The notes below the pieces were generated by a model. It had not been told where the DNA came from and searched no databases. It saw nothing but the letters and a program-made list of their open reading frames with translations. Shown here one piece after another: positions 1 through 64,000 of a stretch of 64,000 nucleotides of DNA (within the stretch, counting starts at the first letter, position 1; every line of letters begins with the position of its first letter). The translations under genes and the position numbers were made by a program. The stretch spans positions 46,965,001 to 47,029,000 of the forward strand of contig CM069876.1 of the NCBI GenBank assembly GCA_036172665.1, given 5' to 3'. Source of the DNA: Prosopocoilus inquinatus (lineage: Eukaryota > Arthropoda > Insecta > Coleoptera > Lucanidae).

Positions 1-1
1 T

Positions 2-602
2 TTAATAGACAAAATGATTAAAAATAAACAAAAACGGTTACTAAAACAACAATTTTCTCCAGTAGTAAACAATAATGACCCCAATAAAACTTGGCATTAT
101 ATAAATTACTTTGCACCCTTCAATAACAAAGTCACCTCAATTCTAAAACAAATAGATCTCAAAATAGTCAGTGTGAATAAAGGCAATCTCGGTACTATGC
201 TCGTCAACAACAAACAAAAGACTACAAAGTTAGAAAAAACAGGTGTCTATCAAATAAATTGTGCAGATTGTGAAGCCATCTATATCGGACAAAGTGGTAG
301 AAAATTAAAAACTAGATTAGATGAGCATAAAAAAGCAATCAAACATAACATCAAGAACACCGGATTTGCAGAACATTGCATTGATAACAACCACTTCTTC
401 GATATGGATGACTGTAAACTATTACACCATGTACATAAAAGCAAAAAAATTAAATTTACTCGAAACTTTAGAAATAAAACGGGCCATTTACAATAACAAA
501 CAAGTAACCAACAATCACATTGAATTTCCAAATACACCAATTATTGATCAATACCTGGAACTAAGGACGGACCTGGACTGCAATATAACGCCCCAGCAGT
601 AA
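2..602 (+). mobile_element. Penelope-like retroelement, 3' end with GIY-YIG endonuclease, frameshifted
   Basis: The frame is open from the left window edge and encodes the region after the reverse transcriptase of a Penelope-like element, followed by the GIY-YIG nuclease. Visible motifs are GVYQINC, then YIGQSGR (the GIY-YIG core variant) and the conserved LDEH helix, all within 60 residues; upstream the typical LVNNKQKT segment is present. Near 443-450 an A-run shifts the frame: the natural continuation (LNLLETLEIKRAI...) is in the frame ending at 602, while the first frame stops at 496. This copy is therefore truncated on the left by the window and broken on the right, so probably inactive. 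The assignment to Penelope rests on the endonuclease and flanking motifs; the reverse transcriptase itself lies outside the window. Confidence 0.8.
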
Positions 603-957
603 AACTTTATTTAGTATTAATCTTATACTCTTTGAGAATGGTAAAAGTGTATTACCGAAACATAAGGTATGTCAGAGTTACTGAAATAAATTCGTGAAAC
701 AGTTAAATACAAGTGTTTTCTTTTAATACAATTTATTCATAATGTTTCACCAAGAGCCCACTGCACAAACAATTAAAGATAGTAAACTACGCTGTTATAC
801 CGGGTGTCTCAATATGTAAACAATAACATCTACAGCTTCAGGAGAAAAAATTGTAGTTCACGTGACCAAGAGAAATACAAAGAAAATATTTTTAAATATC
901 CGAATTGATCGCAAGGGGACAATCAGTGAGCTCAATGATAAAAATTCATTTTACTAA
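603..957. other. Intergenic, no gene recognised
   Basis: AT-rich sequence between the Penelope remnant and the first foldback element. I see no coding pattern or repeat structure. It may be the 3' non-coding tail of the retroelement. Confidence 0.4.
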
Positions 958-1085
958 GGGCCATTTGCACCACTTTCAGTTAAAATTTAAGCTCCACTTA
1001 ACTCCATAGAAACAATTGTTGCAACAAACGTTTCTATGGAATTAAGTGGAGCTTAAATTTTAACTGAAAGTGGTGCAAATGGCCC
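958..1085. mobile_element. Foldback MITE, Harbinger-like
   Basis: Nearly perfect hairpin: arms of about 56 bases (958-1013 and 1030-1085) differ at one position and enclose a 16-base spacer. The termini are GGGCCATTTGCACCA. The trinucleotide TAA flanks both sides (955-957 and 1086-1088), as expected for a 3-base target duplication. Short TIR elements with TAA/TTA duplications are typical of PIF/Harbinger-derived MITEs; that family name is an inference from the duplication and the GGGCC ends. There is no internal coding capacity. Confidence 0.75.
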
Positions 1086-1130
1086 TAACAGCCTCAGAAT
1101 AAGTTACAGATAGCGTCATTCGCAGGGAAC

Positions 1131-1257
1131 GGAATTATATATTTTGTTCGATTAAATACGAACGAGGCGGCAAACGTATAACGCTGCAGCAACGTGACAA
1201 TGCGCATACGCTAGTTACCGCCTCGTTGGAAATAAACCGAACAAAATATATAATTCC
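1131..1257. mobile_element. Foldback MITE of unknown family
   Basis: The inverted termini start GGAATTATATATTTTGTTCG and extend about 40 bases each side with a few mismatches (1131-1170 and 1218-1257). The inner parts of the arms read ACGAGGCGG / CCGCCTCGT. AAC is present on both flanks, a possible 3-base target duplication. No coding potential. Confidence 0.65.
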
Positions 1258-1304
1258 AACCCGTAGTCATTGGGAAGTTGAATTAATTCTGCACAACTTT
1301 GATT

Positions 1305-1852
1305 TTTGAAAAATTTTGTGCAAATCGTTTTTGATTGCAGTGAGAACCTCGAGCAGCCTCTGGACAGCTGTTTCAGCCCTGCTTGGGGCTTCTTCAGCAG
1401 AAACGTAGCTCGACATTCCCACTGCAGACCAAAAACGACTTGCCCAATTTATTCGCAAATGCGATGTAAGAATGATGAACATATAAAATAGCGACATCTT
1501 ACTATCGCTTTTTGACCTAACATTGCAGTAGGATAGACAAATTGAAGCGGGATTTGCTCCTAATGAGTCCCCTATGCAAGGCGGCCATGCTTGCTGTCAA
1601 AGCATAATGAAAGATTTTAGAAAAATTTTGTGCAAGCAGGGCTGAAACAGCTGTCCAGAGGCTGCTCGAGGTTCTCACTGCAATCAAAAACGATTTGCAC
1701 AAAATTTTTCTAAAATCTTTCATTATGCTTTGACAGCAAGCATGGCCGCCTTGCATGGGGGACTCATTAGGAGCAAATCCCGCTTCAATTTGTTACCCTA
1801 CTGCAATGTCAGGTCAAAAAGCGATAGTAAGATGTCGCTATTTTATATGTTT
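1305..1852. repeat. Nested long inverted repeat, dispersed family
   Basis: Two overlapping inverted repeats. The outer arms are about 1480-1633 and 1695-1851; they contain GGCGGCCATGCTTGC and end in the motif GTCAGGTCAAAAAGCGAT next to AGATGTCGC. The inner segment around 1634-1712 is also an inverted copy of 1308-1384 (GAGCAGCCTCTGGACAGC). Partial copies of the outer arm recur at 61498-61616 and 62384-62430, so this is a dispersed mobile family and not a unique structure. Short open frames in it are by-products. Confidence 0.8.
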
Positions 1853-1857
1853 GATTT

Positions 1858-2527
1858 TTGACTTATTATGGTATCACCGTTAATAAGGGTTGCATTACAA
1901 AAAATATCAGGTGATCAATGGAATTCATAATTAGAGGAGGCTGTGATTGTTGCTATTTTATGCTGTGTGGTGGTGGTGGGACGCCAACCTAAGCAAGGCC
2001 AAGCCGGATGGCAAAAAAATTTAAAAAATTAAGGGAACGGAAAAACTGAAAAAATTAGAGAAATATATTAAAAATGTCGGGAAAAAAAATTTAAAAAATC
2101 GAAAAATATCCAAAAATTAGGGAAACGGATTTCTTAAGTTTTCCAAGTTTCTTAAAACATTTTTCTTAAATTTTCCTTCACTTTTTTTTAAAATTGTTCA
2201 AGATCAACCCAACCGACGCCAACCTAAGCAAGGCCAACACAGATGACAAAAAAAATTCTAAGGGAAGAAAATGCAAAAAATTGGAGATAAAAATTAAAAA
2301 AAAAAAAAATTGGAAAAATTGAAAAAAATCGAAAAAAATTTCAAAAAATTCCAAAAATTAGGAAAATCAATTTTTAAAGTTTTCCAACGTTTTTTCAAGC
2401 CCCTAGCTGCCGCGAGCCCCCAAATTCGAGTAGCCCAAACAGCACAAAGCGCTTTCTTCACCTCTTGTGAATACGTAAGAAAGCCGGATAAGTCACATAA
2501 CGATGGAATTTTCGAACTGCTCTTCTG
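1858..2527. repeat. AT-rich degenerate repeat region
   Basis: Poly-A/T-rich low-complexity DNA. It contains two copies of GCCAACCTAAGCAAGGCC (about 1983 and 2218) and, at about 2395-2445, a segment CTAGCTGCCGCGAGCCCCC that recurs at about 55168 inside the CUB gene intron. No gene seen. Confidence 0.5.
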
Positions 2528-2554
2528 CTAATGAGGCCACAATTAGGGCCGAAA
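2528..2554 (+). ncRNA. Hammerhead-ribozyme-like core (degenerate)
   Basis: CTAATGA, then a GGCC...GGCC stem with an AATTA-containing loop, then GAAA. This is the core order of a hammerhead (CUGANGA - stem II - GAAA) with one core change (G5 to A). Related segments at 29538 and 47481 have the same 27-base spacing. Possible stem III TCGC/GCGA follows at 2555-2568, but the expected NUH cleavage triplet is not clear. Probably an inactive relic, if a ribozyme at all. Confidence 0.35.
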
Positions 2555-3565
2555 TCGCCACATTGCGACGCCCTGCTGCAATTTAACCGATTTATAGCAA
2601 ATATTTAATGAATTTTTTTTTTTTGTAACTGAAGACTACAAATACCGCAATAACTCCTTTGTTATTCGTTTAAGTGTGAAACAGTAAAGAGTGATTTGTA
2701 TTTACAATGTTATGTTCTTTCATTTGCCAATAAAAAATACAGCATGTTCCATAAAAGAAAACATTACATAGGCAATACTTTGGGAATGCGAGGCGCAATT
2801 GTTTTTCTGATATCACCATTGTAATGCCGAGCAAAAACACTTCATTTTTGCTAATTTGAACGACTTCGTAGCTCCAACAATAACGAAGTTAGCAATAGTG
2901 CGGCAGTAACTTTGATCACCCTGTATACTAGCACTAATAATTAATTTGACTTGATTTAAATTAACCTTTCTTTTATTTGGTACTTAAACTCAAGCGCTCT
3001 TGGTATCTACATCACCCCACTACAGGCTTATGAATACAAGGAAGCCCCATTCACCTTCCATTATTTGTAGGCAAGTTCCGTTTACTTTAAACGGTGTTTG
3101 TTGTTTGTTATACATATACCAGCACTAATAGATGATTTCATCTAATTTACGTCAACCTTTCTTTTGTTCGACATTTAAACTTAAGCGCTACTTCCATTAA
3201 TTGTAAGCAAGTTCAATTTACTTTAAACGGCACTTGTTTATTAGGTACCAGCACTAATAAATGATTTGATTTATTACCTTATTAGGTAACCTTTCTTTTA
3301 TTTGCTATGTAAACTCAAGCGCCACTTGCATTATTTGTATTGGCAAGTTCCGTTTACCTTAAACGGTGTTAGTGGTATTTTTTTTCTTTCGACTACCATA
3401 ACACTTTCAACAACCCACGAGCCGCCCCTGATGCAAGGTAGTATCAGTCAGTTTTAAGAAAACGCATTTGCTTTTAGTTATACACCAATGCTGTTTTAAA
3501 TATTAATTATAATCTGCGTGATGAGCGGTGAAATTTTAATTTAACGAAGAAACTCTTTGTTTCAG
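2555..3565. repeat. Spacer with three degenerate tandem units before cassette 1
   Basis: From about 2927 three units of roughly 130-190 bases begin with A(C/T)(C/T)AGCACTAATA and end with a palindromic word of the form CCGTTTAMYTTAAACGG (about 3069 and 3347, a half copy at 3212). The same palindrome recurs at 5412, 6132 and 8356, upstream of cassette 2. A TACAGGGTG-type terminus (as CACCCTGTATA) lies at 2918-2928. No coding sequence seen. Confidence 0.55.
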
Positions 3566-4466
3566 GTGTAAACCGATTTTCAAAGCTGAAACTGCAAACG
3601 CAGAAAAATTCAAATGCCGAATATGCGATTGCCAACTTAAAAATCGCAAGAACCTGCGCCGACATATATTGATACATACCGACGAGAAGCCGTTCAGTTG
3701 CGACGTGTGCGATTACAAATGTCGACAGCACGACAGTTTGAAATGTCACCAGTTAATACACGTCGACGAGAAGCCGTTCAATTGTGACCTGTGCGATTAC
3801 AATTGCCGACTGCTCCGAACTTTGAAGCGGCATAAGGCGACGCACACCAACGAAAAGCCGTTCAGTTGTGACGTTTGCGATTATAAATGCCGACGGCTCA
3901 GAGACTTGAAACATCACAAGCTAATACACACCGATGAGAAGCCGTTCAGTTGTAATCAGTGCGATTATAAGTGCCGACGGGTTGGGAACTTGAAACAGCA
4001 CGTGCTAACGCACACCAACGAGAAGCCGTTCGGTTGTGATCTCTGCGATTATAGTTGCCGATTGCTCCGAACTTTGAAGCGACATAAGTTAACTCACACC
4101 AGCGAGATGCCGTTCAGTTGCGATCTGTGCGATTTTAAGTGCCGGCAGCTCGAAAGTTTGAAATGTCACAAGCTGAAGCACACCAACGAGAAGCCGTTCG
4201 GTTGTGATCTTTGCGATTACGAATGCCTGCGGTTGGGAGATTTGAAACGGCACAGGCTAAAACACACCGACGAGAAGCCGTTCAGTTGTGATCTATGCGA
4301 TTATAGGTGTCGACAGTTCGGAAAATTGAACCAACACAAGTTAACACACACCAACGAGAAACCGTTCAGTTGTGATCTTTGCGATTATAAGTCCCGACAG
4401 CTCAGAGATTTGAAGCGGCATAAGTTAACACACACCGACCAGAAGCCGTTCGACGTCATTATTTGA
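3566..4466 (+). CDS. C2H2 zinc-finger cassette 1 (exon), 10 fingers
   Basis: Terminal exon of a poly-zinc-finger protein, expected to act as a nuclear DNA-binding factor. The pyrimidine tract TCTTTGTTTCAG ends at 3565; reading one base then codons gives a 16-residue leader (CKPIFKAE...) and ten C-x2-C-x12-H-x3-H fingers without gap from codon 17 to about 292. Linkers are T(D/N)EKPF instead of the classical TGEKPF. The protein ends in FDVII-stop, a tail shared with cassette 2. There is no ATG before finger 6, so an upstream exon must supply the start. AATAAA at 4523. Leader and tail identity with cassette 2 shows that the two are duplicates; cassette 2 has seven more fingers. Confidence 0.85.
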
Positions 4467-4499
4467 AGCGGCACGGACTATAACATAAGCGAAGCACGC

Positions 4500-6741
4500 C
4501 CATTGAAAATTACCTTTTGTGGAATAAAATATAAAAACATAAAAATAATCACATAATTGAAATTAACCTCCACCCACAATAATTTTTATATCCGTAGATA
4601 CGTATTTCGGCAGCTACGCTGCCATCTTCAGTACGCTACCAACTTAAAAGCATTAAAAAATGTCTAAAAACAACCACAATTGACAAAATCATAAAAATGT
4701 TAAACCTAACAACAATCATAATCGTTCGTTGTAATTGTCTGTTTGTGAGAGACCGTTTTTTAAATAAAAAATTAATTAAAAGCACTTTCTGTACTTGGGA
4801 AGACAAAAGAGAAACTTGGATCGATGGTAACTCTCTCACTGATTTTTATTTATTATTAAAAAAAAGAGAGAAACGCGAATCGATCGTTATTAGCAATCAT
4901 TTTCTCTTGGTGGTTGCTGCTGCAAAAAAAAAATAAAAAAAAAATAGTAGACGATTACAGTTTCCTGTAATTTTTCGTTCTACAGAATGATATTGTTTAA
5001 ATATGACATCACAGATCTTGCCTGCCAAGGCAAAATAGTATAATACGTGAAAGTGAAAGTGAATTTGGAGAAAAATTACTTTGTTTTTGGGCCGTTTAGT
5101 CCTTTTTTAAAGCCATAACCAACGATCGTTTTATAATGTTTTATATCAAAAATTAAATATGAAAAGTGAAAGTAAATTTGGAGAAAAATTACTTTTTTTA
5201 GGGTCATTTAGTCCTTTTTTATGGCCATAATCAACGAACTTTTTAAAATGTTTAATAAAAAAATACGGTAGAAACTATCTGAATGTTGTATAAGAAACAT
5301 TGTAAATAATAACCCGGTTATGGCGGCAAATTTAAAAATAAATTTTTGTCGCGTGTACTATTTTTCCTTAGCAGGCAAGATATGCGGTTCAATCATTTGT
5401 AGGCAAGTTCCGTTTAACTTAAACGGTGTTTGTGGTTTTCTTCTTTCCACTACAAACTATAATACTTCAATCCACCAGCCGTCACTGAGATAAGGTAGTG
5501 CAATTAATTTCGATAGTATAGTATGCTACCTTTTGTGGAACAAAATATAAAAATATAAAAATAATCGTTCGTTGTAATTGTGTTTGTGAGAGCCCGTTTT
5601 TTAAATAAAAATTAATTTAAAGCATTTTCTACTTGGGAAGACAAAAGAGAAACTTGGATCGATGGTAACTCTGTCACTGATTTTTATTTATTATTTAAAA
5701 AAGAGAGAAACGCGAATCGATCGTTATTAGCAGTCATTTTCTCTTGGTGGTTGCTGCTGCAAAAAAAAATAAAAAATAGTAGACGATTACAGTTTCCTGT
5801 AATTTTTCGTTCTACAGAAAGATATTGTTTAAATATGACATCACAGATCTTGCCTGCCAAGGCCAAATAGTACAATATGTGAAAGTGAAAGTGAATTTGG
5901 AGAAAAATTACTCTTTTTTTGGGCCGTTTAGTCCTTTTTTAAAGCCATAATCAACGAACTTTTTAAAATGTTTAATAAAAAAATACGGTAGAAACTATCT
6001 GAAAGTTGCATAAGAAACATTGTAAATAATAACCCGGTTATGGCGGCAAATTTAAAAATAAATTTTTGTCGCGTGTAGTATTTTTCCTTAGCAGGCAAGA
6101 TATGCGGTTCAATCTTTTGTAGGCAAGTTCCGTTTAACTTAAACGGTGTTTGTGGTTTTCTTCTTTCCACTACAAACTATAATACTTCAATCCACCAGCC
6201 GTCACTGAGATAAGGTAGTGCAATTAATTTCGATAGTATAGTATGCTACCTTTTGTGGAACAAAATATAAAAATATAAAAATAATCGTTCGTTGTAATTG
6301 TGTTTGTGAGAGCCCGTTTTTTAAAATAAAAATTAATTTAAAGCATTTTCTACTTGGGAAGACAAAAGAGAAACTTGGATCCATGGTAACTCTCTCACTG
6401 ATTTTTATTTATTATTAAAAAAAAAGAGGGAAACGCGAGTCGATCGTTATTAGTATCATCATTTTCTCTTGGTGGTTGCTGCTGCAAAAAAAAATAAAAA
6501 AAAATAGTAGACGATTACAGTTTCCTGTAGTTTTTCGTTCTACAGAATGATATTGTTTAAATATGACATCACAGATCTTGCCTGCCAAGGCGAAATAGTA
6601 TAATATGTGAAAGTGAAAGTGAATTTGGAGAAAAATTACTTTTTTTAGGGTCGTTTAGTCCTTTTTTTAAAGCCATAATCAACGTTCTTTTTAAAATATT
6701 TTATATTAAAAATTAAATATGATAGAAACTATCTGAAATGT
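4500..6741. repeat. Tandem array, 720-bp unit, about three copies
   Basis: Units repeat at exactly 720 bases between 5227 and 5947, with a diverged unit to the left (about 4507-5226) and the start of a fourth to the right (from 6672). Each unit contains the CCGTTTAACTTAAACGG palindrome, a GAGAGCCCG segment, a CTTGGTGGTTGCTGCTGC segment and runs of A. The short open frames in both directions recur unit by unit and show no protein-like pattern. The array starts in the 3' flank of cassette 1 and resumes at 8236 after an insertion. Confidence 0.85.
4605..4631 (-). ncRNA. Penelope-type hammerhead-like core
   Basis: On the minus strand CTGAAGA is followed by a six-pair stem GGCAGC/GCTGCC with loop GTA and then GAAA. 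CUGANGA-stem II-GAAA is the hammerhead core, and position 7 is free to vary. Such compact type I hammerheads are known from Penelope-like elements. Spacing is 27 bases as in the three other examples of this window. The flanking stems I and III were not resolved, so activity is unproven. Confidence 0.4.
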
Positions 6742-7872
6742 TGGCTAGATTTTTTTTTGTTTAAATATTACAGACAAACAATATTATCTGAGGACGGAGT
6801 TACAATAAACATTCACTCACCATTGGTTAGGTCTCTCATTCCTAATGTTCTTTCTTTCTTTCTCGCTTCCCTGACCGCAACAGGCGCTGAGGGTAAACGT
6901 CTTAGCTTTCGGGCATCGCATTCCAATTCGATCAGGACCATGCAAATTATAAGTAACCCTTTACGAGTATCTATTCAGCAAAATGGAACAATCCACTTAC
7001 CGGGGCCGTTTTCTCGGCCCCACCTGCTCCAGCGGCGAATCTAGAAACCGTAGCTCCCTCATGATGATATTGGACACTGGGGAAGTCATCCTCGCACGTT
7101 GACTTCTTCGCATGCATTACCCCCCACATTCACCTGTGGATACAAAACCTACCCCTCCCGAGCATACCTTGCCTCCCGAGCGCACGTTCTCAGGATCAGT
7201 TGAGGTCATCGACTGCGTAAGTGTCAAGCACCACTCCGTACCGGTCCAATGACATCATCATGTCAGACCTTTCTGTATAGCTGGATATGCTATCGCCTGG
7301 TCAGGAATGCAATCAACCCAATTCCCACTCACAATGAATGCAGATTACAGCTAATTGCTTTGCCGGTACCGTGCTCTTTATCGGCGCTGCTTGCACACCG
7401 CGGCAAGAGCCCCGATACCGTATGCTGCTGCACGGTAGCATTCTCTGGCCAACGCCCCGGATCGCGTCCCGGACAATATTCTGCTACCAGAATACCTCCG
7501 CTTAAAATCATGACCCTCATACCGCATTGCCAATCGTGAGAATGTACCGCCCTAACACTTCTGCCAGTACATACCATCTCAGGTCATATTCTGCAGACAC
7601 CCTCTAGCTAATGCCCGGCAACACACCGCGGCCACCCCGTATATCATCAAGCCCATCCGTGGCTCCGTTTACCGACACGTTTCACCTTCCGCGCTATCCC
7701 TCGGGAGACTGCCATCTCTGCCGTTTCTTTGCTGCAAAGACTAAACACGCCCCCATATCCTATTACCAAACTAATAACGTAAGCAAATATGCTAGTGCCT
7801 CAGAGATATCCCGAGAATGCATAAACTTTCTTAAATTCTAAACTTCTAAAATAAATAACTGCAACAGAAAGT
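6742..7872. other. Unrecognised GC-richer insertion in the 720-bp array
   Basis: The array is interrupted at about 6741 and resumes at 8236, so about 1.5 kb was inserted (or an array unit replaced). From 6800 to 7850 the base composition is clearly more balanced than the surroundings, with frames of 76-96 codons on both strands, none showing a motif I know and none clearly preferred. It could be part of a transposon or a captured transcript. I assign no function. Confidence 0.5.
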
Positions 7873-8236
7873 TGTAACGAGTGTCTAAATAAAAAAAAAA
7901 CGGGTCAAGCAGGCTGTGGAAAAATTCACAAACAAGGTCTGTACGTCTTAAATAATTTCGTACTTTTAGCAAAAACATTAACCCCCCCCCCCATATGGTA
8001 ATCCGTTAAATGTTACTTCAGTGTCAAGCTAAAATGTAAACATAGCTTTAAAACAGGTTCCCAAAAAATTAACCTGTCATTTATAAAAAAATAATTAAGA
8101 AAACTAATAATTGAACAGCAATTTTTGACGTTACATTTGACAGCTTCGCAGTTGAACTTAGAAGCGACATGCATGCAGCGAACAAATTCTCGGTCATGGC
8201 CTACTTGACCAGAGTTTTATTTAGACACTCGTTATA
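7873..8236. mobile_element. Non-autonomous TIR element inside the insertion
   Basis: The ends are inverted copies: GTTGTAACGAGTGTCTAAAT at the left and its counterpart, ATTTAGACACTCGTTATAA, at the right, continuing inward as AAAA...GGTCAAGCAGGC against GCCTACTTGACC. About 40 bases per terminus with a few mismatches. The interior is AT-rich with a poly-C tract at about 7983 and no coding capacity. Confidence 0.6.
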
Positions 8237-8581
8237 AAAAACATTGCAAATAATAACCCGGTTTTTGGACGTAAATTCAAAAATGAATTTTTGTCTCGTA
8301 TACTATTTTTTCTTAGCAGGCAGGAGATGGTTCAATCATTTGTAGGCAAGTTCCGTTTAATTTAAACGGTGTTTGTGGTTTTGTTCTTTCCACTGCTAAC
8401 TATAATACTTCAATCCACTATCCGTCACTGAGATAAGGTAGTGCAATTAATTTCGATAGTATAGTACGTTACATAAAGAATGCAGCTATGTAAAAAATGC
8501 ATAATTATAATCTGTAGCCGTAAATCTGCTTGTGTAATAATAATGGTGACTCGATTTTAACGAACGAACTCTTTGTTTCAG
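8236..8581. repeat. Resumed 720-bp array unit before cassette 2
   Basis: Matches the second half of the array unit (AACATTG..AATAATAACCCGG, then the CCGTTTAATTTAAACGG palindrome and TCACTGAGATAAGGTAGTG) up to about 8480. The remainder is the AT-rich lead-in to the splice acceptor of cassette 2. Confidence 0.75.
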
Positions 8582-10127
8582 GTGTAAACGGATTTCCAAA
8601 GCCAAAACTCTAAACACAGAAAAATTCAAATGCCGAATATGCGATTATCAACTTAAAAATCGTAAAACTTTACGCCGCCATATTTTAATACATACCGGCG
8701 AGAAACCGTTCACTTGCGACCTCTGCGATTACAAATGCCGACAGCGCGAGACTTTGAAATGTCACAGGCTGCTGCACACCGACGAAAAACCGTTCAACTG
8801 TGATCTGTGCGATTATAAATGCCGTCAGCTCGGACATTTGAAGCGGCACAAATTATTGCACACCGACGAGAAGCCGTTCAGTTGTGACATCTGCGATTAT
8901 AAGGGTCGCCAGTTCGTAGATTTGAAACACCATAAACGAAGACACACCGACGACAAGCCGTTCAGTTGTGATCTCTGCGATTACAAGTGCCGACGTCCCG
9001 GAGGGTTGAAACAGCACATGCTAACACATACGAACGAGAAGCCGTTCGTTTGCGACACCTGCGATTACAAGTGCCGGCAGCTCAAAGATCTGAAACATCA
9101 TAAGTTAACGCACACCAACGAGATGCCGTTCAGTTGTGATCTTTGCGATTATAAGTGCCTGCGGCTCGAAAGTTTCAAATGTCACAAGCTGAAACACACC
9201 AACGAGAAACCGTTGAGTTGCGATATGTGCGATTATAAAAGCCGATGGCTGCGAGATCTGCGAAAGCACAAGTTAACACACACCAACGAATATCCGTACA
9301 GTTGCGACATTTGCGATTATAAATGCCGACATAGCGGAAGCATGAGGTATCACAAGCTGAAACACGCCGACGAGAAACCGTTCAGTTGTGATCTCTGCGA
9401 TTATAAATGCCTACTGCTGCGAACCTTGAAACGGCATAAGTTAAAACACACAAACGAAAAGTCTTTCGTTTGTGACATGTGCGATTGTAGATTTCGACAG
9501 CTCCGACATTTGAAAAGCCATATCTTGAGACACATCAACGAGAAGCCTTTCAGTTGTGATAGCTGCGATTATACATGTCGACGGCTCGCAGATTTGAAAC
9601 AGCACAGGCTAAAGCACACCGACGAGAAGCCGTTCACTTGCGATCTTTGCGATTATAGGTGCCGACGGTTCGCAGAGTTGAAACAACATAAGCTGACGCA
9701 CAGCAACGAGAAGCCGTTCAGTTGTGATTTGTGCGATTTTAGCAGCCGACAGCTCGGAAATCTGAAACGACACAAGATGATACACACCAACGAGACGCCG
9801 CTCAGTTGTGATCTGTGCGATTATAAATCCCGACAACCCGGAGATTTGAAGCGACATAAGTTAAGACACACCGACGAGAAACCGTTCAGTTGTGATCTTT
9901 GCGATTATAAATGTCGGCAGCTCGGAAATTTTAAGTGTCACATGCTGAAACACAACGACGAGGAGCCGTTCAGTTGTGACCGTTGTGATTATAAGTGCGG
10001 ACAGCTCAGAAAATTGAAACGGCACAAGTCAACACACACCGATGAGACGCTATTCGGACAGCCCGGAGATTTGAAACTGCACATCTTAGCACACACCGAC
10101 GAAAAGCCGTTCGACGTCATTATTTAA
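8582..10127 (+). CDS. C2H2 zinc-finger cassette 2 (exon), 17 fingers plus a decayed one
   Basis: The longest finger array in the window. Acceptor CTCTTTGTTTCAG ends at 8581. The leader CKRISKAKTLNTEKFK precedes 17 regular fingers in 28-codon steps, with linkers mostly TDEKPF or TNEKPF. The eighteenth unit (about 10049-10090) lacks its CxxC half: TDETLF runs straight into GQPGDLKLHILAH, an in-frame loss of about 10-11 codons, so it cannot bind zinc. The tail TDEKPFDVII is the same as in cassette 1. Finger 11 has Phe at the core position where most others here have Cys. Poly(A) signals lie at 10383 and 10446. 514 codons plus stop. Confidence 0.88.
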
Positions 10128-10612
10128 AACGCGAGCCACGTGGGTTAGAATCATTTCTGATGTCCTCGTAGGAAAAATTTATTGCGGCGCTCTTGTTTTA
10201 TTTACAAACATTTTTAAGCGCCTTCCTTCACCGTGTTTTATGAATTCTGTCGGAGGTTTTATTTTTATTTTTATATTTCAGTATTGTCAGTGTTACCAAG
10301 TACATCAAGAGTTTGGTTTGTTGTTATGCATGATCAGCAAATCCAATCAATTTTTTCGAAGCTATTTAAATTTTTTTGTTTGTAATAAAAACGTGTCACT
10401 TGTGAGAATCGTTTGTTTGTTTAGTTAGTTTGTTTTTTTATTTTAAATAAAAGTAATAAATTTACTTTGTTTTTTTTTTTTTTTAGTTTAATGCAGTTCG
10501 AGTTACCAAGGTTTTTATGGGGTAGATAAATATATAATGGGGTTAAGGGGTCGGGTGCAAAGAGACCGTGCGTTTGCCTTCGTTATTAATCGGAATTAAT
10601 TGCATTGCATTG
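10128..10612. other. 3' flank of cassette 2
   Basis: AT-rich, with two AATAAA signals and a T-run at about 10468; probably the 3' untranslated region followed by spacer. No other feature recognised. Confidence 0.5.
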
Positions 10613-11080
10613 GCGAGGGGGGAAAGATGTGACGACGAACTTTCGTCGTCACATCTTTCCCCCTTCATCAAAACTGACTTTTCAAAACCACACTTTTTCC
10701 TACGACATCATAATCGGAAGGGTTTATTCTTTTTTGCGAGGGGGGAAAGATGTGACGACGAAGTTTCCTCGTCACATCTTTCCCCCTTTATCAAAACTAA
10801 CTTTTCAAAACCACACTTTTTCCTACGACATCATAATCGAAAGGGTTTATTCTTTTTTGCGACGGGGGAAAGATGTGACGACGAACTTTCCTCGTCACAT
10901 CTTTCCCCCTTCATCAAAACTGACTCATCAAAACCACACTTTTTCCTACGACATCATAATCGGAAGGTTTTTTTGCGAGGGGGGAAAGATGTGACGAGGA
11001 AAGTTCGGCGTCACATCTTTCCCCCCTCGCAAAAAAGAACAAACCCTTCCGATTATGATGTCGTAGGAAAAACGTCGTAG
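10613..11080. repeat. Tandem array, 123-bp unit with palindrome
   Basis: Units begin at 10613, 10736, 10859 and 10975 (period 123, last step shortened by 7). Each starts with a hairpin: GCGAGGGGGGAAAGATGTGAC paired with GTCACATCTTTCCCCC. The fourth hairpin is followed by an inverted copy of the spacer, so the array ends in a large inverted repeat. The open frames through it in several phases simply reflect the repeat. The same palindrome occurs in the array at 14009-14290. Confidence 0.85.
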
Positions 11081-11109
11081 GTCTTGACAAGTTTGTTCTC
11101 ACCATCAGG

Positions 11110-11990
11110 AACACACACGACAAGTGCCGACGAGTTTGTCCGTTAAAACGGCACATGTTCGTACATACCGGCGGCGGTGGTGAAAAATCGCTCGGCTGCA
11201 CCTTCTGTCATTGCAAGTGCCGAAAACCTCGAAATCTAAAGTGGCACGTGTTGAAACATACCAGCGAGAAGCCGGTCACTTGTAACGTTTGCGATTAGAA
11301 ATGTCGAGAGCTCAAAGATTTAAAAGAGCACACACTGATACATACCGACAAGAAGCCGTTTAGGTGCGAACTCTGTGATTGCAGGTGCCGACAGGCCGGA
11401 AAATTTAATCTGCACAAGTTGAGGCGTACGGGCGAGAAGCCCCCTGTGCTGCGACTTTTGCGATTACAAGTGTCGACAGGGTGTAGACTTGAACGGGCGA
11501 CGAGAAGCCGTTTAGTTGTAATCTTTGCGACACACCGGCGAGAAGCCGTTTAGCTGGGAACTTTGAGCTTACAAGTGCCGCCAACTCATCTCTTTAAAGC
11601 TTCACGTGCAAACGCACAGCGACAGGAAGCCGTTCTGTTGCGATCTGTGCGATTAGAAATGCCGAAAGGCCGATTTATTAAAGTGGTACGTTTTGACGCG
11701 CACCGACGAGGAGCTGTTCAGTCGTGGCCTTCTCCATCGTAAACACATGTCGATGTACGCGGGCGTCAGGAATGCGTTCGTTTGTAGTTTGCGCGAATAC
11801 AAGACCCGCTTGTCCGTGGAGATTACCCGTCACGTGTTGAGACACACCGGCGAGAAGCCGATTGGTTGCGAGCTTTGCGCTTATAAATGCGTGCCATCTT
11901 CGATTCAATTGAAGCGGCACATGTTAACGCACACCAACGAGAAGCCGTTCAGCCGATCATAAATTTGAAAGTTCTAGCAACTTGAAACGT
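11110..11990 (+). pseudogene. Decayed C2H2 zinc-finger cassette
   Basis: Fingers can be read in register (KCRRVCPLKRHMFVHTGG, then CTFCHCKCRKPRNLKWHVLKH and others), but with several disruptions. TAG replaces TAC in CDYK at 11296 and at 11654; a TGC turned into TGA near 11564 with TGC to TGG beside it; frameshifts lie near 11440 and 11490. No splice acceptor or leader was found; the 123-bp array abuts its left end. The piece at 11693-11962 remains open and contains two near-normal fingers. A further lone linker-like fragment (CATACCGGCGAAAATCCC) lies at about 12105. Best read as a dead member of the cluster. Confidence 0.8.
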
Positions 11991-11999
11991 CATATGCTA

Positions 12000-12556
12000 A
12001 GTGGATTGTTCATACATTGTCATATAAGTGAAATAATTGTTGGAAAGTAGTCAAGTGTTATGTATATAGATTCGTATACGGTTTTAACGCAACATAACTT
12101 GACACATACCGGCGAAAATCCCTAACTTTCGCTTTACGATTAATAGTTTTTTGTCATCGAGCCACTATGTTTTGTTTATACAATTTAGAAGAAGTGTATA
12201 AGGTCATTACGAGTTATTACTTATTATTGAATGTTAATCTAAATTTAGGTTATGTAATAATACAATGCATGTATGCAATAAAATACAATTCAATTTTTTT
12301 TAATTGAACCCCAATCGACTGTTAACAGCTATTAATCTCTGGTCGATGGGCCATCGTTTAGGGGTCGATGAACTATTGTTCATCGGCTGAATAGTTCATC
12401 GACCCCTTTTAGATTTTCAACGCCCCCTGTTTTATGCCAATTTATACTTAACGAGGCACGACTCCTTTTGCAAATTGAGAATCAATCATTAATACGTGAT
12501 TTTTAATTTTCTTTTGTTTTCTCTTCATTTGATGTTTAAATCAAATTTCATTTTAG
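12000..12556. other. Spacer with an 18-bp perfect hairpin
   Basis: AT-rich spacer between the dead cassette and cassette 3. A perfect hairpin lies at 12360-12407: AGGGGTCGATGAACTATT with its complement after a 12-base loop. Its role is unknown; it could be a small foldback element or a 3' RNA hairpin. Confidence 0.5.
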
Positions 12557-13847
12557 GTACGAATGGTTTTCCGGAAATAAAACCGAGGACCTCGAGGCAA
12601 TTTGCGATTCCAAAGCGGATTTACGCAAGCACGTGCTGAAACACACCGGCCAAAAGCCGTTCCGATGCGCCGTTTGCGACCGTAAATTCGACGAAGTCCG
12701 AAGATTGAGGGGGCACGTGTCGACGCACGCCGGCGAAAAAAAATTCGGCTGTGAAATTTGCGACTACGAATGCCAACAGTCCGAATTACTGACGCGGCAC
12801 GTGTTAACGCACGAGCCGAAGCACACCGGCGAGAAGCTATTCCGTTGTGTGCTCTGCGATCTTAAATTTGAAGACATCGAAGAATTGAGTCAGCACGTGT
12901 CCGGACACATCCGAGACAAGTTCGGGTGTGACCTGTGCGACTACAAATGCCGAACGACCGAGGTTCTAAAACAGCACGTGTCGTCACACACCGGCAGGAA
13001 GCCCTTCGCTTGCAACCTGTGCGATCACAAATGTCGAACCAAATCGCAATTGAATCAGCACAAGTTGAAACATACCAGCGAGAAGCCTTACAGTTGTGAA
13101 CTTTGCGATTATAAAGGTCGACGGCGTGCGCATTTGAAGTGGCACATGTTGAAACATACAGATGGAGGGAGGTCGTTTAACTGTGACTTTTGTGACTACA
13201 CGAGCCGACGGCCCGGAGATGTGAAACGTCACCTGGTGGTGCACACTAAAGAAAGGCCTTTCACTTGCGATATATGCAACCATGCAAGCCGAGATGCTTC
13301 AGCTTTGAAAATGCATAAGCTGACACATACCGACGAGAAGCCGTTTAACTGCGACCTCTGCGATTACAAGGGTCGGCGATCCGCGTCACTGAAGCAGCAC
13401 ATGGTGAAAATGCACATCGGCGGCGAGAAGCCGTTCAGCTGCGACCTTTGCGATTATAGATTCCGTTACGCCTCTGTTTTGAAGAGTCACATGCTGACGC
13501 ACACCAACAAAAGGTTCAAGTGCGATGTTTGCGATTACAAGTGCGCGCAGTTCAGGGACCTAGGACTTCACAAGCTGACGCACACCGGCGAGGAGCCGTT
13601 CAGTTGTGACCTTTGCTGCTTCAAATGTCGGCGGGCAAGCAACTTGAAGCTGCACACGGCGACGCACACCGACGAGAAGCCGTTCATTTGCGACATTTGC
13701 GATCACAGAAACCGAACCAAACAGCAACTGAAGCGGCACATGCTGATACACACGGGCGAGAAGCCGTTTAGTTGTGACCTTTGCGATTACAAGTGTCGCA
13801 CGTCACATCACTTGAAACGGCACATGCCAAAACACCAACAACAATAA
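12557..13847 (+). CDS. C2H2 zinc-finger cassette 3 (exon), 14 fingers
   Basis: Acceptor TTTCATTTTAG ends at 12556. The leader YEWFSGNKTEDLEAICDSK fits the W-x-S-x-N-K pattern of other cassettes and ends in a half finger (ADLRKHVLKH) that has lost its CxxC. Fourteen complete fingers follow. Finger 9 has a HxxxxH variant (HMVKMH), and a short insertion EPKHTGEKLF lies between fingers 2 and 3. Fingers 1, 3 and 10 carry the classical core Phe (RKF, LKF, YRF). The C-terminus is HQQQ-stop. Linkers mix TGEKPF and TDEKPF, unlike cassettes 1 and 2, so this belongs to a different subgroup. 429 codons plus stop. First ATG in frame lies only within the fingers. Confidence 0.87.
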
Positions 13848-14450
13848 TTATCAGTCGCGATTAAAGTAGTAGTGAAGAAGTAAGAAATGATTTTAAAAAA
13901 AGTTGATTCGGATTTGAACTTTAAGTTGGCACTTAATTCCTAATTCTGCAGTTGCTGGATCACTGAAATGCCAATTCGTCGCTCAATTAACCTGTGCGCT
14001 TCGTTAAGAGATTTAAACCTTTTTTTAACGAGCAGGAAGAGATTTGAGAAAGTACTTTACTTGTCACATCTTTCCCCGCTCTCTTCGTTTTAGATTGAAC
14101 AGTGATTTAAACCATTTTTAGCGAGTAGGGAAAGAGGTAACAAAGTACTTTACTTGTCACATATTTTCCCGCTCGCTTCGTTTTAGATTAAACAGTGATT
14201 TAAACGTTCTTTTAGCGAGCAGGGAAAGATGTGACAAGATGCTTTACTTGTCACATCTTTCCCCGCTTGCAAAGAAAACGAACAATTTCGATTAATGACG
14301 GAAATCGTAACATTTTAGAAATTGTTCGAAATCTCGCGCTCAGTTGTGCTTTTATAGAGTTACCTAAAATAATTTTCCTGCGCATTTCCAGTAGTAATGT
14401 AGAATATTCGTCGAATATATCGGATCTTCATTTAACCCTGTATCCCACGT
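13848..14450. repeat. Tandem array, about 93-bp unit, three copies (14009-14290)
   Basis: Three units each contain ATTTAAAC, a GCGAGCAGGGAAAGATGTGAC-like arm and the complementary GTCACATCTTTCCCCGC arm. The hairpin core is that of the 123-bp array at 10613, but the spacers are different (CTTCGTTTTAGATT). Before 14009 there is plain AT-rich 3' flank. Confidence 0.8.
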
Positions 14451-16909
14451 GACCTCTGGCGTGCCAGTCCAGTTACCTGACAGTTGAATATAATTCATAA
14501 AGCCCTTGATCGATCGTGACAGAACTACTTCGCAAGTCCAGGGCCGGCGGAGGGCCGGTAAGCAAGGCATGAGGGCGCCGATGCAAGAGGGGCACCAAAA
14601 TACGTTTATTAAAAAACGATTAACCGACAGCTGGAACAATCTCAAGGCCACCCAAACTCGATCCAACAACTGAACCAAAAAAATTAAGCAAAAAACTAAA
14701 AAAATAAAAAAACAATACAAAAAAAAGCCAAAAAAATTAAAAAATCCAACTGAATTCAATTCAAGTAAAAAAAAATTGAGAAAACCATTTAAAAAAAATC
14801 AAAACAAAAAAAAATGTTAAAATCCATTTCAAGAAATTTAAAGGTTAATCCAACTCAATCTAGCAATTGAACCAAAAAATTAAATATAAAAAACAATACG
14901 AAAAAATAGGTAATAAAAAATTTTAAAAACTCCAATCCAAGTAAAAAAGTTAAGAAAAACTATCATTCAAAAATTTAAAATAAAAAAAATTTAAAATCTA
15001 GTTCAACAAATTTCAAGGTCAATCCAATTCAACTGAACTCAACCTAACTCTACCCAATTGAAGCAAACAATAAAAAATATAAAAAGAGAAAAGCGATTAA
15101 AGCCAAGTTGGTCCAATGTCGAGGTCAACCAAATTCGACCCAACAACTAAACTCGCTTCTTTTCAACCCAAGCAAACAAAAATAATTAATAAAAATCAAA
15201 GAACAGAAAAAATAGTAAAAATTTTCAGTCAAGATTTTAAGTTACGTTAATGTCGGATAGGTTTGACCTTGAGATTTGTTGAGCTTAACTTTAAATCCAT
15301 AAATTTCATTGTTTTTTTAATTTTAATTTTTTAAAATATTTTTAGAAAAATTTCAGTTGATCTTGAGATTTGTTGAGGTTCGTTTTAATCAGTGAATAAA
15401 TTTTAATATTTTTTCTGCTTTCCTTTTTTTAAATATTGTATTAAATTCCTAACTTCGGTTGAATGAAATTAGGTCAAGAATTCCAAGGAAAATTAAAAGC
15501 AAAGATTAAAAAAATTTAAAAACTTTCAAAATTCAAGCAAATTTATAATAAAAATTGCAAAAAAATCAAAATGATTAAAAATTAAAAATCAGTTAAAATG
15601 AAACTCAACCAATCTCAAGGTCAACGTAAGCCAACCTAGTTCTATTTCAAGCTCAGCAAAAATTTTAAAAAAATTAAAAAAACAAAGAATTACAAAAAGT
15701 AAATTTTAACATTTTTTTACTTTAAATTTTATTTAAAAAAAAATTGACTGAGTTCAACTGACATTGAGATTTGTTGAGGTTCGTTTTAATCAATGTATAA
15801 ATTTTAATATTTTTTTCTACTTTTATTTTTTTTTATCCAATCCAACCAAACTGACCTAACTTCGTTTAGTACGAATTTATAATAAAAATTGCGAAGAAAA
15901 TAAAAATATAATAATGGTTAAAAATTTAAAATCAATTAAAATGAAACTCGAACAATTGTTAAAACGTTAACTCGAATAAACAAAAAATAAACAAATAAAA
16001 TAAAAATAAAATACAGTCAAATCGAAGGAAAGCAAAAACAAAAGACGATCGTCGATATGGTGAGAAAGAAAAAAAACAATTGAATTAAAATTGAGGTAAA
16101 GTCGAATAAGGAATATAAAAAAAAAACAATCAAAAAGGTTTTTTTTTGAACTGCAACCTATGTGTTAAAATAAACTGAACTCCGATCTAGTAAAGGAAAA
16201 TAAAACAAGAGACGATCGGCCGATAGTTAAAAAAAGATTAAAATCGCGTTAAATAAAATTAAATAAAAGAAAAAACGAGAACGAAAAAATGATAACTCAA
16301 CAAATGAAATCGAATCGAAGAAAAAACAAAGGTTGGTCAATTATTGATTAAATTGAAAATTGAATTAAATAAAGTCGAATAAGGAATATTAAAACAAAAA
16401 ACAAACAAACGAAAAGACGATCGGCGATGAAGACGAAACGAAAATAATAAACTCCACAAAGCCAGATCGATCAAGAGAGATAGTGTTGAAGTTTTTTGAA
16501 CAAAAGAAAAAAAAACAGAAGAGAATCTCATAATGCGAATAAAAAACCGAGTCAAGAAAAGACAAAAGACGATCGGATCGGTTTACAATTTAATAAAAAA
16601 AATCACCAAATACTGTTTTGCATTAAGGCGTCGACTTCCCTTCCTCCGGCCCTTCTGCTACCCTATAGTTATGTGAATCACATGCATTGTTAGCTGTCTA
16701 CCTACCAGGCGGAACTTGGTCACGTGAGATACAATCAATTATGAACGCCCTGTGTATATGTATAGAAATTTAATCTCTGTACGGAAATAGTCAAAATACA
16801 GAAATATGATGCCTACAATGTAGTATGATTTATCAAAAACAGTTGAATACTTATTGTTAGTCTGCTTGTTCTTAATTAATTAAAAATTTTAATATTTGTT
16901 TTATTCTAG
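14451..16909. repeat. AT-rich degenerate array (GGTCAACCCAACTCGATCC family)
   Basis: From about 14640 to 16000 sequence such as CAACTCGATC/AGCAACTGAACC followed by long A-rich runs recurs irregularly in both orientations. The same family fills 51720-53160 inside the CUB gene. From about 16020 to 16600 the words AAAAGACGATCGG recur about four times; they are the reverse complement of the unit of the array at 41340-42800. A segment with GGTCACGTGAGATACAATCA at 16709 has a relative at 18636. At 14540-14590 lies a small GC-rich piece (GGGCCGGTAAGCAAGGCATG) of possible transposon origin. No gene was recognised. Confidence 0.55.
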
Positions 16910-18281
16910 ATTCAAGTGGGACGGGCTTGCGTACGAGTGCCACCTTTGCGGCTCTAAACTCCAATCGCAAGGTTGCTTGCGCAAGCACATGCTGCGACAT
17001 ACCGGCGAGAAGCTATTCCGCTGCGCCGTTTGCGATTACAAATTCCAGGACATCGAGAAACTGAAACGACACGTGACCACCCACATCGGCGAAAAGAAAT
17101 TCGGCTGCCAACTGTGCAGCTACAAATGCCGGCAATCCGAGCTGTTAAAGCGACACGTACTGACGCACACCGGCGAAAAGCCCTTCAATTGCACACTCTG
17201 CGATTACAAATGCCGACAACCCGGAAACCTAAAGCGCCACGTGCTGACGCACACCGACGAGAAACCGTTCGGTTGCGACCTCTGCGATTACAAATGCCGG
17301 CAAACCGAGTTTCTAAAGCGGCACATGTTAATACACACCGGCGGCGAGAAACCGTTCAGCTGCACCTTCTGCGATTACAAGTGCCGAAAATCCGGCAACT
17401 TGAAGCGCCACGTCCTGAAGCACACCGACGAGAAGCCGTTCACTTGCGACCTCTGCGACTACAAATGCCGGCAGCTCACCTATTTAAAACAGCACACGCT
17501 CACGCACACCGAGGAGAAGCCGCTAAGCTGCGACCTCTGCGATTATAAATGTCGGCAAGTCGGGAAATTGAAGCTGCACCTGCTAACCCACACCGACGAG
17601 AAGCCCTTCAGCTGTGACCTTTGCGATTATAAGAGTCGGCAGCGCGCGGTGCTCAAACGGCACATGCTGACGCACGCCACGGGCGGCGAGAAGCCGTTCA
17701 ATTGTAATTTCTGCGATTACAAGTGCCTGCAGGCGGTAAACTTGAAGCGTCACATGCTGAGGCACACCGGCGAGAAACCCTTCAGTTGCGATCTTTGCAG
17801 CTACAGATGCCGCCAGTTCATATCTTTAAAACAACACACGCTGACGCACACCGACAAGAAGCTCTTCAGCTGTGATCTCTGCGAGTACAAGTGCCGAAAA
17901 GCCGATTCGTTAAAGCGGCACTGCTTAACTCACACCGACGAGAAACTTTACAGTTGCGGACTTTGCGATTATAAGAGTCGACAGCTGGCCGTGTTGAGAC
18001 GGCACATGTCGGAAGCGCACGCGGACGGCGAGAAAACCTTCAGCTGTAACTTGTGCGATTACAGGAGCCAATGGCCCGTCGACATAAAGCGTCACGTGTT
18101 GAGACACACCGGCGAGAAACCGGTCAGTTGCGGGTCTTGCAGTTACAAGTGCGTGCAACCCTCTCAGCTGAAACGGCACATGTTAACGCACACCGACGAG
18201 AAGCCGTTCAGCTGCAGTACTTGCGATTATAAATTCCGAAGTTCCAGCAATTTGAAGCGACACATGTTAACACACCGATGA
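16910..18281 (+). CDS. C2H2 zinc-finger cassette 4 (exon), 16 fingers
   Basis: Acceptor TTGTTTTATTCTAG ends at 16909. A short leader FKWDGLAYE runs directly into finger 1 (CHLCGSKLQSQGCLRKH). Sixteen complete fingers follow to the stop, which comes immediately after the last TH. Linkers are of two kinds: the TGEKPF type in the first third and TDEKPF later, with extra Gly in THTGGEKPF (after fingers 5 and 9). Finger 13 has HxxxxH (HMSEAH). Fingers 3-8 are the most regular, with CDYKCRQ heads. AATAAA at 18530. Right after the stop (18304-18360) a fragment of another finger remains, suggesting that the array was once longer. 456 codons plus stop. Confidence 0.88.
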
Positions 18282-19491
18282 GCTATTTGAATTGTTAAAG
18301 ACTACGCGAATGGAGATTTGAAGCAACACAGTTCGACACATACCGGCGAAAACCCTTTATGTGCGTTACAAGTATATCTACAAAGAGAATATTTTATTAC
18401 TTGGAAGGGCGTGGAGTTGTCGCGTTTTTCTTCCCGCGGTATTTTGCGTGGCGGATAATATCGGTTCTTCATTTAATCCCGTGTGCCACGTGACCCATGA
18501 CGTATTACCCAAACATAACCTAGGCGCTAAATAAAATTTCTAATGGCGTGGAGAATTAATAACTGTGATTAATGTTGCTGGAATTTTGCCAATCAGGTTG
18601 TATTGCTGGCTGCCTAACTATCAGGCACAAACAACTTGGTCACGTGGGATGCAATCAGTTATGAAGACCCTTTATGTGACGTAATGATTCTATAAGTGTC
18701 CACTAGGCTAAATTCCGGGGCAAACAATTTTTTTTAATTTGCCTTGACCTTCACTTTCAACATTTATGTTGCAAACAAGCGAATAGCGTTGTTATTAGAT
18801 GTGTGGTTAATGTTAATAACAAAAGCCAGATGATTTAATGAGTATGTGCATGTCTGGTTGCCTACCTAACTAGCGCCTCAGTTCTGCTGATTGTAATCGT
18901 GCAGTGTTGTGCAATTGTTTTATAATCGGAATCACATATTTTGACGTCATCGTGTTGTCATGGGACACTATAAAAAAAAAACTCGCGTGAGTCAATTTCA
19001 AAGCCGGGGCGGTCCCCGGATTATTCCGGAAAGAATGAAAAATGCATCCAGAATAATGCGGTCATTATTTCATAAATGAATCGCTCATCGTTAATGATGA
19101 CGTCAGAATACGCGATTCCGATCTCCGGTTATAACCTTGGCCGAATAAAAAGTGCGGTGTTTTTTAAATACATTTATTTTTTGTCTTTGTTGTTGTTTTT
19201 TTTTCCACCCCAAGTAAATCACGGTGATTTTTTTTTTTGCTAGGAGCTCGTATTCTATACAGGGTGTTCACGGGAAATTAACATTTTTTTATTTGATTCC
19301 TTTACGAAGCAATTCAAACTGGACGTTTCTCAGCTTTAGGTTTTTTTTTGGAGATTTTCAATTGTTTTTGTATTTGAAAAATTGAATAACTTCCTTTAAG
19401 TTCTTTATTATAAAAAATAGTAAATAGGAATTAGCATTTAAAAAAAAAAAAAACGAAGATTGAGAAAATTTTTAATTTGATTTTGTTTTAG
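18282..19491. other. Spacer with finger remnant and dispersed repeats
   Basis: Contains the finger remnant GGAGATTTGAAGCAACACAG...CATACCGGCGAAAAC (18304-18360), the repeat with CACGTG (about 18489 and 18636) also seen at 14440 and 16709, and a TACAGGGTGTTC terminus at 19258. The remainder is AT-rich lead-in with poly-T and poly-A runs. No gene. Confidence 0.55.
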
Positions 19492-20434
19492 CCGCCGCCC
19501 GTGCCGCTTAAAGCTTTCGAGAAGCCGAGTTAAGAACAAAACGAGCGAGTTGCAACGTCGCATGTTAACACCCACCGACGAGAAGCCGTTCATCTGCGAC
19601 ATTTGCGACTATAGGTGTCGGTACAAGGGAAACCTGCAACAGCACAAGTCGACGCACACGAGAGAGAGGCGGTTCAGCTGCGACCTCTGCGATTATAAGT
19701 GCCGGTTTAACAAGAACTTGCAGCAGCACAAGTTGACGCACACGGGTGAGAAGCCGTTGAATTGCGGCCTTTGCGATTACAAATGCCGACAGCTTACGCA
19801 CTTGAAACTGCACATGTTTAAACACACCGGCAGCGAGAAACCGTTCAGTTGTAAACTATGCGATTACAAGTGCTTGCAGGCCGTGAATCTGAGGCGGCAC
19901 GAGTTAATTCACACGGGCGAGAAGCCGTTCAGCTGTGACGTGTGCAGTTACAAGTGTCGACAATATTCGCGTTTGAGAGAGCACATGCTGAAACACACCG
20001 GCGGCGAGAAACCACAGAGTTGCAAAAATTGCGCTTACAAGTTCCGTTATAGTGGGGACATGAAACGTCACATTTTGAGACGTACCGGCGAAAAGCCCAC
20101 TCGTTCGGACGAGGAACAATTGACGGCGAAGCGAGTGCAAACTTATACGGTTGAGGAGCGGTTCTGCTGCGGCGTTTGCAGTTACAAGAGTCGACAAGCC
20201 TCGCATTTGACGGCGCACTTATCCGTACATACCGGCGAGAAACCGAAACCGATCAAATGTGGCGTTTGCGATTTCAGTTGTGAACAAATCGCGGATTTGA
20301 AGGCGCACGTTCAAACTCATGCCGTCGAAAAACCGTTTGGTTGTAACCTGTGCGATTTCAAGTGTCAAAGATGGGCAGATTTGAAGACGCACGCGCGAAC
20401 CCATACCGGCGAGAAACCGATCAATTCGGAGTGA
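19492..20434 (+). CDS. C2H2 zinc-finger cassette 5 (exon), 9 fingers, one damaged
   Basis: Acceptor TTTTGTTTTAG ends at 19491. The leader RRPCRLKLSRSRVKNKTSEL is basic, then a lost finger end (QRRMLTPT, where both His are replaced) precedes finger 1. Nine fingers follow. Finger 6 (CKNCAYKFRYSGDMKRHILRR) has Arg for the last zinc His, so it is probably misfolded. Between fingers 6 and 7 is a 25-residue linker with acidic and basic residues (TRSDEEQLTAKRVQTYTVEE). The protein ends TGEKPINSE. Cassette 6 is a close duplicate: fingers 8 and 9 and the tail are identical. AATAAA at 20506. 313 codons plus stop. Confidence 0.86.
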
Positions 20435-22680
20435 AAATATTGCCTGCGACGCACTGACGTTCCTGACCTTATCGCAAGACGTAGTCTGAAGCCGCCTTAA
20501 ACTGTAATAAATATTTTTTTGTTTTTGTTTTTAAGGTAACCGTATGCGTATGAGATATTTTAGAGGTTAGAAATACGTTTTTATTTTTTTGATTTTTATT
20601 GTAATGTTTTAAACACGCAAATACACTTTTGAATTTATTATTGTATTCATTATATTCTCAGTGTTGGTTTAAATTAAATCTAAGAGATAAGCTGTGCGCA
20701 TAAAAGAGTCATATGGAGCGCCATCTCTTGTTCGGAAGGTGAAAGATTTGACAGATTGCGAGATACATGTACGCACCCATACCGGCGAGAATCCAAAACC
20801 TATCCATTTGAAGTGAAAACGTTGACCGAAACACGCTATACATTACATTATCGCAAGCCACCTAAAAATGTAATAAATATTTTTCGTTTCTAAAGTAACC
20901 ATGTACGAATAGGTTATTTTAGAGGTTAGAAATACGTTTTTATTTAATTTTACGTGTTCGGAAAATTACACATCAATTCACTTTTGAGTTTATTATTCAT
21001 TTATTTTATGCTGCAAACATCGTTCTGTTTTCTGTAAAAAGAAACAGCGCTTTAAATTAAAACCTACGCAGAAAAGACTCATTCCTAGCGCGCCATCTGT
21101 TGTTCGAAAGTGCAAAATACTTTAAGTGAATTCCATTTACATTTTATCTTCACGCCGGCGTTCCAGCAAAATCCTTGCCTTCTCAGTGATTCTAATTTCA
21201 AGATTAAAGCGAAAATCTAAAAGGTCCGATTTGAAATTTTTCCGAGCGCCATCTCTTAACCATAAACGTAATTAATCTATTTCGCTCCGATTTCAAATAG
21301 CAAGATATCGTATTCACGTCGACATTTAGTAATTATTTTAAGTAATTACTTCGCCTTTTCATTTGTATTTATTTGTTTTTATTATATTTTATTCTCGAGT
21401 TGAAAGTGCGTCGCGTTGGCGGCGTCGCAGCGAATTATTTGAAGCGCCATCTATTCGCTCATTTACCTTCGTTTCGACGCACTAATCAATCTTCAAAGAA
21501 CGACGCTTCGTCTTAATATTCTCGACGAAAGTAATTTTCCTCGAAAATAAAAATCGAGAATGCGAAGCGCGTCAGGAAATACAGGAGTAGTTTAGAGCGC
21601 CATCTCTTGATCGAAAAGAATAATTGACACTGGCGTTCTCTTCTCTCTTCTCCTAATTTTAGTTTTATAAAAAAAGTTAGTTTTTTTAAATTTCTAATCA
21701 TTTTCGAGTAAACGAAAGCAGATTCAAAAATTCATTTACAGCGCCATCTTTTGGCCGAAAAGGTGACGAATTTTAAAATGTATTTCATCGATGGCGTTCT
21801 CATTTCATCTAATTTTAGCTTTAAAAAAGAATAGGATTTTTTTTTGATAACTTAATTATATTCAAGCAAATCAAAAAGAGATTTGCAAGACTGCGCCATC
21901 GCCACTTAGAGCGCCATCTTTTGGTCGAAAGAGGAAATTTTTCTTCTCGTCGAATTTCAACGCACATTTGATCGCGGACGTTCTCATCTCATCTTTTAAT
22001 TTCAGCTTTAAAGAAAAATATTTTTTTGATTAAGAAACCGTTTTCAAAGAAAACTATACGGGGCCTCACCACCACCATTTTCAGCGCCATCTTTTGACCA
22101 AATGGAGAAACTATCGAATTCGAAATCATGCTTCATCGCGTCCCATCTTTCTCAACTTTATCTTTAAGAAAATGATTTGTTTTAATAAAAAAAAGAAAAA
22201 TATATACATTTTTTCATTTTTTTTTTTTCATTGACGTTTCAATGACTCCTAGAAGTTTGTTTAATCCCCCCCCCAACCCCCCAACCCCCCAAACAACCCG
22301 TCCAGTCAATTTTTAATTTTTACGTATCTACCTATTTATCGATCCCTTGAAAGTCGATGTTGAGAGCCTCTGGCTCAGAATAAGGAATATAAAAAAAATA
22401 ACAAACAATTGAAATTTCTTTATTTTTTGTTTGAAGTACTTAATCATTTGTTTTTTTTCCGATGCTCTATTTAGTGTTCTTTAGCGCAAAACTTGTTTCT
22501 ATTTTTATTTATTATAATTTTTTTATTTATTATAGTCGCCAATAGATGTTTGGCAATGTAAGAAAACCGAGCGCTGGTTTACACACACCGGCGAAAAGCT
22601 GTTATCATTCTAGATTGTCTCCCGCCCTCCCGCCCCCACTTGAATAGAATTCAAATTGTCAATTAAATGTTTTGTTTTAG
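20435..22680. repeat. Spacer array with GCGCCATCT units, first block
   Basis: The 3' flank of cassette 5 runs to about 20740 and is repeated after cassette 6. At 20742-20816 there is a copied finger end (TACGCACCCATACCGGCGAG) with its 3' flank. From 20671 units of about 150-190 bases each carry GCGCCATCT (starts 20718, 21090, 21246, 21444, 21597, 21741, 21911, 22084), always in the same orientation and usually followed by CTTTTGG or CTCTTG plus a C/GAAAG word. The rest of each unit diverges strongly and is AT-rich. At 22575-22615 a fragment reading THTGEKL lies shortly before cassette 6. No gene. Confidence 0.75.
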
Positions 22681-23632
22681 GAATCATCGGACTTCGAAAA
22701 ACCAACCGAAGAACAAATCGAGCAAAATCCTAGACCCCGCCGCTGGTGTGAAACGTCGCAGGTCGACACCTACCGGTGAAAATCCATTCACTTGCGAGCT
22801 TTGCCCCTACAAAAGTCGAACGAGCGGAACTCTGAAAAGGCACATGTTAACGCACACCGACGAGAAGCCGTTCAGTTGTGATCGTTGCGATTATAAATGC
22901 CGGTTCAAGACCAACCTGCAACAGCACCGGCTAACGCACACGGGAGAGAAGCCCTTGATTTGCGGCCTCTGCGATTTTAAATGTCGGCAAACCGCGAAGA
23001 TGAAAGTGCACATGCTGAAACACACCGGCGGCGAGAAGCCGTTCAGTTGTAAACTGTGCGATTACAAGTGCTGTCAAGCTGTGAATATGAGACGGCACGA
23101 GTTGACTCACACGGGCGAAAAGCCGTACAGTTGCGACGTGTGCGGTTACAAATGCCGGCAATCCGCGCGTTTGAGGGAGCACATGCTGAAACACACCGGC
23201 GGCGGTAAACGGCACAGTTGCAAATATTGCGCTTACAAGTCCCGTTATAGCGGGGACATGAAACGTCACATTTTGAGACACACCAGCGAAGAGTCCACTC
23301 GTTCGGACGATGAACAATTGACAGCGAAGCGCGTGCAAACTTGTACGGTTGAGAAGAGGTTCTGCTGCGGCGTTTGCAATTACAAGGGTCGACAAGCGTC
23401 GCATTTGACGGCGCACTTATCCGTACATACCGGCGAGAAACCGAAACCGATCAAATGTGGCGTTTGCGATTTCAGCTGTGAACAAATCGCGGATTTGAAG
23501 GCGCACGTGCAAACTCACGCCATCGAAAAACCGTTTGGTTGTAACCTGTGCGATTTCAAGTGTCAAAGATGGGCAGATTTGAAGACGCACGCGCGAACCC
23601 ATACCGGCGAGAAACCGATCAATTCGGAGTGA
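22681..23632 (+). CDS. C2H2 zinc-finger cassette 6 (exon), 9 fingers
   Basis: Acceptor AATGTTTTGTTTTAG ends at 22680. Leader NHRTSKNQPKNKSSKILDPA is basic and differs from that of cassette 5. Nine fingers follow, the first reading CELCPYKSRTSGTLKRH. All nine are complete here, including finger 6 which has lost a His in cassette 5. The two exons lie about 3.19 kb apart and their stops 3.198 kb apart; the C-terminal halves and about 300 bases of 3' flank are nearly the same, so the duplication is recent. Differences in fingers 2, 3 and 5 fall mainly at helix residues 1 to 3. AATAAA at 23704. 316 codons plus stop. Confidence 0.87.
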
Positions 23633-26398
23633 AAATATTGCCGGCGACGCACTGACCTTCCTGACCTTATCGCATGACGTAGTCTGAAGCCGCCTTAAAC
23701 TGCAATAAATATTTTTTTGTTTTGGTTTTTAAGACAACTGTATGCGTATAGGATATTTTAGAGGTTAGAAATACGTTTTTAATTTTTTTCTTTTTATTGT
23801 AATGTTTTAAACACGCAAATACACTTTTCAATTTATTATTGTATTCGTTATATTCTCAGTGTCGGTTTAAATTAAATCTAAAATATAAGCTGCGCGTAAA
23901 AGAGTCATGTGGAGCGCCATCTCTTGTTCGGAAAGTGAAAGATATTTTAAGTGAATTTCCCTTAACAACGTTTCATCTTCGCGCTGACGTTCCGGCAATA
24001 TTGCACCGTGCCTTCGCAGAGATTCTAATTTTAAAATTATATAATTAGAAAATTTAAAAGGCCCGGTGGGAATTTTCGCCGAGCGCCATCTCTTAACCGT
24101 AAAAGAAAGTCTCGCCGTAATTAATCTTCAAAAACGGAATTTCGTCTTAATATTCCCGGTGCAAGTAATTTTTCTCGAAATTTAATCGAAGATGTAGACT
24201 CGAAGCGCGTCGGGAATCATTTAGAGCGCCATCTCTTGGCCCAAATGGAAAACGCACGCCTGCGTTCCTCATGTCCTAATTTTAGTTCAAAAAAAAAAGT
24301 TAGGTTTCTTAATTTCTGATTATTTTCAAGAAAGAAAAACAAAAGGAGGTTTAAATGATTGCATCGTCCGTCGTTTAGAGAGCGCCATCCTTTGGCCGAA
24401 AGGGAAAGTCATTTTCGGCGAATTTTAAAATATATTTCATCGTCGGCGTCCCCATCTCGTCTGATTTTAACTTAAAAAAAAAATATATTTTTTTTAAATT
24501 TCATAATTATGTTCGAGAAAATCAAAAGGAGGTTTTCAGGATTGCGTCGTCGCGATTTGGAGCGCCATCTCTTGGCCGAAAGAGGAAATCATTCTTCTCG
24601 TTTCATCTCATCTTTTAATTTTGGCTTAAAAAAAATTTTTTTCTTTTTAAATAACTGTTTTCGAATAAAGGTAATGGAGGCATCATCATCATCATCACCA
24701 CCACTATCATCATTATCATTTACAGCGCCATCTTTTGACCAAAAGAGAAAACTAGTTTAATCGAGCTTCATATAACTTTAGCTTTAAAAAATGATCTTTT
24801 TTAATAAAAATAGAAAATAGGTATTTTTTGTTCGACTTTCGACCCCCAAATGACTCCCAGAGGTTCGTTGACCCCCAATCAATGGACCTGTAGGGGGTCC
24901 ATTGATAATTTTTTACGTTTCATCGATCGCTTGAAGGTCGATATCGACCTTGTTGAGGATTACATTCTCGGTTTTTAAATTATTAAATCGAAAATACAAC
25001 CTATGCATAAAACAGTCGTGTGGAGCGCCATCTCTTGTTCGAAAGTGAAAAATATTTTAAATAAACACAAACCTAACATCTTATCCTGACGCACTGACGT
25101 TCCAGCGAAATTCCGTTATGCCTTCGCAGAGATTCTCATTTCAAAATCAAATTTAAAAAACTAAAAGGCCCGATGGAAATTTCATTGAGCGCCATCTCTT
25201 AGCCATAAAAGAAAGCTCTGTCGTTATGATTTCAAATCGATTAAAAATATCGTGCTCACGTTCGCGGTCCTTTGAATTTATATATATTTTTTTATTTTAT
25301 TTTAGTACACGGAAATCTGAAGTGAAAATGAACTGCGCCATCTCTTGGCCAAAAGGGACAATTTTCAAACTTTAAAACATCTTTCATCGCTCACCTGCCC
25401 ATCCATCTCAACTTCTGATTTCAGCTCTAAAAAAATGTTTTTTTTTTAATTTCTGATTATTTTCGAGGAAAAAAGGGGGCGATTTAAAGGATTGCATCGT
25501 CTTCATTTAGAGCGCCATCTCTTGGCCAAAAGAGAAAGGCAGTTTCGCCGAATTTGAAAACATTTCATGACGGACGATCTCACCTCGTCTTTTTTAACTT
25601 TAGCTTCAAAAAAAAAATGTAGTTTTATAAACAACCAATTATTTTCAAGGGAAGCTAAAAAGAAGGCGTCATCGTCGCCATTTAGCGCGCGGCGCCATCT
25701 ATCGACAAAAAGTGAAAACTAGTTTTCCGAATTTTAAAACACGCTTCATCACTGACGTTCTCAACTCAGCTTCAATTAAAAAATAATAATAATAATTTTA
25801 ATAAATCAAAACTCAACGAATTTGAAATTCTATTGAAATAAAATAAAACAATAGAAAATAGATATTTTTATTCCACCGTTCATTGACACTTAAAATGTGC
25901 TCCAAAAATTCATTGACCCCCAAACCGACTCCTACAGGTTCTTCGACCCCATTGGGAACCCGTGACGTAGAACGAGAAATATTAAAAAAAAATAATATTA
26001 TTATTCTTTTTAGTTTTCTTTAGTGCAAAAACTTGCATTACCAGAACTTTTTTATTTTATTTTAATCGCCAAGCGACTCCTAGAAGTCCATCGACCCCAT
26101 TGGGAACCCGTGACTTAGAAGGAGAAATATTAAAAAAATAATAATCAAATGAAATTTCTTTTATTTTTTGTTCGCATTTGAAATATGTAATTATTTTTTT
26201 TTATTTTGATATTCTTTTTAGTTTTCTTTCTTTAGTAGAAAAGCTTTGCATTACCAAAACTAGTTTTTATTTTATTTCAATCGCCAATCGTAATAGAAGT
26301 AAGCGCACGTTTACACACACCGGCGAAAAGCCGTTCTCATTCTAAACTTTCGTAGAAGAATTCAACAAGCGTTATTAAAACCAGTTTTGTTTTTTTAG
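23633..26398. repeat. Spacer array with GCGCCATCT units, second and third block
   Basis: After the duplicated 3' flank, GCGCCATCT occurs at 23914, 24083, 24226, 24562, 24725, 25025, 25189, 25335, 25512 and 25692 (with a one-base variant at 24382). Two superunits of about 1.1 kb start at about 23870 and 24976, each opening with AAATTA...GTGGAGCGCCATCTC. At 25900-26110 the phrase CATTGGGAACCCGTGAC occurs twice. A finger-linker fragment (TTTACACACACCGGCG) lies at 26310, before cassette 7 as before cassette 6. No gene. Confidence 0.75.
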
Positions 26399-27773
26399 AT
26401 GGCGTCGGACGTTGAACACCCAACCGGAAAATGACGTAACGACCAAATTTCAAGACGTCACCAAAGTGAAGCGAAGCGTATTAAGCGAGAAGCCGTTCGC
26501 TTGCAAACTTTGCCCCTACAAATGCCGACAGAGCGGAAACTTAAAAATACACGTGCTAACGCACACCGACGACAAGCCGTTCGGTTGCGACCTCTGCGAT
26601 TACAAGTGCCGATTAAGCGCGCGCTTAAAACAGCACAGGTTAACGCACACGACCGAAAAGCCGTTGACCTGCAGCATTTGCGGTTACAAATGCCGCCAGA
26701 CCGGAGGAATGAAACAGCACATGCTAACGCACACCGACGAGAAACCGTTCGGCTGCGACATTTGCGACTACAGGTGCCGGCTGAAGAGAAACTTGCGCCA
26801 GCATAAGCTAACGCACACGGGGGAAAAGCCGTTGATCTGCGGCCTTTGCGATTTCAAATGCCGGCAAAGCGCGAAGATGAAGCTGCACATGTTGAAACAC
26901 ACGGGCGGCGAGAAACCGTTCGCTTGCAAGTTTTGCGATTACAAGTGCTGTCAAGCCGTCGACATGAGGCGGCATGAGCTGACGCACACGGGCGAAAAAC
27001 CGTTCAGTTGTGATCTGTGCGATTATAAATGTCGGCAATCCACGGGTTTGAGGCAGCACAGGTTGAAACACACAGGCGGCGGCGAAAAGCGATACAGTTG
27101 TGATTACTGCGGTTACAAGGCCCATCACAACGGAGTTATGAAGCGTCACGTTTTAAGACATGCCATCCGGGACTCCACTGGTGCCGACGAGAAACATTTG
27201 GCGACGAAGCCGTTCTGTTGCGGCGTTTGCAATTACAAGGGTCGGCAGGCCTCACATTTGACGGCGCACCTGCACGCCCATACCGGTGAGAAACCGGTGA
27301 TCAAATGTGGCGTTTGCGATTTCAAGTGTGAGCAGGTCGCAGATTTGAAGGCGCACATGCAGACTCACGCAGGCGCAGTCGAGAAGACGTATAGCTGTGA
27401 GCTCTGCGATTTCCAGTGTCGGCGACTCTCAAATTTGACGACGCACATGTCGAGTCACGCCGGCGAGAAGCCGCTTGGTTGTGATCTTTGCGACTTCAGA
27501 TGTCAACTGCGCGCGCATTTGATGGTACACATGCGCCGCACTCACGCCGTCGCCGTCGCGAAGGCGTTCAGCTGCGATCTCTGCGACTTCAAGTGTCAAC
27601 AAGCCGCGTATTTGACGACGCACATGCGCACTCACACCGGCGAGATGCCGTTCAGTTGCGAGCTTTGCGATTTCACGAGTGAACAACGCGCAGATTTGTC
27701 GACGCACATTCGAACTCACACACACAACGACTTGCTGCATCGCATGCCGAAGAAGGATAAGAAGATTAAATGA
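26399..27773 (+). CDS. C2H2 zinc-finger cassette 7 (exon), 14 fingers
   Basis: Acceptor GTTTTGTTTTTTTAG ends at 26398. An ATG lies at the first exon base but is in the wrong frame (it stops after 11 codons); the finger frame reads one base then WRRTLNTQPENDVTTKFQ. Fourteen fingers follow. Fingers 4 to 10 correspond to fingers 2 to 8 of cassettes 5 and 6, including the spaced region between fingers 8 and 9; fingers 11 to 14 are extra and use CDF heads (CELCDFQC, CDLCDFRC). Finger 12 has HxxxxH (HMRRTH). A basic tail MPKKDKKIK ends the protein. This appears to be the longer relative of cassettes 5 and 6. 457 codons plus stop. Confidence 0.88.
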
Positions 27774-28239
27774 TTGCGAAAGTAAAACACACTGTGTTGG
27801 TGACAATGATCGTTATTAGCCTGTACGCGTCATATCATGCAAATAATTCTATGGTGAAGCTCTGTTAAGAATTATTGTAAAAATGTATGTGAGTGTGAGG
27901 GGCCTTCGCACTGTGGCGAAGATGGCGAAGGGCGGATAGGGGGAGGGGAGGGGGGTTGCTTGTCCCCCCTCAACTTCAAAAATTCCTTAAATTATAATCA
28001 GTGGGTCTACATTTTATGCAGTTTACTAACGCGTGTTAGTTAATTGTAACTGAGCGTGTGATGCACGTTTTAAGATTTTCGCCCCCTTTCTAAATTGTTC
28101 TGCGGACGCCCCTGACACCCTCTAATACATTATGAAATCATGCGACGAAATGTCCTCTCATTAATAAATTATTATTGCACACGTACATTTACTTTCACTT
28201 TTAATTTAATTTTTTTTTATATGCCTAGAGCTTTATAAG
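27774..28239. other. 3' flank and spacer after cassette 7
   Basis: No gene recognised. Contains a G-rich tract at about 27937-27957 (GGGGGAGGGGAGGGG) with possible quadruplex potential, and AATAAA at about 28163. Confidence 0.45.
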
Positions 28240-28448
28240 CAGGGAAGAGAATTCAGGCCGCTTAAAGTTGAATGCTTTTTACGTCGAATGTACGCCACCT
28301 TTCCGCGCGACTTCGATGCTACGAATTGTTATCGAGTTGGAAGAGTGGGAGGAGTGCAATGCGGGCGTTCTCATTTCGCAGAGATTATCGTGGGCGGGGC
28401 TAATACAGTTCGAATGCGCGGAACAAGTGACCCGAATTCTTTTCCCTG
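28240..28448. mobile_element. hAT-type MITE, copy 1
   Basis: Terminal inverted repeats start CAGGGAAGAGAATTC at the left and end GAATTCTTTTCCCTG at the right. Flanks TTTATAAG (28232-28239) and TTTATAAA (28449-28456) form an 8-base target duplication with one mismatch. Related copies are at 49572-49796 and 56206-56415. CAGGG ends and 8-base duplications are typical of hAT elements. A frame of 68 codons inside recurs in the third copy but is shared only because the repeat is shared. Confidence 0.85.
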
Positions 28449-28520
28449 TTTATAAACTTGGCTCCGGTTGTTAGGAGTATTAATTTTTTTAGCGTAATTT
28501 CAAAAACCCTTCTGTTTCAG

Positions 28521-29175
28521 ATGCCAATCGATTTCCGGAAGTATAACTATAGACAGGACGTCACACGAATGCGGCACTTGCGACGCCAAATTTAAAACGC
28601 ACGCGTATTTACGGCGGCACGTGCTCAGCAGACATGAGGCGTTGCTCAGATGCGTCGTGTGCGATTATAAAGCGCGAGAATCTTCGAAACTGGAAAGTCA
28701 CATGTTGACGCACACTGACGAGAAACCGTTTACTTGCAAATTCTGCATGTGTAAGTTTAAGCAACGCGGACAACTGACGCGGCACGTGCTGACGCACACC
28801 GGCGAGAAACTGAAAGCGCGCATGCTCGGCCAGAAATCGTTCAACTGCAGCTTTTGCGATTACAAATCGCAAGAGTTTGCGGATTTGAAGCGTCACCTGT
28901 TGAGACACGCCGGTGAGAAGCCGTTTGGCTGTAGCGTTTGCGATTATAAATGCCGTCGGCTGACGTGCTTGCAACGGCACATGTCAACGCACGCGGACGA
29001 GAAGCCGTTCAGTTGCGATCACTGCGCTTATGAGTGCGGGGAAATCGCAGATTTGAAAAGGCACCTTCTGACGCACACCGACATGAAGCCGTACGCTTGC
29101 GCTGTCTGCAATTACGAATGCCGAGAATATCTGAACTTAAAAAAGCACATGTTAACGCACGCAGGTTGCAAATAA
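28521..29175 (+). CDS. C2H2 zinc-finger cassette 8 (exon), 7 fingers
   Basis: Acceptor CTTCTGTTTCAG ends at 28520, only 72 bases after the MITE. Leader CQSISGSITIDRTSHE keeps the I-S pattern. Finger 1 (CGTCDAKFKTHAYLRRH) has a HxxxxH end; seven fingers in all. Between fingers 3 and 4 the linker is enlarged (TGEKLKARMLGQKSFN). Heads vary more than in cassettes 1-7 (CMCKF, CAYEC, CNYEC). The protein ends with TH-AGCK. Immediately after the stop (29178-29275) sequence like VKRHVLRHTDEKP continues in another frame, so the exon has been shortened by mutation. AATAAA at about 29319. 217 codons plus stop. Confidence 0.85.
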
Positions 29176-29537
29176 TAAAGTGAAACGTCACGTGTTAAGA
29201 CATACCGACGAGAAGCCCACAAATGCAGCGAAAATCGATCGGTCATATGTTGACACGTACCGGCGAGTAATCGCAGAGATGTACCTAATTGTCAAGACGC
29301 AATCGTAACGTAATTTTTAATAAAAAAATTTAAATGTTTTGGACATACTTAAACTGATTCTTTTTTGTTTCTAGAACGAACTTTGCAATTTTTGTAATTA
29401 AATAATTCATTAATTTCAACGCGTAATTTTTTTTTAACTGCGCGTCTTTTGTTTTAATAAAGTTGTTTACAATTTGTAATTTGTTCCCATTCTTATGCCT
29501 GACGCGCCGACGCTGTTTTTAGAACTAGCGCTTATAG
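29176..29537 (+). pseudogene. Finger remnants after cassette 8 and spacer
   Basis: From 29178 to 29275 one finger end (AAACGTCACGTGTTAAGACA) and linker-like words (CATACCGACGAGAAGCCC, CGTACCGGCGAG) remain without intact CxxC pairs. Beyond 29300 the DNA is AT-rich spacer. Confidence 0.6.
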
Positions 29538-29564
29538 CTGATGAGATCCCAATTAGGGTCGAAA
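29538..29564 (+). ncRNA. Hammerhead-ribozyme-like core
   Basis: CTGATGA, then GATCCC-AATTA-GGGTC (five pairs with one bulge) and GAAA: an intact hammerhead core with stem II. Compared with 47481 and 2528 the second pair of stem II is A-U here and G-C there, a compensated change. Stems I and III are not clear, so cleavage is uncertain. Confidence 0.4.
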
Positions 29565-29664
29565 TAGCTCCGTTGCAATCAAGACTGAAATGATACTTTT
29601 TTAATCGTATTCTATTGTGTTCTTTGTTTTAACGCGTGTTACTAAAATCCATTGTTTTTTCTAG

Positions 29665-30373
29665 ACATCACTGGATTTCCGAAAACAAAATACCGGATAA
29701 AATGAATGACGTTGCTTGCGATTTGACGTTGAAGTTTCAAGCCCCGGGAAAAGTGAAAGCCGGCAAGAGGACGTTCAGCTGCGACCTCTGCGGCTACTCG
29801 TTTCAAAAACTCGCGTTCCTAAACAGACACATGGTGGTGCACTCCGACGAGAAGCCGTTCAGCTGCGACCTCTGCGATTACAAGGGCAAATTTAAATACG
29901 GCCTGAAGCAGCACATGCTGACGCACACCGACGAGAAGCCGTTCTATTGCGGCGTTTGCGATTATAAGTGTCGGGAGACCGGCAAGCTGAAGCGGCACAT
30001 GAAGCGACACACGGGCGAGAAACCCCCGAAAACGATTAGCTGCAACTTCTGCGAGTACAAGTGCCGGCAAGCTGGGGATCTGAGGCGACACATGTTGACG
30101 CACACGGGGGAGAAGCCGTTCGGTTGCGATGTTTGCAGTTACAGGTGCGCGTCATCCACGAGCTTGAGACGTCACAGATTGAGGCACACCGGCGAGAAAC
30201 CGATCAGTTGCGACATCTGCAGTTACAAATGTCGGCAGGCGTCGCATTTAAAAACGCACATGTTGACGCATACCGACGAGAAACCTTTGTGTTGCGGCCG
30301 TTGCGATTACAAGTGCCTGAGATTCGCCGACCTGAAGAGTCACATGTTAATGCACGAAGAAGGAGACGATTAA
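29665..30373 (+). CDS. C2H2 zinc-finger cassette 9 (exon), 7 fingers
   Basis: Acceptor CATTGTTTTTTCTAG ends at 29664. The leader HHWISENKIPDKMNDVACD is one of the clearest examples of the shared W-I-S-E-N-K-I sequence, followed by about 20 unstructured residues (LTLKFQAPGKVKAGKR). Seven complete fingers follow; the linker between 3 and 4 is longer (TGEKPPKTIS). An in-frame ATG exists in the leader (DKMND), so in principle translation could start here, but the conserved residues before it argue for entry from an upstream exon. Acidic tail EEGDD. 235 codons plus stop. Confidence 0.86.
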
Positions 30374-31299
30374 ATTATTATCTAGGATTTCAAATTAATT
30401 TTTTATTTTAATTTCTGTAATTAAAACTAAGAATTTCAAAAAAAAAATTGAAAATCATCCCCAAACTACGCTCAGCCCTCATCACGTGTTTTTCAAGGTT
30501 GTTACGGTTTAAAAATTCGTTCCCGATTATTTTAATACAATACAAAACGTTGGTGCACTTTTTTTTGTAATCGCTTTATTTCAACTTTTAAAAATGTACA
30601 TATATCGAAACAAATGCAAGAATGTATGTCTAAAATGACATTTTACGGCGATAGGAATTCTAGAATTAAAATATTGAATCAAATTTGCGTAATATACAGA
30701 GCGTTCCATTAAATATACCTGCAAAATTGGTTAGTAACTTGAGAACGCGGCGCTCAAAGCTTATTTTGTGAGTGGAAATCGATAGAACGCATTAATACGC
30801 TCCCCTCTTATCTAAACACATTTTCTCTAACTTCAAAAATAAGAGAGATAGGGGCTCGGGAAATTTTAGATGAACGCCCTCTAGTAACTCAAAAACTAAA
30901 CAAGCTAGACCCAGGGTGCGACCCATCAAATTACACTAGAATTTGTCGCTGAATTCAAAAATGCAAAAATATACAGGGTGTTCCGTAGATGTTTTTTAAG
31001 TAACATGAAAACACGAGGATCTATTGTTTCTTCGTCAGCGGAAATCGAAAGTCTGCAGAAATACGTGCAACTTTTATCTGAAGACTTTCCTCCTAACTTC
31101 AAAAACAAAAAAGTTACGGACCGAAAATGTAAACATTTCTTTTATTTTTGACATAAATACTGCAGAAATTAATAAAATGCAAATGTAATGATTAAATTTA
31201 AATTGAATTACATTATAACTACCTTTAATGTATTTTTATTTTTATTTTTATTTGCATTGGCGTTAGTTTTAAACATTAAGGAAACATCTTCTGTTTCAG
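30374..31299. repeat. Spacer with two diverged units of the 270-bp repeat
   Basis: From about 30700 two units contain words such as TTGGTTAGTAACTTGA, GCCCTCTAGTAACTC (30877) and CATATACAGGGTGTTCC (about 30970), and a CTAACTTCAAAAAC segment. The same repeat occurs before cassettes 11 and 12. No gene. Confidence 0.65.
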
Positions 31300-32074
31300 A
31301 TGCCAACGGATTTCGGAAAATAAAATAATGGGCGAAATAACAGGCGAATGTGGCCGAAGCCGTTCTAAATCTAAATCGCGCAGACGCACGGACGGAAAGC
31401 TGCTTAGATGTGTCGTGTGTGATAACAGGTTTCGAGACCCGTGGAAATTGGAGCAGCACATGTCAACACATACGGGGGAGAAACCGTTCAGTTGCGATTT
31501 TTGCACTTACAAAGGTGGAGAACTCCGACTGCTGAAGGCGCACATGTTATCACACACCGGCGAGAAGCGATTTAAATGCACATTCTGCGATCACAAGAGC
31601 CGTGTGGCCGGAGATTTGAGGCGTCATATATTATCGTTACACACCGAGGAAAAGCCGTTTAGCTGTGATCTTTGCGATTACAAATGCAGACATCAGACGT
31701 ACTTGAAACTGCACATGTTGAAGCACACGGGCGAAATGCCGTTTAGGTGCGACCACTGCGCATATAAATGCGCGAGGCTCACAGATTTTAAAAGGCACAT
31801 GCTAACGCACACCCTTGAGAAGCCGTACAGTTGCTCTTTCTGTGATTACAAATGCCGACAGACGGCGTTATTAAAAAAGCACGAGCTGATACACACCGGA
31901 GAGAAACCGTTTAGTTGCACTTTTTGTGACTACAGGTGCCGACAATCCGGAGATATAAAACGTCACGAGTTGACGCATACGGGCGAGAAGCCGTTCAGTT
32001 GTGATTTTTGCGATTATAAGTGCCGACGAAAAGAACATCTGGAACGACACTTATTGGTACACACACGTGTGTAA
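31300..32074 (+). CDS. C2H2 zinc-finger cassette 10 (exon), 8 fingers
   Basis: Acceptor CATCTTCTGTTTCAG ends at 31299. Leader CQRISENKIMGEITGECG followed by a basic Arg/Ser stretch (RSRSKSKSRRR) that could help nuclear import. Eight fingers, from CVVCDNRFRDPWKLEQH to CDFCDYKCRRKEHLERH; finger 3 has HxxxxH (HILSLH). Tail TRV. The finger order matches cassettes 11 and 12 one by one, making this the more distant relative of that pair; unlike them it keeps the ISENKI leader. An in-frame ATG follows the leader. 257 codons plus stop. Confidence 0.87.
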
Positions 32075-33053
32075 ACACTTTTGAAATTTCATTAACGCGG
32101 GGGATTTTTATCTAACCTAGTGACCAGTGAAAAGAAAACACGTGTAGTGATTTTTTCTTAAATTTGTTAATTTGCTATTGTATTTAATTTTAGGCGTTTG
32201 TGTATTACAATAATTTATATTAAAAGCATTCAGGATGTTCAGTAAAAAATATGCAAATTTGGTTAGTAACTTTAAAACGCAACGCTCCATTGTTATTTCG
32301 TAAGCGGCAACCGTAAATACGCAAAAAAATATACAACTTTCATCTGAAGCCTTTTTTCCTAACTTCAAAAACAAAAGAATGCGGGCGCGATAATTTTTCG
32401 GTTTACGCCCTCTAGTAACTCGAAATTTAATTACGTCAGAATCAAGATGCGACCCATCAAATCACACTAATTTTTGACGCTGAATTCAAAAATGTAAAAA
32501 CATACAGGATGTTGTGTAATAAAACGCGTACTTGGTTAGTAACTTGAGAACGCGACGTTCAATTGTTTTTTCGTGAACGGCAACCGAAAGTGCGTAGAAA
32601 TGTACACAACTTTCATCTAAAGACTTTTTTCCCAACTTCAAAAACAAGAGAAAGCGGGCGCGATCATTTCTCGATTAGCGCCCTCTAGTAACTCTAAAAT
32701 TACTTACGTCAGACTAACCATGCGACACATCAAATCAAAATAATAAAAGGCGCCGAATTTAAAACTGTAAAAATATACAGGATGTTCTGTAAAAAATAGG
32801 CGAATTTGATTAGTAACTTGAAAACGCGACGTTCTATTGTTTTTTCGTAAGCGGCAATCGAAAGTGCACAGAAATGCAAATAACTCTCATCTGAAGAATT
32901 TTTTGCTAAGTTCAAAAACAAAAGAGCTGCGAGCGCGGGAAATATTAACTTTGCTTTTTGTTGTAACCCCGGCGCCGTCTTTAATGACTTTTCTTTTTTT
33001 ATTTAATTTTTGTTGTAAGTTTGAAACAGTAAAAACACCGTCTTCTGTTTTAG
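32075..33053. repeat. Spacer with three tandem units, about 270 bp
   Basis: Units repeat the order: ATACAGGATGTT(C/G), TTGGTTAGTAACTTGA, GCGACGTTC(A/T)ATTG, CATCTGAAGA, CTAACTTCAAAAAC, (A/G)CGCCCTCTAGTAACTC, AATTACGTCAGA, GCGACCCATCAAATCA. GCGCCCTCT is exact at 32678. Minus-strand frames starting MFLKLG.. recur in each unit and are by-products. Confidence 0.8.
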
Positions 33054-33759
33054 ATCGAGTTTGACAAAATTTGAATCTGCCGAAAAGCTGCTTAGATGTG
33101 TCGTGTGCAATTATAAATTTCGGGAGCCTCAGAAGTTGGAGCTGCACATGCTAATACATACCGGAGAGAAACTATTCAGTTGCAAGCTTTGCACTTACAA
33201 AGGTGGAGAACTTCGACTGTTGAAGGCGCACATGCGATCACACACCGGCGAGAAGCGATTCAAATGCAGTTTCTGCGATTACAAGTGCCGTGTATCCGGA
33301 GATATGAGACGTCATATGTTATTACACACCGGAGAAAAGCCGTTCAGCTGTGATCTTTGCGATTATAAATGCCGATATCAGATGAACTTGAGGCAGCACA
33401 TGTGGAAGCACACGGGCGAGATACCGTTTAGTTGCGACCACTGCGATTATAAATGTTTGCGGATGTTTTATTTAAAAAGGCACATGCTAACGCACACCCA
33501 AACAAAGCCGTACAGTTGCGCTCTTTGTGATTACAAGTGCCGACAATCCACGCATTTAAAAGCGCACATGCTGAAACATACCGGTGAGAAACCGTTTAGT
33601 TGCAATTTTTGTAGTTACAAGTGCCGGAGATCCGGAGATATAAAGCGTCACGAGTTGACGCATACAGGTGAGAAGCCGTTCAGTTGTGATTTTTGCGATT
33701 ACAAGTGCGGACGAAAAGAAGTTTTGGAACGGCACGTATTGGTACATAAACAGTTCTGA
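33054..33759 (+). CDS. C2H2 zinc-finger cassette 11 (exon), 8 fingers
   Basis: Acceptor CGTCTTCTGTTTTAG ends at 33053. The leader has shrunk to SSLTKFESAEKLLR, lacking the ISENKI motif. Eight complete fingers follow with mostly TGEKPF linkers, one TQTKPY. Tail KQF. Cassette 12 lies 2,234 bases downstream and is nearly the same along the exon and flanks (about 23 differences in some 230 residues). Between the two the last five fingers differ mostly at DNA-contact residues. Poly(A) candidates AATAAA repeat at about 33840-33870. 234 codons plus stop. Confidence 0.87.
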
Positions 33760-35287
33760 AATGAGGCTTTTAATTTTCAAACACTTTCGAAAATTTTGCA
33801 TTTTATTGTAAGTAGTATAGTTAATCAACAAATGAATAAGTAAATAAATAAATCATTAAGTAAATAAATAAATCAGAGGATTACCGCCAAACGCGCCGAC
33901 CGTATTGGGCTGTTGGGAACACTGAGTTTGAGCGATCGAGACCGGTGTTGCCAAATTGCCATAGCTGTCGCTGCCCTTTTGTTTCAGTTAAAGGAAAACT
34001 GTAAAAATAACACGGGCGAAAAGATGATCGAAAGATTGGTAAGAAAAATAAATGTCTAAAACATGAAATAAATAAATTTCTTATGAACCCTGTGGTTGAT
34101 AGTCTTTTGTTTTATATTTTTTGTTGTTACGTCACCACAAAAAAGTATATTCTGCTAATAGTACCTAGAAGGTGATCAAGCATGACTGTTTACGTTGGCA
34201 CTACAATTAAGAGCATACAACTGGATTAGTAACTTTAAAACGCGACGTTCTACTCTTTTTTCGTAAGCGGCACTCAAAAATGCGCAAAAATATATACAAC
34301 TTTCATCTGAAAATTATTTTCCTAACTTCAAAAACAAGCGAATGCGGACGCGATAACTTTTAGGTTTACGCCCTCTAGTAACTCGAAATTTAATTACGTC
34401 AGAATCATGATGCGACCCATCAAATCAACTAATATTTCTTGCCGAATGCCAAAATACAAAAACATACAGGCTATTCCATAAGAAATCGCGCATATTTGGT
34501 TAGTAACTTGAAAACGCGACGCTCAATTGTTTTTTCGTGAACGACAACCGAAAGTGCGTAGAAATATACACAACTTTCATCTGAAGACATTTTTCCTAAC
34601 TTCAAAAACAAGAGAATGCAGGCGCGATCGTTTTTCGATTAGCGCCCTCTAGTAACTCGAAAACTAATTACGTCAGACTAACGATGCGACACATCAAATC
34701 AAAATAATAAAAGGCGCCGAATTTAAAAATGCTAAAATATACAGAATGTTCTGTAAAAAAATAGGCGAATTTGGTTAGTAACTTGAGAACGCGACGTTCA
34801 ATTGTTTTTTCGTGAACAGCAACACAAAGTGCGTAGAAATATACACAACTTTCATCTGAAGACATTTTTCCTAACTTCAAAAACAAGAGAATGCGGGGCG
34901 ATAATTTCTCGATTAGCGCCCTCTAGTAACTCGAAAACTAATTACGTCAGAATAACGATGCGACACATCAAATCAAAATAATAAAAGGCGCCGAATTTAA
35001 AACTGCAAAATATACAGGATGTTCTGTAAAAAATAGGCGAATTTGGTTAGTAACTTGAAAACGCGATGCTCTATTGTTTTTTCATAAGCGGCAATCGAAA
35101 GTGCACAGAAATGCAAATAACTCTTATCTGAAGAATTTTCTGCTAAGTTCAAAAATAAAAGAGCTGCGAGCGCGGGAAATTTTAACATTGCTTTTTGTTG
35201 TAACGCCAGCGCCGTCTTTAATGTTTTCTTTTTTATTTAATTTTTGTTGTAAGTTTGAAGCATTCAAAAAACCGTCTTCTGTTTTAG
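33760..35287. repeat. Spacer: duplicated flank plus tandem 270-bp units
   Basis: 33870-34220 is one copy of a flank (GCCGACCGTATTGG, GTGGTTGATAGTCTTTTG) found again at 36120-36635 after cassette 12. From 34220 to 35160 four units of the repeat described at 32075-33053 follow, with GCGCCCTCT at 34642 and 34916. No gene. Confidence 0.8.
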
Positions 35288-35993
35288 ATCGAGTTTGACA
35301 AAAGTTGAATCTGCCGAAAAGCTGCTTAGATGTGTCGTGTGCGATTACAAATTTCGGGAGCCTCAGAAATTGGAGCTGCACATGTTGATACATACCGGAG
35401 AGAAACTATTCAGTTGCGAGCTTTGCACTTACAAAGGTGGAGAGCTCCGATTGTTGAAGGCGCACTTGCGATCACACACCGGCGAGAAGCGATTTAAATG
35501 CAGTTTCTGCGATTACAAGTGCCGTGTATCCGGAGATATGAGACGTCATATGTTATTACACACCGGGGAGAAGCCGTTCAGCTGTGATCTTTGCGATTAC
35601 AAATGCCGACATCAGATGAACTTGAAGCAGCACAAGTGGAAACACACGGGCGAGATGCCGTTTAGTTGCGACCACTGCGACTATAAGTGTTTGCAGATCG
35701 CGAATTTAAAAAGGCACATGCTGACGCACACCCAAACGAAACCGTACAGTTGCGCGCTCTGTGACTACAAGTGCCGACAATCTACGAATTTGAAAACGCA
35801 CATGCTGATACATACCGGTGAGAAACCGTTTAGTTGCAATTTTTGTAGCTACAAGTGCCGGCAATCCGGAGATATAAAGCGTCACGAGTTGACGCATACA
35901 GGCGAGAAGCCGTTCAGTTGTGATTTTTGCGATTACAAGTGCCGGCGAAAAAAGACTTTGAATCGGCACATGTTAGTACGAAAACATTTCTGA
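35288..35993 (+). CDS. C2H2 zinc-finger cassette 12 (exon), 8 fingers, last one damaged
   Basis: Acceptor CGTCTTCTGTTTTAG ends at 35287. Leader SSLTKVESAEKLLR. Fingers 1-3 hardly differ from cassette 11, while fingers 4-8 differ at helix positions: finger 5 reads QIANLKRH against RMFYLKRH. In finger 8 the final zinc His has become Arg (HMLVRKHF), so this finger may be weak or have only three ligands. Segmental duplication includes the upstream repeat and about 640 bases downstream. AATAAA at about 36076-36092. 234 codons plus stop. Confidence 0.87.
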
Positions 35994-36991
35994 AATGAAA
36001 CTTTTAATTTTCGAAAATTTTGCGTTTTATTGTACGTTGGTTTTCAAACAATAACTTAGAATCTAGGAATGTATAAATAAATATAAATAAATCAACAAAT
36101 GAATAAGTAAATAAATAAATCGGGGTATTACCGTCTAAACGCCGACCGTATTGGACTGTTGGCACCACTGAGTTTAAGCGATCAAGATCGGTTTTTCCAA
36201 ATTGGCATAATTGACGCTGCACTTTTGTTTCAAAAAGTTGTTTTGTTTAGAAAAATTTATGGAGAAATTTTTTTTTTATGTGAAATAAATGAATTTCTTA
36301 ATAAATCTGTGGCCCATTTTTCTCCCCACTACTTCCTGGCCGTTACCTTGGCCACCTTCGTTTGTTTTACGTTACAAACAATTAATTGTCTTAACACGAA
36401 GTCTTTTATTAGTTTATGTTTCATGATTTTAACGTGATTAATGTTTAAACGTTTTAGCGCGTCGATTTTTTTAACCCTACACTTTATTCTTTTTTTTACG
36501 GTGGTTGATAGTCTTTTGTTTTTTTATTTCTTATTGTTACGTCACCACCACAGAAATGTCATTTCCGCTAACAGTAGAAAGGATCAAGCAAGACTGTTTA
36601 AGCTGGCACTGGTTGAGTTAAGTTAAGCATTCAACTATTTGCAACGCTGCAACAGTGATGACTTTTTTTGACAGGTACCGTACGACAAAATTGTAGGTTA
36701 TATCCGGCGTTTAAATCAACAATTCAAACCAGGTTGAAATACCTGAATTCGAAGAATTTGAAACGGCCAGTGACATTTGTCAATAATGACAGCTGTCAGT
36801 ATCAAGCTACCAACAACCTGAAGCAGTTACGCCAATTGTACCAACCGTTTAAAAACAAAATTTACTTATTGCCAACTCAAACACTCATATTCTCGATGAT
36901 GACTTTGTAAAAACTTACTCAAACAGTAACTTTGACGACTAATTTTTAATTTAACAGCCATGTAATTTATTTCCTTTTTTTTTAATTTTAG
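35994..36991. other. Duplicated 3' flank and spacer
   Basis: 36120-36635 matches the flank after cassette 11. Beyond, at 36680-36905, an open stretch with words such as SKNLKRP and NNLKQL faintly recalls fingers but has no ligand pattern. No gene is called. Confidence 0.5.
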
Positions 36992-37418
36992 ATTCCGATG
37001 GATTCCCGAAATCAAAATCATGAACGACTTGGACGAATGCCTTCTCTGCGGCGACCGTTTCCAAGACCTCGAAGTACTGAAGCATCACATACTGACGCAC
37101 ACCGTGTTGAAACCGTACAGTTGCGCCCTCTGCGGCTACAAGTGCCGACGGAACGGGCAGCTGAAGACGCACATGCTGATACACACCGACGAGAAGCCTT
37201 TCGGTTGCGATCTTTGCGAGTACAGATGCCGACAGCGTTATTCCTTGAAACAGCACATGGTGATACACACCGAGGAGAAGCCGTTCGGTTGCGATCGCTG
37301 CGATTACAGAGGCCGACGGATCAGCGACCTGAGAAGGCACGGGTTAAGACATCGACGAGAAGCAGCCGTCAAGTTGTCACCACCTTTAAATTCGTTTGTC
37401 GACGCCAAGCAGGTTTGA
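36992..37418 (+). CDS. C2H2 zinc-finger cassette 13 (exon), 4 fingers, truncated
   Basis: Acceptor TTTTTTTTTAATTTTAG ends at 36991. Leader FRWIPEIKIMNDLDE fits the R-W-I-x-E-x-K-I consensus closely. Four complete fingers (CLLCGDRFQDLEVLKHH through CDRCDYRGRRISDLRRH). After the fourth the frame reads RREAAVKLSPPLNSF to a stop, while the neighbouring frame still shows finger material (KFVCRRQAGLKEQM). A deletion near 37350 therefore shifted the frame and removed at least one finger. Whether the shortened protein is still made cannot be told. 141 codons plus stop. Confidence 0.8.
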
Positions 37419-38758
37419 AAGAGCAAATGTTAGAGATTAGGTTAGGAAATAGTGTGATTCTGATTGGTCGTGACAATACTACTTCAAAATGGCGGCTTTT
37501 CATACGTATTCGTCATTTTCCTGCACTCGCGCCTCTTTAAAGTTATAGGCAATTATTACTGTTATATGTTATATTTATGAATGGGTAGGTAAACGTATGA
37601 AATTAAACCTTCGAACCTTTTAGCGCCATCTATCGAATTATGACGGCATTAACTTGACCAACGTTCGCGATGTTGCCAAATAATCTGAAATTTCGTTTCA
37701 TTTTTGTTCTTGTAATTAGATTTGTGTAGTACTTACGGGTAATTCGCGAGCTTGTAGCGCCTACTGGCGCCATCTATCGGGTTAAGGCGACGTTAATTTA
37801 ATTTGATTTAATCTAATTTCTGCACTCATATCTCCTTCTTAAAGTTGTAAGTAGTACTGTTGGATTTAGGAATAAGCAGACGGTAAAAGTGTGAAGTGAA
37901 ACCTTTAGCGCCATCTGTTGAATTACGACGACACTAATTTCAACAACGTTTCCCATAACGCCGGATAATCTCAAATTTCGTTTCATTTTTTCAAATCAGA
38001 TATGCGCAGTGCTTACGGGAAAAATAAAGCGTCGAACGTGCTGGCGCCATCTGTTGAGTTCAGGCGGTGTTAATTTCAGTGTGCATAAATAAATTATACT
38101 TCATTAGTTTAAGCAATACAATGGAATATTTGTTGTTAATTTAAGTAATATACTTAGTAATAATAAATAATGTTTTTTTTTTTTTTGGATTTGATTTCGT
38201 TAGTATTTTTTTTTCTGGCGACTTCGTGTGTCCACGGTCATGTAAGAGGACTGGGTAGGCAACCCAACTAACACGTGTGCAATTCGTGTCAGGCATCTTT
38301 AAGGGAGTATTTAATGTTTGGGTCAAAAAAAATATTTTTGTTTCTTACTTAAGAAATTAATAATTATTTATTTTATGAATTATTTATTTAATTAATTTTA
38401 ATTAATATTACATAGGAAGAAAAAGTTTTTTCTTACGACGAAGAAATTAAAAGGAACCGTGTAGGGAACTTTTTTTTAACTGAAACAACTGACTAAATAT
38501 AAAAGAATTTAATATTTCTTTTTCGTCGAAAAAAAAATTTTCCGCTTTTTATAAAAAAAAAACAAAAAAACAAAAAACAAAAACTAGAAAGAGTAGTAAT
38601 TCTACATTTATTGAAAAAATCGCAAATTCTAAACTTATTTAGAATTTTAATGAATTCAAATCGAATTACTAAAAAGAAAGCAATAAATTAAATTCGAAAA
38701 CCAAAAATTCTTTTAGGTTAGATCACATTAAACATGACTAAAGCGTCTTTTATTTTAG
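37419..38758. repeat. Spacer with four GCGCCATCT units
   Basis: GCGCCATCT at 37623, 37767, 37908 and 38044, each followed by a short word such as (A/G)TCG(A/G)(A/G)TTA or GTTGA(A/G)TT and then CGACG or GGCG, in units of about 140-280 bases that also share TTTCGTTTCATTTTT. From 38160 to 38700 AT-rich with homopolymers. No gene. Confidence 0.75.
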
Positions 38759-39158
38759 GAGGGACCACCGGCTTTCGGAAAACAAAATCACGGACAAATC
38801 GGCACTCGAATGTCGCACTTGCGGTTCTAAATTCAAAGCACGCCGCTATTTGCTCAAGCATATGCTGATACACACGGACGAGAAGCTGTTCAGGTGCGCA
38901 GTGTGCGATTACAAGTTTCACGATTCGTGGAAACTGAAGCGGCACGTGCTGACGCACACCGACGAGAAGCCGTTCGGCTGTGATCTTTGCGACTACAAGT
39001 GCCGCCTGAAACAAAATTTGAAAGAGCACAGGTTGATACACGCCGACGAGAAGCTGTTCGGTTGTGATCGCTGCAGTTACAAGTGTCAGCGGCATACAAA
39101 CTTAAAGCGACACATGTCGATACATACAAGGGGCGATAAAATATATGCAGACAAGTAG
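38759..39158 (+). CDS. C2H2 zinc-finger cassette 14 (exon), 4 fingers
   Basis: Acceptor GCGTCTTTTATTTTAG ends at 38758. Leader RDHRLSENKITDKSALE is a clear form of the shared leader. Finger 1 CRTCGSKFKARRYLLKH keeps the classical Phe; finger 2 also (CAVCDYKFHDSWKLKRH); fingers 3 and 4 have Cys at that site. Tail TRGDKIYADK. No internal Met precedes finger 1, so a start must come from another exon. Short but without visible damage. It is followed within 30 bases by an inverted-repeat element, which may have removed former 3' sequence. 132 codons plus stop. Confidence 0.84.
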
Positions 39159-39187
39159 ACGTCCACTGTTTTAAAATATAATTCATA

Positions 39188-39694
39188 TATACAGGGTGTA
39201 ATTTTTATGAGGGGACAAACGTCAAGGGCTAGTTCCTCACGTCGAATTATGAAAAAAAGTTCATATAAACATATGTCGGCAAGTGTATAGTTTCTGAGAT
39301 ACAGGGTCCGCGAAAAAAGTTTTGGAAACTTTTTTGTTATCGACTTCTCAGAAAAATTTATTCTTTATGAAAGTTTCCGCATCTTCCCAAAACTAAAATA
39401 CACTTGTCAAAATTTGAATATCTATCATCATAAACCGAGAAGATCGAAATATTTGAAATCGACGTAAGAGTAAAGTGCCTTTATTTTGCATGTTACGCGG
39501 AAATGTTATTTGGGAAAGTTGTTCGGGAATGTTATGAGATTTCAAATATGAAATCGTGGCTGCCTACGATGATTTTATTGTATCTCAGAAACTATGCGTT
39601 TGCGGACCTATGTTCATATAAACTTTTTTTCATATTTCGATGTGACGAACTGGCCCTTAAAGTTTTGCCCCTCATTAAAGTTACACCCTGTATA
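39188..39694. mobile_element. Inverted-repeat element with TACAGGGTGTAA ends
   Basis: Termini TATACAGGGTGTAA and TTACACCCTGTATA, with inverted similarity over about 95 bases (GAGGGG, CAAGGGC/GCCCTT, ATTCGA/TCGAAT-like, CATATAAAC). The interior is AT-rich. Its right part, about 39495-39694, is repeated in diverged form at about 61900-62075. The family is non-coding and unnamed here. Confidence 0.75.
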
Positions 39695-40213
39695 TTCAGT
39701 GCCGTAACTAACAGTTAAGACGCCCGCTGGGTGGCGCAGTTGTTCTCTGACGTAAACTAGCTCATCGCATCAGTCACTCGAGACAAAAATGACAGGAGCT
39801 GTCAAAATTTTAGGTTAAGTGTTATGTGCCTGATAGCAATGCAGCGCTGCGCGAAGTGTGCTTGAACTGTTGATCTTTGTGAACATTCCCCCAATTAATC
39901 CACCTTCTTTCACCCTTTAACCCAGTCCGTTACGTATTGGTGGCAGCGGTGGGATTGGATTTATGAAAAAAAAAAAACTTCCTCTCACGTTTGGATTTGG
40001 ATTTTCCCGCACCAGACTTCACTGCGGGTTTCATCTTTGTCCTTTATATACTTATTTTTGTAATTGTAGCAAAACATAAAATAATAATAGTTTTATTATT
40101 ATTATTATACAGGGTCACTTCCGACGAATATTGTCTCATCCAATACATACTAAAAACGTTTCTCTCTCACAATCAGTAAAATTCAAGTGTACCTGAAACC
40201 TGTTTCGTTTCAG
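39695..40213. other. Spacer between the inverted-repeat element and cassette 15
   Basis: No gene recognised. Contains ACAGGGTCAC near 40111 and simple TTATTA repeats at 40085-40110. Confidence 0.45.
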
Positions 40214-40760
40214 ATTCCGTTCGCTTAGGTTTTTCAGAAGAAGCAAATTAATTCGCGATTGCAAATTTCGAAACTTGGACGAACCGAAACTCGCTCGTCA
40301 CTCGTCAACGCACGTCGACCACGACGAGGATCCGTTCGGCTGCGACGGGAAACTCCGAGACTTGAAAACGCACCGTACGACACGCACCGGCGACAAACCG
40401 TACGCCTGTAAATTCTGCGGTTACAGGTGCAAGCGCGGCACGAACCTGAAGGCCCACGAGTTGATACACACCGGTGAGAAACCGCTGGGCTGTGACGTTT
40501 GCAGTTACAGGTGTCGAGACACCGCAAATTTGAAGCGCCACAGACTCAAACACACCGGCGGCGGTGAAAAACTGCTCGGATGTAATTACTGCGGTTACAA
40601 GTCCCGATTCTCCACGGATATAAAACGTCACGTGTACACGCACACCGGCGAGAAACCCATCAAGTGCGTCCTGTGCGCTTACAAATGCCGACAGCCCGCG
40701 AATTTGAAGTACCACATGCGAAAGCACGCCGACGAAGAAGAAGAAGAAGATTTTTCATGA
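40214..40760 (+). CDS. C2H2 zinc-finger cassette 15 (exon), 4 intact fingers plus 2 degenerate
   Basis: Acceptor CTGTTTCGTTTCAG ends at 40213. Leader FRSLRFFRRSKLIRDCKF is basic. Two degenerate units come first: one with a single Cys (RDCKFRNLDEPKLARHSSTH) and one lacking its middle (FGCD-GKLRDLKTHRTTR). Four regular fingers follow (CKFCGYRCKRGTNLKAH to CVLCAYKCRQPANLKYH), the third preceded by a Gly-rich linker THTGGGEKLLG. The protein ends in an acidic run ADEEEEEDFS encoded by GAAGAA repeats. AATAAA near 40862. 181 codons plus stop. Confidence 0.83.
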
Positions 40761-40974
40761 TTGCAGGAGCAACAGAATTTTGCGGGGAACACGCCCCCCA
40801 TTTATAAAACACTATCATGACAATGACATATTTACAACGAACTTTCGAGCGCTTCATATTAAATAAAAAAAACGTATTGCGTGGTGAAAACGATCTTATT
40901 TTTCGCACCCTGTATAATTAAATTATGAAAGCCCTGTAGAATTTTAATTGTCCATTCTTTTTTGGTTTGGCATC
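40761..40974. other. 3' flank of cassette 15
   Basis: Includes AATAAA near 40862 and an ACCCTGTATAATTA terminus at about 40908. Nothing else recognised. Confidence 0.4.
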
Positions 40975-41290
40975 TGCATGTAAACTCCGCCAAATCGGAA
41001 ATCGGAAATCTCGAGCGGGTCTTGTCGACACACACCGACGAGAAGCCGAACAGGTGTGATACTTTCCGTTGCAAACGTCGACGGTCCTCGCATTCGACAT
41101 ACCACATACCCACGAGAAACCCTTTGGTTAAAACATCGTACAACTGCGTGTAAACTCCGCCAAATCGGAAATCTCAAGCGGCACTTGTCAAGACACACCG
41201 ACGAGAAGCCGAACAGTTGTGATTTATTCCTGATGCAAACGTCGCGCATTTGACGTACCACATACCGACGAGAAGCCCAGCGTACATCTG
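40975..41290 (+). pseudogene. Zinc-finger fragments, internally duplicated
   Basis: Two copies of the phrase TGTAAACTCCGCCAAATCGG (40979 and 41149) each start a finger-like stretch (CKLRQIGNLKRHLSRHTDEKPN) lacking the first half of the CxxC motif. In between lie CDTFRCKRRRSSHSTYHIPT-like remains. Stops and frame changes separate the pieces. A dead array, perhaps once attached to cassette 15. Confidence 0.75.
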
Positions 41291-41339
41291 CATCTTTGAT
41301 TATGATAAAATTATAAAAATAAATTGAATTATTATTTTT

Positions 41340-42800
41340 AGGTATGATCCCAAGCCGGTTACGGTTCTGCGATCGTATTTTGTCATTTTTATTTTTTTAC
41401 GTCAAAATTTTTAGCGGCAGAGTTCAACGATCGTCTTTTGTTTTTGTTTTTTTTTTCTTCTTTTACGTCAAAAAAAAGAGTGTCGCAGTTCGACGATCGT
41501 ATTCTATCGTTTTTATTTTTTCATGTCAAAAATTTGAGTGTAAAAGTTTGGAGATCGTCTTTTGTTTTTTCTTCTTCTAAATGAAAAATATGCTTGTCAC
41601 AGGTTTGGCGATCGTCTGTTGTTTTTTTTTTGTGGTGTCAAAAATGAGTCGCAGTTTGTCGATTGTTTTCCGTTGGTTTTATTTTTTTTACATAAAAAAT
41701 TTCGACTTCGGCAATCGTCTCTCGCGCCATTTTTTTTCTACATCTTTTGTTTTTTTTTTTAATGTCAAAAATATGAAAGAGATTTTTGAGTGTCTCAGTT
41801 TGACGATCGTTTTTTGTTAAATTTTTTTTTGTACATAATGTCAGACACGTACCGACATTTTCGTGCGTCACAGTTTGGCGAACGTCTTTTGTTCCTTTTA
41901 TGTCAAAAATATTAGATAGGTAAGTTTTTGTGTGTCAGAGTTTGGCGATCGTCATTTGTCATTTTAATTTTTTTGCATTTATCTTCTGTCAAAAATACGC
42001 GTTACGTTTCTGAGTGTCAGAGTGTGACGATCGTCTTTTATTTCTGGTGTCAAAAATATGAAATAGGAGTACGTTTTTTGAGTGTGAAAGTTTGGCGATC
42101 GTCTTTTGTTTTTTTCTTCTTCTAGATAAAGAATTAGAATGTCACAGGTTTGGCGATTGTTTTTTGTTTGTTTTTTTTTTAGTGCCAAAAATGAAAGACA
42201 GTCGCAATTTGTCGATTGTCTTTCGTTGGTTTTATTTTTTTATGTCAAAAATCGAGGATCGTCTCTCGCGTCATTTTTTTTTCTATAACTTTTGTTTTTC
42301 TTTTTTAATGTCAAGAATATCAAACAGGTTTTTGAGTGTCGATCGTTTTTTGGTACATTTTTTTTGCAAAAATGTCAGATAGGTATCCACAGCGTTTTCG
42401 AGCATCACTTTTGTTCTCTTTATGTCAAAAATGTTAGATACGTAAGTTTTGTGCGTCGTCAGAGTTTGGCGATCGTCTTTTGTCATTTTAATTTTTGGTA
42501 TTTATCTGCTGTCAAAAATACACGAAACGTTTCCGAATGTCAGAATGTAACGATCGCTTTTTGTTCTTCCATGTCAAAAATATGAAATACGTTTTTTTTG
42601 AGCGTGACAGTTTGGCGATCGTCTTTTGTTTTTTTAGGTATGTCAAAATGTGAGAGAGGTTTAGAGCGTCAGAGTTCGTCAATCGTCTCTCGCTTTTTCA
42701 ATTTTTTACACGTGATGCGTTGACGTTTTTATGTGTTAAAGTTTAGCGATCGTCTTTTGTTTTGTTTTGTTTTTTTTTTCAAGTCAAGAATGTGATGAGA
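41340..42800. repeat. Tandem array of CGATCGTCTTTTGT units with 540-bp higher order
   Basis: About 21 units of 50-90 bases, each with a form of TTGGCGATCGTCTTTTGTTT followed by a T-rich run and (A)TGTCAAAAAT. Blocks beginning GTCACAGGTTTGGCGAT at 41597 and 42139 continue with the same order of variants, so there is a higher-order period of about 540 bases. The related word in reverse orientation occurs at 16020-16600, and ATCGATCGTCATTTG-like words occur at 46520-46570. Long Phe-rich frames are artefacts. Confidence 0.85.
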
Positions 42801-43848
42801 TACTTTTCCGAGTGTCAGATGTCAGATGTTGAAGGTCCTGATTTGTTTGTGTTCGTTTAATTTCTTTTGTATGTCAAAAATATGAAATGATTTCGTTGAG
42901 GTTATGTCGCTGTGAATACGCGAAGAAAAGATTCTGAAACGTCAAACTTCAGCAACTCCTTCGCCTTTTTCTGTTCAAACGTCATCTGTCAATGTCAAAA
43001 CTCTCTTACATTTTGGGCGGGACTTAAACGAAGCAAAACAAAAATAAACCCGAGCTACAATGGAACATTGAAATTTGTATTAAACGTCAGAACTACTACT
43101 AGTGACATTTGACAGGCCAAACGTCAAAAATATTAAAATTCTATTTACACTGGAGGAATGACGTGTCCGAATTTTGCTGTCCGCTGCTGTACACAGGTAC
43201 ATATTAAATTAAAATTAAATTTCAGGCTGTCCGATATGTCAAATCACCAAAATTACTGGATCTAGTGACAAAATTACTAAATTGGCAACACTGAAGTACG
43301 TTTCTGACTTGTCGGATATCATCGGATTTCTAGTTCTCTCTTGACCTTGGTATCATTTCTAACGAGAAAGTCCCTGTATTTAAAACAGATTTCAAAATTC
43401 CCAAAAAATCACCGCTAGGTTATGTTTTAACCAAGAGGAGTAATTTAAATTTGCCCGCCAGAAACACTCTCGAATATTATTGGCTGTCCGACATCCAGTT
43501 TCATACTACCACCCTTCAACTTAAAATTGCACAATTCTTCTGACGGTTTTTTAGTCAGTTTTTAAACTTGTTTGCCAGAACTGGTTATTTGACGAACTGT
43601 CAAAGTTTCTCAGCCAATGTCATTTGCTGTCTCAATCTGCCTACAACAACATGAGCTACCGCCCTGTGAAACTGTAACATTCGAGTCCCGTACACCCTGT
43701 ATGCGTGTTGTGTATATTAAACATATTTTTTATTGTTTTGCTTAAATCATCATTTTTTAAAAATGTTTACTTATTCATGTCTAAACTTGCACAAACTTAA
43801 TGTTCGTTTTTTTTTTTAATTCTACTGAGAACGTTCCTTTTATTTCAG
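42801..43848. other. Spacer before cassette 16
   Basis: Starts as a fading continuation of the preceding array (GTCAAAAATAT words to 43130). At about 43690 there is an ACACCCTGTATG terminus. No gene recognised. Confidence 0.45.
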
Positions 43849-45097
43849 ATGCAAAGGCAAACGACTTTCCAAATCTAAATCCGGCAACAAAAGAAATCTC
43901 AAGTGCAACATCTGCGATTCTGAATTTCCAAGCGGAGCGCGTTTAAACAAGCACGTGATGATACACACCGGCGAGAAACCGTTCGCCTGTGACCTCTGCG
44001 ATTACAAGGGCCGAGACGTAGTGCTACTGAACCGCCACATGTTCAAACACAGCAGCACGAAGCGGTTCAGCTGCGATCTGTGCGATTACAAGACGAACAT
44101 TCCCGGACGCGTGAAACAACACATGAAGATACACACCGACGAGAAACCGTACGAATGCGACCTGTGCGATTACAGATGTCGATTCCCGGGAACCTTGAAA
44201 GTGCACATGGTGACACACGCCGACGAAAAGACAATCGGCTGCAACCTCTGCGATTACAAGTGCAAGCGCCGCGCAAATTTGAAACAGCACATGACGATTA
44301 CGCACAGCGACGCCGAGAAATCGCTCAGCTGCAACGTCTGCGATTACAAGTGCCTGTTTCCCCACTACTTGAAGGTGCACAAGTTAATACACACCGACGA
44401 GAAACGGTTCAATTGCAGCCAGTGCGAATACAAGTGCCGAACGACGTCCAAGCTGAAACGCCACGTCTTAACGCACACCGACGAAATGCCGTTCACCTGT
44501 GGAGTTTGCGGTCATAAGTTCAGACAGGGCGGAAACTTGAGACGACACATGTTAATACACACCGGCGAGAGACCGTTCAGCTGCGAACTTTGCGGTTGTC
44601 GATTTCGTGATCGCAGAGGTTTAAAGCACCACAAGTGCGCGCGACGTTCAAATTCGAAAACGCACGTCTTTAGTTGTAATGTTTGCGATTACGCATGCGC
44701 AGATTCCTTGGATGCAGAGCGGCACAAATTGACACACGTTAAAAGCGAGAAGGAATTCAGTTGTGATCACTGCGAATTCAAATCGTTAAACGCTAGACAT
44801 TTGTCGCAGCACCTAGTGACACACAACGGCGAGCAACAGTTCGCTTGTAAATTTAACGATTATGAAATCCGACGCCGCCAGGGTTTAACCCGACGCAGGT
44901 TGATACACACCGACGATAGGAAGTTCGCTTGTCAACTTTGTGATTACGAAACTGAAACGGCGAGAGACTTGAAGAAGCACATGTGGACGCATAAAGACGA
45001 GAAGCTGCTCAAATGTAACGTTTGCGGATTCACTTGCGGTTTATCTGGCGATTTGACGAAACATATTGCGACACATACCAGCGAGAAACCATGCTAA
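43849..45097 (+). CDS. C2H2 zinc-finger cassette 16 (exon), 14 finger units, two irregular
   Basis: Acceptor CGTTCCTTTTATTTCAG ends at 43848. Leader CKGKRLSKSKSGNKRNLK is strongly basic. Finger 1 is CNICDSEFPSGARLNKH. Fourteen units follow. Unit 9 ends HHKC (a CCHC form) and the next starts after RRSNSKTH; unit 12 (CKFNDYEIRRRQGLTRRRLIH) has lost one Cys and one His. Finger 5 has HxxxxH. Tail TSEKPC. Fingers 1-4 and the leader resemble cassette 17, and the last finger resembles the decayed tail after cassette 17. 415 codons plus stop. AATAAA near 45197. Confidence 0.86.
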
Positions 45098-46640
45098 TCT
45101 CTTATTGTACCACTTGTAAATAGGTTTTTTAAGTTTTTAAAATCGCGCACGTGAAATATTGGGAACGTAATTTTATTATACTTCTAAGTGCCTGATAATA
45201 AATAATAACAACAAAATAAAAACATCTGCCTACTTCTCGAAATAAAAAAAAAACAAAAACCTAAATACTTCTTGTTTCTCTTGTTAATTAAATCGGGGAC
45301 GCTATACAAAGAGGAGGACTGTTCAAGGTGTTTTGCTGTCTAGGAAATTATGATTTATTTATTATTTACGTGGTGTAGATGTATTATACAGGGTGAATGA
45401 AAATAAGGAAGGACGATGGTAGAAACGTTATGCAAAAAAAATTTCAAACAAACTTAAAATATGTTCCTTAATTTGTGCTCATCCTGTATACATATAAATA
45501 ATTTTTAAATCATGTATTATCTCAGAGGCAATTATTATACAATACTATGCAGTAACAATACACAGTTATCAAATATGATATGGAATGCCATAAATTACAC
45601 TAAATTAAATATTATAATAAATAAAGAAAATAAATGTTTTTTTTTTTGGTTCAAATCACTTTTTGTATTTTGTTGCTTTTTATTCAAATTGCCTTTTGTT
45701 TTTTTTTCTTTTGCTTTTTGAATTAATAATCTTTTTCCTGCGACCTTCAGTCATATTTCTATGTTATTTATTTCATTTCTATTTTATTTTTTCAATAAAT
45801 TGTTTGCCTTCGTGATTTTTTAAATTTTTTTACAGTCAACAGCTCAAATTATTCTTCGCAATTCATTTCTTCGTTATTGTTGTTTTTTTTTTTTTTTTTG
45901 AGTTATCTTTAATTTCTTTTATAGAATTAAGTTTTTTCTTTTTTCTAATTTTTTTATTCTTAATTTCTTGTGCGTTTTCTTCGATTTTTGTTTTTTTTTT
46001 CCGCCCAACCAGCGCGACGCTTACCATTTTATTTTCATTTGCGTTTCCGTTTCTTTTCGTTGAATTAAATTAATAAACGAGAAATAAAAACAAACGACGA
46101 TCGATTTCGAAATGAAAATAGGATAATCAGAAAAGAAGGGAACGTTAAATCAAAAAAAAAAACTAAAACAAACAAAAAGACGAGATCGATTTCTTCAAAA
46201 GTGATGTAAGTTTTCAAAGTTCAATAATTTCTAAAAAAAGAAAAAAATGAAAGAAAAAAAAAACTAAGAAATAGACAGACAGCGATAGGCAAGAGAGGGG
46301 AGAGAGGAGTCAAGAGAGGGGGAGAAGAATTCAAAATTGAAACGGAATAAAACAAGAATTTTTTTTTTTACTTTTAATTTACAAATAATCTTTCAAATAA
46401 TTTTTCTATACGAGGTGTGATCATAAAATTTAGAAAAAAACATCGCGAAACCAAGGACGCCTGCGCTCCCTTTTGCGATTATTCGTTTCACTATTCCTTT
46501 GTTTGTATTGTTCACTTCCAAATCGATCGTCATTTATTTATTTCTGTTCACTTCAAAATCGATCGTCATTTGTTTTTCTGTACTTGGTCATATATTTTTT
46601 TTTAATTATCTATTAATTGCTTTTGATTTATATTAACTTG
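45098..46640. repeat. Spacer with a small foldback and T-rich DNA
   Basis: At about 45387-45492 a 106-base element has ends TATACAGGGTGAATG and CTCATCCTGTATAC (inverted). From 45600 to 46640 homopolymer-rich DNA, including ATCGATCGTCATTTG words at about 46520-46570. No gene. Confidence 0.6.
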
Positions 46641-47350
46641 TCATGTTTAACTTTTTACAGTTTTCTTTTGTTTCGTCTCACTGATTTAAAAGATTTCTTT
46701 CTCCGAGGAACATGCATTTTCATTTGTTTTTTTTTTTCTGTCATCGATTTTTCATTTGTTTTTTTTTTCTGTTTGTCCAAATTATTCTTTGCGTTTCGTT
46801 GTTTTTTTTTTCTGTTCGCTTCAAGATCGATCTTCATCTGTTTTTCTCTGCTAAGTCATATTTTTTTAAATTATTTATTTAGTGCTTTCGATTTCTTTCT
46901 ATCGAATTAATTTAACATGTTTCATTTTTTTTATAGTTTTCTTTTGTTTCGTCTCATGGTGATTTACAAGATTTCTTTCTTCGGAGAACGCTGATTTTTC
47001 ATTTGTTTCTTTTTTTTTTTTCATCGATTTTTCATTTGTTTCTTGACCAAATTATTATTTGCATTTCGTGTTTTTCTTGTCCACTTCAAAATCGATCTTC
47101 ATTTGTTTTTCTCTGCTCAGCCATATATATTTTTTGTAATTGTTTATTTATTGCCTTTGATTTCTTTCTATCAAATTAATTCGTTATGTTTCATTTTTTA
47201 CAGTTTTCTTTTGTTTTGTCTCAGCGATTTACACGATTTCTTTCTCCGGAAATTTTTCAATTGTTTTTTTTTCTGTCATCGATCATTTGTTTTATTTTTC
47301 TCTCTGTCCAACTATTTTATTATTATTTACTATTTATACTATTTTACTTA
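46640..47350. repeat. T-rich tandem array, about 275-bp unit, three copies
   Basis: The phrase CAGTTTTCTTTTGTTTCGTC (or ATAGTT...) recurs at about 46656, 46935 and 47203. Each unit also has GATTTCTTTCTCCGG, a TCATCGATTTTTCATTTG segment and a CAAATTATT segment. Frames through it are rich in Phe/Leu/Ser and not protein-like. Confidence 0.75.
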
Positions 47351-47480
47351 AATAGGCATTTTTTTTTCTTAAATAATTATTGAAAATGTTTACTTATTCA
47401 AGTCTGAATTTTAAATGAATGAAACTTAAAATCGGGCGAGTCGTTCGGATTGCGGCGGAGTTTCTCGACCTACCCTTCCG

Positions 47481-47507
47481 CTGATGAGGCCTTAATTAGG
47501 ACCGAAA
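47481..47507 (+). ncRNA. Hammerhead-ribozyme-like core
   Basis: CTGATGA, stem II GGCCT/AGGACC (one bulged A) around TAATT, then GAAA. The flanks may pair as a long imperfect stem I: CGGATTGCGG at 47445-47454 with CCGCAATC at 47553-47560, with GAGTCG and CGACTT outside. This is the best candidate of the group as both outer strands match. The short stem III and cleavage triplet are not resolved. Confidence 0.45.
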
Positions 47508-47633
47508 TGCGCTGTACAGAGGATCCAAAGAGAATCCCAACCGCAATCTGCGCGCCGACTTCCTACGAGCTTTAATAAAACTTAATGTTCGTTTTTAATT
47601 TGTGATTGATATTAAAATTCATTTTTTTTTTAG

Positions 47634-48756
47634 GCGCAAGCGCAAACAGCCTTCCGTTCCTTCTAAACCCGAGAACAAAAGGAAATTCCAGTGCGACATC
47701 TGCGATTCAAAGTTTTCAACTCAGGGGTACTTAAAGAAGCACGCGCTGATACACACCGGCGAGAAACCGTTCGACTGCGACCTTTGCGATTACAAGGCGC
47801 GATTCCTCGCCCAATTGAAACAGCACAGGTTGAAACACAGCAACGAAAATCCGTTCAGGTGTACGCTCTGCGATTACAAATGCGGCATAGCCGCGAGATT
47901 GAGATCGCACATGTTCAGACACAGCAATACCCGGCGGTTCGGCTGTGATCGGTGCCAATACAAGACCAATTTCCTCGGGCACTTAAAACGGCACATGTTG
48001 ACACACGCCGACGAGAAACCGTACAAGTGCGACCAGTGCGATTACGGATGTCGCCAGGCAGGATCCTTGAAAGAACACGTGCGGAAACACGCCGGCGAAA
48101 AACCGAACAGTTGTAACCTCTGCGATTACAAGTGCGCGCGTCCCGTAAGTTTGAACCAGCATGTGCTTAAAACGCACACCCGCCCCGACAAGCTCAGCTG
48201 TGACGTTTGCGATTACAAATGCCGACATCCCCAGTACATGAGGCTGCACAAATTAAAACATACGAAATCCGCGAACAAAAGAAAATTCCAGTGCGACATC
48301 TGCGAGTCTGAATTTACGACGCGGGCGTGTTTAAGGAAGCACGTGTTGTCACACACCGGCGAGAAACCCTTCAACTGCGATCTCTGCGATTATAAGGATC
48401 GAGATCAGGTAGGTTTGAAAAATCACAAGTTGATACACGCCACTGACGCGGAGAAGGAGCACGTAGAAACACATACCGGTGAGAAGCAATCGTTCAGCTG
48501 TGACGTTTGCGATTATAAATGCGTGAGAAAGGAAGATCTGAACGCTCATAACTTGATACATACCGATGAAGAAAAGGCGTTTAGTTGTGGCCTTTGCGAT
48601 TACAGGGGCCGGCAACTTTTTGAGATTAAACGGCACATGTTGACACACCAAGTGAGTTGTAACATTTGCCGTTATAAGTGCTGGAATTCGGTAGATATGA
48701 AGCGGCACAAGGTGAAACACGACGCGACGCGACGGCGAGAAGAGGTTCAGTTGTAA
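47634..48756 (+). CDS. C2H2 zinc-finger cassette 17 (exon), 12 fingers, composite
   Basis: Acceptor ATTCATTTTTTTTTTAG ends at 47633. Leader RKRKQPSVPSKPENKRKF is basic and could be a nuclear import signal. Twelve complete fingers, the first CDICDSKFSTQGYLKKH. Between fingers 7 and 8 the leader-like phrase SANKRKFQCDICESEF recurs, so the exon looks like two cassettes joined in frame. A 20-residue odd linker precedes finger 10. After finger 12 the frame runs DATRRREEVQL to a stop; finger-like sequence continues after it in another frame. 373 codons plus stop. Confidence 0.86.
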
Positions 48757-49082
48757 CGTTTGCGAATTCAAATCATTACAAAAGCAGAGATTTGAAGCAG
48801 CACCCGTTGACACACAACGGCGAGAAGCCGTTGGAATTTGCGATTATAAACCCAGATGACGCGAAAACTTGATCTCAGTACACACCAATAGAAAATTCAA
48901 TTAATTGTAAACTTCGTGATTACCAAACTAATGCTGTGGGAGATTTGAAGAAGCATACGGCGACACACAAAGACGAGAAGCCGTTATTCAAATGAAATAT
49001 TTGTGAATTGACTAGCAGTTGTTTATCTAGGACGGGTTTAGAAAAACATGTTTCGACACGTACCAGCGAGAAACCTTCTTAA
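48757..49082 (+). pseudogene. Decayed C-terminal fingers after cassette 17
   Basis: Beyond the stop the +1/+2 frames show CNVCEFKS, RDLKQHPLTHNGEKPL, GDLKKHTATHKDEKPL and a final KHVSTRTSEKPS-stop. These parallel the end of cassette 16 (GDLTKHIATHTSEKPC). A frameshift around 48725-48745 and later stops (TGA at about 48993) cut them off. Confidence 0.75.
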
Positions 49083-49571
49083 CTTGTACCTTGGCTGTAA
49101 GATTTCGATGTGGTTATACCTAATAATAATAAATAATTAAATATTAATTAATTACGGTTATAATTATGCTGGCTCCATCTATTTCTGTATGTGAAAATCT
49201 AGCGTATGTGACATTGAAGCGACATCTATTACGATATAATAGTACTGACAGTTAGGATTATAATTTTAATTATACTGGCGCCATCTATTTCTATATGTGA
49301 AAATCTAGCGTCTGTGATATTGAAGCGACATCTATTGCGATATAATAGTACTGACAGTTAGGATTACAATTTTAATTACACTGGCGCCATCTATTTCTAT
49401 ACGTGAAAACTGACTGAATATATAATATAATAGTAATTACAGTTATGATTATTGTTTGTTTACAATATTAACTGCAATTAATTATAACTATGGTGGCGCC
49501 ATCTGTGCATGTACGCGGACTCTTTTTATTATAGATTATTTTTTTTAAACTACTTTGTTATAAGTTATGAA
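49083..49571. repeat. Tandem repeat with GCGCCATCT, about 108-bp unit
   Basis: Three to four units read CTGGCGCCATCTATTTCTAT, then GTGAAAATCTAGCGT, GACATCTATT and a TACTGACAGTTA(G/T)GATTA segment. GCGCCATCT at 49278, 49384 and 49496; the first unit has GGCTCCATCT. Confidence 0.8.
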
Positions 49572-49796
49572 CAGGGAAAAGAATTCGGCCCGCTTGTTCC
49601 GCGAGCAGCACGAAAATGTCGTATTCGGACTGTATTAGCGCCGCCCACAGTAATTTCTGCATTCGCACTGCACCCCTTTACCCGCCTCCCCCCTCCCATT
49701 CAATAGTAATTTAGATGCGTCGGAGCGTGGAAGGACTAAATAGTGCATTCGGTGTAAAAAGCATCCAACATTAAGTGGGCCGAATTCTTTTCCCTG
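49572..49796. mobile_element. hAT-type MITE, copy 2 (inverted orientation)
   Basis: Ends CAGGGAAAAGAATTCGGCCC and GGGCCGAATTCTTTTCCCTG. Target duplication GTTATGAA is perfect (49564-49571 and 49797-49804). The interior corresponds to copies 1 and 3 in reverse. Confidence 0.88.
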
Positions 49797-50581
49797 GTTA
49801 TGAATAAATGTAAAGTGTAATACTACGTCTTCCTGATACCTCCTCCTACCCTTCTCTCTAAAAAAAGGAATTGGAACTTTTTCTGTATTAGAATCTGAAA
49901 TTTACTCTCCCAATTTTGGTACACCCTGTATAGAATATACCGTTATTAAAGCGGCGGGCGTATTGTAAAACCTACTTTTAACATAATAAAAAAAAATAAA
50001 CATTTCATCGATATAATTAAAAGCGATTTACTCGGCGGTTTTTGGACACCCTGTATAAAAAAAACTGCGGTTATTAAGGCGCGTTGTAAAACCGCAAAAC
50101 GTGACCGTGTGTTTGGATCAAAACGAATTTGAATCAAATCAGGATCAAATTAAATAAATAAAATCCCTTTGTTCGTAATTAAAAGCGATTTGCTCGCGTA
50201 ATTTTGGGACACCCTGTATAAAAACTAAACCGTTATTAAGTGATTTTTTAAAACATGCAAAATGTGGCCGTGTATTTGGCGCAAACTAACAAATTAAAAT
50301 AATAAATAAGATTTTGTTGATTGTCATCATATCAAGAACGGTTTTTTCTTTTCTTTTTTTTTCGATTATGTTTCTGTTATTTTATTTTATTTTTTTTCTT
50401 AGTAAAATCGAATTTGCTATTGTTTTATTATTAGCAACAAGGAATTACAGTTGCAAGTGTATGTGTTCGTCGGTTTGCCGCACTAATTAGCCAAGTCGTG
50501 TTAAATGCTTTTACAGTAAGGCCCCCCCGAAAAAGAATTTCTGGCCCACTTTTCGTTAAGTCGAGTGAAGAGCGGTTAACG
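49797..50581. repeat. Upstream region of the CUB gene with a three-copy tandem
   Basis: From about 49915 to 50300 three units of 130-160 bases begin (G)G(T/G)ACACCCTGTATA and contain ACCGTTATTAA and TTGTAAAACC. They end about 280 bases before the start codon of the CUB gene. The rest (T-rich 50340-50420) may contain its promoter, but I see no certain motif. Confidence 0.65.
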
Positions 50582-53500
50582 ATGGTCGTCCACCTGCTGG
50601 AGGGATTGTTCTTGCTGGCTCTTTTCAGGGAAGCCGCCGTGGATAACACCACGATTGAGTATCGAGTAGGAAAATGTAAGTAAAAAAAAAAAGAAAAACT
50701 AAATTTTTGAAGAATTATTCTAGTGACCCGTTTTTTTTAAATTATGGTATTTTATAATCCTAATTTTTATACGAGTTTTTTTCCATATATTAAAAAAAAA
50801 TACTCAGTAAATTAAATCTATGCAAGCTAGCAATGTTAAAAGCAGAGTGAATTCGGCCAATAATAAAAAAAAAACAAAGTTATTTACCTTTAAGTCATTT
50901 TTATTTATTATTCGATTTTTAATAATTTTATTTATTTTTTATTATTGTCGATTTAAAAAATATATATATTTTTTTAATTAAACCTTGGGTTAGAAAAATT
51001 TCAGAAAGCTTCAGAAAGTTTTGGGCAACATTTTCAATTCGAATTTAAAATCAAGTTTTTTTTTTTTTTTTGTTACGAATGTTGTGAAAATTGTTGCACT
51101 ATTTCCTGCTGCAAGTAAAACAAAGAGTTATACAAAATCGAAAAAAAAATATGTCCTCTACTTTATTGATTAAGAAAACTGTAAGAAGCGATATTTTTAA
51201 AATTGAAAATTTTAAAAATACATGAACGATCGGTAAAAAAATTATAAACAGTGAAAATAGGTAATTAAGAAAATAAAAATACTGAAAGCTAAATGTAAAA
51301 AAATACTAAAAAAATACCAATTGAGGGTTCACACTTAATTTCCATTAAAACTCCCCTGACATTTCCATGTTTTTTTCTGACTTTCTGAAGAAAACCGAAA
51401 TTGACAGCGATTATGCAACTTTTCTAATTTTTACAAACATACACAGTTAACACGCTAGTTTGTCTAAAAATAAATAAATTAGATATTTCTTTTCAATAAA
51501 AACGCTTCTTAAAAGCACGCCAATGAACTCAGCGGTTTGTATGGTTGCCTGCACTAAAGGCAGTAAATTTTATTTTTTTTTTCTGTCAAGAAACTCACCT
51601 AGAAAACGCTCACAATTCCTAAGTCTTAAATGTTTAAACAATTTAATTTAAGTAAAAATTAACGGAGAAAGTTATTGAATTACATCTAAACATTATAAAC
51701 AAATAATTTCAATGGCACGCCTGTTAAAATCTAGTTGAACTAATTTCAAGGTCAACCCAACTCGATCCAGCAACTGAACCAAAGAAATTAAGAAAAAATT
51801 AAAAATAAAAAAATACGAAAAAATAGACAAAAAAAATCCAATTGAACCCAACTCAAATAAAAAAATTAAGAAAAACAAACATACAACAAACAAAAATAAA
51901 AAATAAAAAAAACGTTAAAATTAACAAATTTCAAGGTCAACCTAACTCGATTCGGCAACTGAACCAAAAAAATGAAGAAATAAATTTTAAAAAAATACGA
52001 AAAAATAGGCAAAAAATGAAGAAACTCCAATTGAACCCAACTCAACTAAAAAAAATTAAAAGAAAACATTAAAAAAAAATAAAAATAAAAAATGTTAAAA
52101 TTAACAAATTTCAAGGTCAACCCAACTCGGTCCAGCAACTGAACCAAAAAAATTAAGAAAAAATTTTTTAAAAGAATACAAAAAAATAGGCAAAAAATGA
52201 AAAAAATTAGAATTGAACCCAACTCAACTAAAAAAAAAATTAAAAGAAAACAAACATTAAAAAAATTAAAAATACAAAAATGTTAAAATTAACAAATTTC
52301 ATGGTCAACACAACTCAACTGAACCCAACCTAACTGTATCCAATCAAAGCAAAATTGTAATAATAAAAAATGAAAAACTACTAAATCGATTCTGTTCAAC
52401 CCAAGCAAAAAAAAACTAAAAATCAAAGAAACGATGAAAAAAAAAGAAAAGCGATTAAAGCGAAGTTGGACCAATGTCAAGGTCAACACGAAATTCGACC
52501 CAACTACCAAACTCGATTCTGTTCAACCCAAGCAAAAAAAAAACTAAAAATCAAAGAAACAATTAAAAAAAAGTAAAAAAAAAATGAAATGAAAAAAAAA
52601 TTCGATGTTAACCCAACGTAATTGCACTCAACAACTTAACTCCAATCAGCACAAATAAAAAAATTAAAACAAATTGAAATTATGACTAAATAAAAATAAT
52701 AACAATAATATTTATTCAAGAATCTGAATTATATGAAACGTCAAAAAAAAAGTGCTTTTATTTTATTCTATTTTTAAAATATGACTAAATGAACTTAAAC
52801 AAATCTCAAGGTCAACTAAACTCATCCAATTTATACACAGGTAAAAAATTAGAAAAAAATTAAAAGTAAAAGAAAATGTACAAATTTATTGGATTAAACA
52901 ACAAATTTCAAGGTCACATAACCTAACTTCATCTCTACAAAATAAACAATTACAAGAAAATTTAAAAATATAAATAAAAAAAAATTAAAATGAAATTCAG
53001 CTAACGTCGAGGTCAATTCAATCCAACCGATACCAATTCATTAAAACTTGCAACAAAAATTAAAACTACAAAAATCGTTAAAAATAAAAAATCAATTAAA
53101 ATGAAACTCGTCTAATCTCAATGTCAACATAACCCAACTTGATTATTTGTTCAAGCCAAGCAAAAATTATATAAATAATAATAAATATAAAAACTAAAAA
53201 AAAAATCCGGGTTCAAAGTCAAAATTAACTTTTTAACACAAATTTCGGAAAAATAATGGCTATATTCACATTAAAAAAAAAACAAAAAACCTGACAAATA
53301 TGGAATTACCATTTTTTTGGAGACAACTGTATAAATTCACGTGAATTTGTTTCATTATTTTTTTTTTGTTTTCTGTATCATATTTCATCGTCATCACCAA
53401 TATCATTCTATTTATTTGTAATAAAGATTACAGAAAAAAAAGAAAGATTACAGATTATTGTTGTGTTTCGCAAATAAAAAAATTTGCCGCCATTTTTGTT

Positions 53501-56500
53501 CCAATTTTTTTAATTTCTCATCTTCATAATGAAAAGTGAAAAAATAAAATGCACGTTAAGAAAATAAGCGCAGAATCTTTAACAAAAAAAAAACAATTTT
53601 TTAGATTTTTTTTTGCTTTAGGGTTCGGCATAGGAATTGTACGCTTTGCGAATATAGTGTGTCCCGCGGCGGACGGCCTAGACGGAACCTGCTACACCAA
53701 AAGACAATGCAGCGACATTTCAGGCATTGCTTCCGGCAGCTGCGCGAGCAACATCGGTGCTTGCTGCGTCAGTAAGTCAACACCCTAAACCGATTTCCTT
53801 ACCACCCCACGCATGAGTCACTGAATGGTATTATGTCTAAAGAACATGAGACAGGTGGAAGGGAGCGATCACGCGCTTTCGCGTTCTGCCTTGATTTGAT
53901 TTTTTTTTAATTTAGAATAACAGTGTTATTGCAAAGTAATTTTTATTTTATTTTGGCGTTGTAACGGTATATTGAATGCTATATTAATATAAAATATAAA
54001 AGGAGCGAAGAGTCAAATGTTAATTACGCTTCCTATTACGACGAATTGAAGACTGAGCATTCAAATCAAGGCGCAGAACGCGAAAGCGCTTGATTTGCCA
54101 ACTCCTACGGCTCCTTTCCACTTATCTCATGTACGAGTTTCCGTTCTCTAATTATATCTTCAGTTCAACAGACCTGTGGAGGCACCTCCTCCTACAACAA
54201 CACGTACTTCATCAATCCGGGATTTCCCCAGACCTACTCGGGCGCCCTCACCTGCACGTTCATCATACAAAAATGCAACGACCAAATATGTCAGGCAAGT
54301 TAACTTTATTCGTCCGGTAAAGTCCCTGGAGGCTATTGTACTTACTGTATCTACCTTTTTAAAGTCCTTGGAGACTGTAGTAGTTACTTTATCTACCCCT
54401 TAAAGTCCCTGGAGACTATTGTAGTTATTTTCTATACCGCGTAAAGTCCTTGGGGGCTATTATTAACAACAATGGTTTCGAAGAAAGCAGATTAATTTAC
54501 AACGAAGTTAAAAGACAGTTACTTTAATTTTAAACACATTCTAAAAATAGTTTTTGAAATAATTTGCGTTTGTATTAAAGCTTACCAAGAGGTGGCGCTT
54601 TTAATAAGGAAAACAAACAGCTGTCATTCATGTTAATCAGTATAATCTCTCTTATTCGATCCAATAATGTTTTTGTTACTTTTATTATTATTATTACGAA
54701 CGCACACAAGAACGTTTATTTCTGTGAAAGTGTCGCGCATAAACTTTTCAATTTTATTTTATTTTGTAGGTTAACCAAATGTCACTCCAATGTTTTCCTT
54801 ATTAAAGGGCCCTTCGCAAAACTTCCGCTAGGTGTCAGTCATTCCGTGATTTTCTCGAGTACACGAACATAAATAAATAATTTTTCTTAAATTATATTTG
54901 TCTCAGGATTTTGTTCCGAATTTAGGGCCCCGCGAGGCCGAAAGCGTGCCACTCCATATTTTGGCGCCCTCTGACAGACGAGTTGGGGCATACAAAACGA
55001 TCAATTATCAAAATTATTTAAAGAAAAAATTCAAAGAAACAAAAAATGGAAAAACAAAAAAAAATTAAAAATATTAAACGTTAGAAAAAAATTTTCTAAA
55101 GCTTTTCAATTTTTTGAAAACATTCTCCTTCACTTTTCAAAACATTTTCCTTCACTTTTTTCAAGTTCCTAGCTGCCGCGAGCCCCCGAAGACGAGCAGC
55201 CCAAACGGCGCTTGGCATTATTAGAAAAAAAAAGAAAGAAAATCTCAACAGGAAAAGGAACTTAAATTTCTAAAAACTTAAAAAGTAAAATGTAAACTAT
55301 TACCCATTCATTTTTTTTTTTTTTTGCTAAAAGAAAATGACAAAACTTGTCCGGTGGCCAAGTGGCCCCTTGAACATGGCGCCCGCTTGCACTGTACGCT
55401 TTGCACACTTGCTTACTGGGGCCCTGTCCAAATTAGTTTTCAGTTTAAAAGATTTTTTTTAGGTTAGAATTGACTTCCTCAGCCTGACACTGGCGCAGCC
55501 CGACGGCAACGGTAACTGCGTCTACGATTCCCTGATCATCGTAGGGGGAGCCACCACTGTACCGATTATATGTGGGGAGAACAGCGGCCAACACGTTTAC
55601 GTCGACTTCAACGGAGACCAAGACATCCGGATTATGATCACCACAACCGGAAGCATAGACTGCCCCAGAATTTGGAACATAAAAATCGCACAGATTGATT
55701 GCAATTGCCCCACGAAAGGTTACACATAATAAAAAAATTTAAAAAAAAAATAAAACACATTAAAAAATTGGGCGCCACATTTTTTAAAAAATTTTTAAAC
55801 TTCATTCATTCATTTTCTTTTTAGCCCCCCCTGGTTGCTTGATGTACTACACCAGCCCCAGTGGCATCGTAAGGAGTTTTAACTTCGGGGTCACGGTCAG
55901 TGGCTTGCTGAACGGGGCCACACCGCCAAGACCGGGGACCAGAGAGCTGGTAAATCTGAACTACGGCGTCTGCATCAAGGCAGTGCCCGGGTACTGTGCC
56001 ATCAGATGGAGCCAGACGAGTGACCCGTACTCGTTTACTGTGACGGGCGACACCATCGGGTTATCAGTGATAACAGGGCTTCCCAACCAGGGCTTCAACG
56101 GAACCAATTGCACCACCGACTTCGTGGTCGTCCCAAACCCGATTGGGGTGAACGCGGATAGGTTCTGCGGAAACCAATTCCCAACCATCACAAGTAAGTA
56201 ATAATCAGGGAAGAGAATTCAGGCCACTTAGTGTTGGATGCATTTTACATCGAATTTACTCCCGACACCTTCCCGCGGCTCCGAAGCTACAAAGTGTTTT
56301 GAGTTGGTAGAGAAGGGGTGCAATGCGAGCGTTCTCATTTCGCAGAGATTATTGTCGGCGGAGCCAATAAATTTCGTACTGCTCGCGGAACAAGTGGCCC
56401 GAATTCTTTTCTCTGATGATAATCGATTGTAGACGCGGGATTAAATGCAATAAGTTTATTCAAATTTTAGCCGCTGCAAGACCATTTGTGTTGACGGTGG

Positions 56501-56589
56501 TAACCAATGGGGATGATCTACCCGACATAGGCAATAGGGGATTTGCTTTGTCCTACACCGAGTTAGGATGCCCCCCACCGAGTTATTAA
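50582..56589 (+). CDS. Secreted insect CUB-domain protein, six exons, 372 residues
   Basis: Exons: 50582-50675, 53622-53771, 54164-54294, 55463-55718, 55825-56193, 56471-56589; all phases join. Residues 1-19 (MVVHLLEGLFLLALFREAA) are a signal peptide. Exon 2 gives a Cys-rich segment (GTCYTKRQCSDISG, GACCV) typical of insect CUB proteins. From TCGGTSSYNNTYF (about residue 86) to the end of exon 4 is a first CUB domain; exons 5-6 form a second CUB-like half starting PPGCLMYYTSPSG and ending GNRGFALSYTELGC. No protease domain follows, so it is probably a secreted, non-enzymatic protein of unknown ligand. Intron 3 has a GC donor (CAG|GCAAGT). Intron 5 carries a MITE 12 bases after its donor. AATAAA at 56601. 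Family clear, function not. Confidence 0.88.
51720..53160. repeat. AT-rich tandem array in intron 1 of the CUB gene
   Basis: Units of about 185 bases (starts near 51730, 51914, 52094, 52283) contain CAAATTTCAAGGTCAACCCA, then CAACTGAACC and A-rich runs with CAATTGAACCCAACTCAA. Later units lose register. The same family is at 14640-16000. Confidence 0.8.
54319..54465. repeat. Short tandem repeat in intron 3 of the CUB gene
   Basis: Four units of about 45-50 bases: AAAGTCC(C/T)TGGAG(A/G)CT(A/G)TTGT, then (A/C)TTACT(G/T)TATCTACC. Confidence 0.85.
56206..56415. mobile_element. hAT-type MITE, copy 3, in intron 5 of the CUB gene
   Basis: Ends CAGGGAAGAGAATTCAGGCC and GGCCCGAATTCTTTTCTCTG. The flanks GTAATAAT and ATGATAAT agree at six of eight positions, an aged 8-base duplication. 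Starts 12 bases after the exon 5 donor, leaving the GTAAGT site intact. Confidence 0.85.
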
Positions 56590-57858
56590 ACCATGTTGCA
56601 AATAAAATCATTTCAAAAACTCTTTTTAATTAATTTGCGCTACCTACCTGAGTAGAAACATGATTGCACTGAGAAACTGCACTGCCAACAATTCAATCGT
56701 GACGGGCGTGAGGGTTTAATTAATCGCGAAAATAATTGGGCGCCACCTGGTCTTAACCGGAGACCAGAAGAGGATGCAAGGAAACGACTAGTTTAATGTC
56801 GGTAAAAATATAGTATCTTGTAATAACAAAATGTTCGTAAAGGGTGCGTGCGCGCCACTTTAGAAATCACGGAGTATTTGCGCCTGTGTTAATATAAAAC
56901 TGAAGCGACGAGTTTTACAACCAGTGTCAACGTTTGGAATAAACATTCAATTTAATTCCCACGAAATACGTTGAAATGCACCTGCAGATAAATATCATAA
57001 ATAAATTGTGAAATCAACGCAAAAAAAAACATGGACTCCGAGCTCGCCACAAATTAAATAAAACCAAACTTGGCTACGTCCCGATATAAGAAAGGAAGAG
57101 TTCGGACGAATCAAGAACAGAATGACGTAAACAAAACCCAACCGTGTAAAAGATTTACGGCAGTAAATTCCAACGGCATTCAATTTAATTCCCACGAAAT
57201 ACGTTAAACTGCGCCTGCGAATGATCGCAAATAAATAGTGAAATCGACGCAAAAAAAGGAACATAGACTTCGAGCTTGCCACAAATTAAATAAAGCCAAA
57301 CTTGGCTTCGTCCCGAAGTAAGAAAGGAAGGGTTCGGACGAATCAAAATCAGAATGACATAAACAAAACCCAACTGTGTAAAAGACGTACGTCAGTAAAC
57401 TCCAACGGCGTTAAATGTCAAACGTAAACTTAATTTGCAATTCTGAAGGAAAAAACAAGTGGATAAAAAGATACTTCGCAAGAATAAGATGACACAAAAA
57501 ACTGAAGCGACGGCGACGCCGAGTTTTACAAACGGTCTCAACGTTTAGAAAAAAAAGAACATTCAATTTAGTTCTCACGGAGGACGATCGCAAATAATAA
57601 TTGTGAAATCAAAACACAGACTCCGGGCTCGCCGCAAATTAAATAAAGCCAAACTTGGCTTCGCCCCGAAATAAGAAAGGAAGGGTTCGCAAGAATCAAA
57701 ACCAGAATGACATAAACAAAATTCGGTATATACAGGAAGACTTTCTGAAAGCGGTTTTTCAAATTATTGAAAAACCATAAGAGGATAGGTAAATAAACAT
57801 GAAACACATTCCGTTAACAACTTTAATAACTTATTGTACGCAAATAACATACACTTAT
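56590..57858. repeat. Spacer with about 233-bp tandem repeat (56948-57725)
   Basis: Three units with CAATTTAATTCCCACGAAAT at 56948 and 57181 and a diverged one at 57564 (the third displaced by about 150 extra bases). They share ACCAAACTTGGCT, GAAAGGAAG(A/G)GTTCG and AGAATGACRTAAACAAAA. Minus-strand frames recur in each unit and do not look like a protein family. Lies between the convergent ends of the CUB and PTGES2 genes. Confidence 0.8.
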
Positions 57859-60920
<3,062 letters not shown>

Positions 60921-61497
60921 GACTTGAAACGACGTGAACCCAAAACTGACATAACCAAAAGAAGTCTTCAACAACAATCATGAAGTTTGCCGCAACTCCA
61001 TTTTCAGGATTGCCAACTTTTAAAGCGTAAGAGCCTAGACTGCGTTTACGGCATACAATTAGAAGATCTTCTAATTATGTGGTTTACGGTTATCAAAGTC
61101 GTTACAGTTTTTTGATACTTTTTAATTTGCTATTAACGGGAACCCGAGCATTTTAGCATTACATATTATTATCCGAAATACGTCGAGTGCGCGCTACAGC
61201 AGTCAGTAGAAAACGCTATCGGTAAAATTGCAACCAATTCTTAGCGTTTTCGATTCGCTTGCACTTGTTGCACCCGGATTTGCATCTTGTTTTAACCTCA
61301 TGTAATAACAAGGGACGGAGATACTCTGAGCGTAACCCGTGCAAGCGAGTCGAAAACTCTGTTAGTAACAAATCTAGTGATTTCATTTTAAAATAATTTT
61401 AATCAAGCCACCCACGCATAGGATAAATAATTACTTCAATTATTTGATTCATTTATTGCCTATACGTTTGATCAAAAGTAAAAATTAATAAATTTTG
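60921..61497. other. Upstream region of PTGES2
   Basis: Probably holds the PTGES2 promoter, but I find no clear TATA or initiator. A mild inverted pair AGAAGATCTTCT lies at 61061. No other gene. Confidence 0.4.
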
Positions 61498-61616
61498 TTG
61501 CAAGCATGGCCGCCTTGCATGGGGGACTTATTGGGAGCAAATCCGATTCAGGTTTGTCTATCCTACTGCAGTGTCAGGTCAAAAAGCGATCGTAAGATGT
61601 CGCTGTTTTATCTGTT
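61498..61616. repeat. Copy of the 1480-1852 repeat arm
   Basis: CAAGCATGGCCGCCTTGCAT followed by GGGGGACT, GAGCAAATCC, CTACTGCAGTGTCAGG and AAAAAGCGAT...AGATGTCGC, the same order as in 1737-1845 with a few changes. Confidence 0.85.
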
Positions 61617-62383
61617 AAAAATTAATAATAAAAAAAAAATAGAAAAACTGAAAGTTCCGGCAACTTTCCAAATTAGAAAAAAAAAACTTATTACAAAATT
61701 AAATAACGGAGGAGATTAAAATGTTTCAAATCGACATAAGAATAAGGCCTGATTTCATAATCGAACTTAAGGAGTCACAGTCATAGGTCTAGAAAGATCC
61801 GAAAACGTAGTCATTTGTACATCAGAATGTGACTTTTATTTTAAAGCATCCTTTACTTTCGATTATGAAATCGATCCTTGGTACCTTTATTTCCCAGACA
61901 CGCGAGAATGTTATTTGGAAAAGTTATTCGGCAAAGTTTTAAGATCTCAAATATGAAACCATAACCGCCCACGATGACTTTATTAAATTTCAAAAACTAC
62001 GAACAAGTTTTCATATTTCGGCATGAGGAATTAACCCTTGAAGTTTGACTATTCGATAAAGTTACAACCTGTATAACGATTCTGACTCTGATGACGTCAC
62101 AAATCTGACATCATTCAGTAATTAATTTAATGATCTTGGATTCTGTCATTTCGTAGTGATTTTTGCAAGAAAATCGCTTCAGCAAGACAATCAATAGACG
62201 CCATCGCTCTCATACAGTGTTGCCGACCGGAGGGAAATTTCCCTTTTTTTAGGGATTTTTTGAAGTCACGCGGGAAAAAGGGAGTTCTTGTTCGTTTGAG
62301 AGAATTCTTTATGAAAATAAACACGTTCATTCTAAAATTCGATTTCACGTGATTTATTTATTTTTGTTAATATTATTATTATT
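61617..62383. repeat. Spacer with a truncated copy of the 39188-39694 element
   Basis: From about 61900 to 62075 the sequence follows the right part of the 39.2-kb element (GAATGTTATTTGG, AAATATGAAA, TTTCATATTTCGG, AAGTTACAACCTGTATA). Elsewhere nothing is recognised. Confidence 0.65.
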
Positions 62384-62430
62384 ATGTCAGGTCAAAAAGC
62401 GATCGTAAGATGTCGCTATTTTATCTGTTA
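62384..62430. repeat. Short copy of the repeat terminus seen at 1852 and 61616
   Basis: GTCAGGTCAAAAAGCGATC followed by GTAAGATGTCGCTATTTTAT, matching the ends of the other two copies. Confidence 0.8.
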
Positions 62431-63894
62431 ATATTACCGTATTAAGTTATCTGTCATGAAAAGCCGAATGCTGACATAAATGTGGAATTTAAACAGTTGG
62501 CAGCGATTTTCTGATCCACGCCAACCCTGTAAACTGTAGGACAACGATCGAAATAAAAATTCGTTTCAAATTTTGCGCCGATGCATTGCAATTGTACTAA
62601 ATATACACAGATGGCGCTGATGTAGCACAATTCCAGAAAGAAATTTTTTAAACTTAAAAATGTGCATCGTCTGTAACAATTTCTATAATTTTGTTTTGTA
62701 TTTGTTTTTTATTTGAAGTTTTTCTTTTCTTTATTGAAATTAAATTCCATTTCACAAAAGTGAATTTCGTTTTTGTTTTTTTTTTGCTGAAGAAAAAGTC
62801 GAAATTTACTTTTAATCAAAAGTGAAACGAAGAAGTCTTTTATGTATAATCAAACCGACGGCCATTTTCTTGTATTTGTTAAAGAATCGATCGTGTTTTG
62901 TTTATGTTCTTGACGAAAACAACTAAATATAGCTTTATTTTGTACTTAGTAGTTTCAAGTCTCTTGATTTGTTGTGTACGGCGAAGTAAAAACACAGTTT
63001 AATTTTTAAGCATTTGTTTCTGGTGATTTATTGTTTGTTGTTTCCAGCGATTATACCATATAATGTTTGATTTTGCTTCTTGGGAGGTCTATTGGCAACA
63101 CTGCATTTAAGGAAACGTTCGAATTAGATCGAACCAATTTAAGCTGCGTTCGTTTATTCAACTTTATTCACACTGTAATTACTTTTACTTGTATCAGAAA
63201 GGAAATGAGACAAAAAGAAAAGAAAAGTGTAAATAAAGGCGTGAATTTAGTTAAATAAACGAACACAGCATTTGGGGTTTTTACGTCTTACAATTATCTG
63301 TGGTTTTACACCAAGATGCAACAGGTGGCGATCTTTTGATTTATGAATACAGTTTGGAATCGCATATTACGACGTCATCAAACAGAGAACGTAGCTGTTG
63401 CTTTACAAAAGAGAAACAAAATTGCCTTTTATTTAAAATAATTTGATTGTGAGCTCTGTTTAAAAGCAAGAAGTAAATAAGCAGCATTAAAAAAAAAAGA
63501 CATTCATACAGAACTTCCATGTGTATTTGCTTTGATGCTTAATTGTACACCTTTGTTCACAATATAAAAATTTAAAAACAACAGAAACAAGCTTGGCAGA
63601 GGAAAAGAAGCGTAAAACTCTTATTAGAAAAAAATTATTCACTTTCAAATCAGAATTTGTCAAAGTGTAACCGACCGTCACAATTACTTTCAATCTCAGT
63701 ACAAATGTTTCCATCATGATCTGAGGCAGAGACAAAAATTTTCTCTCCCATTCTTTCCTTTCTTTCTTAACAAAGTTTTGTGACCTTGGAAAAAATGACC
63801 TGAAATGTTTTTTTTTTTTTTGATAAAAGTTTTTGCTTATTAACTTCCAAACAGAAAGTAGGATAAAATTAATTACACAAATGAAAGTACTTTT
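62431..63894. other. Spacer, no gene recognised
   Basis: AT-rich with homopolymer tracts. One CTCF-like word AGATGGCGC at 62609. The last few hundred bases are probably the 3' untranslated region of the minus-strand gene that follows (TTTATT at 63427, i.e. AATAAA on that strand). Confidence 0.45.
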
Positions 63895-64000
63895 TTACCA
63901 TCGTCCACCTCCTCCTCCGCCGCCGTTATTACTAAAACGTCCTCCGCCACCTCTAAAACTTCTTCCACCTCGGTTACCGCCACCACCACGACCACCCCCG
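63895..64000 (-). CDS. C-terminal end of a Gly/Arg-rich protein, candidate GAR1
   Basis: Partial frame cut by the window edge: 34 codons of Gly-rich sequence with Arg, Asn, Ser and Phe (RGGGGNRGGRSFRGGGGRF) ending GGRW-stop. A C-terminal GAR tail ending in RW is what I know from the insect H/ACA snoRNP protein GAR1, which acts in rRNA pseudouridylation in the nucleolus. Other GAR proteins cannot be excluded because the folded domain is outside the window. The coding character is supported by the pure GGN/CGN codon pattern with a clean stop. Confidence 0.6.
   Translation of the reverse strand, partial: GGGRGGGGNRGGRSFRGGGGRFSNNGGGGGGGRW

What the first reader, a model, noticed from the sequence alone, without database searches (positions are those of the whole stretch)
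3566..48756. Seventeen zinc-finger exons, all entered in the same splice phase: possible alternative-exon hub
Every one of the 17 finger cassettes starts at a pyrimidine-tract AG and is read as one base plus whole codons (phase 2). Checked by length: exon length minus one divides by three in all 17. Most have no ATG before the first finger (cassette 1 has none until finger 6). Several leaders share R-W-I-S-E-N-K-I (cassettes 3, 9, 10, 13, 14), which is conserved even where a downstream Met exists. Each ends in its own stop, and most have AATAAA signals. Known precedent: insect BTB genes lola, broad and mod(mdg4) splice a common 5' exon to many 3' exons with zinc-binding domains, in lola and mod(mdg4) partly in trans. 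A set of this size with 4-17 fingers per exon would be new to me. The donor exon is not visible here, so this is inference; separate genes with small first exons remain possible.
Basis: partly seen in the sequence, partly recalled or inferred. Interest (0 to 1): 0.92.

Follow-up and report, generated by a model that had tools for sequence, protein, structure and literature searches.

The report
Seventeen alternative zinc-finger tail exons
A 45-kb stretch of what is likely a beetle genome carries 17 zinc-finger open frames in a row on one strand, each predicted to be spliced at the same codon position to something upstream; they are likely interchangeable tails of one gene, which would let it make many DNA-binding proteins, though ordinary separate genes are nearly as likely.

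Summary
In detail: 17 plus-strand frames of 4-17 C2H2 fingers, each opening at a pyrimidine-tract AG and read as one base plus whole codons. In 17 of 17 the frame closes within 35 bases upstream of the AG. In 13 of 17 no Met precedes the first finger, and the 145 pre-Met codons compared between cassettes 1 and 2 evolve at dN/dS 0.19. So most start codons must be spliced in. The shared phase reflects tandem duplication, not 17 independent events.

The source of the start was not seen. No conserved private coding first exon was found in the 17 gaps; gap 9 is 489 bp, and gaps 11-12 are mostly repeat. This favours a shared donor left of the window. But local donors are weak, so tiny private exons are not excluded, and tandem ZF271-like gene clusters are known in insects (PMC6444547). 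No BTB was found in the window (one recalled query). All 22 requests to search the home genome did not complete.

Verdict: real array; alternative terminal exons of one gene (cis 0.45, trans 0.10) against separate genes (0.40). An 18th, dead cassette lies at about 11.1-12.1 kb.

The parts
3566..4466 (+). cassette 1, 10 fingers, predicted terminal exon (1 base + 299 codons + stop); first Met at residue 181
8582..10127 (+). cassette 2, 17 fingers, 514 aa; closest to cassette 1 (72% aa)
11100..12122 (+). 18th, dead cassette: 11 finger-like pieces in several frames with in-frame stops (outer limits approximate)
12557..13847 (+). cassette 3, 14 fingers, 429 aa
16910..18281 (+). cassette 4, 16 fingers, 456 aa
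19492..20434 (+). cassette 5, 8 fingers, 313 aa; only cassette whose first exon base is a pyrimidine (C)
22681..23632 (+). cassette 6, 9 fingers, 316 aa; an in-frame ATG lies in its pyrimidine tract
26399..27773 (+). cassette 7, 14 fingers, 457 aa
28521..29175 (+). cassette 8, 7 fingers, 217 aa
29176..29664 (.). gap 9, 489 bp, the shortest gap: one ATG-led phase-2 GT donor scoring at least -4 (score -1.9), next to a finger relic
29665..30373 (+). cassette 9, 7 fingers, 235 aa, leader HHWISENKI
31300..32074 (+). cassette 10, 8 fingers, 257 aa, leader CQRISENKI
32221..32925 (.). repeat of about 273-bp units filling most of gap 11 (979 bp); related units in gap 10 (30691-31143) and gap 12 (34226-35162)
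33054..33759 (+). cassette 11, 8 fingers, 234 aa
35288..35993 (+). cassette 12, 8 fingers, 234 aa; 90% aa identity to cassette 11
36992..37418 (+). cassette 13, 4 fingers, 141 aa, leader FRWIPEIKI
38759..39158 (+). cassette 14, 4 fingers, 132 aa, leader RDHRLSENKI
40214..40760 (+). cassette 15, 4 intact fingers, 181 aa
43849..45097 (+). cassette 16, 12 fingers, 415 aa
47634..48756 (+). cassette 17, 12 fingers, 373 aa; finger relics continue to 49076 in other frames

Best explanation
The 17 zinc-finger frames are predicted terminal exons that are likely spliced, one at a time, onto a shared upstream 5' exon lying outside the window, giving proteins that would have one common N-terminus and 17 different finger arrays. 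All stand on one strand, so splicing from one long pre-mRNA in cis is the simpler form. The exon set grew by local tandem duplication of cassette plus 3' flank, with loss of some copies. Shown: open frames, common phase, missing start codons, purifying selection before the first Met, no conserved private coding first exon in the gaps tested, variable DNA-contact positions, one dead copy. Inferred: the shared donor, cis splicing, and what the N-terminus is.
For: Start codon must come from upstream: 13 of 17 lack a Met before the first finger, 12 of these even when read unspliced; pre-Met codons are constrained in pair 1/2 (145 codons, dN/dS 0.19) and pair 11/12 (31 codons, 0.26). Coding ends at the AG: in-frame stop within 35 bases in 17 of 17. 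No private first exon seen: with GT donors scoring at least 2 by a PWM recalled from memory, 6 of 17 gaps hold an ATG-led phase-2 exon against 11 (phase 0) and 7 (phase 1), and 9 of 17 on the antisense strand; even at the permissive score of -4, none is conserved in six paralogous gap pairs, among them 11/12, where 832 bp upstream of the acceptor align at 88.6%. Between-gap peptide matches (frames of 15 aa or more, E up to 0.01) are repeats, finger relics or F-rich low complexity. What stays conserved between cassettes 1 and 2 directly upstream is the acceptor: 90% identity over the last 20 bases, then 50% and less per 20-base block, at dS 0.77. Room is short: gap 9 is 489 bp; gaps 11 and 12 keep 146 and 122 bp outside repeated sequence; in gap 8, 65 bp separate a repeat from the AG. 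Contrast: annotated polydactyl proteins of Bicyclus and Nilaparvata carry their own, mutually similar but not identical N-termini. Same strand for 17 of 17, and for all 22 finger relics.
Against: No donor exon and no transcript was seen. Real donors nearby are weak: of 8 read by eye in the PGES2 and CUB-like genes, 4 score 2 or more, 2 fall below -2 and one is a GC donor (four of the scores by hand), so the donor test has about half power at threshold 2, and at -4 every gap holds at least one ATG-led phase-2 candidate. The pair test is strong only for 11/12; other gap pairs align poorly or only in repeats, and phases 0 and 1 also gave almost no conserved candidates (0 and 1 over six pairs). 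A start split over two or more exons, non-coding private exons, or frames under 15 aa were not tested. ZF271-like clusters of separate genes without further domains are described in insects (PMC6444547, section 11). Pre-Met dN/dS is less clear in other pairs: 0.45 (6/7, 50 codons), 0.55 (16/17, 36), 1.04 (5/6, 19), 0.78 (8/10, 9). Cassettes 5, 9, 10 and 13 have a Met before the first finger, and 6 an ATG in its tract.
Confidence: 0.45

Rival explanations
1. Ordinary tandem cluster of separate ZF271-like genes. Each cassette has its own promoter and a tiny first exon (start codon plus a few codons, phase 2) in the gap before it; the phase is shared because the genes are duplicates.
For: Tandem clusters of 4-8 ZF271-like genes, with pseudogenes and with no domain besides fingers, are reported in Oncopeltus (PMC6444547); this array also has a dead copy and neighbour-biased similarity. 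At score -4 all 17 gaps hold at least one ATG-led phase-2 donor; the best are 41900-41919 (score 6.9) and 638-666 (5.4).
Against: No such exon is conserved in the six gap pairs tested, 11/12 included; no phase-2 excess; gap 9 offers one candidate at -1.9; gaps 11-12 are nearly all repeat.
Confidence: 0.4
2. mod(mdg4)-like trans-splicing: each cassette is transcribed from its own promoter as a separate acceptor RNA and joined in trans to a common 5' transcript.
For: Needs an acceptor but no private donor, as observed. mod(mdg4) makes over 30 isoforms this way in Drosophila (PMC12692577), and monarch mod(mdg4) draws on 24 acceptor genes (PMC4667647 passages).
Against: All 17 are on one strand, whereas mod(mdg4) acceptors lie partly on the opposite strand; the beetle Tribolium is reported to have a cis-spliced mod(mdg4)-like gene. 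Fingers are C2H2 arrays; no FLYWCH in the 6 of 17 cassettes given to Pfam.
Confidence: 0.1
3. Unspliced genes that start at an internal Met, the leader being 5' UTR.
For: Cassettes 5, 9, 10 and 13 have a Met before the first finger, and 6 an ATG in its tract.
Against: Cassettes 1, 2, 3 and 15 would lose 4-6 fingers, yet those codons are constrained in pair 1/2 (dN/dS 0.19).
Confidence: 0.05

Closest known systems
lola (Drosophila)
   Same: Would share one N-terminal region and swap C-terminal exons, most with Zn fingers; at least 20 isoforms by cis- and trans-splicing (PMC1947980 passages).
   Different: Here the exons hold 4-17 fingers each, against one or more unique fingers in most lola isoforms; no BTB found in the window; donor unseen.
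mod(mdg4) (Diptera, Lepidoptera)
   Same: Many alternative 3' exons, some in tandem-duplicated runs, joined to a common 5' part (PMC4667647 passages; PMC12692577 section 1, first of five parts).
   Different: FLYWCH rather than C2H2 arrays, acceptors on both strands in flies, trans-splicing.
ZF271-like / APEZ clusters (pea aphid, Oncopeltus)
   Same: Tandem clusters, long finger arrays with 5-residue linkers, no other domain, pseudogenes (PMC6444547 section 11).
   Different: Reported as clusters of 4-8 separate genes that differ in exon structure; here 17 live frames share one acceptor phase and one strand.
broad (insects)
   Same: BTB gene with alternative zinc-finger 3' exons (recalled; no call).
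   Different: Few exons, few fingers each (recalled).

Membership tests
BTB hub (lola, mod(mdg4), broad type) | common 5' exon with a BTB domain | not testable with these tools
   Donor would lie left of the window; 22 unanswered genome searches. Inside the window one recalled Drosophila lola BTB domain gave no match better than E 4.7 by tblastn.
BTB hub (lola, mod(mdg4), broad type) | many alternative terminal exons entered in one phase | tested here: met
   17 of 17 in one phase, each with its own stop. That they are alternatives of one gene is inferred.
BTB hub (lola, mod(mdg4), broad type) | mRNAs share one N-terminus | not testable with these tools
   No transcripts of this species at hand; nearest PGES2 relatives are about 64% identical.
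mod(mdg4) acceptor exons | FLYWCH-type zinc finger | tested here: not met
   Pfam scan of 6 of 17 cassettes (1, 2, 3, 8, 16, 17): C2H2 families, no FLYWCH at E up to 0.01.
ZF271-like cluster | tandem arrays of C2H2 fingers with conserved linkers, 3-45 repeats per protein | tested here: met
   4-17 fingers with TGEKP-like linkers.
ZF271-like cluster | no domain besides fingers | tested here: inconclusive
   True of the 6 of 17 cassettes scanned, apart from weak chance-level rows; the N-terminus is unknown.
ZF271-like cluster | separate genes with their own 5' exons | tested here: inconclusive
   No conserved private coding first exon found, but weak local donors limit power.

The most novel reading that the evidence does not exclude
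One insect gene works as a cartridge holder: a single N-terminal effector is fitted, by choice of terminal exon, with any of at least 17 long C2H2 arrays whose DNA-contact residues have diverged, so a whole repressor family of the KRAB-zinc-finger kind would be packed into one locus by splicing instead of by gene copies.
Probability: 0.5. Interest if true: 0.78.

Novelty: new variant of a known kind. Interest (0 to 1): 0.48.

Why it matters
If the exons share a donor, finger families could expand without copying promoter and effector, every new array being tied to the same partner protein; that would be a splicing-based answer to the problem that vertebrates solved with hundreds of KRAB zinc-finger genes. 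It would also mean that gene counts of such families in insect genomes are wrong. Even as separate genes, 17 live copies with hypervariable contact positions plus a dead one make a clean case of birth and death.

Tried and rejected
Strict donor scarcity: at score 4 or more the sense strand of the gaps holds 6 donors against 26 antisense and 12.2 +/- 3.4 in shuffles, which looked decisive. Dropped after calibration: real donors of the neighbouring PGES2 gene score 3.46, 2.97, 2.92 and -3.53, and at score 2 the gaps hold 53 against 45.4 +/- 5.2.

Poly(A) signals as proof of terminal exons: not clearly above background.

Element at 3330-3442 / 8335-8442 (four copies, with an invariant AAGGTAGT) as a private first exon: copies recur twice more in gap 2 without a cassette and have no open frame reaching the donor in phase 2; treated as a repeat. 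Shared blocks of gaps 4 and 5: likely the ends of an inverted-repeat transposon. Hammerhead-like elements as promoters or splice signals: only 3 places, one of them 1025 bp from an acceptor.

Donor candidate at 638-666 in gap 1 (MVKVYYRNI, ends AG, score 5.4) as the hub donor itself: in the right place and phase, but 140 bp after a GIY-YIG element frame and unsupported; left open.

Relatives: the best 120 rows of 5072 (cassette 7) and of 3604 (cassette 10) show no BTB accession (PF00651) by eye. No beetle is named in the first list; one (Photinus, with ZAD, 38%) in the second. The leader pattern is in none of the 239 proteins.

Junction base: purine in 16 of 17 against 5 of 9 acceptors of the two neighbour genes read by eye (Fisher P 0.034); the 17 are paralogues, so this is no strong evidence.
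Full report
What is there. Seventeen open frames on the + strand between 3566 and 48756 encode arrays of C2H2 fingers (CDLCDYKCRQ..LKRH..TH.DEKPF type). Each begins behind an AG with a pyrimidine-rich tract (53-88% pyrimidine; other AGs in the gaps average 49%), and its length is one base plus whole codons to its own stop, 17 of 17. Finger counts are 4 to 17. In 17 of 17 the frame is closed by a stop 11-35 bases upstream of the AG, p about 5e-6 against other AGs if taken as independent.

Organism. The PGES2 gene on the minus strand (57.8-60.9 kb) was joined from five pieces and searched. The top row is a moth fusion protein (52% over 69% of the query); the rows named with an organism that follow, down to P0156, are beetles at 53-64% (organism groups recalled). 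So the window is likely from a beetle without close annotated relatives. Two cassettes were searched (7 and 10 of 17): the best 120 rows of each list are polydactyl proteins of bugs, moths and butterflies, krill, fish and others, mostly under 55% identity, with no close relative.

The start lies upstream. In 13 of 17 there is no Met before the first finger; cassettes 1, 2, 3 and 15 have 4-6 fingers before one. Read unspliced through the AG, only cassette 6 of these 13 gains an ATG, inside its tract. The codons before the first Met are under purifying selection in cassettes 1 and 2 (145 codons, dN 0.141, dS 0.745) and in 11 and 12 (31 codons, dN/dS 0.26); other pairs are less clear: 6/7 0.45 (50 codons), 16/17 0.55 (36), 5/6 1.04 (19), 8/10 0.78 (9), 9/10 0.14 (9). 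Whole-cassette dN/dS is 0.20-0.35 in seven of eight pairs; the eighth, 9/10, is saturated. So the leaders are protein-coding and a spliced-in start is needed for most cassettes.

Same phase is descent. The best-matching cassette lies within two positions in 9 of 17 cases (shuffled mean 3.8, P 0.012), and 11/12 are 90% identical with 832 bp upstream of the acceptor at 88.6%. Hence phase identity does not separate a hub from a gene cluster.

Looking for private first exons. The gaps (33,079 bp) were scanned for ATG-led frames ending at a GT donor, scored with a recalled matrix. At score 2, phase-2 exons occur in 6 of 17 gaps, phase 0 in 11, phase 1 in 7; the antisense strand gives 9 for phase 2. 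At 0 the sense numbers are 10, 15 and 12; at -4 they are 17, 16 and 16. No phase-2 candidate at -4 or better is conserved in six paralogous gap pairs (11/12, 6/7, 1/2, 16/17, 10/11, 10/12); phases 0 and 1 gave 0 and 1. Power is limited: of eight donors read by eye in the two neighbouring genes, four reach 2, two are below -2 and one is GC (four of these scored by hand), and the gaps of most pairs hardly align. Peptides of 15 aa or more shared between gaps (717 frames, E up to 0.01) are repeats, finger relics or F-rich stretches. The block shared by gaps 4 and 5 is likely a transposon with inverted ends. Gap 9 is 489 bp with one candidate scoring -1.9; gap 11 keeps 146 bp and gap 12 keeps 122 bp outside sequence repeated in the window; in gap 8, 65 bp lie between a repeat and the AG. 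What does stay alike directly upstream of cassettes 1 and 2 is the acceptor: 90% over the last 20 bases, then 50% and less per block, at dS 0.77.

What private starts look like elsewhere. Eleven Bicyclus and 21 Nilaparvata proteins from the two lists carry long N-termini (in Nilaparvata the first finger is at residue 70-281) that resemble one another without being identical; only one Nilaparvata pair shares an identical run of 30 or more residues, and its fingers are 96% alike too. Nothing comparable was found in the present gaps: N-termini of seven lepidopteran proteins and a recalled lola BTB domain gave no match below E 0.79 outside finger sequence. But ZF271-like proteins of Oncopeltus are reported to have no domain besides fingers, in tandem clusters of 4-8 genes with pseudogenes (PMC6444547, section 11), so very short private starts are a live alternative.

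Function. Over 154 strict fingers, the five most variable positions are the helix positions -1, +1, +2, +3 and +6 (entropy 2.98-3.57 bits; next 2.73), with zinc ligands and framework fixed (position names recalled). So the arrays likely recognise different DNA sequences. A dead cassette at 11.1-12.12 kb (11 pieces, stops and frameshifts) and 11 further relics, all on the + strand, show turnover.

Known systems. lola joins a BTB region to at least 20 C-terminal exons by cis- and trans-splicing (PMC1947980, passages); mod(mdg4) joins common exons in trans to over 30 alternative 3' exons (PMC12692577, first part of section 1), with 24 acceptor genes in the monarch and a cis-spliced homologue in Tribolium (PMC4667647, passages). 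Six literature searches (listings, open-licence PMC only) showed no report of a hub with polydactyl arrays; that is no proof of absence.

Judgement. Alternative terminal exons of one gene in cis 0.45, in trans 0.10, separate genes 0.40, unspliced 0.05. The deciding sequence, left of the window, could not be read: 22 identical requests to search the home genome and one to fetch a stretch of it did not complete.

Noticed in passing
window 11100-12122: Dead zinc-finger cassette with in-frame stops and frameshifts between cassettes 2 and 3.
   Followed up: partly
window 2540, 29550, 47493: Three copies of a CTGATGA...CGAAA element like a hammerhead ribozyme core; Rfam Hammerhead_1 scores 13.1 bits at 29532-29590 against a gathering score of 34; no such match at the other two.
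   Followed up: partly
window 2-496: GIY-YIG endonuclease frame (Pfam E 2.1e-6), looks like the end of a Penelope-like retroelement (recalled).
   Followed up: no
window 22581-22607 and 26313-26339: Finger-linker relics (THTGEKLLS, THTGEKPFS) about 60-100 bp before the acceptors of cassettes 6 and 7, as if duplication breakpoints fell inside a finger.
   Followed up: no
window 10613-11025: 123-bp tandem repeat, 3.4 copies, made of inverted halves (GGGGGAAAGATGTGACGA...TCGTCACATCTTTCCCCC).
   Followed up: no
window 53590-56590: Multi-exon secreted CUB-like gene on + (family name by eye; the one frame given to Pfam, 55788-56198, had no match); it appears to use a GC donor, CAG|GCAAGT.
   Followed up: partly
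window 58188: PGES2 exon 4 appears to end at an unusual weak donor GTAGCG (score -3.53).
   Followed up: no
window 43793-43848 and 47578-47633: An identical AAACTTAATGTTCGTTTTT stretch 38-56 bases before the acceptors of cassettes 16 and 17, although their coding parts are about 50% alike.
   Followed up: no
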